From a virus: a stretch of DNA of 43,122 nt. The stretch is taken from positions 1-43,122 of IMG/VR virus record IMGVR_UViG_3300035193_000039; one strand, written 5' to 3'. Made by a program: the position numbers and the translations under genes. Shown in pieces: positions 1 through 43,122 of this stretch. Below the pieces are notes generated by a model. The model did no database searches and was not told the origin of the DNA. It saw only the letters and a list, made by a program, of their open reading frames with translations. Position 1 is the first letter of the stretch. Every line of letters starts with the position of its first letter.

Positions 1-127
1 TTCGCTGTACAGTTCCTTATAATATCTGTTCGTCTCTAGTGTTGTCGCTAGATAACTGACATCTGGAAAATCGAACCATTTGTATGATGAAGGCTGTTTT
101 GTCTGGAACAGGTACATATTGTCATAT
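1..127. repeat. Terminal direct repeat, left copy (circular-contig overlap)
   Basis: Bases 1-127 are identical to bases 42996-43122. The repeat lies inside one open reading frame that continues in frame across the join, so it is best read as the overlap left when a circular (or circularly permuted) genome is assembled with a k-mer of 127. It is not a true packaged terminal repeat. The unique genome is about 42,995 bp. Confidence 0.95.
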
Positions 128-408
128 TTTTTGCAATGGTTAAGTATCCTTCCAACCCATTCCCCTACAATACCACCCGTAAACATATCGTTCTGTGAAG
201 CAACAAATATCCTGTTGCCTTCACCGAGGTTTGTTTTTAGTTCTTTTTCTACAATCCTCAATTTACCCGAATATTTTTCCTTCAATACCGGATAATGGAA
301 TTTATTTGTGCTGCAATATACGCACCCGTTTTCACATTTGCCTGCTATAGGGTTCCATGTGTGTGTTATGTCGAGGTACATATTCCCTCTCTGTTTGTTC
401 AGTCCCAT
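1..408 (-). CDS. DUF5131 (phage Gp37/Gp68-like) radical-SAM-like protein, N-terminal part
   Basis: Residues 1-136 of a 227-residue protein that starts at 408 and continues through the circular join to 42720. The region TWNPIAGKCENGCVYC (residues 17-32) carries C25, C29 and C32 in the CX3CX2C spacing expected to bind a 4Fe-4S cluster. TWNP followed by a cysteine cluster is typical of DUF5131 proteins, which are common in phages and have no proven substrate. A second possible start is M10. It is the last gene of the accessory region, 5 bp after a 57-residue gene, and is followed by the late promoter region. The family call is good; the enzymatic role is unknown. Confidence 0.8.
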   Translation of the reverse strand, partial: MGLNKQRGNMYLDITHTWNPIAGKCENGCVYCSTNKFHYPVLKEKYSGKLRIVEKELKTNLGEGNRIFVASQNDMFTGGIVGEWVGRILNHCKKYDNMYLFQTKQPSSYKWFDFPDVSYLATTLETNRYYKELYSE

Positions 409-413
409 GATTA

Positions 414-587
414 TTACATTGATTGTTTTACTTTTCTGCAATGCACACACTCCCATAAAGCATAAACTAATTTAGGGTGTTCCTTACGTACCTCTTTTAT
501 TTTTTCTTCATCCGAAATAAAATGGAACACATGGCCTCTGTTATCTGTGCAGTTGTTTATGTTTTCAAATGCCAATTTATATTTCAT
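414..587 (-). CDS. Small protein with a CxxC motif (57 aa)
   Basis: The frame runs ATG (587) to TAA (414) and encodes 57 residues ending CVHCRKVKQSM. The CxxC pair near the C-terminus suggests half of a zinc site or a redox pair, but the other ligands are not obvious. It lies 45 nt downstream of copy A of the dispersed regulatory element and 5 bp upstream of the DUF5131 gene, so the two are probably co-transcribed. I do not recognise the family. Confidence 0.6.
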   Translation of the reverse strand: MKYKLAFENINNCTDNRGHVFHFISDEEKIKEVRKEHPKLVYALWECVHCRKVKQSM

Positions 588-631
588 GATTGTTTTATTG
601 ATAGATTATTTTACTGATTTATAGTTTGTTA

Positions 632-663
632 ATCTATATAGTTGCTTTTATTAACTAGTTATA
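632..663 (-). promoter_or_regulatory. Dispersed regulatory element, copy A
   Basis: Read on the minus strand this copy has GTTAATAAAAGC followed by AACTATATAGATTAACAAA. It shares the blocks RGTYAATAAAA and CAACTATATAGA with six other copies (B-G). It lies 45 nt before the 587 start codon. Just upstream is a short inverted pair, GTGC and GCAC, at 663-680. It is probably a phage-specific promoter or operator; that is inference from repetition and position. Confidence 0.65.
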
Positions 664-683
664 GTGCATAAGCCAACGCACGG

Positions 684-914
684 CTAATATACACCACAAC
701 ATATACTTTCAATCACTTGTTGGTATGGCATTATTTTACCTAATTTTTCAGTACATTTTTTACATCTAAATGCTTCTTCTTCTGTACTTACATCACTTTC
801 AGGCACAAATTTCCATGAACCTCCCCCACCTTCGCTCATATCCTTAAATGAAGTTATCTTTCCACAAGTATCGCATATCAATACTGGTTGTCCGTTTTTC
901 TTTTCTATTAACAT
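684..914 (-). CDS. Small zinc-ribbon-like protein (76 aa)
   Basis: Two CxxC pairs, CDTC near residue 14 and CKKC near residue 51, are spaced as in a treble-clef or zinc-ribbon fold. A third, CC, lies near the C-terminus. A glycine run (GGGG) sits between the knuckles. No catalytic motif is visible. It is one of several Cys-rich miniproteins scattered through the accessory region. Function unknown; a nucleic-acid or protein-binding adaptor is plausible. Confidence 0.65.
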   Translation of the reverse strand: MLIEKKNGQPVLICDTCGKITSFKDMSEGGGGSWKFVPESDVSTEEEAFRCKKCTEKLGKIMPYQQVIESICCGVY

Positions 915-1054
915 CGCTCAGTAAATTACGCACTATAACACCATATAAAATTAATAAGGGTATCGTGCTGGTTTGTGCAGTTGTGCCTTTAATTTAGTTT
1001 CGAGTAGTAAGGTAGGCTACTGCTTTTAATCCCTTACTAATCTTATATTTTACG

Positions 1055-1228
1055 TTAGTCCCGGTTGCTTTCGCACACCTTTAATGTACGGTTCAACCCA
1101 TATTCATATGTTTCTGAATGTTCTTCACAGTATTCTAATTTCCACCCTTCCTTTTCAAGTATTTCCTGTATTTCGTCTAATACTTCTATTTTATAATCAA
1201 ATATCTGTATATTTATTTCTTTTTCCAT
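1055..1228 (-). CDS. Small acidic hypothetical protein (57 aa)
   Basis: ATG at 1228 and TAA at 1055 enclose 57 codons. The protein is rich in E, I and K (IQEILEKEGWKLEYCEEHSE) and is predicted largely helical, with no membrane segment. The 140 bp between it and the next gene (915-1054) holds no frame or structure I can support. Family not recognised. Confidence 0.5.
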   Translation of the reverse strand: MEKEINIQIFDYKIEVLDEIQEILEKEGWKLEYCEEHSETYEYGLNRTLKVCESNRD

Positions 1229-1300
1229 AACACAATATTTTTAAGGTTATTACTTCTAATCAATTTTGATGGTTTTTAATGGCCAAACGATACCGAAATA

Positions 1301-1537
1301 TTATATGATATTTGCCTCACGCACCCATTTATCAAGTATTTTTTTATACTCACTTGCCGGTTTTAAATTATTATACGGGCTGTCCTTTCGCTTGCCGTTT
1401 GGAAATTGGCAGCAGAGGCCGTCATGCCCTGATGGGTGCTGATCGTCATGACAAACACATTTGCATTCCATGATTGTTGCCCATCGGTACAGATCATAAT
1501 TGGCACAGAATTTACATGTACATCTGTTTGGATCCAT
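1301..1537 (-). CDS. Cysteine-rich protein (78 aa)
   Basis: Eight cysteines in the first 45 residues (CTCKFC, CKCVC, CC) with nearby histidines suggest one or two zinc sites. The C-terminal half is helical and basic (YKKILDKWVREANII). The start lies only 10 nt downstream of regulatory element copy B, so the element probably provides the transcript or leader. No homologue recognised. Confidence 0.6.
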   Translation of the reverse strand: MDPNRCTCKFCANYDLYRWATIMECKCVCHDDQHPSGHDGLCCQFPNGKRKDSPYNNLKPASEYKKILDKWVREANII

Positions 1538-1546
1538 ATTTGTTCA

Positions 1547-1577
1547 ATCTATATGGTTGTTTTATTGACTGGTTATG
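1547..1577 (-). promoter_or_regulatory. Dispersed regulatory element, copy B
   Basis: Minus-strand reading: ACCAGTCAATAAAACAACC then ATATAGATTGAACAAAT. It differs from the others by one missing base between the two conserved blocks. It lies 10 nt upstream of the 1537 start, between that gene and the lipoprotein gene at 1585-1812. Confidence 0.6.
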
Positions 1578-1584
1578 ATTAATA

Positions 1585-1812
1585 CTAATACATTACAATA
1601 ATAGTGTCATTCAGTCTATATTTTTCACTTGTTTTGTATATATCAATAGCATTATTTTCTCTTTTCACCTTATATGTATAAGTATAAGTTGTGTCAATCT
1701 GTATTTCTACTTTCTGAATTTCTTCAACAACAGCTTTTTCAAAACAACCTGTCAAAAGCACTACACATAATATATAAACTGCATAGCCTTTTATTAAATT
1801 TAAATTTTTCAT
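1585..1812 (-). CDS. Small lipoprotein (75 aa)
   Basis: The N-terminus has a short charged stretch, a hydrophobic segment and a lipobox (LLTGC, Cys at about residue 23), so it is expected to be exported and lipidated. The mature part has a run of alternating T and Y (TTYTYTYK), likely beta strands. It follows regulatory copy C by 39 nt. Phage lipoproteins of this kind can alter the host envelope, for example in superinfection exclusion, but nothing here shows that role directly. Confidence 0.65.
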   Translation of the reverse strand: MKNLNLIKGYAVYILCVVLLTGCFEKAVVEEIQKVEIQIDTTYTYTYKVKRENNAIDIYKTSEKYRLNDTIIVMY

Positions 1813-1850
1813 GTTTTTTTAATTTTTTAATCTTTGATTTATATTTGTTT

Positions 1851-1883
1851 AGTCTATATAGTTATTATATTAACCAGTTGTAA
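1851..1883 (-). promoter_or_regulatory. Dispersed regulatory element, copy C
   Basis: Minus-strand reading: ACAACTGGTTAATATAATAA then CTATATAGACTAAACAAAT. It abuts the T-rich 3' end of the structured RNA candidate at 1886-2001 and lies 39 nt before the lipoprotein start at 1812. Confidence 0.65.
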
Positions 1884-1885
1884 AA

Positions 1886-2001
1886 AAGCGAATAACCAAC
1901 GCACATGTCATTATCGCTGACACCCGCCTTCACTCTAGATACGCCAAGCCTTGTACAGTCACCATTACGTTGGAGGACGTGACCTGCCCCAATATTCGCC
2001 A
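1886..2001 (-). ncRNA. Candidate structured small RNA with closing stem and U-tract
   Basis: No coding frame fits this stretch. On the minus strand it opens with GCGAATA and closes with TATTCGC, a perfect 7-bp closing stem, followed at once by six T. Inside, CCAACG can pair with CGTTGG, TGTCA with TGACA (7-nt loop), and GTCAC with GTGAC; the last crosses the CCAACG pairing, so a pseudoknot or alternative fold is possible. There is no T-arm, so it is not a normal tRNA. It sits between two genes and just upstream of regulatory copy C. Role unknown. Confidence 0.45.
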
Positions 2002-2050
2002 TTTTATAACAATAAATAAAAAACATTAAAACAATTTTTTATTAAAAACG

Positions 2051-2407
2051 TTAATATTTACATTTATATTTCTTGTACTTGAATTTAAAATTTATCCCAG
2101 AGCTGTTCACTTTTATCCATTTCGGCATGTTGTCGAATATGTAAGGTATCGCGGCAAAAATTACCCCGGAAAGGCATATGTAGACATCCTCTTTTGAATA
2201 GCCCGGTTTCAAAAACCCGTAAGCGGTCGTTGCCGTCCCCATTACAGTGATGATTGTCTTTTCCGATTTTGACAACCTGAAGTCTATGTCCTTAAATTCC
2301 TGGGCTTTCGTTTCGGGTATCATTTTGAACAATGCCATACAAAGCAATATCGCTATTGTTGTTATTATCAATACTTGGTACCATTTTAAGTGTTCTTTTG
2401 TTTCCAT
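2051..2407 (-). CDS. Small inner-membrane protein (118 aa)
   Basis: A hydrophobic segment near residues 10-28 (VLIITTIAILLCMALF) is followed by a second around residues 52-68 and a third around 78-92, giving two or three membrane spans. A basic, tyrosine-rich tail (KFKYKKYKCKY) probably stays in the cytoplasm. It starts 20 nt downstream of regulatory copy D. No family recognised; holin-like or envelope-modifying roles are possible but unsupported. Confidence 0.6.
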   Translation of the reverse strand: METKEHLKWYQVLIITTIAILLCMALFKMIPETKAQEFKDIDFRLSKSEKTIITVMGTATTAYGFLKPGYSKEDVYICLSGVIFAAIPYIFDNMPKWIKVNSSGINFKFKYKKYKCKY

Positions 2408-2426
2408 TTCTGTTTATTTAGTTATT

Positions 2427-2459
2427 TAGTATATATAGTTGTCTTTATTAACTAGTTAT
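2427..2459 (-). promoter_or_regulatory. Dispersed regulatory element, copy D
   Basis: Minus-strand reading: AACTAGTTAATAAAGACAAC then TATATATACTAAATAAC. Its upstream edge overlaps the last codons and TAA stop of the 2456-2692 gene, so the element begins inside coding sequence. It lies 20 nt before the 2407 start. Confidence 0.6.
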
Positions 2460-2692
2460 TCGCAATTAAGCTCATAGGCAATATGAACCATACCGCACAC
2501 ATTACATTTGTACCCGTTATATATATATTTACCAGCACCATGCAACGGAGGTTGAATCTGAATCCATTGTTTGTGTCTACGTTTACACCACAATTCAGTA
2601 AACGTTTGTCTGAAAATAAGTTTAATCAAGTGCATTACATCAGTCATTTTTCGTGGTTTCGCACCAATATACCATATAAAAAATTTAATCAT
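2456..2692 (-). CDS. Basic protein with CxxC (78 aa)
   Basis: The protein has a hydrophobic N-terminus, a basic middle (CKRRHKQW) and the knuckle CNVC near residue 65 with a histidine nearby. Its stop codon lies inside regulatory element copy D. The N-terminus could be shorter, because Met residues also occur at 16 and 20. Function unknown. Confidence 0.5.
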   Translation of the reverse strand: MIKFFIWYIGAKPRKMTDVMHLIKLIFRQTFTELWCKRRHKQWIQIQPPLHGAGKYIYNGYKCNVCGMVHIAYELNCE

Positions 2693-2696
2693 AATT

Positions 2697-2762
2697 AACT
2701 GCGCATAACACTGTATATAATTCAGTGGCGTATTATACGGCTATTTAAACCACTGTGCAGTC
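2697..2762 (-). other. Potential multibranched RNA leader
   Basis: In the 134-bp gap upstream of the 2692 start, ACTGC and GCAGT can close a structure that contains CAGTGG pairing with CCACTG, plus a further CACTG/CAGTG alternative. Such nested complementarity suggests a folded leader. The remaining gap sequence (2763-2826) shows only weaker complementarity (GTATG/CATAC). I see no conserved riboswitch motif. Confidence 0.3.
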
Positions 2763-2826
2763 TTGTAAATTACTCGGTATGCGAAAAGTTCTGCAATCAA
2801 TCGCCATCGAAATCACATACTGAACG

Positions 2827-3150
2827 TTATTTAATCAATACAAATGTATAGTCAGGGTACATTGCTTTTGAAAGCCTCCATTTCAACCTCCACAAATCTG
2901 TTTCGAACCCTTTTACTTCGTGATATTCCACGTGTCCGTCCTTATAAAATACCTTGAAATCTATAAAATAATTGCATATATGTACCCCGTTCACGTCTAT
3001 GCTTATTTTATGCTGCCTCTCGTATCCTGTTATCTCCCCCGCCTTTTTCATCCAGTCCAGTTGCATGGCATATGAAGCCTCTTTTTTGCTGTCGTACCTG
3101 TAACCTCCGTAAACCTGGCTTTCTGCCTTGTATTTATTTGGCTTTATCAT
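2827..3150 (-). CDS. DUF1064 phage protein (nuclease-like fold)
   Basis: The 107-residue protein opens NKYKAESQVYGGYRYDSKKE, matching the DUF1064 pattern of a conserved DSKxE block (E24). It then has a central strand pair with D64 (FIDFKVF) and EYHEVKG (E78, K80). This order of E, D and ExK resembles a PD-(D/E)XK nuclease core. DUF1064 proteins are widespread in phage recombination and replication regions; a junction or DNA end nuclease role is suspected, not proven. It lies near a NinB-like gene, consistent with a recombination module. Confidence 0.8.
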   Translation of the reverse strand: MIKPNKYKAESQVYGGYRYDSKKEASYAMQLDWMKKAGEITGYERQHKISIDVNGVHICNYFIDFKVFYKDGHVEYHEVKGFETDLWRLKWRLSKAMYPDYTFVLIK

Positions 3151-3168
3151 TGTTTGGTTTTTGTTTCA

Positions 3169-3354
3169 TCAATAATGCTTTACTAATTTAAATCTCCCGT
3201 TCCTGATATTTTTACCATACTCGTCTTTTATTGGCCTTCCTTTGTCATCCCTTTTTATGCAAGGTATCATTTGTATGTAACTAGGCCGATATTGCGGTGA
3301 TATTCTTTTATTGTAAAACCTAAAATAAATCTGTTGTAATTCTTTTTCAGTCAT
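3169..3354 (-). CDS. Small basic protein (61 aa)
   Basis: The sequence is basic and aromatic (YFRFYNKRISPQYRPSYIQM) and may bind nucleic acid. It ends 18 bp before the DUF1064 gene and is probably in the same transcript. No recognised domain. Confidence 0.5.
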   Translation of the reverse strand: MTEKELQQIYFRFYNKRISPQYRPSYIQMIPCIKRDDKGRPIKDEYGKNIRNGRFKLVKHY

Positions 3355-3395
3355 TTTTTGTTAATTTTAATTATCTGATTTTCTGTTTTCTTATC

Positions 3396-3497
3396 TTAAA
3401 ATGTGTATTCCGTGTATTTGTTTTTTTTCAATCTATATTCCGTTTTGTTCAATCTATATTCCGTTCCTTCGATTTCATTAACGGCATCTTTTATCAT
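3396..3497 (-). CDS. Micro-ORF with internal repeat (33 aa)
   Basis: This ATG overlaps the stop of the upstream membrane-protein gene as ATGA, which favours translational coupling. The 33-residue product contains TEYRLNK, TEYRLKK and a weaker third unit, encoded by a 21-bp tandem repeat. The overlap arrangement matches many true gene junctions in this genome, but no family is known and it could be chance. Confidence 0.4.
   Translation of the reverse strand: MIKDAVNEIEGTEYRLNKTEYRLKKNKYTEYTF
3427..3465 (-). repeat. Two tandem 21-bp units
   Basis: TTCAATCTATATTCCGTT occurs at 3427-3444 and again at 3448-3465, with a 21-bp period (seven codons). Its minus strand contains ATATAGATTGAACAAA, the same sequence as the downstream half of regulatory element copy B. 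Confidence 0.8.
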
Positions 3498-3679
3498 TTT
3501 AATATATCTCTTATTCTAGTATAAAGTAAGACAAGTACAACAGACATAAATATAACAATTGTCCATACTTCACCTATTTTTTTTAGAGAAATGTTAAACA
3601 ATAACGATAAGATTGCAGCTATTATCATTAAAAAAATGGCCACTCCGATTGTTATGATTATTGTCTTAATTGTTTTCAT
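3494..3679 (-). CDS. Two-span small membrane protein (61 aa)
   Basis: Starting at the second in-frame ATG (3679), the protein has two hydrophobic spans, about residues 5-25 (IIITIGVAIFLMIIAAIL) and 35-52 (VWTIVIFMSVVLVLLY), and a short basic tail. An upstream ATG at 3715 would add 12 polar residues; neither start has a clear ribosome-binding site. It follows the RHH gene. Confidence 0.55.
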   Translation of the reverse strand: MKTIKTIIITIGVAIFLMIIAAILSLLFNISLKKIGEVWTIVIFMSVVLVLLYTRIRDILK

Positions 3680-3740
3680 GATATTGTTTTGTTTTTTAAT
3701 TGATTCTATAAACATAGATATATCTATTTTTATAATTATC

Positions 3741-3959
3741 TCAAAATAATATTGTTAGCTCTTTTTCTTTATTACCTTGCTTGATTATGATCTTTCCTCC
3801 ATTTTTCGATTCCTCTATCATCCTTCTTGTCAATTCAAGCGCAACGGCAACAGCCCTGGTATTGTTTCCTACGTTCGTATTTTGACGTATCAGCTCTATA
3901 TTTTCAATGCTTTTTGGGCTTAAATTCATGCTTACTTTTGTGTAACTTATTTTTGTCAT
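3741..3959 (-). CDS. Ribbon-helix-helix-like regulator (72 aa)
   Basis: A short beta strand (KVSMNLSP) is followed by helix one (SIENIELIRQ), a turn with N-x-T-R, and helix two (RAVAVALELTRRMIEE), the layout of MetJ/Arc or CopG-like DNA-binding proteins. A GGKIII segment after the helices is common in small proteins of this type. It has a candidate promoter just upstream and may control itself and its neighbours. Confidence 0.6.
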   Translation of the reverse strand: MTKISYTKVSMNLSPKSIENIELIRQNTNVGNNTRAVAVALELTRRMIEESKNGGKIIIKQGNKEKELTILF

Positions 3960-3977
3960 ATCATTTTATTTATATAC

Positions 3978-3985
3978 CAAATATA
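3978..3985 (-). promoter_or_regulatory. Candidate promoter -7 box (TATATTTG)
   Basis: TATATTTG on the minus strand matches the Bacteroidota -7 consensus TAnnTTTG exactly and lies 18 nt upstream of the RHH start. No TTG is seen at the expected upstream distance, so the call rests on one box and position. Confidence 0.4.
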
Positions 3986-4025
3986 TACATTATATTTTAA
4001 TATTCCTATATTTTTTTAATCTTTT

Positions 4026-4430
4026 TTACATCAACCCTTTTTCCCGATAATAATCTACCATCTGCCTTGCCTTCAAATCTTCGGGGTCTGGAATGTTAAA
4101 ACCTTCCTGTCTCGCATCTATTACTACCAAATCTATAAACCCTGAAGCCCTTTCTTTATCGAACCCGCTCAGTGTCTCCCTGACCATTGCCTCTATGTTG
4201 CCTACGTAAATTGTTTTCCATATCGGGAACCTTTCAAGGTAATATTGATAAATATCTTCTTTGGTGTTGCCGGTTTCATAGGCTATGTGGGTAAACACAA
4301 GCCACAAATAGGCGTTCTGGCTCAAAGTCTTTGACCTTTTTACATAGTCTACTTTGACGTAGCGGCCTTTTTCTGCCAGCCTTTCCACTTCTTTTTTGGC
4401 GGCCTCCGATTCGTTAGGTTTGAATATCAT
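4026..4430 (-). CDS. NinB-like recombination protein (134 aa)
   Basis: The segment RSKTLSQNAYLWLVFTHIAY (about residues 31-50) resembles the conserved sLxQNxxLWxxxxdIA block of NinB-type phage proteins. Those act with single-stranded DNA and recombination proteins. The length fits the family. Neighbouring DUF1064, a short coiled-coil ORF and an RHH protein point to a DNA-metabolism cluster. The match is by eye and could be to a related Bacteroidota phage family. Confidence 0.5.
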   Translation of the reverse strand: MIFKPNESEAAKKEVERLAEKGRYVKVDYVKRSKTLSQNAYLWLVFTHIAYETGNTKEDIYQYYLERFPIWKTIYVGNIEAMVRETLSGFDKERASGFIDLVVIDARQEGFNIPDPEDLKARQMVDYYREKGLM

Positions 4431-4569
4431 TGAACAGTTTTTTTATTTTGATTGCAACTTCACCTATCAGGTATCCGTCCCACGATTCTTTTATCTCGGT
4501 TATACTATGCTTCAGGTATTCGTTTTCCTGTTCAAGCCTTTTGTATTCTTTTGTGGATATTATTTTCAT
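4414..4569 (-). CDS. Small coiled-coil-like protein (51 aa)
   Basis: ATG at 4569 overlaps the previous gene's TGA as ATGA, and the 3' end overlaps the NinB-like start by 17 bp, so the three genes look translationally coupled. The protein is one long charged helix (YKRLEQENEYLKHSITEIKE). Function unknown. Confidence 0.55.
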   Translation of the reverse strand: MKIISTKEYKRLEQENEYLKHSITEIKESWDGYLIGEVAIKIKKLFNDIQT

Positions 4570-4751
4570 AGCAGTTTGTTTATCACTTCATTGATCATTT
4601 CTATACACTCCATATGATTGTTGATTTCTTCGTTGGTAAACAACATTGACGAATATTGCTCATGGTCTATCGCTTTTAGTTTTTCTATTTCGTTTGCGTG
4701 TTCGATAGCCCTTTTTTTTAGTATCTTTATCGGGTATTTATTTGTTTTCAT
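4566..4751 (-). CDS. Small charged helical protein (61 aa)
   Basis: The protein is K/E/I-rich and helical with a Met-rich C-terminal half (MECIEMINEVINKLL). It starts 30 nt downstream of regulatory copy E and opens a coupled cluster (ATGA overlap with the next gene). No known domain. Confidence 0.55.
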   Translation of the reverse strand: MKTNKYPIKILKKRAIEHANEIEKLKAIDHEQYSSMLFTNEEINNHMECIEMINEVINKLL

Positions 4752-4780
4752 AATTAATTTTTTATTGATTTATAGTTGTT

Positions 4781-4814
4781 TATTCTATAAAATTGCTTTT
4801 ATTGACCGGTTGTA
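4781..4814 (-). promoter_or_regulatory. Dispersed regulatory element, copy E
   Basis: Minus-strand reading: ACAACCGGTCAATAAAAGCA then ATTTTATAGAATAAACAAC. It is slightly diverged in the second block. It begins only 7 nt after the 3' end of the tRNA-like RNA and lies 30 nt before the 4751 start. Confidence 0.6.
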
Positions 4815-4820
4815 ATTAAT

Positions 4821-4983
4821 TAGTGGGGGAGGGATTCTAACCCTCAGCATTCTAGCCTCAAACATATCTTCAGGTAATTACTCCCTATCTTCTGCCGAAT
4901 AGCCTTCTGTGTTTGCCGTGGTAAATGGTTTCAATATATGCCAACCGTATGCGCATACGTCCAACTAATTTCACCACCCCACT
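4821..4983 (-). ncRNA. tRNA-like structured RNA, class II (Leu-like), atypical 163 nt
   Basis: The minus strand starts AGTGGGG and ends CCCCACT plus A, a perfect 7-bp acceptor-like stem extendable to 9 bp. Before the 3' strand is a T-arm-like hairpin: GAGGG, loop TTAGAAT, CCCTC, matching the T-loop rules except A in place of C56. After the acceptor, T8 and a D-arm-like stretch (GTGGTGAAATTAGTTGGACG) closely resemble leucine tRNAs. TATGC and GCATA could form an anticodon stem, but with an 11-nt loop. About 90 extra nt separate this from the T-arm, and GTGGT/ACCAC offers a competing stem. No CCA is encoded. It may be an unusual or decayed tRNA, or a tRNA-mimic RNA. Confidence 0.5.
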
Positions 4984-5022
4984 AACATAATTACAATAAT
5001 AAATAAAGAACATTAAAAACAA

Positions 5023-5199
5023 CTATTTATCCCAACACAACATCAACCTTCCTTTTCTATCATCAGCCCACTTCATTACTTCTTCTAATGTGGCGTTTTT
5101 GCTAAATGATTTGGTTTCTAACCATTCTGTTCCTACGGATTCATTTCCGCTTGCGCACTCTTGCACTGCTATTACATTTTCACATTGATCCATAAACAT
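5023..5199 (-). CDS. Small hypothetical protein (58 aa)
   Basis: ATG at 5199 is preceded by AAAGGA at a plausible distance; an alternative ATG lies two codons in. The protein has three cysteines and a pattern of sensor-like strands followed by a helix (TLEEVMKWADDRKGRL). Just upstream, GAGCC/GGCTC around the 5229-5283 gap can form a hairpin. Family unknown. Confidence 0.55.
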   Translation of the reverse strand: MFMDQCENVIAVQECASGNESVGTEWLETKSFSKNATLEEVMKWADDRKGRLMLCWDK

Positions 5200-5329
5200 A
5201 ATTTTATTCCTTTCTTTAATTAATAATTATATATTTCAATTTGGCATTGAGCCCTAAAAATCCTTCCCATATTCTCTGGCTCGTTAATAACCAGTCGTTA
5301 CTATGTCACTTCTTTTTCGCTTTTCACCG

Positions 5330-5764
5330 CTAACTTTTATTTAGTAACACACCGTCCATCCCCCGCCTTTTCTCCCTGTCAATAGCCGATTGCTTCATCG
5401 GTGGCCGCGGTTTCCCTTTTCTAAATTCCCGGGAGTGCTTGCTGCATACATTCCAATAACCGGTATCGCGCCAACAACAGCCGCCGTTTGCTATTTCAAG
5501 ATAGCATCCTTCCACTTCGCACCGTCCAAAGTAAGGTTCGTGTTCTTCCCAATGATCCGTAAAAAATAAGCTGCCTAATTGAGGTATATGCATAGCAATG
5601 TCCGTAATAATTTGAAATTCTTTAGAATCAGGATTTGTCAAATTATATCTTTCAATTAATCCACTCCGCAAAAATGCTTCAACTCTCCAATTAGCTTGTG
5701 ATCTTGTAATCCCCAATGTTTTTACCATGGTTTCTGCTAAATAATCCCTTGTTTGATCGTTCAT
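5330..5764 (-). CDS. Protein with winged-helix-like start and Cys/His cluster (144 aa)
   Basis: Residues 1-45 look helical with a small HTH-like pattern (LGITRSQANWRVEAFLRSGL). The middle holds CEVEGC, then CC, then CSKH, a C/H set that could bind zinc as in HNH or treble-clef proteins, and a proline-rich basic stretch follows (GKPRPPMK). No full HNH motif can be read. It starts 31 nt downstream of regulatory copy F. Confidence 0.55.
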   Translation of the reverse strand: MNDQTRDYLAETMVKTLGITRSQANWRVEAFLRSGLIERYNLTNPDSKEFQIITDIAMHIPQLGSLFFTDHWEEHEPYFGRCEVEGCYLEIANGGCCWRDTGYWNVCSKHSREFRKGKPRPPMKQSAIDREKRRGMDGVLLNKS

Positions 5765-5794
5765 AATTTTTATTTTATTGATTCATGGTTTTTT

Positions 5795-5825
5795 GGTCTA
5801 TATAGTTGTTTTTATTGACCATTTA
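5795..5825 (-). promoter_or_regulatory. Dispersed regulatory element, copy F
   Basis: Minus-strand reading: AAATGGTCAATAAAAACAAC then TATATAGACCAAAAAACC. It lies 31 nt before the 5764 start and begins 8 bp after the stop of the secreted-protein gene at 5833. Confidence 0.65.
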
Positions 5826-5832
5826 GCAGTAA

Positions 5833-6159
5833 TTATTCTTCTTTACGCCAAATAACAACCCTCCGCTCGCTCTCTTGTTCCTTTATTAATTTTTTGCATC
5901 TTTGACAAGTATAAGTAATATAATTACATGCTGGATAAACCATATAGCTTATAGAATCATTTTCTACCAAATAAGGAGGGCAATACATATCTGTTGTCAT
6001 CACAACACCACCTTTAACATGCCATGGCTCTAAGTACGTTTTATTAACAGTTGTATCTATGCTAACAGTATCTAATTCTTGTGAAAAAGAAGAATAACAT
6101 ACTGCTAACACTAAATATAGGCAAATTGCCGTTCTTTTAATAAAGTTTGTAAGTTTCAT
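5833..6159 (-). CDS. Secreted/periplasmic small protein (108 aa)
   Basis: A classical signal peptide occupies about residues 1-27 (basic start, hydrophobic core LYLVLAVCYSS, then FSQ). The mature part has a CQRC knuckle near residue 86 and two further cysteines, suggesting a metal site or disulfides in the periplasm. It lies outside the late operon, so it may act on the infected cell envelope. Family unknown. Confidence 0.6.
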   Translation of the reverse strand: MKLTNFIKRTAICLYLVLAVCYSSFSQELDTVSIDTTVNKTYLEPWHVKGGVVMTTDMYCPPYLVENDSISYMVYPACNYITYTCQRCKKLIKEQESERRVVIWRKEE

Positions 6160-6224
6160 AATGTATCTCTTTTAAAATTAGTTTCTACTATTTTGGTTGA
6201 GCAATCAGCCCATATTCTCAACGT

Positions 6225-6443
6225 TCATTTCCTATATTTATCCAGTTCATAATCATTTGGAAAAATACATAAAGAATTACAATATTCCTTGAATTCTTTG
6301 TGCCTGTCGAATATAAGCATGTGATGTGCTTTTTGGATACATTCTTTCAGTATTTCAAATTCGTTTTCTTTATAAACTTGCATATCTTCGTTGACCTTGT
6401 CCATATCTGCCCCGACCATTCCCTTTAAAAATATTTTATTCAT
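6225..6443 (-). CDS. Hypothetical protein (72 aa)
   Basis: Mostly helical, charged, with FPNDYELDKYRK at the end. It starts 2 bp after the ASCH gene stop, so the two are coupled. No domain recognised. A later in-frame start (M9 or M14) is possible. Confidence 0.5.
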   Translation of the reverse strand: MNKIFLKGMVGADMDKVNEDMQVYKENEFEILKECIQKAHHMLIFDRHKEFKEYCNSLCIFPNDYELDKYRK

Positions 6444-6445
6444 GA

Positions 6446-6964
6446 TTATATAAATTTTAATTGGTCTATATCCCCTTTAAACGGTGCGTAATACCCCTGT
6501 TGCCCTTTGTATGGAATAGGTGTTTCCAATATCCTTGGGTTGGCCAATATCCATGCATATCTGCCTTCTCTGTAATCACCGAAGGATAGTTCCGGTTCTT
6601 CAATTTTATTAAACCGGGCATCATCTCTCCTTATAACAATTTCATTTTGTAAATTTTCAAATATTGGACAGCACTCTACAACATCAACAGCACCTATTAT
6701 GTGGCCGAAACTAAATTTAAACTCGTTATGCCAAGATGAATAATCGTACCATTTTATACCACATTTTAAAATGTTTGAATAGAATGGTTCTGTTAAACAT
6801 AAATCTCGTTGTTCTTTTGTCCACTTCTTAGCAACATGAATTAAATAACTGCCTTTTTCAATTGTCCATTTTGTAGGTTTTGGACGTGTCTCGATCTTTT
6901 TTACCCCGTGTACAAGTAGCGAAGCAAAAGGCTCCCATATGCTCAATACTTTGTATTCTTTCAT
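6446..6964 (-). CDS. ASCH-domain protein (172 aa)
   Basis: SIWEPFASLLVHGVKKIETR (residues 8-27) is the ASCH/PUA-like signature, with the small-residue turn and the K..ETR ending. A strand with the YLIHVAKKW pattern follows. ASCH domains are thought to bind RNA or modified nucleosides; YqfB, a member, is an N4-acetylcytidine amidohydrolase. In phages they appear among accessory genes. The C-terminal third (ILETPIPYKGQQGYY) is also typical of ASCH proteins. Substrate unknown here. Confidence 0.8.
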   Translation of the reverse strand: MKEYKVLSIWEPFASLLVHGVKKIETRPKPTKWTIEKGSYLIHVAKKWTKEQRDLCLTEPFYSNILKCGIKWYDYSSWHNEFKFSFGHIIGAVDVVECCPIFENLQNEIVIRRDDARFNKIEEPELSFGDYREGRYAWILANPRILETPIPYKGQQGYYAPFKGDIDQLKFI

Positions 6965-6996
6965 TGTTTTTTTATTTTGTTTCAGTCAATATTCTA

Positions 6997-7578
6997 TTAT
7001 AAATTTAATTTCCTTAACCATTTCACGATGTACCTGCCTGAAAGCCTACTTTTTGGGGGCATATTGAACGTCCTGTTTATTTCCATTGCCATTTCCGCTT
7101 CTTTATCGGTCATGGATACGTTTACCGGGTTTTCTTTTATGTCCGGTATTTTTACGCCCAAGCAACGGCATATATCAATGGCCAATGTATTTCTGCGGTA
7201 CCATACCACGTGTACCGTTTTGAACATTTCCGTAAGCATGGCCACATATCCACTGAAATCAAGATAGTTGCTGTCAAACCCCTTAATGAACTTTTCATAA
7301 CCATGGATACCTCCCCCTTTTATATACTGCTTCCATATTGATTTTTTCCATCCTTCTTTTTCCCTAAGAACAATAAGTATCTCTACATTTGGGTCAAGCT
7401 GTCTTATTACATTGGCCATACCGTTCCTGAGGTTTTTTGCATTTGTACCGAACATTATTGGAAACCCAGAAATGCTTTCGTTGCTTATTATCTGTACACC
7501 TTTTATTTTGGGGAATACATGTTTCTGTAAAAACGTGATCCCTGTTTTGTGTAGCCCTATGTGCAATATTTTCCTCAT
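6997..7578 (-). CDS. PAPS-dependent sulfotransferase-like protein (193 aa)
   Basis: The N-terminus HIGLHKTGITFLQ (residues 6-18) matches the 5'-phosphosulfate-binding loop of the sulfotransferase superfamily (GxxKxGTTxLQ). LREKEGWKKSIWKQY (residues 71-85) fits the 3'-phosphate site, with R72 and S80 in the R...S spacing. It would transfer sulfate from PAPS to a hydroxyl, probably on a sugar or polysaccharide. The start overlaps a 22-residue DUF4326 remnant as TAATG. The protein is short for the family, so the acceptor region may be reduced. Confidence 0.7.
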   Translation of the reverse strand: MRKILHIGLHKTGITFLQKHVFPKIKGVQIISNESISGFPIMFGTNAKNLRNGMANVIRQLDPNVEILIVLREKEGWKKSIWKQYIKGGGIHGYEKFIKGFDSNYLDFSGYVAMLTEMFKTVHVVWYRRNTLAIDICRCLGVKIPDIKENPVNVSMTDKEAEMAMEINRTFNMPPKSRLSGRYIVKWLRKLNL

Positions 7579-7646
7579 TAATATCTGGTTTCTTCCGGTT
7601 GCCTGTAGCCTTTAACCCTTTTTCTTTGTATCCTTTTTGGAGTCAT
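7578..7646 (-). pseudogene. DUF4326 N-terminal remnant (22 aa)
   Basis: MTPKRIQRKRVKGYRQPEET matches the opening of DUF4326 proteins (PKRIQRKRxKGwRxPe). The frame stops after two more residues, where the full family continues with a GRPxKWGNPF block. The stop overlaps the sulfotransferase start as TAATG. It looks like a gene fragment left after recombination, now perhaps serving as a short coupled leader for the sulfotransferase. Confidence 0.6.
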
Positions 7647-7678
7647 GTTTTTATTTAATATTGACAATTTAAATTATA

Positions 7679-7727
7679 TTTATTTTATATTCAGGTGTTT
7701 ATATGTATTACAAATATTATAAGTTAG
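7679..7727 (-). repeat. 49-bp dispersed repeat, copy 1 (candidate promoter)
   Basis: 45 of 49 bases match the copy at 8694-8742. On the minus strand the unit starts at the stop codon of the upstream gene (CTAAC), then has TATAATATTTGTAA and ATAAACACCTGAATA. It lies upstream of the DUF4326 remnant and sulfotransferase. The T-rich box resembles a Bacteroidota -7 element with one extra base. It is possibly a promoter for the next gene. Confidence 0.6.
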
Positions 7728-7954
7728 GCAACATAATTAGTTGCCAATTGCCTGTGGTGTAGTAATGCACCTATTAAAGCATAGTAATTTACAGGTATAT
7801 GAAGCCAGTCGCCTTCTTCACCAATAAACACTATCTCATCCTTGTTTACATCAATCGAACTTAATCCATCCTTGAAGAAACTTCTATATTCGGCTCCTTT
7901 TTCGGTTTCTTCTTTGTATCCGTTTTTTGTCAAAAAATCTATTATTGTTTTCAT
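7724..7954 (-). CDS. Hypothetical protein (76 aa)
   Basis: I start at the ATG giving MKTIIDFLTKNG; two earlier in-frame ATGs (7993, 7975) would add up to 13 residues. The pattern IPVNYYALIGALLHHRQLA near the C-terminus is a recurrent feature of small Bacteroidota phage proteins I have no function for. Its stop codon is part of the 49-bp repeat. Confidence 0.55.
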   Translation of the reverse strand: MKTIIDFLTKNGYKEETEKGAEYRSFFKDGLSSIDVNKDEIVFIGEEGDWLHIPVNYYALIGALLHHRQLATNYVA

Positions 7955-8062
7955 TTTCAAAATATTACGTTGCATAACAATAAATAAACCCAATATGGCA
8001 GGGGCAAGATTCTACCATTGTTTAAAATATGGTGGGATGCCATACTGTGCTTATTATTTACG

Positions 8063-8266
8063 TTACCGTGCATTTTCCACCGCTCGGTTTTGTTCTAAAA
8101 ATTCATCGTACTTCTCTTTACATTCTCTGCTGCAAAATATATTTGCAACTAATGGAGGTACATTAAGCTTCTCTTTAATCTCTGCATCTTCAGAAGGTCT
8201 ATAAACCTTTCCGCACGTACTACAATGTACATCTGTGTCGTAATATCTACTATTATCTATAATCAT
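8063..8266 (-). CDS. Small zinc-finger protein (67 aa)
   Basis: CSTC near residue 16 and CSREC near residue 45 form a two-knuckle zinc site similar to MYM/TRASH or HNH-associated fingers (FCSRECKEKY). The C-terminus is helical and charged. No enzymatic motif. It lies next to a second zinc-ribbon gene. Confidence 0.6.
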   Translation of the reverse strand: MIIDNSRYYDTDVHCSTCGKVYRPSEDAEIKEKLNVPPLVANIFCSRECKEKYDEFLEQNRAVENAR

Positions 8267-8280
8267 ATTTATTTATTTTA

Positions 8281-8556
8281 CTATACATCGCCACCACATT
8301 CAGCACATATGCGGTCGTCCGCCCAACCTTCGCCTGAAACCATCCATATCTGTACACCACATGATTGGCACAATCCAAGTCGCCTCATGCAATCAGAGCA
8401 CGTCCAGTCATACCGCAACCCTTTTTCTACGGTCATTCTTTTCACCATATTCATGCTGTCATCATGTATATGGCCACAACCGGAACATTGTGATATTCCT
8501 ATTACGGGTTCTTCATCAAGTAGTTCCAGGTGTTTCATGTATTTATTTTTTTCCAT
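8281..8556 (-). CDS. Double zinc-ribbon protein (91 aa)
   Basis: Four CxxC pairs (CSGC, CSDC, CQSC, CAEC) with helical linkers indicate two zinc ribbons in 91 residues. The start overlaps the 3' end of the upstream 50-residue gene by 22 bp. It is likely a nucleic-acid or protein-binding adaptor; function unknown. Confidence 0.65.
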   Translation of the reverse strand: MEKNKYMKHLELLDEEPVIGISQCSGCGHIHDDSMNMVKRMTVEKGLRYDWTCSDCMRRLGLCQSCGVQIWMVSGEGWADDRICAECGGDV

Positions 8557-8687
8557 AATTTTCTCCCTTTTTTATACCTGTTTTTGATAAGTCGGTCAAT
8601 TTCAGATGAAATTGCATTAAGTTCTGAATGGGCATTTTTCAAATATTTTTTTAATTCTTTATCTTCGATTTTGATTTTTGTTTCCAT
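8535..8687 (-). CDS. Small basic helical protein (50 aa)
   Basis: ATG 8687 to TGA 8535 gives a 50-residue protein with an amphipathic helix (KELKKYLKNAHSELNAISSE) and a strongly basic end. The overlap with the zinc-ribbon gene suggests coupling. It is the first gene after the second 49-bp repeat. Confidence 0.55.
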   Translation of the reverse strand: METKIKIEDKELKKYLKNAHSELNAISSEIDRLIKNRYKKGRKLWKKINT

Positions 8688-8693
8688 TGGTTG

Positions 8694-8742
8694 TTTATTT
8701 TATATTCAGGTGTTTATGTGCGTTACAAATATTATTAGTTAG
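8694..8742 (-). repeat. 49-bp dispersed repeat, copy 2 (candidate promoter)
   Basis: Second copy of the repeat at 7679-7727, again starting exactly at the upstream gene's stop codon and placed just before a start codon (8687). Conservation of the same position relative to unrelated genes argues for a mobile or recombining regulatory cassette rather than chance. Confidence 0.6.
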
Positions 8743-9263
8743 CAATCAGTTTGCTCTTTCCAAATACCACACTTGCTACATTGGTAATTATCAGCATTTA
8801 TTATCGGTCTTGTCCACTCGTGAGAGCAAACCTCCACTTCGTTATTGCTAACACCGTATATTATTGAGTTTATGAATCCTTCGGGGCATAATTCTTTTAT
8901 AATTTTACATGATGTTGATGTAGGTATTTGGTGCAATCCGAACAGTGCTTCATGGAATTTCAGATCTTTATCATCACATATAAACTTAAACAAGCCTATA
9001 CGTTCTTTCCATCTCCAACAAACAGGATCAGAATAAAGTTTAGGTACAATTAAATTGTGTTCTTTTTGCGTGTAACTATTAACATACCATTCGAAGTCCT
9101 TTTCTTCTTTATTTTTTACATAAATGTATATGACATAACCGCTTTCTTGAGAACCCCATACAACCTTCTCATTTGAAAAATTATCTAATTTGTTTTTTGC
9201 ATTATCAAGCTCATACCCTTCCGGTACAAGTTCTCCAATTGTTGTTTGTTCTGTTATTCTCAT
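8739..9263 (-). CDS. Protein with C-terminal zinc knuckles (174 aa)
   Basis: The N-terminal 35 residues (TIGELVPEGYELDNAKNKLD) look like a small helical region. The C-terminus carries CSHEW and CSKCG, a two-knuckle zinc ribbon of the kind that ends many small phage proteins. The middle is alpha/beta with no motif I recognise. Confidence 0.55.
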   Translation of the reverse strand: MRITEQTTIGELVPEGYELDNAKNKLDNFSNEKVVWGSQESGYVIYIYVKNKEEKDFEWYVNSYTQKEHNLIVPKLYSDPVCWRWKERIGLFKFICDDKDLKFHEALFGLHQIPTSTSCKIIKELCPEGFINSIIYGVSNNEVEVCSHEWTRPIINADNYQCSKCGIWKEQTDC

Positions 9264-9326
9264 TGGTTTATAGTAATTTTATGTGAATATGTTTCTTTGT
9301 CACTCATTTTACAAATTGTTTTTATT

Positions 9327-9710
9327 TTAAAACGCAAGGTCGTCATGGCCGTTCCCTTCACTCTCCTGTGTCACGTTGTCTGAATCCCTGCTTTTGCCGC
9401 CCAACATGTTTATGGAATTTACTGTTATCTCGGTAGAGTACCTCTTTATGCCGTCCTTTTCCCATGACCTTGTCCTGATCTTACCTTCCACATAGATCAT
9501 GTCCCCTTTCTTTAGGTACTTCCTTGCCACATCCGACAGTTTTCCGTAGAACACGAGCCTGTGCCATTCTGTGTCCGTTACCTTATGCCCGTCCTTTAGG
9601 TATGTCTCGTTGGTGGCCAAACTTAAAACCGTAAGGCTGCCCCTGTCGAATTCTTTTGTTTCCGGATCGGATCCGCAGTTACCGATCAAAATTGCTTTGT
9701 TTACGCTCAT
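9327..9710 (-). CDS. ssb: Single-stranded DNA-binding protein
   Basis: The OB-fold of bacterial SSB is clear: NKAILIGNCGSDPE at the N-terminus, the WHRLVFYGKLSDVARKYLKK core, GDMIYVEGKIRTRSWEKDG, and strand TEITVNSINMLGG. A flexible linker leads to the acidic tip DDLAF, which recruits partner proteins in SSBs. At 127 residues it has a short linker. It coats ssDNA at the fork and during annealing-type recombination. The upstream 61-residue gene overlaps its start as ATGA. Confidence 0.95.
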   Translation of the reverse strand: MSVNKAILIGNCGSDPETKEFDRGSLTVLSLATNETYLKDGHKVTDTEWHRLVFYGKLSDVARKYLKKGDMIYVEGKIRTRSWEKDGIKRYSTEITVNSINMLGGKSRDSDNVTQESEGNGHDDLAF

Positions 9711-9892
9711 TTTTTTTGTTTTTGATTGTTCCTTATGATTTTTACTATATTGCCGTATTCGTCGAACCTCAAATCATACCACTGGCTTTCGTTCTTTTCC
9801 AGTATCTCGAATACCTCCTCAAATATATGGTCAGGTATTTTTTTTGGTGTGTTGTAATCCAGTTTTTCTATGAATGTTTTAGCTGTTAACAT
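9707..9892 (-). CDS. Small protein coupled to ssb (61 aa)
   Basis: Its TGA overlaps the ssb ATG, so the two are almost certainly co-translated. The start follows AAAGGA at a good distance. It is helical with a basic tail (IIRNNQKQKK). Possibly a DNA-metabolism accessory; no family recognised. Confidence 0.55.
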   Translation of the reverse strand: MLTAKTFIEKLDYNTPKKIPDHIFEEVFEILEKNESQWYDLRFDEYGNIVKIIRNNQKQKK

Positions 9893-9984
9893 AGTATTCC
9901 TTTATATCCCTGAACTTACTATCTTTAATAAAAAAGATATTTAAGGGTTAATATTAAAAAGCCGCTTACAATCAATTGGTATCC

Positions 9985-10350
<366 letters not shown>

Positions 10351-10356
10351 CAAAAT

Positions 10357-10569
10357 TTAATTTTCCTTCTCAGAAAAATCAATCAATTCAGTAGATACAT
10401 TTCTTTTCGCCAAAGAAGTAATCTGTAACTGTGTTTTTACAGTTCTTAATATTTCCCTGGCCTGAGTGGCTACTGAATCCGCTTGTGATGGTTGTAATTC
10501 ACCATCCTTAACTTTATTCAATGTTTCCCAAAGTGTTTCCTTTAAATTTTTCGCATTTAAGTTTTTCAT
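10357..10569 (-). CDS. Small conserved-looking phage protein (70 aa)
   Basis: The pattern LKETLWETLNKVKDGELQPS followed by ADSVATQAREILRTVKTQL is typical of a family of short phage proteins near replication and HNH-type genes, function unknown. Its start overlaps the 3' end of the upstream Lys-rich gene by 56 bp in another frame. Confidence 0.65.
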   Translation of the reverse strand: MKNLNAKNLKETLWETLNKVKDGELQPSQADSVATQAREILRTVKTQLQITSLAKRNVSTELIDFSEKEN

Positions 10570-11050
10570 AATTTCTCTTTCTTTTTTGTGATTTATTAAT
10601 TAAATTTAATTCTTGTTTTGTTTCCCTCATTGGAATAAGTTCTTTCAATTTTATTAGTGTAATGGCGGCTTCATAATATTCACCATAATATTTTTTAGCT
10701 CTATATAATTGATCATATTTTTTTTTGTATTTTTTATATTCAGGTTTTCGACAATATTCTAAATGATATTCTTTAAACTTCTCTCTATTTCTTTTTTGCA
10801 TAGCCCTTCCGGCAGGAGAAGAATTATATTTTTTATTTCTATTTTTTATCTTTTCATTATTTTTTATTCTATACAAACGATCGTATTTTGCTTTTTCTTC
10901 CTTTTTTTGTTGTTCAGTTTTATTATCTCTACGTGACAACCCCCAACATGATTTGTTACAGAACAATCCCATTCCTAATTTTTTTGCCCTGTTAACATGT
11001 CCTGTTGTTTTTTCAATATCTTTACCGCAATATTCGCATTGAATTATCAT
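10514..11050 (-). CDS. Lys-rich protein with N-terminal zinc finger (178 aa)
   Basis: CEYCGKDI and FCNKSC in the first 36 residues form a zinc finger of the sort found with HNH endonucleases and other phage DNA-binding proteins. The rest is a long, very basic K/Y/R-rich helical region (YKKYKKKYDQLYRAKKYYGE). It may bind DNA or RNA; no catalytic HNH motif is seen. It overlaps the previous gene as ATGA. Confidence 0.6.
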   Translation of the reverse strand: MIIQCEYCGKDIEKTTGHVNRAKKLGMGLFCNKSCWGLSRRDNKTEQQKKEEKAKYDRLYRIKNNEKIKNRNKKYNSSPAGRAMQKRNREKFKEYHLEYCRKPEYKKYKKKYDQLYRAKKYYGEYYEAAITLIKLKELIPMRETKQELNLINKSQKRKRNYEKLKCEKFKGNTLGNIE

Positions 11051-11283
11051 AACAATTTTATATTTTTCATGTCAAACATTCTTGCTTTTTCTTCACCGTC
11101 TACAAATACAGAAATAAAACCAAAAGCACTTTCAAACGCTTCACCTTCTTTATTTTCATCTAATATTAAAACTCTTTGATTGTCGTATGATTTATATTTC
11201 CATTCGTAGTTTTTACATTCACCACCTATCGGGTGTATACCATGACATAATCTACAATATTTATCTTCAGCTTTTATTGTCAT
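11047..11283 (-). CDS. Small protein with CxxC (78 aa)
   Basis: CRLC and a later C (GGEC) near the N-terminus suggest a small zinc site; the C-terminal half is a beta-rich domain (AFGFISVFVDGEEKARMFDM). It sits 4 bp after the replication-like gene and overlaps the next gene as ATGA, so it belongs to that operon. Function unknown. Confidence 0.55.
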   Translation of the reverse strand: MTIKAEDKYCRLCHGIHPIGGECKNYEWKYKSYDNQRVLILDENKEGEAFESAFGFISVFVDGEEKARMFDMKNIKLL

Positions 11284-11287
11284 TATT

Positions 11288-11812
11288 TCACTTTTTAATT
11301 AATATATAATTCTTGCCTTTTTTTTCAAATTGCTCCATTTTAAATCCGTCCCTGGCAACCTTGTCGCATACTTCTTGATATGTATATTCTTTGACCCCTT
11401 TTCTTTCCTGTCCCATCAAATATTTCAATTTATCGAAATACTTGACACCTTCCTTGTCCCTTTTTCGCAGCTTTTTAATGCTCAATATCTGTGACTTCCA
11501 AAACGGATCGTTCCTTGCCCATCTGACCACGTTCAATATTGTGTCCCACGAATACCCGTCTATATCGATCATGTCCTGTATCTCTTTTTTCCATGATTCG
11601 TCAATAAATTCAAGTGGGAACATTTTTTTTAATTCCTTGTATATAAAATCCACATTTATCAAGTCGCTTATTTTCTGATCTTTTTTCATTTTTAATTTAT
11701 GGCCTATTGAGACAATCTTGTCTTTATCGAACCGTGAATCTTGACGCTTGTATTCATCCCTCAAAACCTCAAGTAAAATATGTTTATCTTCTTTAGTAAA
11801 CCTCATGATCAA
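11288..11812 (-). CDS. Replication-initiator C-terminal-like protein (174 aa)
   Basis: The block IDGYSWDTILNVVRWARNDP and FWKSQILSIKKLRKR (about residues 88-122) matches the C-terminal motif found in phage O-like replisome organisers (I-D-G-x-s...W...D.FW...i.S..kLR). That motif is linked to helicase recruitment. The usual N-terminal winged helix is absent, so origin binding may be supplied by the small HTH protein or the DnaA-like protein nearby. A strong AAAAGGTG ribosome-binding site precedes the start. Confidence 0.6.
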   Translation of the reverse strand: MIMRFTKEDKHILLEVLRDEYKRQDSRFDKDKIVSIGHKLKMKKDQKISDLINVDFIYKELKKMFPLEFIDESWKKEIQDMIDIDGYSWDTILNVVRWARNDPFWKSQILSIKKLRKRDKEGVKYFDKLKYLMGQERKGVKEYTYQEVCDKVARDGFKMEQFEKKGKNYILIKK

Positions 11813-11838
11813 TTTTACACCTTTTAAGATAAAAAATT

Positions 11839-12000
11839 TTACATCTTATCGATCATTTGTATCTCGGGTTTTTTCCAGTTATGTTTTTTCAACCTTGAAT
11901 AAAATGTGTTTTTCGTAATATCCAACGCCTCAAATATTTCACGTTGCGTTTTTCCGGTTTGCAATAAAGCCTTTACCTTATCTGTTGTTGAAATGTTCAT
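11839..12000 (-). CDS. Small helix-turn-helix protein (53 aa)
   Basis: ATG 12000 follows AAAGGTG by 5 bases. KVKALLQTGKTQREIFEALD then ITKNTFYSRLKKHNW reads as a clear HTH (recognition helix KNTFYSRLKKH), as in resolvase or terminase-small-subunit HTH units. It lies directly before the replication-like gene and may supply its DNA-binding part or regulate the module. Confidence 0.65.
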   Translation of the reverse strand: MNISTTDKVKALLQTGKTQREIFEALDITKNTFYSRLKKHNWKKPEIQMIDKM

Positions 12001-12043
12001 TTTTACACCTTTAATTTGATAAAAAAACCGCCTAAGCGATAAG

Positions 12044-12051
12044 CAAATATA
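12044..12051 (-). promoter_or_regulatory. Candidate promoter -7 box (TATATTTG)
   Basis: An exact TAnnTTTG box 44 nt before the small HTH gene start and after the DnaA-like gene. No TTG lies at the standard upstream distance. The downstream leader has GGCGG followed by seven T, which might act as a weak attenuator. Confidence 0.35.
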
Positions 12052-12075
12052 ACAATTTTATTTTATTTGTCCGTA

Positions 12076-12501
12076 TCAGGACGAAATAAATTCTCCGGGT
12101 ATTATCTTTTTTGCTTCAAATAGCCTCTTTCTTCTTTCTATCGCCTTGAACATCTTTTGCAACACAACAAATATTTTGTTAAATTTAGGATGGGATTCAT
12201 TGATCACACCACACCTTTTATGAAATATTTTCTTTATTTCTTCGGTCTGTCCGTATATTTTTTTGTCCGTATCGCGAAGGTTGTTGATAACTTTCACGCC
12301 ATGCAGTACGCTTGCATGGTCTTTGCCACCTATGTTTTTTCCTATATCCCCTGATGTGCGCCCCGGTTTATTTTTTAACAGCCACCAACATATCTGCCTG
12401 GCCTGTACGATTTCCCTTTTCCTTGTTTTGCTATCGCACATTTCTACGGGGATTTCGTAATATACAAATACCGTTTCTTTTGTCAATTTGTATATGTCCA
12501 T
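12076..12501 (-). CDS. Stand-alone DnaA domain IV-like protein (141 aa)
   Basis: Residues 24-75 carry the DnaA C-terminal signature: KTRKREIVQARQICWWLLKN, then IGKNIGGKDHASVLHG (residues 53-68), where the GG(R/K)DH..V.H core contacts DnaA boxes. The AAA+ ATPase domain is missing; residues 76-141 are a basic helical tail. It could mark the phage origin, recruit host factors, or block host DnaA by occupying its boxes. It is driven by regulatory copy G 40 nt upstream. Confidence 0.75.
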   Translation of the reverse strand: MDIYKLTKETVFVYYEIPVEMCDSKTRKREIVQARQICWWLLKNKPGRTSGDIGKNIGGKDHASVLHGVKVINNLRDTDKKIYGQTEEIKKIFHKRCGVINESHPKFNKIFVVLQKMFKAIERRKRLFEAKKIIPGEFISS

Positions 12502-12540
12502 TATTTATGCTTGTTTGTTTGTTGATTTATAACAACTTAA

Positions 12541-12572
12541 TTTATATAGTTGCTTTTATTAACCAGTTGTAG
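12541..12572 (-). promoter_or_regulatory. Dispersed regulatory element, copy G
   Basis: Minus-strand reading: ACAACTGGTTAATAAAAGCA then ACTATATAAATTAAGTTG. It overlaps an inverted repeat (GTTGTAG/CTACAAC at about 12563-12585) that could form a hairpin just ahead of it. It is 40 nt before the DnaA-like start. The remaining gap to 12673 shows no gene. Confidence 0.65.
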
Positions 12573-12673
12573 CACATTAAAACGATACTACAACACGCAA
12601 TATAAAAAATACTACGTCCGTTCTCCATGGGTTGCTTCGGTGGTTTGCGAGGAATAAAATTAATTGCCCTCGC

Positions 12674-12859
12674 TCAATCTTTTACATAATCATAAATCTT
12701 ACTATCAGCACACAAACCTTCCATCAACTCAGCACTTGTACATGTTATAATTGCAGTCATGTGAGGGTGGCCTTTTTCGTTTAAGAATTTAATTAAAGGT
12801 TTTGCAGCCTCAATAAACTCATTACATTTTGGCTCTTTAAATTTTCCGTACTTTTCCAT
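12674..12859 (-). CDS. Small phage protein (61 aa)
   Basis: FIEAAKPLIKFLNEKGHPHM followed by TAIITCTSAELMEG has the layout of a small alpha/beta protein seen in many Bacteroidota phages (pattern HPHxxxIIxxxxAEL). It starts 4 bp after the upstream gene's stop, so the pair is coupled. Function unknown. Confidence 0.6.
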   Translation of the reverse strand: MEKYGKFKEPKCNEFIEAAKPLIKFLNEKGHPHMTAIITCTSAELMEGLCADSKIYDYVKD

Positions 12860-12863
12860 TTTA

Positions 12864-13172
12864 TTACAATTTATATCGGTTAGTTAAATAATCTTCGTAA
12901 TCATTCTCTAAATCTTCTTGCTGCGTAGCGTCTAAATACTTATTGGCATCTGATTTGTGGTTGAAAAAATCATTCAATAACTTGGTTATTTTATCTGGAT
13001 AATCCATGCATAATCTTTCAATAAGTGCGTCAATTTGCCTTTTATCTGTCATTGAATCTACAATTTCATCCATTTCTAAATACTCAACAAGTTCTTTAAC
13101 TTTATTTAATGAAAGATTTATTTTACTTCTTTCGTCCAATTTAATATCAATTGTTTCTTGTTTATGTTCCAT
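12864..13172 (-). CDS. Acidic helical protein (102 aa)
   Basis: An excellent ribosome-binding site (GGGAGGAAATAAC before ATG) supports the start. The protein is helical and acidic with no cysteines, and ends DYEDYLTNRYKL. No domain recognised. It lies downstream of a long inverted repeat. Confidence 0.6.
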   Translation of the reverse strand: MEHKQETIDIKLDERSKINLSLNKVKELVEYLEMDEIVDSMTDKRQIDALIERLCMDYPDKITKLLNDFFNHKSDANKYLDATQQEDLENDYEDYLTNRYKL

Positions 13173-13184
13173 GTTATTTCCTCC

Positions 13185-13280
13185 CTAAAAATTAATTTTA
13201 TTTGTTTGTTTAATCAATGTTTCTGCTAATTTGCCGTACTTTTTATATTGCCATTCGTTGTGTTTAATTGCCTGAAACAT
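13185..13280 (-). CDS. Possible micro-ORF (31 aa)
   Basis: An ATG at 13280 opens 31 codons ending just before the Shine-Dalgarno of the next gene. Its first codons lie in one arm of a long inverted repeat. It could be a regulatory leader peptide or chance. Confidence 0.25.
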   Translation of the reverse strand: MFQAIKHNEWQYKKYGKLAETLIKQTNKINF

Positions 13281-13326
13281 TTATGGTTTAATATGAAGTG
13301 AATTAGTCAGGCAACTAAAACACAAC
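13257..13326. repeat. Long near-perfect inverted repeat (hairpin)
   Basis: GTTGTGTTTAATTGCCTGA (13257-13275) and TCAGGCAACTAAAACACAAC (13307-13326) are complementary apart from one mismatch and one bulge, with a 31-nt loop. On the minus strand it is followed by no T-run, so it is not a simple terminator. It could be an RNA hairpin protecting or regulating the 13172 gene, or an operator. Confidence 0.75.
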
Positions 13327-13351
13327 AATGCATATAAATCATAAAATAATA

Positions 13352-13582
13352 CTACTTCAGTGCTTTTAATTTAGGTCTTGGTCTTTTGCAATATTCCACG
13401 CGCACCCAAAACGAAGCATCTTCATATATTTCTTTATCTATTGGTTCAAGCTTAAAGAGTTCCTGCTCAAAATCTATTGAAAGTAGCATACATTCGATTA
13501 CTACATTTTTTTTTCTGTAAGGTCTGTATTCTATTAATTCAAAGCCAATCCACCGTTTTTTTATAAATTCATCTCTTGTCAT
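13352..13582 (-). CDS. Basic hypothetical protein (76 aa)
   Basis: A beta-rich protein with basic patches (YRPYRKKNVVIE, CKRPRPKLKALK). No known domain. The long inverted repeat lies just after its stop codon. About 50 bp without features separate it from the upstream gene. Confidence 0.5.
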   Translation of the reverse strand: MTRDEFIKKRWIGFELIEYRPYRKKNVVIECMLLSIDFEQELFKLEPIDKEIYEDASFWVRVEYCKRPRPKLKALK

Positions 13583-13632
13583 GCCGTATTATTTTACAGA
13601 TTCATATGCTAAATATTCAACATGATCAGTAA

Positions 13633-13800
13633 TTATTTGCCATAATACATTTTCCTTACCTTTTCCCTGTCTTTTTCGCTGCTCTCGTGGACTGCCCTGT
13701 GTTCAGGAAAGTAATGAAGGTATTTCTTTTTGGGCGGCCTTTGTTTCTTTGCCTTTCTCCTGCCAGCTTTCACTTTTTCTGTTTCTTCAGGTGTGTACAT
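13633..13800 (-). CDS. Small very basic protein (55 aa)
   Basis: I start at the ATG at 13800, 2 bp after the exonuclease stop, rather than at an upstream ATG inside that gene. The sequence is KA/RK-rich (VKAGRRKAKKQRPPKKKYLH) and may bind nucleic acid. It probably belongs to the recombination operon. Confidence 0.55.
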   Translation of the reverse strand: MYTPEETEKVKAGRRKAKKQRPPKKKYLHYFPEHRAVHESSEKDREKVRKMYYGK

Positions 13801-13802
13801 AA

Positions 13803-14582
13803 TCAAATATTTATATATCCCCCGTTCCAAAATTCGTATGACGAATCCCACAAATCCTGTTCGGCACATTCGACAAACTTATCGATTGCCATCTGGAATT
13901 TGCCAAAACCTTCCGATAATGTGCCTGGCGTCAGCTTTATAAGGGTGATATTGCACCCTTTGTCTATGAACGGGATGTAATATTTGTGCCTTCCGGTAGC
14001 ATATTCATACAAGCCTGCCTGCATGTCGTAATGTTTGTCCCTGATGTCCCATTTTATCCGCTTCAGTTTCGCGTCGGCCACCTTTTTTAGATCTATCATT
14101 GTATTATCCGACATGCCGTCTATTTTCATATTGATCAAAAACCCCTCATATTCGATTTGAACAAATTTTTCACGTTCGGTCAACGATTCCATAAGGGGCT
14201 TTGTCGACCTGTTTCTATATAGTGCCTCTTTCATTGACATATAAGCATTGAAATCGTCCAGGCTTATCATTTCCTTGCCTTCGTTTTTTTCTATCTGCTC
14301 GGCTTTCCATTCTTTGTACAGCTTTGTCGCCCTCGGGCTCCCGCCCCCTATTTCTTTTACCTTTTCGCTATCGTCAAGGAACCAATGCTTTTCAATAAAT
14401 TTTTCGGGCTCGAGTACGGCCATATGAAAACGCTGGCCGTCGATCATCGCGTCCGTAATTTCAGGCTCCGTAACATGCTTTTTAAAATGTCTGGGAGATT
14501 CAAGAAACTGCCTTAATGAAGAATAACTCAAAGCCTTTTCCCCCGACATTATTTTTTCTATTGTTGTTTCAAAATTTTCCAT
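13803..14582 (-). CDS. RecE/DUF3799-like PD-(D/E)XK exonuclease (259 aa)
   Basis: The opening YSSLRQFLESPRHFKKHV (residues 20-37) and DGQRFHMAVLEPEKF are hallmarks of RecE-C/DUF3799 nucleases. The catalytic set reads H53, E59, D155 (KIDGM), D164-L-K166 and Q188/Y192 (QAGLY). It would resect dsDNA ends 5' to 3', handing a 3' ssDNA tail to the annealing protein encoded just upstream. Length fits the family. A 37-residue ORF bridges the two genes by overlaps. Confidence 0.85.
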   Translation of the reverse strand: MENFETTIEKIMSGEKALSYSSLRQFLESPRHFKKHVTEPEITDAMIDGQRFHMAVLEPEKFIEKHWFLDDSEKVKEIGGGSPRATKLYKEWKAEQIEKNEGKEMISLDDFNAYMSMKEALYRNRSTKPLMESLTEREKFVQIEYEGFLINMKIDGMSDNTMIDLKKVADAKLKRIKWDIRDKHYDMQAGLYEYATGRHKYYIPFIDKGCNITLIKLTPGTLSEGFGKFQMAIDKFVECAEQDLWDSSYEFWNGGYINI

Positions 14583-14682
14583 TTTCCAATAACCTTAGTT
14601 TGTATTCATGATTTTCTCTTTTTTCTTCGATAAACCGCTCGTATATGCGCTGCTCATAGAATTGTTGCCTTGATCTTTTCAT
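14569..14682 (-). CDS. Bridging small ORF between annealase and exonuclease (37 aa)
   Basis: ATG at 14682 overlaps the annealase TGA (ATGA), and its 3' end overlaps the exonuclease start by 14 bp. It is a single charged helix (QQFYEQRIYERFIEEKRENH). The double coupling argues for real translation. Function unknown. Confidence 0.5.
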   Translation of the reverse strand: MKRSRQQFYEQRIYERFIEEKRENHEYKLRLLENGKF

Positions 14683-15311
14683 CCTTCAATATATTTTTTA
14701 TGGTTCCGAAGTTTTTCTATCTGTTCTTTAGAAGGGACAACCCTTTTGTCATCTACATATACAGACCCTTTGTATATCTTTCCGTTCCACTTTTCTTCCA
14801 CTTCTTTGACGGTAAGTTCTCTGGCCTCGAAATTGTCCTGTTTGTTGCTTGCTTGCTGCCGTTGGTTGTTGTATTTTGAATCGGGGTTCCCGCCGTCCAT
14901 CTTGCCCATATAGACATCTGCCCCCATACCTAAAAATTTCATGGCAAACCCCAACGCATCCGTAACGGATTTTTTGAAAGCATCGTCATCCGAATACATG
15001 CCGTTTTTTTCTTTAATAACAATAATAGTTCCGCCAGTCCCTGGGATCGGATCGCTCCATTTGTCTTCATGCTTAACATAAAGATCGATATTGACAAATG
15101 CAAACATTTGCCCGTTGTCCCCTGGCTCTGTCCATTGCTTTGTAATTACATATTTCCAACCGATACCGCATATACCGAATTGTTCCGTCATGGCCTGTAT
15201 GCGCCATTGTGGGGAAATATCCGTCTTTCCTTTAAGCCGACCGGCATTGATCGATTTCAGTGCTTCTTTAGGAGGGGTTTTTAATTTGTCGTAAATAGAT
15301 TTGTTTTCCAT
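14679..15311 (-). CDS. Rad52-like single-strand annealing protein, Sak3/DUF1071-like (210 aa)
   Basis: Conserved-looking features are PQWRIQAMTEQFGICGIGWK, a strand GGTIIVIKEKNGMYSDDDAF, and the helix KKSVTDALGFAMKFLGMGAD (about residues 116-135). The last is the AVTDALKRA...LG pattern of Rad52-type phage annealases. The C-terminal third is linker plus a short helix pair. It coats ssDNA and anneals homologous strands. Adjacency to the RecE-like nuclease makes a two-component recombinase. The exact subfamily is uncertain. Confidence 0.65.
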   Translation of the reverse strand: MENKSIYDKLKTPPKEALKSINAGRLKGKTDISPQWRIQAMTEQFGICGIGWKYVITKQWTEPGDNGQMFAFVNIDLYVKHEDKWSDPIPGTGGTIIVIKEKNGMYSDDDAFKKSVTDALGFAMKFLGMGADVYMGKMDGGNPDSKYNNQRQQASNKQDNFEARELTVKEVEEKWNGKIYKGSVYVDDKRVVPSKEQIEKLRNHKKYIEG

Positions 15312-15339
15312 GATCTGATGTTTTTGTTGTTTTGTTATT

Positions 15340-15370
15340 TGAAATTAATAATAATTATCAACAATACAAA
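15340..15370 (-). promoter_or_regulatory. Candidate Bacteroidota-type promoter for recombination operon
   Basis: Minus strand TTTG (15370-15367), a 19-base spacer, then TAATTTCA (15347-15340) matches TTTG-N19-TAnnTTTG with two mismatches in the last two positions. It lies 28 nt before the annealase start. It is a reasonable but untested promoter. Confidence 0.4.
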
Positions 15371-15410
15371 CTTTTTATTAACTTTTTTAATTTAAATTGG
15401 TAATTCTATC

Positions 15411-15530
15411 TTATTGATATATGTGATATACATTTTTATCAAAATTAGAAAGAAAATATTCGGCATAATGTAAGTATACATTAATTGTCCTTTCTGCATA
15501 TCCTTTACACTTAATATTATCTGTTTTCAT
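15411..15530 (-). CDS. Integrase SAM-like N-terminal fragment (39 aa)
   Basis: CKGYAERTINVYLHYAEYFL resembles the N-terminal SAM-like (core-binding) domain of XerC/XerD-type tyrosine recombinases (kGYsexTixxYlxxlxxFl). The frame stops at 39 residues and no catalytic domain follows anywhere in the genome. It may be a remnant of a lost integrase or a mini-protein. The rest of the gap (15312-15410) contains only the candidate promoter. Confidence 0.45.
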   Translation of the reverse strand: MKTDNIKCKGYAERTINVYLHYAEYFLSNFDKNVYHIYQ

Positions 15531-15569
15531 TTTTAAATATTTAAAATTTTCCTTCGCCTATTTTGGAGG

Positions 15570-15926
15570 TTACATAAACTCGGAATAATTCAAAATGTCA
15601 GGCCATTTTTCGACATCGATTCCAAAGTCAGGCTTCGCCTCGTCAAACGACCAATCAAGCCATGGATATCTTGTTTCTTCACCGTCAAGATAGATCGAAG
15701 GGCAACATAGCTCTACATCGTTTTCTTTTATCTTATAATCTATGTAAAAATTATGCCCATAAACTTCGCATTCATATTCTCCCGAATCACCTGGAGACAG
15801 GCCGTCAAGAAAATGATAAAGTTTTTTGCATATTTCATAATAGATAAACCCTTTGCCTGTCATTGTATCAAACGATTTTTCAGGGCTTTCCTGATCAAGT
15901 GCTTTTTTTAGATCCAATTTCTTCAT
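15570..15926 (-). CDS. Acidic protein (118 aa)
   Basis: Acidic, with aromatic strands (GHNFYIDYKIKENDVELCCP) and the motif YPWLDWSFDEAKPDFGID. Its ATG overlaps the upstream gene's stop (TAATG). A DNA-mimic or inhibitor role is conceivable given the acidity, but this is speculation. No family recognised. Confidence 0.5.
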   Translation of the reverse strand: MKKLDLKKALDQESPEKSFDTMTGKGFIYYEICKKLYHFLDGLSPGDSGEYECEVYGHNFYIDYKIKENDVELCCPSIYLDGEETRYPWLDWSFDEAKPDFGIDVEKWPDILNYSEFM

Positions 15927-16093
15927 TATTTTATTTCGTTATGTATTTTCATCGATATAACTTCTTCACCGCATATCCTGCATCTCCATTTTGTCATGAA
16001 CGGATATCCGTCTGGAGTTTTTATCGTTTCCCCGATCTTTTTGTATTGGCATATTCCGAACCAATTATGCAGCCATCTTTCTAGTTTTTCCAT
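15926..16093 (-). CDS. Small zinc-knuckle protein (55 aa)
   Basis: The C-terminal half reads MTKWRCRICGEEVISMKIHN, a CxxC with following histidine that could bind zinc. It overlaps the upstream gene by 13 bp and the downstream start as TAATG, placing it firmly in an operon. Confidence 0.55.
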   Translation of the reverse strand: MEKLERWLHNWFGICQYKKIGETIKTPDGYPFMTKWRCRICGEEVISMKIHNEIK

Positions 16094-16503
16094 ATCCTGT
16101 CTTTTTTTATCGGTAATTCCTTTTTTGCAAGTATGGAATATAAAATCTGTAGTTCGTGTACATAATCAAGTTCAACATGGCTGAATTCAGACAGGGCAAA
16201 CACTATCTTCTCCCCCCTCCTTAAAAACCTGTACCTTACTCCGTCATGTTCAGGTGACATGAACCCTCCATACACACCGTCCTTTGATCTGATAAAACCC
16301 AATTTATACAGCCAACTCACATTCAATGGCATCGGCCTGAACATATCACCTATCACATCTTCGTCCAAAACAGCACCGTCACACCTGTAATTCAGTTCCA
16401 TTAAATCTAACAGTCCCAATATTACTGGTGTCCCAAATTTTACCGATCTGTATATACAGCCTATCCTAAGTTCGTTTTGTTTCATTATTTGTTGCGGATT
16501 CAT
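16081..16503 (-). CDS. Conserved Bacteroidota phage protein (140 aa)
   Basis: The pattern NELRIGCIYRS at the start, PLNVSWLYKLGF in the middle and VHELQILYSILAKKELPI at the end corresponds to a hypothetical family frequent in Bacteroides and flavobacterial phages (NELRIGN...EWLxxFGF...VHxLQNLYFALTGEEL). No function is established. It is likely cytoplasmic. Confidence 0.7.
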   Translation of the reverse strand: MNPQQIMKQNELRIGCIYRSVKFGTPVILGLLDLMELNYRCDGAVLDEDVIGDMFRPMPLNVSWLYKLGFIRSKDGVYGGFMSPEHDGVRYRFLRRGEKIVFALSEFSHVELDYVHELQILYSILAKKELPIKKDRIWKN

Positions 16504-16507
16504 CTAT

Positions 16508-16687
16508 TCAGTTTGAACAAGTCAATATATATATCATTTTTTTGCTCGTAGGCATTTCGCCAAAAATACCGTCATAGTAAGTTCCGTACTGTTTTATTGC
16601 CAACCTCTCTGAAAGGTTTTTGTCTGTTGTTACCGATTCATTTTTGGGCGGCCTTAAGATTGACAGCAGTTTTTTCAGTTTTTTCAT
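16508..16687 (-). CDS. Small hypothetical protein (59 aa)
   Basis: ATG at 16687 overlaps the previous gene's TGA (ATGA). The N-terminus is basic (MKKLKKLLSILRPPK) and the C-terminus hydrophobic (KKMIYILTCSN). No domain seen. Confidence 0.5.
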   Translation of the reverse strand: MKKLKKLLSILRPPKNESVTTDKNLSERLAIKQYGTYYDGIFGEMPTSKKMIYILTCSN

Positions 16688-16899
16688 AGCTCTATTTCAC
16701 ATTTCAGTCTTTTATCGTAATCTGCAACCAGTTTTTTATGTTCATCGTTATCCCTTATTTCGTAACCTGTCAGCAATATATATTCCTGTTCGATCCTGTC
16801 TATTGCCTCCTGCTTAAGCCTTATATGGTTTATGTAATTTGAATACATCAAATTTGCATGCCTTTTTATTAAATCTTTGATCTTTTTTTCCGTTTCCAT
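16684..16899 (-). CDS. Helical protein (71 aa)
   Basis: Mostly charged helix (IKDLIKRHANLMYSNYINHI), coiled-coil-like. It starts 4 bp after the Cro/CI-like gene's stop, so the two are co-transcribed. Function unknown. Confidence 0.5.
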   Translation of the reverse strand: METEKKIKDLIKRHANLMYSNYINHIRLKQEAIDRIEQEYILLTGYEIRDNDEHKKLVADYDKRLKCEIEL

Positions 16900-16903
16900 G
16901 ATA

Positions 16904-17077
16904 TTATAGTTTTATTTCAAGTATTTCAAATATCCTGTCCAGGTTTTTCTTTCTCAACCCTTGTTTTCCCTGTTCGAATTGGTTGATTGATTTCACGTTG
17001 ATGCCGACCAATTCTGCAAGCATTTTTTGCGACATTTCTCTTGCTCGCCTTGCTTTTCTTATCGTTTCGTGTAACAT
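16904..17077 (-). CDS. Cro/CI-type HTH regulator (57 aa)
   Basis: I start at the ATG at 17077, because an earlier one would overlap the upstream gene. IRKARRAREMSQKMLAELVG followed by INVKSINQFEQGKQGLRK is a complete HTH_3 domain: helix two MSQKMLAELVG, recognition helix VKSINQFEQG. There is no C-terminal oligomerisation or cleavage domain, so it is Cro-like. It could govern the early promoters 0.5-1.1 kb upstream. Confidence 0.75.
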   Translation of the reverse strand: MLHETIRKARRAREMSQKMLAELVGINVKSINQFEQGKQGLRKKNLDRIFEILEIKL

Positions 17078-17078
17078 A

Positions 17079-17282
17079 TTAATTGATTTTCTCTGTTTCA
17101 ATTTGTATGGCAAGTGTTTTGCTTTTATTTTTTAAAAATTCATTTAATTCCATTTTGGTATCAAAATTTTTTTCAGAGGTATAACTTCCATCTAAATTTT
17201 TTTTAAATCCTGTACCTAATTGAAGGGCTTGCAAATCATCTAATTGATAGACTGTTTTTGCCGTTGCTGTTAATTTTATCAT
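17079..17282 (-). CDS. Small protein (67 aa)
   Basis: Beta-rich with SYTSEKNFDTKMELNEFL and a lysine-rich end. It ends 1 bp before the regulator's start, so the two are coupled. No family recognised. Confidence 0.5.
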   Translation of the reverse strand: MIKLTATAKTVYQLDDLQALQLGTGFKKNLDGSYTSEKNFDTKMELNEFLKNKSKTLAIQIETEKIN

Positions 17283-17297
17283 AGTTTTAATTTTATA

Positions 17298-17555
17298 TTA
17301 TCTCATTGAGCTTGGCCTTTGGTTCATCCTGCTTCTTTCCTGCATATTTTCAAATTTTTTATCCGATCTTAAATTGTCAATGTCGGGTGTCCATTCAATT
17401 TCAATTTCTGAAACCTCATTCAATATGTCAGCTTGCCTTATACTCATTTCTCCACGATCTAAAATTGTGTTTGCCACTTTTGACTGAAAATTATTCAAAG
17501 AAGCTATCCTTTTTACTTCTTTTATTTGGTCTGTTGGTAAATTCTGTGTTTTCAT
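17298..17555 (-). CDS. Early gene product (85 aa)
   Basis: The first gene behind promoter P2. It is helical and charged (LNNFQSKVANTILDRGEMSI), with an Arg/Met-rich tail. As a first early gene it might be a host-takeover factor, but no domain is recognised. Confidence 0.55.
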   Translation of the reverse strand: MKTQNLPTDQIKEVKRIASLNNFQSKVANTILDRGEMSIRQADILNEVSEIEIEWTPDIDNLRSDKKFENMQERSRMNQRPSSMR

Positions 17556-17591
17556 CTTGCTTAATTTTTGTTTGTTTATTTAATTATACGT

Positions 17592-17622
17592 TAAAGGTAA
17601 TATATAGTTACATATAAATCAA
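17592..17622 (-). promoter_or_regulatory. Promoter P2
   Basis: TTG (17622-17620), 20-base spacer, TACCTTTA (17599-17592), followed by ACGTATAATTAAATAAACAA. Box, spacing and downstream leader closely match promoter P1 at 18194-18224, and fit the Bacteroidota TTG-N19/20-TAnnTTTG type. It drives the 17555 gene, 36 nt downstream. Confidence 0.65.
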
Positions 17623-17664
17623 GCAAAAGTGATTTATATCACCTTTTTTTATAGTTTTAATTTT

Positions 17665-17862
17665 TTATTTAAAAGCCATCAATGTAGTGCCAAGTGATTT
17701 ACCATTTCTTTCCCATGATGCTGAAAGTTCTAAGTTATACTTTCCATCTGACGGCAAATTATTAAATATTTTTGTTGCTTCTTTTTTTCTTCCTTTATAC
17801 ACTGTTTCTGTTTTGCCTCCTAAAAATGGAGTTTTACTGACCTTGTACATTAATTTTTTCAT
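17665..17862 (-). CDS. Small basic beta-rich protein (65 aa)
   Basis: Basic protein (TPFLGGKTETVYKGRKKEAT) with a final strand pair (YNLELSASWERNGKSLGTTL). It starts 6 bp after the upstream gene. Early-expressed from P1. Unknown family. Confidence 0.5.
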   Translation of the reverse strand: MKKLMYKVSKTPFLGGKTETVYKGRKKEATKIFNNLPSDGKYNLELSASWERNGKSLGTTLMAFK

Positions 17863-17868
17863 GACTTT

Positions 17869-18159
17869 TTATCTATTAATTGATTCTATTTCTTTTTCTA
17901 CCCATGCGTCAATCATGTGGTTGATTTTAATTGCTTCAAAAACCATACACCATACTTGTTTTTCTGAACTGTTATTGTATTTTAAATATTTTAATGCAAT
18001 ATCAGCCACAAAAGTAGTTGAACAGTCCCTTAAAAATTCTGCTATCGTTTCAGCAACTTCACCAGAGTTTCCGTTAGCTGTCAAATAAAGTTCGTTGAAA
18101 ATGTTTTTTTTATTTTCTTCTTTTAAAAATTCTGCTGTTATTTCGTAAGTGCTTTTCAT
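17869..18159 (-). CDS. First early gene product (96 aa)
   Basis: Helical, no cysteine cluster, with VWCMVFEAIKINHMIDAWVE near the end. It is the first gene behind P1 and so probably the earliest expressed. No domain recognised. Confidence 0.55.
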   Translation of the reverse strand: MKSTYEITAEFLKEENKKNIFNELYLTANGNSGEVAETIAEFLRDCSTTFVADIALKYLKYNNSSEKQVWCMVFEAIKINHMIDAWVEKEIESINR

Positions 18160-18193
18160 GATGCTTATTTTGTTTGTTTATTTAAATATACGT

Positions 18194-18224
18194 TAAAGAT
18201 AATACTATGTTACGTTTTATGCAA
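18194..18224 (-). promoter_or_regulatory. Promoter P1
   Basis: TTG (18224-18222), 20-base spacer, TATCTTTA (18201-18194), then ACGTATATTTAAATAAACAA. It is nearly identical in layout to P2. Located right after the late-module terminator and 34 nt before the first early gene. Confidence 0.7.
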
Positions 18225-18265
18225 GTTTTTTAACATTTATTTTGTTATTTATAAAGGTTCTAAAC

Positions 18266-18290
18266 AAAAAAACCCCCGATCTCTCGGGGG
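18266..18290 (-). terminator. Rho-independent terminator of the late module
   Basis: On the minus strand CCCCCGA, loop GAGA, TCGGGGG, then seven T: a perfect 7-bp GC-rich hairpin with U-tract. It lies 32 bp after the last late gene and before P1, separating late and early transcription. Confidence 0.95.
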
Positions 18291-18322
18291 CTAAACTAAC
18301 TAAAACTACAAATCATGAAAAC

Positions 18323-18562
18323 CTACTCTTTTTTTGTTTCCGGAAGTGCGGCCATGATACCGTCAACTATTTCATATATATATGGCAGCACATCAGGCCA
18401 TTTTTCGTTTATGATGGGCTTCAACCTTTCCAATCCTTGGTTGTCTGCCAACCTTATGGCGGGGCCGTCCAGACTTTCCGCAAACCTATTACTGAACTCT
18501 TTTAGGTCATCGATTTTCTGTTCTTGTTCGGGCGTTAAGAACCCTTTTCTTGTGTCTTCCAT
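18323..18562 (-). CDS. Last late-operon protein (79 aa)
   Basis: DTRKGFLTPEQEQKIDDLKE and GPAIRLADNQGLERLKP, ending YIYEIVDGIMAAL, form a pattern I associate with small proteins adjacent to lysis genes in Bacteroidota phages. Soluble, helical. Function unknown; it may regulate lysis or be a virion component. Confidence 0.65.
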   Translation of the reverse strand: MEDTRKGFLTPEQEQKIDDLKEFSNRFAESLDGPAIRLADNQGLERLKPIINEKWPDVLPYIYEIVDGIMAALPETKKE

Positions 18563-18583
18563 GATTTTTGATTTAAATTGTTA

Positions 18584-18799
18584 TTATTCACTTGCAAACC
18601 TGCTGAGAAGTTTGCCTATTTTTCCCAAACCTAAAGCGATAACGCCTACCCACGGATTTGTCAATGCCCCTATTGCCCCTACAACAATCCCTATATCCTG
18701 AATCGTTTCACCTATCAATTTCCACTTTTTCGGGGTAGGTTTTTTGTAGCTGTCCTTTGCTTTTTTTGCAAATTCCTTTGTTTTTGTTATAGCTTTCAT
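18584..18799 (-). CDS. Small holin-like membrane protein (71 aa)
   Basis: A basic N-terminus (KPTPKKWKLIGE) leads into a hydrophobic, glycine-rich stretch (VVGAIGALTNPWVGVIALGL) that spans the membrane once or as a hairpin. Size, position after the endolysin and composition fit a holin of Bacteroidota phages. Lysis role is inferred. Confidence 0.55.
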   Translation of the reverse strand: MKAITKTKEFAKKAKDSYKKPTPKKWKLIGETIQDIGIVVGAIGALTNPWVGVIALGLGKIGKLLSRFASE

Positions 18800-18825
18800 G
18801 ACTGCAAGTTACGAATTAATTGTTT

Positions 18826-19311
18826 CTAAATCAATATCCTTTCGTTGATAAGTACAAAATAGATCATATACTCAAGTATTTCCTCAACCCACCATGTATG
18901 GTTCCTGATTTTGCCCAAAACCAAAATCAAAATCGTCATAAATACAGGGACAATTATCCCTAAATACCTCAAATCGAACATCAATATCCAAATAACAGAA
19001 ACGGCAACAGAAACCCAAACCGCCCCAACATGGATCCAATCCTCGGCTTTTTTGTTCCTGATATTTTCATTGTAGCCGGTTATAGTCGAGATCATGAAAA
19101 GCACGCCACAGGCTATTCCTGTCATTAGATCGTAGCCTACGTATGCCCATGGGACGGTAAGCCCTATTATATAAGTAAAAAAAAGTTTTGGGTAATACTT
19201 TGCGCTGTGGCTGTGCGACCTTATTATACCTTTGTTCTTTGCCACTATCCCGTAAAGATAGAACCGTGTCCAAAGAAAACCTATTGTAAGTATTATAATA
19301 TTGTCCATCAT
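18826..19311 (-). CDS. Polytopic membrane protein (161 aa)
   Basis: I start at the ATG overlapping the upstream stop (ATGA). Four to five hydrophobic segments (about residues 3-20, 47-65, 70-85, 97-115, 119-137) make it an integral inner-membrane protein. It sits in the lysis cassette; a holin or membrane-remodelling role is possible. No family recognised. Confidence 0.55.
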   Translation of the reverse strand: MMDNIIILTIGFLWTRFYLYGIVAKNKGIIRSHSHSAKYYPKLFFTYIIGLTVPWAYVGYDLMTGIACGVLFMISTITGYNENIRNKKAEDWIHVGAVWVSVAVSVIWILMFDLRYLGIIVPVFMTILILVLGKIRNHTWWVEEILEYMIYFVLINERILI

Positions 19312-19649
19312 ATTGTTAAATATAAAATTATACATCCGATCCAATCCATCAATGCCGCAAATTTCATCCATGGCTTGCCTGTCAGCTTGTAATTTAAAGG
19401 GTTGTCTACCTTCATGATAAAATTGAGGTAATAATCGTATGTAGCGAAATATAAACAGGCCGCCGAAGCTATTATCAACAATCTTTTAACAATTTCGGGC
19501 TCGTTGATCAAAACAAAACTTAAAGCCAATACCGACAACCATGTCAATTTAGGCCAATGCTTGCTTTCGCCCCTTTTGATCAGTTCTTTTTCCCACAGAC
19601 CTAGAAAGGCGAATATTGCTATTATCGGTATTTGATAGATTATTATCAT
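19308..19649 (-). CDS. Polytopic membrane protein (113 aa)
   Basis: Three to four hydrophobic spans (IIIYQIPIIAIFAFLGLW, then around 36-52, 57-72 and 98-113). It overlaps the endolysin gene and the next gene as ATGA, so it belongs to the lysis cassette. A holin candidate. Confidence 0.55.
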   Translation of the reverse strand: MIIIYQIPIIAIFAFLGLWEKELIKRGESKHWPKLTWLSVLALSFVLINEPEIVKRLLIIASAACLYFATYDYYLNFIMKVDNPLNYKLTGKPWMKFAALMDWIGCIILYLTI

Positions 19650-20083
19650 AACAGTTCAGTTTTTATCTGAAAATGCATCCCATCTTTCCTCCTGAAATTA
19701 CCTCCCCAGTCAAACCACTGATCGAAACAAGCAACCAATTGCGGTGACATCTCCGGTTCCTTGCCAAGTTTGTTCCGTTTTGCGTTAATATCAAAAGCGC
19801 ATCCCCAGGAATGTGTAGACCATATATCATTATACCCCCTTATCGGCCTTACATTGTAACAGCCGTCATAGGTCTTAATCTGTTTTTGCAAACCCCTGAA
19901 AACCACAAGCTCCAATGCCTTGACAAAATACAGGAAAAATATATCGTTGCAATATATCTTTTTCGGTAGGCAAGGTATCTCTTTTCTTATATGTTCGGGA
20001 ACCGTGTTCACCGACATCATCCGATAAGCCGCTTTTTCACGTGGATCACCGTATTTTTTATATAAAAATTCGCTTGTTGTCAT
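19646..20083 (-). CDS. Endolysin, M15-family L,D-type peptidase (145 aa)
   Basis: CYNVRPIRG followed by STHSWGCAFDIN (residues 89-100) gives zinc ligands H91 and D98; DGMHFQI (residues 134-140) supplies H137 as the third ligand. This is the VanY/M15C layout of phage L-alanyl-D-glutamate peptidases, which cut the peptidoglycan stem peptide. Single catalytic domain, no wall-binding domain, no signal peptide, so release depends on a holin. Confidence 0.9.
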   Translation of the reverse strand: MTTSEFLYKKYGDPREKAAYRMMSVNTVPEHIRKEIPCLPKKIYCNDIFFLYFVKALELVVFRGLQKQIKTYDGCYNVRPIRGYNDIWSTHSWGCAFDINAKRNKLGKEPEMSPQLVACFDQWFDWGGNFRRKDGMHFQIKTELL

Positions 20084-20084
20084 A

Positions 20085-20390
20085 TCAATTCGCTATTTTT
20101 TCGTTCAATTTCCAAAGGACATCATATATCTTGCCGTTGTCCTCTTTTATTTCTTTTGAAAGTTTTTCGAAATCTTCTTTTACCTCCTTTTTGAAAATGC
20201 CTACATCTTTATGATAGTTCTCAAATTGAACTTCGTTCATCCTTTCATGTCTGCGAAACTCTTTTTCTATTTCTTTTATTTTCATATCGACATATGTTTT
20301 ATGTTCTGCTATATCAATCCTGAATTTTATAAATACCGTAAGAATTGTAACAAGCAAACCTGCCGAGGTCAAGATTTCGATAAGTTCCAT
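20085..20390 (-). CDS. Membrane-anchored coiled-coil protein (101 aa)
   Basis: One N-terminal membrane span (about residues 5-22, ILTSAGLLVTILTVFI) followed by a long charged coiled coil (IKEIEKEFRRHERMNEVQFE). This resembles XhlA-type holin partners or an inner-membrane spanin. It lies 1 bp upstream of the endolysin, so lysis is the likely process. Confidence 0.6.
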   Translation of the reverse strand: MELIEILTSAGLLVTILTVFIKFRIDIAEHKTYVDMKIKEIEKEFRRHERMNEVQFENYHKDVGIFKKEVKEDFEKLSKEIKEDNGKIYDVLWKLNEKIAN

Positions 20391-20418
20391 ATCCTTTCAT
20401 GATTTTATATTATCGCTT

Positions 20419-20511
20419 TTAAAAATTCAATTTTTTCGTTCCTAAATATCCGGCTAACCAAATGGCCAAAGCTGTCATTATTATTATTGCTATGTCAAAT
20501 AAAATCCTCAT
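20419..20511 (-). CDS. Single-span 30-aa membrane peptide
   Basis: MRILFDIAIIIMTALAIWLA then GYLGTKKLNF: one membrane helix with a basic end. It overlaps the upstream gene by 17 bp. Such peptides act as holins, antiholins or Rz-type accessory elements in some phages. Small size makes the call tentative. Confidence 0.45.
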   Translation of the reverse strand: MRILFDIAIIIMTALAIWLAGYLGTKKLNF

Positions 20512-20689
20512 TTTCTTTTTCTGCTTCTACCATGTAAAATGGTGTGATGCGGCAAAATTTATTTTTTTGCTTGTTCGAATACATATCAAGGCGCAAATCC
20601 AACTGTTGGCGTATGACGTTTAGTTTTTCAACATCGTTGTTTTTGATGCATTTACTCATGTGCCTTATATATGCCTCGTCAAAATTCAT
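20495..20689 (-). CDS. Hypothetical protein (64 aa)
   Basis: Helical, soluble (MSKCIKNNDVEKLNVIRQQL). It overlaps the lipoprotein gene as ATGA. No domain recognised. Confidence 0.5.
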   Translation of the reverse strand: MNFDEAYIRHMSKCIKNNDVEKLNVIRQQLDLRLDMYSNKQKNKFCRITPFYMVEAEKENEDFI

Positions 20690-21087
20690 CTGTCAAAATT
20701 AAAATTAAGCTGCCCTTTTATCCATCCGTCCTTATTCCTTACCATGCAGTTCATAGAATCATCTACATAGAGCAACCGCATATAAGTAGAATCTGCCAAT
20801 GTTATTTCAGCTTCGGCCAAGCCGTTTTCGCTTCTAGCCCTGAAAGTAAAATCCGCAAAACTGTTTTCCCAATACGCGGTGTCAACATTTAGCTTCATAT
20901 CCAATATTACGGAAATCATCGCATTGAAATTGCTGTCAATCCTGACAATAGAATCTCTCAGGTTTTTGTTTTCTACCATCATCGAATCGCCCCAAGACTT
21001 TGAATAATACTCTAATGTGTCGGGCTGTCCGAAAAGCGAACATCCGTAAAACATTGTCAATATCGTTATGTAGGTCAGCTTTTTCAT
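20686..21087 (-). CDS. Lipoprotein in late operon (133 aa)
   Basis: A signal peptide with lipobox-like MFYGC (Cys about residue 16) predicts lipidation. The mature part has helical heptads (NLRDSIVRIDSNFNAMISVI) then strands. Position between adhesins and lysis genes fits an outer-membrane spanin or a virion/envelope lipoprotein. Neither is proven. Confidence 0.55.
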   Translation of the reverse strand: MKKLTYITILTMFYGCSLFGQPDTLEYYSKSWGDSMMVENKNLRDSIVRIDSNFNAMISVILDMKLNVDTAYWENSFADFTFRARSENGLAEAEITLADSTYMRLLYVDDSMNCMVRNKDGWIKGQLNFNFDR

Positions 21088-21863
21088 GGATTAGGTGAAT
21101 ATTTTTCGTTAAAATAACTGTGTACCTGTTCCAGTTCCCCTGTTGTCAATGCCCTGTCATATATGACAATCTCTGAACATTTGCCTATAAATACCTGTGT
21201 CCCGCCTCCAGAAACGGAACCGGCAAAAAAATAAAGATCATTACCTGAAAGTGTCGGGTCAATCGACTGCGGGTCTGAGTCTATTTCACTCCCGTTTTTA
21301 TAGCTCACTATGTTATTTCCATCGTACCATAACGTATTGATGAACCTCTCCCCTTCAGCCGGGTTGGGGTCGAACCTCTGGAACGCACCAGACCCTATCC
21401 TATTATAATATACGGACGTAAACCTGACCCAGTGGTATAGAATTTCATTGCTGCCTCCTGATTGCCTTATGCCAAACTGGTTTGCCGAAAATGTATCAAA
21501 TTCCCAATTTGCAGTTATAGTAAATTCTGTGAATGTTTCGGTTATATCGGTCAGAATATATACAACATCTCCATAACTGCGCATAGCTTTGGTTCCATTT
21601 ACATAATCAACAAGTTCCGCCAAATCTGTCTGCCCTATTGTCGGAAATGCATTTCTGTTATTGCCGCTTATATCCACAAGGGAATCTATCGTACCGTCCC
21701 CGAAATCCATGAGGTTCGCGTTGTAATACAGCCAATGGCCTGAAACCGGCACAGTGTCGGAAATCCCGGTACCTGTAAAATTAGTTATCAGAGGCCGCTT
21801 GATCACATTCCCTTGAAAAATGACCAATGAAGCCAATAATGATATGTATAAGTATTTTTTCAT
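21084..21863 (-). CDS. LamG/concanavalin-like lectin with signal peptide (259 aa)
   Basis: Start taken at the second ATG, which overlaps the upstream stop as TAATG. A hydrophobic signal segment (YLYISLLASLVIFQGN) is followed by a jelly-roll domain. Markers include FTITANWEFDTFSANQFGIR, strands with SGSGAF-like turns, and the ending VFIGKCSEIVIYDRALTTGE, typical of LamG/Laminin_G_3 repeats. It probably binds glycans on a cell surface or virion. Confidence 0.65.
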   Translation of the reverse strand: MKKYLYISLLASLVIFQGNVIKRPLITNFTGTGISDTVPVSGHWLYYNANLMDFGDGTIDSLVDISGNNRNAFPTIGQTDLAELVDYVNGTKAMRSYGDVVYILTDITETFTEFTITANWEFDTFSANQFGIRQSGGSNEILYHWVRFTSVYYNRIGSGAFQRFDPNPAEGERFINTLWYDGNNIVSYKNGSEIDSDPQSIDPTLSGNDLYFFAGSVSGGGTQVFIGKCSEIVIYDRALTTGELEQVHSYFNEKYSPNP

Positions 21864-22468
21864 TACCAATCGTCCCTATGTATGACTGCACCCAATCCTA
21901 TCTTTGTATTCATGTTTGGAACAGTGTTGTAACCGGTACAATTTGCATAACCGTTCCTTATCATTATAACATCACGCAATGTCAACAAAGATCCGTCCAC
22001 TTTGGCCGCAAGGACATAATATTGACCGTTTCCTGGCTGATAATACATCACATGATTTGAATTGAAATAATCTGCCCATGTCCTCTTAACTTCTGTATAT
22101 CTTCCATCAATTGTATAAGAATTAGCCCCCATTATTTCTGTATGAACTGTATCATCGAAAAATACAGAATCGTTAATAACTAGGTATAATGGCCAGTTAC
22201 TAGTATTTGCACCTGCTGCGTACATTTCGTTGATCTGAGAGTTTTCTGGCTCCCACTGGTCGGTTATCTTGAATATTGTACTTCCGTTTTCCGTGCCTGT
22301 AGCTATAAGGCCACCGCTCAACATCCAATTTGCAAATTCATGCCTCATATTTCCGTGTATAAAATCCGTGGTATCCTCCAACACAAGTGATGTCGGCACG
22401 GTCAAAGTCTGCGATTTTACAACAAAAACCGCCAAAAAAATCACTAATATAAAAACTGTCTTTTTCAT
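21863..22468 (-). CDS. Secreted adhesin-like protein (201 aa)
   Basis: Clear signal peptide (MKKTVFILVIFLAVFVVKSQ). The mature protein is beta-rich with several aromatic and Asp turns (INDSVFFDDTVHTEIMGANS). No family recognised. Located among tail-fibre genes and coupled to the lectin gene. Confidence 0.55.
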   Translation of the reverse strand: MKKTVFILVIFLAVFVVKSQTLTVPTSLVLEDTTDFIHGNMRHEFANWMLSGGLIATGTENGSTIFKITDQWEPENSQINEMYAAGANTSNWPLYLVINDSVFFDDTVHTEIMGANSYTIDGRYTEVKRTWADYFNSNHVMYYQPGNGQYYVLAAKVDGSLLTLRDVIMIRNGYANCTGYNTVPNMNTKIGLGAVIHRDDW

Positions 22469-22480
22469 TTTATTATAATT

Positions 22481-24835
22481 TTATGGTGTATCTATCCAAT
22501 AATATGTACTGTCATTAGCAAATTGCCTGAACTGGTAAAGGCTCACCGCATCCGCATCCGTTGACTGGTCGCCCGAATTGGTGGCCTTGCTTGCCCCGTC
22601 AACAGTCAACGTCCTCCCCCCTGTCCCGTCCTGATATACCTCTATCTCGTAGAAACCGCCCTTCGGGACTGTAATATCAAGGTCGGCATTGTTGGTCATG
22701 GTTATGACCTGTGTGGTTGCCTGTCCTTTGAAGTCGAATGTCATCGATACAGAAAAGCTGATAGTATCTACCCTTAACCTAATCCCTTCGTTCAGGTCTA
22801 CATTGTCGTTTACTTCCATGGTATCGTTCGTGCTGCCTTCTAAATTGTCTGTGTAGACGGTATTGAAATTGCTGTCTATTTCAGATATTTTTTGTTCAAC
22901 TGCATACATCGTAGGTAATTCGGTTCCCGAATAATTTGATTTTTCATTACTGTAATACAATGAACTGTCATTAAACCCAACATAATTGTTTTTTGAATAA
23001 TCCCCAAGTATTACTTCCTCGTCCTTCAATTCAAGGATTGTTGAAATTGACGGATTATAACCTATTTCAGTAATGTAAAATATTGATACAGATGGTTCAA
23101 TGTCAACCACGGTATCATTAAGGATAACCGAATCAGCCTGTATGCCGGTATGCCACAATATATTGTCGGTATACCTGTCGTTTATGGCAGATCCCCTTAA
23201 AGTCTGGACATCGTTATATGCAAAAATGGTATCATACCATACCATTGATTTTGTATCTTTATTAAAACCTATCATTAATGGCAATTCACTACTTCCATTA
23301 AAATCAATCGTTGTCGTTCCATAATTTACGGTATTTGAAAAAAGACCGTACATATAGACTATATTTTTATTATACACAATACCGCCCATAACTTGACCAG
23401 TATAGATATTTAAATCCCAATATGATGTGTCAAATTCTAAATTAGTCTTTATAACATAATTTGACCCTGCCGTAATCCCGGATTTGTTAACATCCGTAAA
23501 CTCAATTGATGTACCGTTGTTTGGCCCACCAAAATATAGATTCCCGTCTTCGTCTATATCAAAATAAGGTGTGTACAAATCATCCCCCCCTTTAACATAA
23601 TCAGAATTATTGATAAGATTTCCGTTATCCGGATTAATTTCAAACAATATTCCCCATCTATTGACCGGATCGCCAGTGAATGTAGTATCTGGAAATTCTA
23701 GGTAATCTTCAAAATCCCCTGCAACAAACAGCCTGTTATCGTAAAATTTAAAAGCATACAATCTATTGGAGTTGTCCCCTGACAATATTTGCCTTACATA
23801 AACTACATTACCGGATGTATCTATTTTACCATAAATTGGACAAGTAAACGAATTAGCGGTTATTGATGTATCTCCAACGGTAGACGTTCCCGTATGTATT
23901 CCGGTAAAAAATATATTACCATCAAGATCTACTTTTGCACTGTGCAAAAATTGTAACCCTGAACCGTACATTAATACCGTTGCCGAATCCTTAACGTTCA
24001 AATTTTCATCAAACTTCATGTATATAACATCCTGATTTGATGATGGCATTGCAATAGTATCATTATACCATCCATTTATATATACTGTAGATCCATTCGG
24101 GTCGGCTAATATGACGATATCTCCGTTCGGAAGTGGTGCGACAAATGAAAATTGATCGGAAGCGGTACTTCCAATCCTTAATACAGAATCATATATTTCT
24201 TCATTTGTACGTGTTATCCATATATCGAATGATCCAATACTATTTATTCCGGACAATGTGAATAATCCATATATAGAACTGAACAATCTATCGTTATAAT
24301 CCTGCGCAATAACTGACACAGTTGAATTCACTGAATTATCGGCATAAGTATATCCATATCTATTGGATGATTCTATAGATTCATTTTGGTATATTTCCCT
24401 TATTGTTTTTGAACCCAATTTCAATTCGCTTCCTGTAACCTCGTTCCATATAATTCCGTTATATATATATTCTTTTCCGTCAAAATTAACATAACCTTTT
24501 GATCCAATACCGACACCTGTCGGAAGATCTGAATAATAAGAAACCGTATAATATGAAATCAATGATTTAACATATTGTGTTGAGTCATTGATTGTTAAGT
24601 CTGTATAGTTTTTGGACGAATCGATTGCATGTTGGATGGAATCGCTTATCATATTGGGAATGGTGTCGTTGATCTCGTTGATCATTGCATCGGTCTTGTA
24701 CTTTATTTCGATTGCCGAATCCTCGAACTCCCAGTATCTTATATTTCCGTTATCATCATACACTGAATCTTGTGCATTATACTGTCCCGACAATATTATC
24801 GGAAAAAAACTCAATATATACAACAGTTTTTTCAT
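22481..24835 (-). CDS. Large tail fibre/adhesin with signal peptide and propeller-like repeats (784 aa)
   Basis: Start chosen at the ATG giving MKKLLYILSFFPIILSGQ, preceded by AGGAATTGAT; an upstream in-frame ATG overlaps the previous gene. After the signal peptide are coiled-coil and YNGIIWNEVTG-like fibre segments. Many repeats of about 45-50 residues follow with the pattern D.dgNlyfgG...tsi.f...., similar to SBBP-type beta-propeller repeats. The C-terminus (residues ~650-784) has a beta-sandwich with a tyrosine-rich end. Probable receptor-binding fibre. Confidence 0.65.
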   Translation of the reverse strand: MKKLLYILSFFPIILSGQYNAQDSVYDDNGNIRYWEFEDSAIEIKYKTDAMINEINDTIPNMISDSIQHAIDSSKNYTDLTINDSTQYVKSLISYYTVSYYSDLPTGVGIGSKGYVNFDGKEYIYNGIIWNEVTGSELKLGSKTIREIYQNESIESSNRYGYTYADNSVNSTVSVIAQDYNDRLFSSIYGLFTLSGINSIGSFDIWITRTNEEIYDSVLRIGSTASDQFSFVAPLPNGDIVILADPNGSTVYINGWYNDTIAMPSSNQDVIYMKFDENLNVKDSATVLMYGSGLQFLHSAKVDLDGNIFFTGIHTGTSTVGDTSITANSFTCPIYGKIDTSGNVVYVRQILSGDNSNRLYAFKFYDNRLFVAGDFEDYLEFPDTTFTGDPVNRWGILFEINPDNGNLINNSDYVKGGDDLYTPYFDIDEDGNLYFGGPNNGTSIEFTDVNKSGITAGSNYVIKTNLEFDTSYWDLNIYTGQVMGGIVYNKNIVYMYGLFSNTVNYGTTTIDFNGSSELPLMIGFNKDTKSMVWYDTIFAYNDVQTLRGSAINDRYTDNILWHTGIQADSVILNDTVVDIEPSVSIFYITEIGYNPSISTILELKDEEVILGDYSKNNYVGFNDSSLYYSNEKSNYSGTELPTMYAVEQKISEIDSNFNTVYTDNLEGSTNDTMEVNDNVDLNEGIRLRVDTISFSVSMTFDFKGQATTQVITMTNNADLDITVPKGGFYEIEVYQDGTGGRTLTVDGASKATNSGDQSTDADAVSLYQFRQFANDSTYYWIDTP

Positions 24836-24836
24836 A

Positions 24837-25052
24837 TCAATTCCTGTTAAATGTTTCGTCACGCACAAAAACACCGTCGTGCCTGAAGTAGCCGCCTTCA
24901 AAAAGCCATGTCTGCCCCGTTGCCGGGTCCGTTGCAAGCCTTGCCAAATCATAAACAAAATTATGGTTATATGTTATTGAGTATTCAAAATCACAGTCAT
25001 ACGTCAAATCATATATATAATCATGGTTATATGTGGTTGAATAACTAAACAT
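24837..25052 (-). CDS. Small Tyr/Asn-rich protein with internal repeat (71 aa)
   Basis: Two ~20-residue units, each ending YNHxYIYDL or YNHNFVYDL and spaced by EYSIT, give a very Tyr-rich N-terminus. The C-terminus (QTWLFEGGYFRHDGVFVRDE) looks like a small fibre tip. It overlaps the upstream gene by 8 bp. Probable small tail or fibre component. Confidence 0.5.
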   Translation of the reverse strand: MFSYSTTYNHDYIYDLTYDCDFEYSITYNHNFVYDLARLATDPATGQTWLFEGGYFRHDGVFVRDETFNRN

Positions 25053-25440
25053 TGCTTATCAGATTATAATCGGTATTGCTGATGATTATTTTATCAAAGG
25101 TGTCATCGGAAAAGTTCGTGTTTGTCCTTACGTACGTCCATTTTGCCTTTATCCTTCCTACCGCATTGTCCGTTGTTGTTGAACCGACAAGATAGACAAG
25201 GCAATAATCGCTGTCCTCGTCCGCTGTGTATTCCGGGTTTCCCGTATCTTCGTTATAAGCTACAGTGACAGGCACGATAGTGCTCCCACTTATCGAATAG
25301 CTCCCTATCTCGGTATCTGACGAATCGTACAAGGTCAATGAAACATTTGTCAGCCCCGATTCCGAAAACTTGAAAGTGCCGACTTCGTAAGGCATCCCTA
25401 TCAGCAATATTTCGTCCGACCCTTTTGTTATGTCCTTCAT
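25045..25440 (-). CDS. Beta-rich virion-type protein (131 aa)
   Basis: Strand-rich with SLTLYDSSDTEIGSYSISGS and repeated Thr/Ser. No signal peptide. Coupled to its neighbours by ATGA overlap. Probably a baseplate or fibre-associated protein; family not recognised. Confidence 0.5.
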   Translation of the reverse strand: MKDITKGSDEILLIGMPYEVGTFKFSESGLTNVSLTLYDSSDTEIGSYSISGSTIVPVTVAYNEDTGNPEYTADEDSDYCLVYLVGSTTTDNAVGRIKAKWTYVRTNTNFSDDTFDKIIISNTDYNLISNV

Positions 25441-25715
25441 TTTTTCCTGTATTTAATGAAATTCGGGAATATAGTTTTCTTGGCAACCAATGTGTCGCCT
25501 ACCTTAAACCTGTCCCTGGCATTGGTGATAACATAGGTTTCCCATTCGTTCGTGAAAAAATGGTTGCTTTTTTCAACATAATATATTGTATCGTTTTCTT
25601 CAAACTTAAAGCTTAACACTAATTCTTTCGGATAGTCTTGAGATTTATGTACGTAAATTTTCTCCGAACACCCGAAAATAAATATTATTGCCGCTATATA
25701 AATAATTTTTTTCAT
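25437..25715 (-). CDS. Small lipoprotein in tail-fibre operon (92 aa)
   Basis: From the ATG overlapping the fibre gene stop (TAATG), MKKIIYIAAIIFIFGCSEK is a lipoprotein signal with Cys at residue 16. The mature part is beta-rich. An in-frame ATG 12 nt upstream adds four residues. Likely outer-membrane or surface-exposed. Confidence 0.6.
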   Translation of the reverse strand: MKKIIYIAAIIFIFGCSEKIYVHKSQDYPKELVLSFKFEENDTIYYVEKSNHFFTNEWETYVITNARDRFKVGDTLVAKKTIFPNFIKYRKK

Positions 25716-28144
25716 TATTCGTCCCATTTTATGGCCCAGTCAATATTTATGACCGTGGCGTTGTTGCTCCCCGCTGTGTTCGTAATGACAGGTTTTATCC
25801 AGTCCCCTGAAGTAAATTGATATTCCATATACATTGTTGTCGATCCTATTCCGTTTGTCGTTGTTGTCCTTTGAAACTGGCCTTTGTTTTCCACTAATGT
25901 ACCATTCACGTAAAAACCCCCTTCAAATGATGAAGCAACAGCCGTTCCCTGGAAGTCAAGCCTCAGATCGGATATTCCCCATCCCGTAAAAGGGACTTGT
26001 ACGCTGTCGCCTTGCACAACAAATGTACCTTCGTTTCTCGAAACTGTCAGTAAACCTGGCCTTATAAATGTCGAATCCACGTTCTGTGTAATGATAACGG
26101 TATAAGAACTGTCCGCACAAGAAGCGAAGAATCGTGGGTTTCCTGTGTAAAGAAGACCTGTCGCTGTAGTAGTATCTGTTGCCTCATCTCCTAATGTGGT
26201 GTTGCCATCAACCGTAAGGTCGTTGCTTATGTTTACATTTCCCGCATAATCAACCGAAAACCTCCGTAATCCGTTGTTGTATACGGCAAAAATAGTGTCT
26301 CCCGATTGAAGTTCTTCATGTGTATCTAAGAAATAAGCCGTTCCGCCACTTGATGCGGATAGCCTCGGGTTCAGACTTATCCTTTCGGTGCTTCCGATTG
26401 TAGCTGTCAATACTTTTCCCGATATTGTGCCGCTTGTAGTTGGATTGTCTGTAATATCAATAATATTTCCGGTTATATCAACTGCCCCAGTATTTATCGT
26501 TTTATCAATTTCAAGTATATTTGTGGTATGTGTTGCCGATGAGTAAGTACCGTTCTGTACCAGATGCAATACACCCGGTCTTATACTTGTTAATGTTGCC
26601 GCATAATGAGATGAGTTAGGATACGGATTATAAACTGTTAACGGCTCCGTTCCTGAAATAGCCCCCCCTGTTGGAAATTGAAAATTTGCCTTTGTCGCAT
26701 AAAAATGACCGTCATAATTCAATCTATCCGTATTGGTTGGATTTGTAATGCCTGTATAAAAATACCCTGCCGTCTTTGTCGAACCGCTCGTCTTTATTAC
26801 ATCTGTCGAAAAATCACCCTTAATATCCAGCAATCCGTTTACCCAATTGATACTGTCTTCCCCTTTTATCTTGTCGGATTGCGTAAATACGGCCAATTGG
26901 TTGGCCGAAGGCGTGCCGGCAGTATCCGCTTCACCGCCACCGCCTATATCGCCGCTCTCAAACCATGTGTCGCCGACTTTTATGGAGTCTTCCGCCTCTA
27001 CCGTTTTGCCCACCAATGTATCGGGGGCATATACTTTCCCGCTTGCGTATATCTCCAATGCGTTGCTCTGTGCATCTGCCGCCGTCCCGTTGCCTACCGT
27101 GAATATCCTGTTGGTCGGAACGATTGACGTCTGTGTACCTGTAGACGGTTCGTTGAAATGCCCAAATACGGCTTCCGAAAAATCATGTGCAACTGTAGAA
27201 TCACCGGATGCAAAAGAATGCGACCCGGACGCCGTATTTCTCCTACCCCCGGGAACGGTTGAATATTCACCGCTTGCCGTATTGTAACCACCTCCGTTTA
27301 CCGTCGAAAATATGGCAGACGCAGTGTTGTACGCCCCGCCTTTTACCCCGCTATAAAAATTTGACAAACTGTTGTTCAACCCTATATTTACCCGCCGCCA
27401 AGTATCGTTCCAAGTAAAACGTGCATTGCCGGCAATTGACCCGGAACTGTTAAAAAGTACCGCCATATCCGTAAGCCCGCTAAGGTCGGGGGCGGATGTT
27501 GCCAGATCCAAAAGGGAATAGCTCTGGCCTGTCTCTCCGTCGGCAAAATACAGTGAACTCCCCGTCCCCCATATTTTTATGTCAGAGGCATCAGAATTGA
27601 ACCTAATGGTGCTGTCTACCCTTATGCCTGTCGGGACGGTATAGAACCTAGGCGATCCGTTATAGTACATTGTATGTTTTGCGCCCGTTATCAAAAATGC
27701 GTCCTCACCTTCAAAGGTAAACAGCATGCCCTCCTCGCCCCCCTTGTGGTCAAAAGTGGTATAATCTGCATCTATCGTAAGCTCCATCGTATCTGTTTCC
27801 CCTAGATTGGAAAATATGTAAGGTGACCCGCCAGCCAGGCTTCCGTAACCTGTTACACTAAGCACATCGCCCGCTATGCTAAGCCCCGTACCCGTATTTA
27901 TATCTAAATTACCGCTGGCATCCTGTACAAGCCCGTCACCCGCTACCAGGGGGTTCAGGTGTTCGCCTTTGACCGTATTTGGGACAAGCAGGTTATATAG
28001 CTGTACCTTTTCGTTCCTTGTCCCGTCGTAAGATATGACTATATCTGCGCTGTCGGGGTCTGTTTCTTCAGGGAACTCATCGAACTTCCTTTGTCCGTAT
28101 GTGCTTACGGTGATAAATGACAATATAAATAAATATTTTTTCAT
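25715..28144 (-). CDS. Tail fibre with signal peptide and YadA-like head repeats (809 aa)
   Basis: MKKYLFILSFITVSTYGQ is a signal peptide, directly followed by an anchor-like segment (SYDGTRNEKVQLYNLL). Residues ~260-330 repeat GGxYNTASGxxSTVxGG, the left-handed beta-roll of trimeric YadA-type heads. Long collagen-like beta regions follow, and the C-terminus (FYVNGTLVENKGQFQRTTTT) looks like a C1q-like trimer knob. It is a probable receptor-binding fibre. The start codon is well fixed because no other ATG lies nearby. Confidence 0.75.
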   Translation of the reverse strand: MKKYLFILSFITVSTYGQRKFDEFPEETDPDSADIVISYDGTRNEKVQLYNLLVPNTVKGEHLNPLVAGDGLVQDASGNLDINTGTGLSIAGDVLSVTGYGSLAGGSPYIFSNLGETDTMELTIDADYTTFDHKGGEEGMLFTFEGEDAFLITGAKHTMYYNGSPRFYTVPTGIRVDSTIRFNSDASDIKIWGTGSSLYFADGETGQSYSLLDLATSAPDLSGLTDMAVLFNSSGSIAGNARFTWNDTWRRVNIGLNNSLSNFYSGVKGGAYNTASAIFSTVNGGGYNTASGEYSTVPGGRRNTASGSHSFASGDSTVAHDFSEAVFGHFNEPSTGTQTSIVPTNRIFTVGNGTAADAQSNALEIYASGKVYAPDTLVGKTVEAEDSIKVGDTWFESGDIGGGGEADTAGTPSANQLAVFTQSDKIKGEDSINWVNGLLDIKGDFSTDVIKTSGSTKTAGYFYTGITNPTNTDRLNYDGHFYATKANFQFPTGGAISGTEPLTVYNPYPNSSHYAATLTSIRPGVLHLVQNGTYSSATHTTNILEIDKTINTGAVDITGNIIDITDNPTTSGTISGKVLTATIGSTERISLNPRLSASSGGTAYFLDTHEELQSGDTIFAVYNNGLRRFSVDYAGNVNISNDLTVDGNTTLGDEATDTTTATGLLYTGNPRFFASCADSSYTVIITQNVDSTFIRPGLLTVSRNEGTFVVQGDSVQVPFTGWGISDLRLDFQGTAVASSFEGGFYVNGTLVENKGQFQRTTTTNGIGSTTMYMEYQFTSGDWIKPVITNTAGSNNATVINIDWAIKWDE

Positions 28145-28156
28145 ATCGTAAAGTTA

Positions 28157-30232
28157 TTAAAATTTGACAATAATCGGGTCCCCGTTTTGATCTAAAGTAT
28201 ATTCTTTTTCTTCATCAGCCAGATAATCCTGTATGTCAGAGGCATCGGATTTCAGTTCCATTAACTCGCAGCTCATTATACACGACTTGAGGCTATAAGC
28301 CGTATTCAACGGTAAAAAAAGCCTGTTTTCGTCCTTGGAATCTTGATATACATCTATCATTTTAAACCCGGAACCCATAAGTTCCCCGCTCAAAATATGT
28401 GTCGGCGTCGAATATTGATAAAGAAGGTCATGCATCATCACTTCTTGAATTGTCGCGTTGATGTCTAAAGAATTGTAATCCCAATTGTTTGTTTTTATAT
28501 ATTCGCTTCCCGATTTTCTGTAAAAAAAATTTTCGACCATCACATCGCCAGCCCATTTTTTGCTCGTAAAATTGTCTTCGGTGTTGTCGCCGTAATATAT
28601 CTCTTTTTCGTAGTCTTCCCCCCTGGCGTTCCTGTTATATTCCGTCAAAGCCAAATTATCCGGGTAAGTTTCGAACTCGCCGGATTCGTCGTTGTAGTAT
28701 TCCGCTTCAAACCTTACGCTGTGGACGACAAGTTTCATCGCCGTATTGGAATGCTCGTAAGAAGATCCGTCTTCGAGGAAAAAATACGGCTGTACCGAAT
28801 ATTCAAGTTCCTCTATCCCGGAAAGCGGCCCGACTATAAATTCTATGACCTTTTCGCCATAATCGTCGCTTGCCGTAATATACTCCGTAAAGATCGGCTG
28901 TTTTATGGCTATGTTGTTCCTCATTATGCCGTCGGTATATTGAAACCTGTTTGCTATGTTTGCAGCTTCCGGGTTGCCTGTTATATATTCGATCATCGAT
29001 ATTTTATAATCTGTCTTGTCCACGCCCTCTTCTACTTCATCGTCATCTAGATCGAACCTATATTTTGTTATCACTTTTATTTTTATTGGCCTGTATGCCG
29101 CCCTTTCGTCGTTGAATATGGCCACCGGGTCGCTCTGTATCCTCGTTCCGTTTTCTATCACTATTGGATAATTTACCTTCCCGTTGACCGTGTATGGGTC
29201 GTCAAACTTATATATCCGCCTTGTCGTGCTCCCGCCTACCTTTGACCAGCCTTCCGGTATATCGGATACATACCCTCCGAAATCGATCGTGTTGAAATCG
29301 GTAAAATAATAATTTTCAAATATGGAATACCTCAATTTCGTGTTCAATTTTACGCTTATCTCCCGTGAAGGTGGTTTTATATAAAGGGATGCATTGTTGT
29401 TGATCCAATCTTTGCGGTTTTCCCTGCTTACCCCGTTCCCTGTCATGGAAAGCCTAAGGTTCGTTGTCGTAAGCGAAACATAGTCGCCGTTGGAATCATA
29501 AACCAAAGTCCTTATGTCCGTCCCTTTCATTTCCGGTACCCTTATCAGCCACCAGTTTCCGTCATAGTAATTGACCTGTATCAAGAACGGTTCAAGAAGT
29601 CTTATGACGGCATCAAGGCATGATATCGGCTCGTTGTCTTCCCATAGCGTCCTTGAATCTATATAGGTTTGCGCCAATGGCGATTCATCGGTTACATGGT
29701 TCGATTCGTACAGGTTACAGACCGTGTATATGGAATAACTGTCTTTTTTTAGTTTTAACAGGGCTGCCGCAAATACTTTGATAATACTCACATAACCATC
29801 GAAATATTCCCCGCCCTGATCCGTAATGGGGATATTTTTCAATATATGGAAACCCTCATACCCTTCATGGGTTATGTTTATCGGGTCTTGTTTGTAAGGT
29901 TGCGAAAAGTCCAACGGATCGAGGTATGTATCAACGATACCGTTTTCCCCGTCCGATGATATAAGGAACCTGTCATAATCGTTTGAGTCCCTTATTTCTT
30001 CATAACCTTCGCTGCCGTCCGTCTGTAATGTTATTTCATGTGAAAAAAGTTTCAGCGGTTCAAAAATATCCTGCCTGTGAACTATCGTGTTCAATATTAC
30101 AGGGTCGGCGCCCATTATGACATCTTGCGGCGTAGGGTCAGTCCTCCTCAGGTCTTCCTTTAGGTCAAAATACCAGTCGTTGCCCAAAATGTCTTTTTGG
30201 CCGTGCATCCTGTATATCGATTTGTACGCCAT
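28157..30232 (-). CDS. Tail-tip/baseplate protein (691 aa)
   Basis: Follows the tape measure directly, sharing a stop/start base, where the distal tail and hub proteins are encoded in siphophages. It opens with a tail-type beta domain (DWYFDLKEDLRR, ITLQTDGSEGYEE) and has a long mixed alpha/beta body without an enzymatic motif. It probably combines distal-tail and hub roles and anchors the fibres. Family assignment by position. Confidence 0.6.
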   Translation of the reverse strand: MAYKSIYRMHGQKDILGNDWYFDLKEDLRRTDPTPQDVIMGADPVILNTIVHRQDIFEPLKLFSHEITLQTDGSEGYEEIRDSNDYDRFLISSDGENGIVDTYLDPLDFSQPYKQDPINITHEGYEGFHILKNIPITDQGGEYFDGYVSIIKVFAAALLKLKKDSYSIYTVCNLYESNHVTDESPLAQTYIDSRTLWEDNEPISCLDAVIRLLEPFLIQVNYYDGNWWLIRVPEMKGTDIRTLVYDSNGDYVSLTTTNLRLSMTGNGVSRENRKDWINNNASLYIKPPSREISVKLNTKLRYSIFENYYFTDFNTIDFGGYVSDIPEGWSKVGGSTTRRIYKFDDPYTVNGKVNYPIVIENGTRIQSDPVAIFNDERAAYRPIKIKVITKYRFDLDDDEVEEGVDKTDYKISMIEYITGNPEAANIANRFQYTDGIMRNNIAIKQPIFTEYITASDDYGEKVIEFIVGPLSGIEELEYSVQPYFFLEDGSSYEHSNTAMKLVVHSVRFEAEYYNDESGEFETYPDNLALTEYNRNARGEDYEKEIYYGDNTEDNFTSKKWAGDVMVENFFYRKSGSEYIKTNNWDYNSLDINATIQEVMMHDLLYQYSTPTHILSGELMGSGFKMIDVYQDSKDENRLFLPLNTAYSLKSCIMSCELMELKSDASDIQDYLADEEKEYTLDQNGDPIIVKF

Positions 30233-32139
30233 TATATCCTTGTGTTTATGCCCCTGCTGGACAATTTGTCACTCGCCCTTGTTACGCTTAGATATAGGTC
30301 GCTGCCCCTCAGTACGAACGAGCCGACAGATGTCCCATTGCTGTCCATAAGTTTCTTTAAGGTAGATTGCTTTAACATAAACTCGGGGTTTGTCTGTGCG
30401 TTAGGATAGTCGCCTACCATTGCCATTGTCGGCCTGTTTACGCTTCCCTCGCTTGCGAACGATGGGATTATACTGTTCAATAAAGTCCCTGCTGCCGCTC
30501 CTGCCGCTGCCGCTATTATAAGGTTGAAAGGCGGTGGAGTGCTTGCCAGGGCATTTTTTACCGTTGCTGCGATACTTTCCGCTACATATGCCTTTATTGT
30601 CGATCTTACGGCAGAAAGAACATTATTTTTAAAACTTTCCGCACTGTCAGAGGCTTGGGAAAAACTGTTTATAAATGTATCTGAAATCTTTTGCGTAGCA
30701 TCCGACATTTCTTCCGTTTTTTCGATCGCCCCATCTATCCTTTTGGCATGATTGTCGTAGAATTTATTTATCGAATTGGTGAATTGATTATCATATTTAT
30801 CCGTGATCTCGTCTATATATTCATCATAATAATCCATAGACTTTTCAAGGTCTTTTTCAAAACCTTCTGTCTGTGACTTTGTTTTTGGGGTGAATTCTAA
30901 ATCTTTTAATTCCCCGAGCCCCATTAACTCTTCCAATTTACCTTCTTTTGATTTTAATTTAACCTGTAGACTGATTATATTTTCCCTGCTTGTTGCCGTA
31001 TCGATTTGCTCTTTTAATGATTTTATTTCATTTTTTAGATTTTCTATTATTCCTATTTTTTTTTCTTGTTCTTTGTTTTCTTTTTTTGTAAGCTCAGTCA
31101 AATCCGCCGTCCCGTCGTTCACATCATTCAATACGGAAAGGTATTCGTTCATTGCGTTGTTGGTAGTTATTATCTGCTTATAATCTTTGTTCATGATATT
31201 CCAAAGATCGACGCCCCTATCAAGAAAATCTTTATACCTATTTATTGCCCTTTTATGTGTATTATAAAATTCTTGCGTTGCCTCGGTCTGTCTTTTTATT
31301 TCCCCCTCAATTGCCAGTTTTCTTGCTTCACCGTTAAGGTCTTTTATCGATCTTGCAAAATTACCGACCATCCCGTCAACCATACCGCTGAAATTGTCGT
31401 CAAAAGAATAAGATACAGAATCGAGAAGGTTTGTTAAGGCAACCTTCACCTTATCAATAATAGGTATCCCAGCATTACCTATATACGCAAGGAAATTTTC
31501 CCATGAGGCTTTTAATGCTTCCGTTTTTTCTTTTGACGTAGTGGCTTGATCGCCCATTTTCTCTAGTTCCCGATCTGCTATTTCTCCGACTATCTTTGTA
31601 ACGTCCCCGATCGATGCTGCTTCTATCCCGACCCCTTTTAATTTTTTCCTTAATTCTATTGCAGAAATCCCCAAATTATCGAGTATAAGCGGTGATTTTC
31701 GGCCAATCCCCAAAACGATCGAGTTCACTAAATATTCAACTGATTCCCCGGTCTGTAAAGCCCTTTTGTGTGCAAATTCCAGCAGTTTCCCCATTTCCGT
31801 AAGCGGTATCCTGAAATTATCTGCCCTGACCGCCGCTTTCATTAATTCAAGATCGGAAACAGTCCCGCGGGTAGCTTGCCTGAGATTGCTGAGAAGCCCT
31901 GGCGCATTAAGGTTGTCAAATGCATTTTTTACCCCCTGCATCTCCCCCGCAAGCCTGGCCGCTTCTTTTCCGAACCCCACAATTTTGGAAACTGTAAAAG
32001 CCCCGGCGACAATTTTACCTATATCTTTTATGGTAGATGAAAACCCCATCGTATGCCTTTCGGCATCCTTAAAGCCCCTTTTCAGTTTGTCCGACCTTAC
32101 CCCGAGGTCTACGAATAATTTATGTATAATATTATTCAT
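30232..32139 (-). CDS. Tail tape-measure protein (635 aa)
   Basis: Typical features: an N-terminal helical region with FKDIGKIV-like segments (STIKDIGKIVAGAFTVSKIV), a long helical middle rich in K/E, and a hydrophobic stretch near 540-560 (PPPFNLIIAAAAGAAAGTLL). It sets tail length and may aid DNA entry; at about 0.15 nm per residue the tail would be near 95 nm. No lytic domain. It follows the chaperone frameshift product by an 8-bp overlap. Confidence 0.85.
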   Translation of the reverse strand: MNNIIHKLFVDLGVRSDKLKRGFKDAERHTMGFSSTIKDIGKIVAGAFTVSKIVGFGKEAARLAGEMQGVKNAFDNLNAPGLLSNLRQATRGTVSDLELMKAAVRADNFRIPLTEMGKLLEFAHKRALQTGESVEYLVNSIVLGIGRKSPLILDNLGISAIELRKKLKGVGIEAASIGDVTKIVGEIADRELEKMGDQATTSKEKTEALKASWENFLAYIGNAGIPIIDKVKVALTNLLDSVSYSFDDNFSGMVDGMVGNFARSIKDLNGEARKLAIEGEIKRQTEATQEFYNTHKRAINRYKDFLDRGVDLWNIMNKDYKQIITTNNAMNEYLSVLNDVNDGTADLTELTKKENKEQEKKIGIIENLKNEIKSLKEQIDTATSRENIISLQVKLKSKEGKLEELMGLGELKDLEFTPKTKSQTEGFEKDLEKSMDYYDEYIDEITDKYDNQFTNSINKFYDNHAKRIDGAIEKTEEMSDATQKISDTFINSFSQASDSAESFKNNVLSAVRSTIKAYVAESIAATVKNALASTPPPFNLIIAAAAGAAAGTLLNSIIPSFASEGSVNRPTMAMVGDYPNAQTNPEFMLKQSTLKKLMDSNGTSVGSFVLRGSDLYLSVTRASDKLSSRGINTRI

Positions 32140-32434
32140 TCAGTCCAAGTTTGTCCGCTATTCCCAATTTTATCAACCTGTTCTTTATTTCTTCGCCTGT
32201 CATCGCCTTTACGCCTTCAAGATGTTTCCAATCGCCGGGGAGCTTGAATATCTTTTTCGGGTTTTCCCTTAATATAGCCCCCAATAAATCCCTATGCTCC
32301 CGTAACCTTGTTATCCTGTCTATCTGATAACCCTTGCTTATGGCCGCATATTCGCCCATTGACATCCTTTCGAAGTCCCGAGGGTTCAACTTAAGGACGC
32401 CCACGGCAAAATCTTTTATTTCCCTGTGCCCGAC
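32132..32434 (-). CDS. Tail chaperone extension (GpT-like), reached by -1 frameshift
   Basis: The -1 frame is open from the slippery site (A AAA AAG, 32440-32434) to 32132. It adds 100 residues to the first 119 of the upstream chaperone, a 219-residue fusion. The extension is helical (FERMSMGEYAAISKGYQIDR). This is the lambda G/GT logic, where the fused protein bridges tape measure and major tail protein. A GTG at 32404 could start it independently but has no strong ribosome-binding site. Confidence 0.8.
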   Translation of the reverse strand, partial: VGHREIKDFAVGVLKLNPRDFERMSMGEYAAISKGYQIDRITRLREHRDLLGAILRENPKKIFKLPGDWKHLEGVKAMTGEEIKNRLIKLGIADKLGLNE

Positions 32435-32790
32435 TTTTTTTTTTGCCCTTCAGCCTGATCCATCAGGTCTTCCAATGTATCGCCGCCTATCCTGCTTTTC
32501 TTCATTGCCGCCACAACTTTATTCCAGTCTTCCGTGTAGCTCCTGTCTATCCATTTTTGGACTTCCCTTTCATTGAAGTTTACGCGCTTGCCCTTACTTT
32601 TATTGTAACTTACGGCAGCGCAATAAATCATCTTCCTCATAAACTTATCATCACCTAACACATCAAATTCATCGAACGCCAACTGGGTGTACTCCGAAAA
32701 AAAGCACCAGCAATACATATCAAAAGAAAACCCCTGCCACCTTCGGCCTATTGCCTTCCTTGGGACTTTTATTTCCGTTACAAAATCCAT
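32416..32790 (-). CDS. Tail assembly chaperone (GpG-like, 124 aa)
   Basis: Start at the ATG overlapping the major tail gene's stop (TAATG); an upstream in-frame ATG is inside that gene. Helical, acidic/basic mix (FDMYCWCFFSEYTQLAFDEF), ending KKKSGTGK. Location between major tail and tape measure is diagnostic. It ends normally or shifts -1 at its 3' end. Confidence 0.8.
   Translation of the reverse strand: MDFVTEIKVPRKAIGRRWQGFSFDMYCWCFFSEYTQLAFDEFDVLGDDKFMRKMIYCAAVSYNKSKGKRVNFNEREVQKWIDRSYTEDWNKVVAAMKKSRIGGDTLEDLMDQAEGQKKKSGTGK
32434..32444 (-). promoter_or_regulatory. -1 ribosomal frameshift site (A AAA AAG)
   Basis: A run of ten A followed by G sits in the zero frame so that its last heptamer reads A AAA AAG, the strongest -1 slippery sequence in bacteria. 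A short GGCA/TGCC pairing downstream may help. The -1 frame joins the GpT-like frame exactly. Confidence 0.85.
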
Positions 32791-33206
32791 TATATCAATG
32801 TTGTTGCGGATGTTCCGTAAGTTTTGCTTCCCGTCCTCCTGATGTTCAATGTCCAAGTTATTGAACCGTTCTCGGGGTCGCTCCTGCTCAAGCCCGTGAT
32901 GATGCCGCTAAAACTTGTTATCTCCCCGCCAGCAATATCAATCCCACGGCCATATACTACCGCCACAGCGGCCTTTGCTTCTGCTGCTGCTTCTAAGTCG
33001 GAATATCCGTAAGTTGCGGATTCGTTCAACCTTCCTTCAACGGTTACGGTCCCAGAACCTTCGCCGGCCTGAAATTCTTTGTCCCCGTCGCTGTCTTTTG
33101 TTGTCTGTTCGATCTCGTCAAATGTGTTGTCCATTGTCTGAGAAGTCGTGCCGTTTAATAAATTCCCCGCTATCGAAATAAACGAGGTGCTTCCATCGTG
33201 TCCCAT
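32790..33206 (-). CDS. Major tail (tube) protein, TP901-1-like (138 aa)
   Basis: Typical tail-tube sequence: opening GSTSFISIAGNLLNGTTSQT, the EIEQTTKDSDGDKEFQAGEG block, GSGTVTVEGRL, and SGIITGLSRSDPENGSITWT at the end. Small single-domain beta-sandwich that stacks into the tail tube. Gene position before the chaperone supports it. Confidence 0.85.
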   Translation of the reverse strand: MGHDGSTSFISIAGNLLNGTTSQTMDNTFDEIEQTTKDSDGDKEFQAGEGSGTVTVEGRLNESATYGYSDLEAAAEAKAAVAVVYGRGIDIAGGEITSFSGIITGLSRSDPENGSITWTLNIRRTGSKTYGTSATTLI

Positions 33207-33209
33207 AAT

Positions 33210-34088
33210 TTATTTGATTAAATGGTTAATATCCTGTTTTTTATTTTTTAAAATATAATTCCTTACTTTCATTATTTCGGGTGCCTTCATGATCAGGTTG
33301 TTCCTTACTACCTGGTAATATTCGTTGTCTTTAAATTTATGTAAAGTATTGCACGCCTTTTCCCAATCAAGGAATATAAATGCGCTAACTATCATGTTCC
33401 AGTAATATGCCCCCATATCCTGTATATAAGGTTTTTCATCACCTTTTTTATAATAAATATTGCTTATCGTCACGTCCTTTGCGATTTTCACCTTGCCCCC
33501 CAATGCCCAGACCTTTAAGCTTAAATAAGAGCAAAGCCCTCCATATCCTTCAAGAAGCTCAAACCCTTTGATATACCCGTACAAACTTTTTGGCATGAAA
33601 TAATTTGCGCCCAATACACATGGGATTTCGTATACTTTGTTTTTTTGTTGTTTTTTCCATTTAGGGACCAAGCATTCATATTTACCGTCATTTTCATGGT
33701 CCATTATTATGTCTGCCCCGTACCTGTAACCTTCCTCTTTTTCTTCACCGAACCTCAATATCCCTGATTTAGTACAAAATAGGGTATTTTTGTTTTCCCG
33801 TAAATGGGCTATCATTTTAGAAGCCCAATTCTTTGTCGGGAACCTCATCCTCGCGTTGAAAATTGCTATATACCTATATTTAGCTTTTTTTACGCCTAAA
33901 TTTATCGATTGATGTACCCCTTTCGGCCTTTCGTTCCTGATTACGGTAGCCCCTTCTATTTTAAAAGGCTTGTCGCTGAAGTCGTCTATCACTATTATTT
34001 CATTATCCACGTCACATGTCGCATATATAGCCTCACATGTTTCATATATCCCTTTTTCGTTCTTTGACGGTATTATTATACTTATCAT
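33210..34088 (-). CDS. Family 2-type glycosyltransferase (292 aa)
   Basis: Starting at the ATG that overlaps the upstream stop (ATGA), MISIIIPSKNEKGIYETCEA and NEIIVIDDFSDKP (DD at 35-36) define a GT-A fold. RPKGVHQSINLGVKKAKYRY and IFNARM (77-81) follow, where the usual DxD is N-x-R, so metal use may differ. LLEGYGGLCSYLSLKVWALG is the acceptor-side region. It sits inside the tail operon, between completion and tube genes, which suggests it decorates a virion protein or a host surface glycan. Confidence 0.75.
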   Translation of the reverse strand: MISIIIPSKNEKGIYETCEAIYATCDVDNEIIVIDDFSDKPFKIEGATVIRNERPKGVHQSINLGVKKAKYRYIAIFNARMRFPTKNWASKMIAHLRENKNTLFCTKSGILRFGEEKEEGYRYGADIIMDHENDGKYECLVPKWKKQQKNKVYEIPCVLGANYFMPKSLYGYIKGFELLEGYGGLCSYLSLKVWALGGKVKIAKDVTISNIYYKKGDEKPYIQDMGAYYWNMIVSAFIFLDWEKACNTLHKFKDNEYYQVVRNNLIMKAPEIMKVRNYILKNKKQDINHLIK

Positions 34089-34522
34089 TTTCTTTTTATT
34101 TGAAATGTGTAAGTTATCCTTTTCTCCCTCCTTATATGGTCTTCGTCCTGGTAGCTTTCGTCGGTCTCGAAGGCGGACACATAAGGGGTGACGGTAAATT
34201 CGTAATTTGTCATTGTCAGGTATTGTTTGCACATAATTACGTTGATGTCGCTTGTTATGTCGCTAAGTTCCTGTTCCGTGCTTGACCCGTCTTGTGTAAT
34301 CCTTTGCCTCACCGCTGTTATGGTGATCTCCCCGTCCGCCTCGAAATCGTCTTTTGTCGAATTGTCGCTAAAAGAAGGGTATCCTATTTCAACGAAATAA
34401 TCAGGCTCCATGCGGTGAAGCCCTATAAATACCTGGTATCCCCTGCCGCTCGTATACGAAGCGTTTCCGGTCAATGCCGTTTTTATCGCTTGGGTCAGTT
34501 CATATGTCGGGTCGTACCTCAT
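34085..34522 (-). CDS. Tail completion/terminator-like protein (145 aa)
   Basis: I start at MRYDPTYELT, ATGA-coupled to the upstream gene. Position and size match the tail terminator (gp11/DUF3168-like) of HK97-type phages, with helix ELTQAIKTAL and a strand-rich body (YEFTVTPYVSAFETDESYQD). Family by context. Confidence 0.65.
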   Translation of the reverse strand: MRYDPTYELTQAIKTALTGNASYTSGRGYQVFIGLHRMEPDYFVEIGYPSFSDNSTKDDFEADGEITITAVRQRITQDGSSTEQELSDITSDINVIMCKQYLTMTNYEFTVTPYVSAFETDESYQDEDHIRREKRITYTFQIKRK

Positions 34523-35019
34523 AACAGTTTTCTTATATTGTCCAGGTATTTTTTGCTTATCTTCCTTACAGGCCAATAAAAAAATGGCTTTGGCTCCGTC
34601 CCGGGGTGCCTTACCTCCTTGCCGAAAACCGTGAATTGGTTGCCTTTGTAGGTAAATGTGTTGTTCCCTTTCGGGGGGCTGTATTCGCTCAATGTGAACA
34701 ATGTGTTATATCTTTTCGCCCTTATCGCGTGCGGACGTGTGCCGAACTCGAAAAATCCCGCTGCCTTATGGGCGTTCTCTATCGAGGCCATGGCTTTTGC
34801 ATAGTTTATATTGACTTTGTTGGCAGCTATCATGGCCGAATAATTCCTCCCTTCCCTTGCAGAATGTTTCTTAAGGCTCATCTTCTGCATTTTATCGACT
34901 TCATAAGCGGTTTTTACAATTTCTTTCCTTATGGCTTTCTGTTTCTCTACAGGAAATTTCCTGAACTTTGCCAGTGCCTTTTGAAGTTCGCTATTTGATA
35001 TGGATACATCTACAGCCAT
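34519..35019 (-). CDS. HK97 gp10-like head-tail/tail-completion protein (166 aa)
   Basis: KFPVEKQKAIRKEIVKTAYE and FFEFGTRPHAIRAK are typical of HK97 gp10/minor-capsid-like proteins, as is the closing VRHPGTEPKPFFYWP. It joins the head completion to the tail. Overlaps both neighbours by 4-10 bp. Confidence 0.75.
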   Translation of the reverse strand: MAVDVSISNSELQKALAKFRKFPVEKQKAIRKEIVKTAYEVDKMQKMSLKKHSAREGRNYSAMIAANKVNINYAKAMASIENAHKAAGFFEFGTRPHAIRAKRYNTLFTLSEYSPPKGNNTFTYKGNQFTVFGKEVRHPGTEPKPFFYWPVRKISKKYLDNIRKLL

Positions 35020-35576
35020 CCCTTATCTGTTATGTTCGACAACATGTCTTTTACCTGGTCGTTAAGTATAGGTATATAGTTAAATTTATTTTTATACCAT
35101 TCCGCAACCAGTTTCAATACAGCCTGTTTTGCAACCGGGTCTACCGTGTCGCTCCCTATATTGGCAGTCACTTTCCACGCTATTATCTCCACGTATGTCC
35201 CTGTAGAAATTGACGTGGGGATATATATTTTCTTCCTTTTCAATCCCCTCAAATAATAAGTGCTTCCGTCTTCTAGTTCGGTTTCGTTTCCTTCCTTGTC
35301 TATTGCCAAAACCTCGCTCAATGTATTTACGGGCGAAAATGGAAATATCAACGTCTTTTCGTCTTCGTCATAATCACAATCCTTTTCAAAATAAAAAACA
35401 ACGTCCCTTTTACTGAAATATGTCTCCGTATAATTCTCGCAAAGACCCTGCGCCGCTTCTATCATGTTATGAAGTGCGTTCAATGTATCTGTATGGTTGT
35501 CGTCATAATTGACATGGTTCTTAGCCTCGTCAATCGTGACTATTTTTTGGTACGGTGTCTTTATTTTTACTTCCAT
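35010..35576 (-). CDS. Head-tail connector, gp6-like (188 aa)
   Basis: KIVTIDEAKNHVNYDDNHTD and then AAQGLCENYTETYFSKRDVV match phage connector proteins of the gp6/DUF3199 type. The helical C-terminus (AKQAVLKLVAEWYKNKFNYI) is also typical. It forms the ring below the portal. Confidence 0.8.
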   Translation of the reverse strand: MEVKIKTPYQKIVTIDEAKNHVNYDDNHTDTLNALHNMIEAAQGLCENYTETYFSKRDVVFYFEKDCDYDEDEKTLIFPFSPVNTLSEVLAIDKEGNETELEDGSTYYLRGLKRKKIYIPTSISTGTYVEIIAWKVTANIGSDTVDPVAKQAVLKLVAEWYKNKFNYIPILNDQVKDMLSNITDKGWL

Positions 35577-36019
35577 TACTTATAAAATGATGCTTCCATT
35601 TTTTGTATTTCAACAACCAGTTCGTCACTTTCTCCAATGACATAAAGCCTCAGCCACTTTATTATTTTTGCCGTCCCCGTTTCCGTCAAATGAAAAACAG
35701 TGTCGGCAGTTCCCGCATAGCTTACCGTGTCATACGGTGTGTAACTGTCGCTTTCGTTGTTTTTGCCCTGTACGATAAACAAGTATTCGTTGTCCGACGA
35801 GCTCGTCCCTCCCGTGGAATCCACATCAAAAAATATATCATACTTTAAAGGGTCGCCATGCGATGGAAAATATAGTTCTTTATACCATATCGAATCCCCG
35901 TTGCCGAGCGTGTCCGATTCTATACCGTCATAATTATATACCCATTCGTTGCCCGAAAGTGTTTCGTGCTGCGAATAGCATATCAAAGGGAAAAACAACA
36001 ATATCAATAACTTTTTCAT
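35576..36019 (-). CDS. Second secreted-looking post-capsid protein (147 aa)
   Basis: MKKLLILLFFPLICYSQ is a signal peptide with Bacteroidota-type end. The mature protein shares an order of features with the 36251-36697 product: SDTLGNGDSIWYKELYFPS, EYLFIVQGKNN, then a D-T repeat and a final strand pair. The two look like paralogues. A decoration-like or surface role is possible; see findings. Confidence 0.6.
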   Translation of the reverse strand: MKKLLILLFFPLICYSQHETLSGNEWVYNYDGIESDTLGNGDSIWYKELYFPSHGDPLKYDIFFDVDSTGGTSSSDNEYLFIVQGKNNESDSYTPYDTVSYAGTADTVFHLTETGTAKIIKWLRLYVIGESDELVVEIQKMEASFYK

Positions 36020-36213
36020 TTTTTTTTCGGTTTTGATTTAACTCCCTTCGTTTCCGAATTGTTTTTAAGCTCTTTCGTTTCAGTATCTTTTTTCAATTCC
36101 TTGTATTTCTTTGCCCTTCCCGCTTTTATCAATATTTTAGATACCGCTTCGGCCACTTCTTTTACCGTTCCTTTATTGTGGCCGTTAATGTATTCGATTT
36201 TTACACGTTTCAT
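36016..36213 (-). CDS. Small basic protein after capsid (65 aa)
   Basis: I start at MKRVKIEYINGHNKGTVKEV; upstream in-frame ATGs overlap the preceding gene. The N-terminal half resembles the short LysM-like/Mu gp35-type proteins found after capsid genes, and the tail is K/E-rich (SETKGVKSKPKKK). Coupled by ATGA with the next gene. Role unknown. Confidence 0.55.
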   Translation of the reverse strand: MKRVKIEYINGHNKGTVKEVAEAVSKILIKAGRAKKYKELKKDTETKELKNNSETKGVKSKPKKK

Positions 36214-36250
36214 ATTGTTTATTTTAAGGGAGGGTTGCCCCTCCCGTTGA

Positions 36251-36697
36251 TCAGTCATCTTCGTTCTTTCCAACCGCACGGAACCTGAGATAATTTGTAT
36301 CCCATTTTCCCGTGGTTGAAACATTAACAATTACCTGTAAGTATCTCCACATCACACCTGTTGAAAGGTCTTCAATATATACGGTACCGTCTGCCGTCTG
36401 AGCTTCAACGCCGTCCGTTCCTGCAAGTGTATCAATCTCAAACCAGTCAGATCCGTTCAGGCTTCCCTGTAAAATAGCTATCCCGCTGGCCGATCCCGAA
36501 ACTTCATCAAGTTCAACCTCTACCCGATATAGGTAAATATCGTTCCTTGGGACGTACCACATTATAGAGTCGTCATCCGCATTCGTCGCCGTGTCTGCGG
36601 CCGTACCTGTGTACTCGTAGTAAACTTTTGAACTGAAATCCTGTGGATGTGCGGCCAATGCTGCAAAAGCCAACACTAAAATAAATATATACTTCAT
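36251..36697 (-). CDS. Secreted-looking protein following major capsid (148 aa)
   Basis: A strong AAAGGAGAAAGAA ribosome-binding site fixes the start, giving MKYIFILVLAFAALAAHPQ, a signal peptide. The mature part is a beta-sandwich-like domain (DDSIMWYVPRNDIYLYRVEV, QGSLNGSDWFEIDTLAGTDG) with paired strands to the end. In other HK97 phages a decoration protein is encoded here, but those lack signal peptides. Confidence 0.65.
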   Translation of the reverse strand: MKYIFILVLAFAALAAHPQDFSSKVYYEYTGTAADTATNADDDSIMWYVPRNDIYLYRVEVELDEVSGSASGIAILQGSLNGSDWFEIDTLAGTDGVEAQTADGTVYIEDLSTGVMWRYLQVIVNVSTTGKWDTNYLRFRAVGKNEDD

Positions 36698-36711
36698 TTC
36701 TTTCTCCTTTC

Positions 36712-38043
36712 TTATTGAAGTTTACCGGGTGCGGTTTCAAAATCTCCTTTTACAAAACCATATTCTTCAAGGGATTTGATCAACAGGTTGCCCCTGATCG
36801 ATGCCCTCAAAGTAGTCATCCCGTAAGTGAAATCGTTGCCGTCGTAACCCGTTTCGATTGTCAGGTTACGTTTCAGGTAAAGCATCGCTTTATTGAAAGC
36901 GCCGACAACAAAATCCTTTTGGGCTTCCGTCTCTGTGACGTATTCGCTCTCTGCCACGCTCATCCCGCCGGGACGCCATGTGTCAATCGAATCCACAAGC
37001 GGCCTTCCGATGTCGTCCTTCTCGGTGACAATGTTATACGCGCTCGATTTTCCTAAAAGGGCGAGGTTTGCCATATAGCCCGTTTTGTTCGAGTCTGCGT
37101 TGGAATCCCCGGCTATTGCGTTCACGCCTTTGGCTACTTGCAATTTTGCGGCCATCAGGACGTCCCTCATTGATGGGTTGGCGATTGCCGTAACCCCCTG
37201 GCTCCTGTTGAATGTCTTAGCGGAAGTATATACACCTTTGATCGTGCTTGATCCCGAACCGCTGTAAAGAAGTGATTCCAGTTTTGCCAAAAGACCCATC
37301 TGCAACAGGTCGTTAATCTCTTGGCGTATATATTCTGCGTCTTCCAGTGATTCCCTTGTCACTTTCACGTAATGGCCGATGTCATAGAAAGAAAGCACTT
37401 TGGTTATCCATGTAGCCCCTGATTGGGCGTATTGGCTGCCCTCTGCTTTCAAGGCCGCTGCGTCACTTCTTGACAGTTCTTCCGTATAGCTTACCTCGTG
37501 ACCCATACCCACTGTCCTTTTGCCCACACTGGCAAAAATAGGGGTGGCCTTCCAAGGGTGCTTGGTTACCCCCGGGATCTGCATCTGCGGCAGCCCTACG
37601 GCCCCGGTATCGGCAGTCCAGTCGCTTGTAAGGAGGTCGTTGGCCGCTTTTTCGATTTCAAAACTTTGCGAAGCGGACGAATTCTTTGCCGCCTTGGCCA
37701 TGGCCTTCCACTCATCTCCGGTTACAAGGCTCTTGATTTTTTCGTCCAATGTTTCTCCCTTGTCCCCAAGTTCGTACAACCTGGCCTTTGTTTCCTTTTC
37801 GATATTGTCTACCTGTTCCTGTATGTTTTTTATCGAATCGGTAAGGCCTATTTCCTTTTCCCCGAATTTCACGTTTTCAATCGAAGCCGTAAAATCCTGG
37901 AGTTTCTCAACTTGCGATTCAAGCCCTTTCAAGTCTTCTTTGCTCAACTTGTCGGCAAGCGATTTGTTGATCTCGTCGAGCTTGATTTCTGCGCTTTTGA
38001 CGCTTTGCTCGATTTTTTCTAAATTTTCGTTAGGCATTTCCAA
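36712..38043 (-). CDS. Major capsid protein, HK97 fold (443 aa)
   Basis: Residues 1-105 are a helical delta domain (KLDEINKSLADKLSKEDLKG) removed during maturation. The rest is the HK97 fold: AGLPQM-like turn (TGAVGLPQMQIPGVTKHPWK), the spine helix with VTRESLEDAEYIRQEINDLL, and the axial region ending RASIRGNLLIKSLEEYGFVK. It builds the icosahedral head. It overlaps the protease gene by 14 bp. Confidence 0.95.
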   Translation of the reverse strand: MEMPNENLEKIEQSVKSAEIKLDEINKSLADKLSKEDLKGLESQVEKLQDFTASIENVKFGEKEIGLTDSIKNIQEQVDNIEKETKARLYELGDKGETLDEKIKSLVTGDEWKAMAKAAKNSSASQSFEIEKAANDLLTSDWTADTGAVGLPQMQIPGVTKHPWKATPIFASVGKRTVGMGHEVSYTEELSRSDAAALKAEGSQYAQSGATWITKVLSFYDIGHYVKVTRESLEDAEYIRQEINDLLQMGLLAKLESLLYSGSGSSTIKGVYTSAKTFNRSQGVTAIANPSMRDVLMAAKLQVAKGVNAIAGDSNADSNKTGYMANLALLGKSSAYNIVTEKDDIGRPLVDSIDTWRPGGMSVAESEYVTETEAQKDFVVGAFNKAMLYLKRNLTIETGYDGNDFTYGMTTLRASIRGNLLIKSLEEYGFVKGDFETAPGKLQ

Positions 38044-38773
38044 ATAATTTACTTTTTTTAAAAATATCTAATATCGGCTCTAAACGAGTGTCTTCGTCCG
38101 GCTCTCCAGTGGACTTTAACGGCTCGTTTTTGAGTGATTTCAAAATATTGTATGTGTCTTCGATGCTTTTCATCCTTTCGTCTGTATAATTCATTGAAAG
38201 CATCGTTTCAAAATATTTTATAGTGTTGTCAAGGTTGTTCAAGCTTTTGATATCCAACAGCGGTGTTTTTTCGTTAGCCCCCCACATTACCGTTGATACC
38301 TCCATCAACCTCCATTCTTTCACGATCCTGATCCTGTCATAACCCATCCCGTAAGCCTGTTCCTTCCATTCGATAGGTATCCCTTCTTTTTCTACTGTTT
38401 CATATTTTATTGGGGAAACCCTTACCGAATGTTCCAATGTCCTGTTATATTTCTTGTAAAGCAGGTAATCCTGAAACGTGTCTTTTGCCAAAACCTTGTC
38501 CATATTGGCTTTATTTGTGCTTATAAGTCCGAATGAATCTTCCATTCCGCCGTCGATAAAAGGCACCCCCAATAATTTGTCTATATCATGATTTAAAAGC
38601 CACCTCATCCTTCCGAGGTTTTCCGACAACGTTTTTGTGAAAGACCCCGGTAAACTTACATCACCATCTGCGTCTATATTGTTAAACGCATTGGCATAAA
38701 ACTGGACAATCCCCTGTTGTTCGTCAATGCTTTTGACCTCTTTTTCAAGGTTTTTGTTTATAGCTTCTTTCAT
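38030..38773 (-). CDS. Prohead protease, HK97 U35-type (247 aa)
   Basis: GIVQFYANAFNNIDADGDVS (residues 21-40) is the family start. RMRWLLNHD has catalytic H62, and RTLEHSVRVSP has S116. It cleaves the capsid delta domain and itself. The C-terminal ~60 residues are a helical region seen in fused or extended versions. Overlaps the MuF-like gene by 4 bp. Confidence 0.9.
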   Translation of the reverse strand: MKEAINKNLEKEVKSIDEQQGIVQFYANAFNNIDADGDVSLPGSFTKTLSENLGRMRWLLNHDIDKLLGVPFIDGGMEDSFGLISTNKANMDKVLAKDTFQDYLLYKKYNRTLEHSVRVSPIKYETVEKEGIPIEWKEQAYGMGYDRIRIVKEWRLMEVSTVMWGANEKTPLLDIKSLNNLDNTIKYFETMLSMNYTDERMKSIEDTYNILKSLKNEPLKSTGEPDEDTRLEPILDIFKKSKLFGNA

Positions 38774-39510
38774 AAATATGTCATGTTACAGTTACATTCT
38801 ATTACATTCTGCGCCCCGCCAGCAGGATCGCCCGGATACATCATTTGAACCCCATCCACGTCAAACGGCTGGTCCATAGCCCTCTCTTGTCCGTTCATCC
38901 CTATTTTGTTGTGGCGTTCTTCTTTTGCAATACCAAAAGGCGCGGTAAGCCACTTTTTCCTTGTCATGCCCGACATATAAGCCGCTGTATAACTTCCTTG
39001 GTTAGCTGCCGTCATTACTTCGGTCTTTGCTATCCTCAAAGCCCTGGCCTTTGTAAATTTGGCATAATCGCCTCTGGTTATGTTGTACCTCAATTTTTTC
39101 ATTATATCGCCAAATGACAGGCCGTTTTCAAGCCCTTCGTCCAGCACCTTCCTCAGTTCACGCCTGATCGTTTTTTTTGTGTAATTTGTTACCAATGTTA
39201 TTTTCTGCCCGGCCACGTCTTCTATATACCTTATCATCTCTATTTCCCACAAGTCTTCCTCGAAATCTTTCCTTAATACGGGAATAAGGTCTTTAATAAA
39301 TGATTTACCCGTTTTTAGATACAGTTCGTAATATAATGATGTTATATGCTCGCCTGTTATCAGTTCGTAGATCGGCAACATTCCACCTATCGCCAACCTA
39401 GACTCCCTTATGACAGGCATTATGGTCTTCCTTAAAGCCTTTAACGCCTTATTGGAAAACTCGTTTTCAAATTTTTTCCTTTTTTTGTCTATGTATTCCC
39501 AGTCTATCAT
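38770..39510 (-). CDS. MuF-like head morphogenesis protein (246 aa)
   Basis: The motif ARALRIAKTEVMTAANQGSY (about residues 154-173) and the ending MMYPGDPAGGAQNVIECNC (C239, C241) are the phage Mu F/gp7-like signature. Such proteins sit near the portal and may be ejected. It starts 4 bp inside the portal gene. Confidence 0.9.
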   Translation of the reverse strand: MIDWEYIDKKRKKFENEFSNKALKALRKTIMPVIRESRLAIGGMLPIYELITGEHITSLYYELYLKTGKSFIKDLIPVLRKDFEEDLWEIEMIRYIEDVAGQKITLVTNYTKKTIRRELRKVLDEGLENGLSFGDIMKKLRYNITRGDYAKFTKARALRIAKTEVMTAANQGSYTAAYMSGMTRKKWLTAPFGIAKEERHNKIGMNGQERAMDQPFDVDGVQMMYPGDPAGGAQNVIECNCNMTYL

Positions 39511-40778
39511 AAATTTTCGTTGTCCAGTAAGTTGTCCATGTTGTTGTTAAATTCGGCGTTCATCCTAAGCTCATTGACCATTTCCTCGTCCAATTCTTCG
39601 AGCCCAAGGACTTCCGTCCTAAATTCATTCTCCAATACCGCCCTGTTCCTCAGACCTATCTCGAATATACGGGCTTTTTCAAGGTTGTCTTGCTGTAAAG
39701 CGGGGACCTTTGACCAATCAGGTTTGTAGTAAATGCCATAAGGTTTAAAAAGCCTGTTCAGCCCTTCTATTGTCAGGTTGGTGTCGGGGATTATCCTTCC
39801 CTCGTACATGTCTTTCTTCGCTTCTTTTTTGTTGCTCTCCCTCGAATGTGCCGAATCGTTGAAAAGGGTTGATGGCACCCCCCATATATTGCACAATACC
39901 CTTATCCCGTTCTGGGAATTTTCTATGGTGTTCAAATCTTTAAAATTGTCATACCCCATCCTTATCGCCTGCAAATCCCCTGTCGTAAAAAACGGCATTG
40001 CCGATCTGTCTCCCCTTGTCTTCCTCCTCCATGTCTTTTCTATGTCAGCCCTTTGGTCTTCATTCAATGGTGTAGATTTGTCTTTTTTTGAAATTATCAC
40101 AGGAGGGAGCGGGTTTTTGTAGGTGCTTGCGGCAAGGTCATATCCCCCGTTCTGTGCTTCGATAAGTTTAGCGGCCACCTTTATAGGGCTTATCCCCATC
40201 AGGTTTTTCCCGTTGTCAAAATCCAAGTTTAAAAATGACCTCATATGCCATACTTCATCTGGAAGCAGTTTTATCTTCGTATCACCAACGGTGAACCCAT
40301 ATGATTTTATGATATTGTTTAAATCCCCAGATTCTATTTCAATATTCTGCACGGGAAGGTTGGACATTTTTATCAGTTGCCCGGCGTTGTTGCCATAACC
40401 GAATTTAGGGGCATGTACAATGCTGTTCCCATAGATCAGCATGAACAGAGAAATATATTTTTTGAACTCGAACAATGTCAGGTCTATCGGGTTGTTTTCG
40501 AACATTGAGGCCAATGGGTCTGTTTCCGACTCCTCCTCTGTCCCTATCCTGTAAGGTATGTAATCTATCCCACCGAAATACGTGGCAATTTTGTCGGCTA
40601 TGGCGAAAACATCGGGTGATTTTTCGTAGCCGTCTTTAATTGGCTTGTAGGTCACATTGTCGGTCACGAATTTAGCCCCGTTTCCGTAGAACTCATATAA
40701 AGCCCTTATCATTTCGTCCGTGCCGAAATTACCCGAACCTTTCAACAACCAATTTGCCAGCCTGTTTTTTAATCCCAT
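39507..40778 (-). CDS. Portal protein, HK97-type (423 aa)
   Basis: HK97-like portal features: VTYKPIKDGYEKSPDVFAIA, the LPDEVWHMRSFL stretch, GISPIKVAAKLIEAQN, the wing/stem region and a C-terminal helical crown. It forms the dodecameric entry at one vertex. Follows terL by 47 bp. Confidence 0.92.
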   Translation of the reverse strand: MGLKNRLANWLLKGSGNFGTDEMIRALYEFYGNGAKFVTDNVTYKPIKDGYEKSPDVFAIADKIATYFGGIDYIPYRIGTEEESETDPLASMFENNPIDLTLFEFKKYISLFMLIYGNSIVHAPKFGYGNNAGQLIKMSNLPVQNIEIESGDLNNIIKSYGFTVGDTKIKLLPDEVWHMRSFLNLDFDNGKNLMGISPIKVAAKLIEAQNGGYDLAASTYKNPLPPVIISKKDKSTPLNEDQRADIEKTWRRKTRGDRSAMPFFTTGDLQAIRMGYDNFKDLNTIENSQNGIRVLCNIWGVPSTLFNDSAHSRESNKKEAKKDMYEGRIIPDTNLTIEGLNRLFKPYGIYYKPDWSKVPALQQDNLEKARIFEIGLRNRAVLENEFRTEVLGLEELDEEMVNELRMNAEFNNNMDNLLDNENL

Positions 40779-40825
40779 AGCCTGAAATGTTAGTCAAAAT
40801 TAATCAATATTTCATAAAAAACAAA

Positions 40826-42130
40826 TTACCATACTTCCCATTTCGTATCTATTATTTCAAAATACATCCGCATTATGAACACATCAAGCCAATCCGGTGA
40901 CCGTCCTATGTTTTCTTTTATTTTCTCTTTTGGACATATTTTTAATTTGTTATCCTTTTCCGATTCAAATGTTTTTAACTGTCCAAGCTCTGTTTCTATA
41001 TCTTCTTTGACCGATTCGGTTGCATATTTTTCAAAATAGACCCTATCGTTTTCAAACAGCCCGGCCAGTTTATACCCGCATTCGTCTTTTAAAGATTGAT
41101 ACCCTTCGTCAATTGGCTTGCTATTCGCTATAAATCCGTTTATATTTAATGAATCTACTATACCGCCACCCACCCCGCTTTCGTCAGCCAATACATTTGA
41201 CACAGGTATTTCGTGCTTTATCATAAATGTTTTTATCGATAAATGTAAATCTTGAAGGCTGGAGCGCAACATGATTTCGTAATCAATTACTTTGAAGCCG
41301 CTCCAAACAGTTATTATAGATTTATCAGAGCCATATCTTGCAATATCCGCTATTATATATTTTTCCCCTTCTGTAACATGTTCGTTGTGCCACATGTTAT
41401 GGATGTTCTTGTAAGCTATTAAGGCGGTTGGGTCGTCATCATACTCCCAATTCCCTTCTTTTAGCCGCTCACGTAGGTTTTTGTCTTTTATTCCGCTCAA
41501 TTGTTCATGGTATGATTCGCTAGTGTATGGGTTGTCGTTGTACAATGACTGTATAAATTTATAGTCTTTAGGCAGTGTCCCGTTTTTTGCAGGTAGGTAA
41601 AATGTTCTATACGTCCAGTTTTTTTTGGGGTTGCCAGTTATTGCCATGGTTGCCTTTATTCCATATTCCCTGTTTAAATGCCTGTTGATCCTTGATTTTA
41701 ATGTATCATATGCAAGAAAATGGATTTCCCCGGCTTCTTCAATAGCCCCGTCTGTATATTCCAATGACCCAAACCTTTCGTATAATGGGTCTGAAGGTAG
41801 GTATTTTAAATCCAAAAGGTCTATACGTGATCCATTCCTGAATTGTATATAATTATACTTTCCGTCCAGTTTCCAATAGCTTCTAGGTATGTTGTGATGT
41901 TTTGTTACCTTCACAAATGTTATGAATGTTGACTGCATCAACCTCTTTAATTCCTCCCTACCTATGAATGTTTTATATTCTGGATACATAAGGGCTTTGA
42001 TCAGTCTGGATTCACACAGAGCCCATGATTTGCCACCGCCTGCCCCTCCACCGAAAAATACGGTCGAATATTTTTTTAATGCTTCATAAAACTCATGCTG
42101 TTTAAGTGTCGGTTTTATGGTTATTTTCAT
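40826..42130 (-). CDS. terL: Terminase large subunit (434 aa)
   Basis: Walker A GGGAGGGKS (residues 27-35) and Walker B-like DGAIEEAGE (127-135) with catalytic EE, then the coupling motif TGNP (165-168). The nuclease half has D262 (IADIARYGSDK), D316 (LADESGVGGG) and the C-terminal SPDWLD acidic site, an RNaseH-like set. It packages and cuts DNA. Length is typical of small TerL. Overlaps terS by 29 bp. Confidence 0.97.
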   Translation of the reverse strand: MKITIKPTLKQHEFYEALKKYSTVFFGGGAGGGKSWALCESRLIKALMYPEYKTFIGREELKRLMQSTFITFVKVTKHHNIPRSYWKLDGKYNYIQFRNGSRIDLLDLKYLPSDPLYERFGSLEYTDGAIEEAGEIHFLAYDTLKSRINRHLNREYGIKATMAITGNPKKNWTYRTFYLPAKNGTLPKDYKFIQSLYNDNPYTSESYHEQLSGIKDKNLRERLKEGNWEYDDDPTALIAYKNIHNMWHNEHVTEGEKYIIADIARYGSDKSIITVWSGFKVIDYEIMLRSSLQDLHLSIKTFMIKHEIPVSNVLADESGVGGGIVDSLNINGFIANSKPIDEGYQSLKDECGYKLAGLFENDRVYFEKYATESVKEDIETELGQLKTFESEKDNKLKICPKEKIKENIGRSPDWLDVFIMRMYFEIIDTKWEVW

Positions 42131-42527
42131 TTGGTAACAAATAGTTTATTCCTTCGATCTTCTCATCATATGTTGTAATATCCGCCCTATCCGTCCAATG
42201 ATGATTTGATTTTAAATTGACTATTGCTGTCGCTTCTTTTATGTTGCCTTTTTTACTGTTACAAAAACAATTTGCTTCAAGTGTTTCAATTATCTGATTA
42301 TGAAGCCTTTTCAATACAGGAAATTTTTTAACCAATTCTGTAAAGATTGATTTATATAATCCCATGTCCCTTGCAAGCTCTCCTATAAAGTCATACTTAT
42401 ATGGGCTCCCTTTTTGTTCATAATCTTTTTCCATGGACAATTCTATTGCTTCATTAAAAAAAACAACCGCATTCCTAAATGTCCATTTTTCGGCATTTTT
42501 GTTTCCGTATGGCGCCCCTGCTCCCAT
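42102..42527 (-). CDS. terS: Terminase small subunit (141 aa)
   Basis: GAPYGNKNAEKWTF at the start, FIGELARDMGLYKSIFTELV as the HTH-like region, and TAIVNLKSNHHWTDRAD near the end all fit the GP3-type small terminase family. It recognises the packaging site. Directly upstream of terL. Confidence 0.85.
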   Translation of the reverse strand: MGAGAPYGNKNAEKWTFRNAVVFFNEAIELSMEKDYEQKGSPYKYDFIGELARDMGLYKSIFTELVKKFPVLKRLHNQIIETLEANCFCNSKKGNIKEATAIVNLKSNHHWTDRADITTYDEKIEGINYLLPNENNHKTDT

Positions 42528-42540
42528 TATTATTATTTGT

Positions 42541-42687
42541 TCAGTTCATTTTATGTTCAGGCCAAAATATTTCCGTTACGGCCTGTGACTCTTTTTCTTT
42601 CTTTTTGAATTTCACGAACCCGTTTACCTTGTTTTCCACTTTCAAGAAAACATCGGTATGGTTTTCTATTTTGACATTTGAATTCAT
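42541..42687 (-). CDS. Small basic protein upstream of terS (48 aa)
   Basis: ATG 42687 to TGA 42541, 48 residues, rich in K/V (VENKVNGFVKFKKKEKESQA). It lies directly after the late promoter box and ends 13 bp before terS. It could be a small late regulator or terminase partner; family not recognised. Confidence 0.5.
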   Translation of the reverse strand: MNSNVKIENHTDVFLKVENKVNGFVKFKKKEKESQAVTEIFWPEHKMN

Positions 42688-42704
42688 TACTGCTTTTCAT
42701 ACAA

Positions 42705-42712
42705 CAAATATA
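42705..42712 (-). promoter_or_regulatory. Candidate late-module promoter box
   Basis: TATATTTG on the minus strand, an exact TAnnTTTG, 18 nt before the 42687 start and at the head of the late module. The -33 TTG at the usual distance is not evident, so another factor may activate it. Confidence 0.5.
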
Positions 42713-42719
42713 CAAATTT

Positions 42720-43122
42720 TTATTTCAATAACCTTTTGAGGTTAGACTTCTGTTTTACCAACGTGAAACTTTCCAGTTCCGATATAAGTTGCAATATCTT
42801 TTCCTTTGGAGGTTCGGGTAAGTTGTTATGACCTGAATCTGCACCTATATAAATGCTTGCCGCATTGGTAGACTTTATAATGTCAATAAATTCATCAAGA
42901 TCAAAATCCAATATGGGCTCTATTGTGACTATTACGGGATACCTTATGGATGCTATACCAAGACTGTTTGCCCTCCATTCTGGCGGTGGACATTCTTCGC
43001 TGTACAGTTCCTTATAATATCTGTTCGTCTCTAGTGTTGTCGCTAGATAACTGACATCTGGAAAATCGAACCATTTGTATGATGAAGGCTGTTTTGTCTG
43101 GAACAGGTACATATTGTCATAT
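42720..43122 (-). CDS. DUF5131 radical-SAM-like protein, C-terminal part
   Basis: C-terminal part of the 227-residue gene that starts at 408 in the left end. Residues 98 onward begin MYLFQTKQPSSYKWF here; the stop is at 42720. Segments PVIVTIEPILDFDLDEFIDI and SIYIGADSGHNNLPEPP are typical of DUF5131 barrels. The window edge splits it artificially; the protein is complete on the circular molecule. Confidence 0.8.
   Translation of the reverse strand, partial: YDNMYLFQTKQPSSYKWFDFPDVSYLATTLETNRYYKELYSEECPPPEWRANSLGIASIRYPVIVTIEPILDFDLDEFIDIIKSTNAASIYIGADSGHNNLPEPPKEKILQLISELESFTLVKQKSNLKRLLK
42996..43122. repeat. Terminal direct repeat, right copy
   Basis: Identical to bases 1-127. See the left copy. 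Confidence 0.95.

Follow-up and report, generated by a model that had tools for sequence, protein, structure and literature searches.

Signal peptides on distal tail and capsid-adjacent proteins of a Bacteroidota virus suggest that the particle is partly made outside the cytoplasm

Late genes carrying export signals

The window, that is, the whole analysed stretch of 43,122 nt (record IMGVR_UViG_3300035193_000039), belongs to a virus of a Bacteroidota bacterium. All eight reading frames proposed to carry export signals were found at their coordinates in a reading-frame check; these genes and the others described below lie on the minus strand. Two of the eight are located in the head module, which is anchored by the gene of an HK97-type major capsid protein without a signal peptide (36712-38043). 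SP_A (36251-36697), immediately downstream of the capsid gene, encodes a beta-rich protein of 148 aa with a Q-rule signal peptide (AHP↓Q) and three O-glycosylation motifs. SP_B (35576-36019), flanked by capsid and adaptor genes, encodes a beta-rich protein of 147 aa with a Q-rule signal peptide (CYS↓Q) and five motifs. The two proteins are weakly similar to each other (hhalign probability 62%), and their AlphaFold models are poor (pLDDT 50 and 53). Their position and predicted beta-rich fold indicate that they may be capsid decoration proteins.

The other six genes are situated between the tail-tip and lysis genes, and the upstream border of this fibre block is the gene of a tail-tip-like protein without a signal peptide (28157-30232). 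The main fibre candidate (25715-28144; 809 aa) contains a Q-rule signal peptide (TYG↓Q), a YadA/UspA1-like beta-roll at residues 255-393 and 12 motifs. It is followed by a lipoprotein of 92 aa (25437-25715) with a lipobox (IFG↓C), two motifs and weak lysis/lipoprotein profile matches confined to the N-terminus, and by a second fibre-like protein of 784 aa (22481-24835; LSG↓Q; 15 motifs), for which no relatives were found. The 201 aa protein (21863-22468) contains a Q-rule signal peptide read by eye (VKS↓Q) and three motifs. The 259 aa protein (21084-21863) has a probable signal peptide without Gln (FQG↓N), two motifs and a LamG/ConA-like C-terminal part, the LamG-like match being below the cut-off of the profile search. 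The 133 aa protein (20686-21087; six motifs) carries either a lipobox (FYG↓C) or a Q-rule signal peptide (LFG↓Q) and adjoins the lysis genes, given which it is a possible outer spanin candidate. The products of 25715, 22481, 21863 and 21084 include almost all candidate receptor-binding proteins.

No match to a recognisable fibre domain or family was obtained for the signal-bearing proteins other than 25715 and 21084, and searches against solved structures returned no match except UspA1 for the 25715 fibre. The tail operon also contains a gene of a family-2 glycosyltransferase (33210-34088), with a counterpart at 8847-9737 of the related phage L004, which is possibly tied to virion glycosylation.

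Properties of the signal peptides

In Bacteroidetes, signal peptidase I cuts immediately before Gln (the Q-rule). The N-termini of the products of 36251-36697 (MKYIFILVLAFAALAAHP↓Q), 35576-36019 (MKKLLILLFFPLICYS↓Q), 25715-28144 (MKKYLFILSFITVSTYG↓Q), 22481-24835 (MKKLLYILSFFPIILSG↓Q) and 21863-22468 (MKKTVFILVIFLAVFVVKS↓Q) conform to it, so that Gln directly follows the cleavage site in five of six proposed signal peptides of the window, as it does in 3/3 of those of L004. The initial annotation had listed six Sec signal peptides and two lipoboxes. Five of the former are clear, while the sixth, 21084-21863 (MKKYLYISLLASLVIFQG↓N), does not fit the rule and is weaker, although plausible; the lipobox of 25437-25715 (MKKIIYIAAIIFIFG↓C) is clear, and the N-terminus of 20686-21087 (MKKLTYITILTMFYGCSLFGQPD) is ambiguous between a lipobox (FYG↓C) and a Q-rule site (LFG↓Q).

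The signal peptides were called with a rule-based scanner, except those of 21863, 21084 and 20686, which it missed and which were read by eye; the N-terminus of 21863-22468 was classed by the scanner as TM-like. When the N-termini of late genes lacking a signal were shuffled, the scanner returned seven Q-type matches and one lipobox match in 34,000 sequences, and it returned none among 103 internal-Met windows. In lambda, only Lom was flagged among 23 late genes, and in HK97 no signal peptide was flagged among 21 late genes. Q-rule signal peptides are thus far more frequent in the window than expected by chance. The original observation, that products of the virion and tail operon carry real and unexpected signals, is confirmed.

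A positive n-region and a short hydrophobic core are present, with uncharged runs of 13-17 residues, which on their length are short for a stable transmembrane anchor. Use of the signal segment as a membrane anchor, one of the meanings suggested earlier, is disfavoured by these short cores and the conserved Gln. Of the translation starts, described previously as well fixed, that at 36697 is preceded by a strong Shine-Dalgarno-like sequence (AAGGAG), but the others are without one; they are supported by M-K-K, by abutting genes and, for three genes, by conservation in L004. A scan for NCBIfam families of the C-terminal T9SS sorting domain found none in any of the eight proteins, and the possibility that they are substrates of type IX secretion was therefore rejected.

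Conservation in related phages

Phage L004, whose capsid protein is 76% identical, was the only close relative found. All three of its testable syntenic proteins retain a signal peptide with Gln (IASA↓Q, SSYC↓Q and FCFS↓Q). The orthologue of SP_A (6216-6662, syntenic, 69% identical) begins with IASA↓Q; its signal peptide is 24% identical to that of the window, compared with 75% for the mature part. The SP_B orthologue (6881-7336, 48% identical) retains the signal peptide, and the orthologue of the 25715 fibre, starting at 14977, retains a signal peptide (FCFS↓Q) and the mature N-terminus. Since the function as a signal is conserved despite the divergence of the SP_A signal peptide, the signal peptides are, judging from this comparison, under selection.

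In public phages, no sequence relatives were found for 36251, the N-terminal part of 25715, 22481 or 21084. In IMG/VR, queries with 36251 and the capsid protein matched L004 only, and no bacterial genome contig was found with capsid and tape-measure queries. A fibre N-terminal motif common to other phages was unsupported in a small-HMM test. In phage L022, a small Q-rule signal peptide protein adjoins the portal gene.

O-glycosylation motifs

The motif D[ST][AILVMT], recognised by Bacteroidota O-glycosylation, is modified in non-cytoplasmic proteins only [PMC12871550]. In the signal-bearing proteins of the window, 48 sites were observed versus 13.6 expected (3.5-fold), compared with 11 versus 14.7 in 17 other late genes (odds ratio 8.6); control motifs were not enriched. 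Two early-region signal proteins are also motif-enriched (2 versus 0.16 and 3 versus 0.21 expected). In L004, 5/5 sites of SP_B, 2/3 of SP_A and 2/12 of the fibre are retained, several of the last lying beyond the sequenced part of L004; relative to background, retention in the orthologues is p=0.04 for Asp and p=0.22 for Ser/Thr. Enrichment restricted to exported proteins is likewise typical of general O-glycoproteins of Bacteroidota; phages go unmentioned in the review describing them [PMC12871550], and glycosylation in the window is predicted from the motif. The signal-bearing proteins of the window are thus probably O-glycosylated.

Signal peptides on virion proteins of Cellulophaga phages

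Fibre and lyase genes with Q-rule signal peptides, similar to those of the window, are present in Cellulophaga phages phi10:1 and phi19:1 (Assiduviridae) and phi18:3 (Pachyviridae), although no sequence homology with the window fibres was detectable. Such signal peptides were found on the distal-tail proteins gp91-94 of phi10:1, gp101-103 of phi19:1 and gp85-87 of phi18:3, while gp104 of phi19:1 has one without Gln. In GenBank, all of these proteins are annotated as structural from experimental MS/MS, so that all distal-block signal peptide genes of phi18:3 and phi19:1 and 4/5 of phi10:1 are MS/MS-positive. This virion status, the strongest evidence from outside the window, is record annotation from MS/MS without N-termini, compatible with co-purified secreted proteins. 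No paper remarking on these signal peptides was found in the literature.

As in the window, the signal peptide genes of phi10:1 and phi19:1 are located downstream of the tail-tip genes. The genes past the tail tip are mostly signal-bearing (6/7 in the window, 5/7 in phi10:1 and 4/6 in phi19:1), and the receptor-binding protein is therefore probably among them. In contrast to the window, no signal peptide genes adjoin the capsid gene in the stretch of phi10:1 that was read. In each pair of sequences compared, the lyase signal peptide differs by one to seven synonymous codon changes and by no nonsynonymous one. Together with the N-terminal segment it forms a conserved module (residues 1-118 or 1-132, 83-95% identity) to which exchanged C-terminal domains are joined, the remainder being unmatched; tailspikes typically combine a constant anchor with C-terminal domains that are swapped in this way.

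Virion fibres without signal peptides occur in phi18:1 and phi17:1, which share the host genus, and in the podoviruses phi14:2 (Crassvirales) and phi17:2, whose fibres contain the same lyase domain as the signal-bearing lyase. Export is accordingly not generally required. Unlike the motif-rich proteins of the window, the signal-bearing virion proteins of Cellulophaga phages are motif-poor (18 sites versus 38.6 expected), and glycosylation as the reason for all phage fibre signal peptides was rejected on this basis.

Export and attachment of the proteins

Export of the signal-bearing proteins of the window is well supported. On balance, it is probable that they are Sec-exported, trimmed and O-glycosylated, and that at least the distal fibres become part of the particle once exported, probably around lysis. 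Several meanings were listed initially; export and cleavage followed by presence in the particle are favoured by the Q-rule sites, the Cellulophaga MS/MS data and the motif enrichment, and a free secreted adhesin or surface display is possible for some of the eight proteins. The eight late-phase proteins would use the Sec translocon of the host for export; signal peptidase I would cut the Q-rule proteins before Gln, which would be capped as pyroglutamate by host glutaminyl cyclase, and signal peptidase II would process the lipoprotein or lipoproteins. In the periplasm, the general O-glycosylation system of Bacteroidota would probably modify the D[ST][AILVMT] sites. Heads and tail tubes, free of signal peptides, would be built in the cytoplasm as usual, and exported 25715, 22481, 21863 and 21084 would join the particle outside it. 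The simplest timing is that holin and endolysin open the cell, the virions cross the periplasm and the distal proteins attach; SP_A and SP_B may be added to the capsid as decoration in the same fashion. A stricter version is proposed tentatively, namely that pyroglutamate-capped, O-glycosylated fibres and capsid decoration proteins, exported via Sec, do not attach until lysis, when the virions traverse the periplasm. If so, particles inside intact cells would be without receptor-binding proteins, and released particles would carry host glycans.

It is rather unlikely that the exported virion proteins are limited to the distal fibres, with SP_A, SP_B and the lipoproteins being envelope proteins of the infected cell merely sited in the structural operon and acting in superinfection exclusion, receptor masking or as a spanin. 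The MS/MS-supported Cellulophaga proteins all belong to the distal tail block, 20686 adjoins lysis genes, and the weak N-terminal profile matches of 25437 agree with this division. Lambda Lom, an exported host outer-membrane protein, offers an example of a signal-bearing tail-operon gene with a non-virion product. However, SP_A and SP_B are kept between capsid and adaptor genes in L004, and the L022 protein beside the portal gene also stands against this division.

An improbable alternative is that all eight proteins are exported and non-virion, as free adhesins, surface-displayed or depolymerase-like factors, the Cellulophaga MS/MS detections representing co-purifying secreted proteins. Lom and similar morons, like the window genes, encode Sec-exported products inside the tail operon, and bacterial adhesins also contain the YadA/UspA1-like roll. 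In the window, unlike Lom, the signals are on the fibre block itself, and virion evidence exists in its relatives. Every tail requires a receptor-binding protein, and few candidates without signal peptides are left; the MS/MS-positive distal blocks and the tailspike-like pattern of the lyases also argue against it. Phages of Porphyromonas gingivalis (proposed Nixviridae) similarly contain genes with Bacteroidetes Q-rule signal peptides, which have no assigned function and are interpreted as host-envelope modifiers, consistent with a non-virion role; unlike for the window genes, a virion fibre or decoration role is not proposed in the text found of that work [PMC10367356].

It is very improbable that the proteins act in the cytoplasm, their hydrophobic N-termini serving as membrane tethers that stay uncleaved or being functionless remnants of genes acquired from host adhesins: beta-rich trimeric fibres may, as a general consideration, fold before Sec engagement, and homologous lyase domains function on virions without signal peptides, but the conserved +1 Gln, the 13-17 residue cores, the lyase signal peptides free of nonsynonymous change and the enrichment of a periplasm-type motif all argue against it.

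Significance

Tailed-phage assembly is taught as cytoplasmic, and tailed phages are not known to produce any part of their particle outside the cytoplasm. Filamentous phage pIII and pVIII are virion coat proteins with cleavable Sec signal peptides; unlike the window proteins, they are assembled at the inner membrane during extrusion, with no pre-built capsid or tail, in an unrelated virus type. In this virus, host-style export signals mark almost every candidate receptor-binding tail protein, as well as two proteins encoded beside the capsid gene, and they suggest that the particle is partly made outside the cytoplasm. For annotation of these Bacteroidota phages, a Q-rule signal peptide downstream of the tail-tip gene would mark a likely receptor-binding protein. 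If many Bacteroidota phage fibres are Sec substrates, recombinant fibres produced without signal peptides may be mis-processed, receptor-binding proteins would have to join the particle later than cytoplasmic assembly or away from it, and host export and glycosylation would belong to virion maturation.

Genome organization and host

The minus strand of the 43,122-base window carries a siphophage late module, in which genes of the large terminase, portal, MuF-like protein, prohead protease, capsid protein, adaptor and neck protein are followed by those of the tail terminator, a glycosyltransferase, major tail protein, tape measure, tail-tip-like protein, a fibre-like block and lysis genes. The nearest matches of the terminase were found in phages of Bacteroides, Flavobacterium, Polaribacter and Cellulophaga, which makes a member of Bacteroidota the very probable host. 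The family-2 glycosyltransferase (33210-34088, minus strand), located between the tail terminator and the major tail protein, is also kept in L004 (8847-9737), a closely related IMG/VR contig with gene order identical to that of the window. Glycosyltransferase-like genes, judged by eye, are present in or beside the structural modules of the tape-measure relatives L020 (5931-7112), L021 (5814-6704) and L022 (674-1648); phi18:1 also has a glycosyltransferase-like gene, gp41 (L033 4506-5729).

Signal peptides in the window

The Sec signals and lipoboxes reported by the initial annotation for products of the virion/tail operon are real; such signals are conserved and also occur outside the window. 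All eight reading frames were confirmed (36251-36697, 35576-36019, 25715-28144, 25437-25715, 22481-24835, 21863-22468, 21084-21863 and 20686-21087), although their starts, considered well fixed, are fully so only at 36697. Five N-termini comprise a Lys-containing start, a 13-14-residue uncharged hydrophobic run, a small residue and then Gln, a pattern that follows the Bacteroidetes Q-rule (PMC5837995; PMC10653852). The product of 25437-25715 is a clear predicted lipoprotein, 21084-21863 plausibly encodes a signal lacking Gln, and 20686-21087 is ambiguous between a lipobox and a Q-rule signal.

The scanner detected Q-type matches in 7 of 34,000 shuffled N-termini of other late genes and in none of 103 internal-methionine windows. 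Lom was the sole match among 23 lambda late genes, and no matches were found among 21 late genes of HK97. Lom, an exported product of the lambda tail operon, is a warning that such a gene can be a moron.

In the early region, a 108 aa protein (5833-6159, minus strand) with the Q-rule signal SSFS|Q and three O-glycosylation motifs is predicted to be secreted, and a 75 aa lipoprotein (1585-1812, minus strand) contains LTG|C and two motifs. Residues 255-393 of the main fibre candidate (25715-28144, minus strand) are predicted to form a YadA/UspA1-like beta-roll, comparable to that of trimeric autotransporter adhesins.

All three L004 counterparts open to testing retain the signal and Gln. In the capsid-adjacent protein SP_A (36251-36697), identity to L004 is 24% in the signal vs 75% in the mature part. 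In every phage pair, the signal of the Cellulophaga phage lyase differs by 1-7 synonymous codon changes and never by a nonsynonymous one. Judging from sequence, the signals are under selection.

Signal-bearing proteins of other phages

Genes gp91-94 of Cellulophaga phage phi10:1, downstream of tail-tip genes, encode proteins with Q-rule signals, each bearing the GenBank note 'annotation based on experimental MS/MS proteomics analysis'. Q-rule signals and the same annotation were found for phi19:1 gp101-103 and phi18:3 gp85-87; the signal of phi19:1 gp104 ends SFG|K. Virion presence of signal-bearing proteins in related phages is thus reported by record annotation. Similar signal-bearing genes are present in Nekkels, Ingeline and phi13:2, in records without MS/MS notes.

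The lyases of phi18:3 and Nekkels have only residues 1-118 and 1-132 in common (83%, 95.5%), the remainder being unmatched, the pattern expected where receptor-binding parts are exchanged on an anchor that stays conserved. Podovirus virion proteins of phi17:2 and phi14:2, the latter a Crassvirales member, carry the same lyase domain without a signal, and fibres of phi18:1 and phi17:1, from the same host genus, also lack signals. These phages serve as a natural control, and the signal therefore tracks phage lineage and assembly route, not domain or host.

Further proteins with signals occur in other phages. L022 (2495-2953) encodes a 152 aa Q-rule protein adjoining the portal gene, with four O-glycosylation motifs, another head-module secreted protein in a different phage. 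Flavobacterium phage FCL-2 (L031 45363-45806) encodes, close to the genome end, a 147 aa protein with the Q-rule signal TYS|QVGIATTTPTETLDVNGT. Bacteroides phage BS-TP3 (L010) encodes a thioredoxin-domain protein with a Q-rule signal (24585-25733) and a large protein (25763-28966) that bears a signal and whose start resembles that of a TonB receptor, both possibly host-derived.

Filamentous phage coats are known Sec-routed virion proteins. In P. gingivalis prophages, Q-rule signal peptides occur in genes of unknown function (PMC10367356). Papers describing signal peptides on tailed-phage virion fibres were not found in the open literature, a search leaving subscription journals largely uncovered.

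O-glycosylation motifs

Bacteroidota attach O-glycans at D-[ST]-[AILVMT], a modification restricted to non-cytoplasmic proteins (PMC12871550), and the motif thereby offers an independent test of export. Such sites number 48 in the eight signal-bearing proteins, where residue shuffles predict 13.6 (z 9.8), and 11 in the 17 other late genes, where 14.7 are predicted; none of the control motifs (reversed, Glu-substituted, D[ST]-other) exceeds its expectation. The contrast recurs in L004 (12 vs 3.4 in signal-bearing proteins, 13 vs 9.2 in the others). In composition, the signal-bearing proteins therefore resemble periplasmic proteins of the host. The two early-region genes, flagged by the scanner independently of the motif, also have a site excess.

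In the capsid-adjacent protein SP_B (35576-36019; 49% identity to L004), each of the five sites fits the motif in the window and in L004 alike, third-residue changes staying within the allowed class. Over the three proteins together, the sites show no clearly significant excess of conservation (Asp p=0.04, Ser/Thr p=0.22).

Cellulophaga signal-bearing virion proteins (L009, L011, L013, L015, L018; 13 partly related proteins) contain 18 sites vs 38.6 expected, perhaps through avoidance of host O-glycosylation. Given this deficit, glycosylation is not the general reason for export but a consequence or use of it that is specific to the lineage.

Proposed route

At the sequence level, the Q-rule signals look functional and are conserved, and motif content is of periplasmic type; export of the signal-bearing proteins is very likely. 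Six of the seven genes past the window's tail tip are signal-bearing, and the tail must have a receptor-binding protein; the distal fibres are likely virion members. Capsid decoration by SP_A and SP_B is a tentative guess from position and beta-rich prediction only. During late expression, the signal-bearing proteins would be exported by Sec, cleaved, then capped with pyroglutamate and O-glycosylated. Their attachment to particles would take place outside the cytoplasm, with lysis as the simplest occasion.
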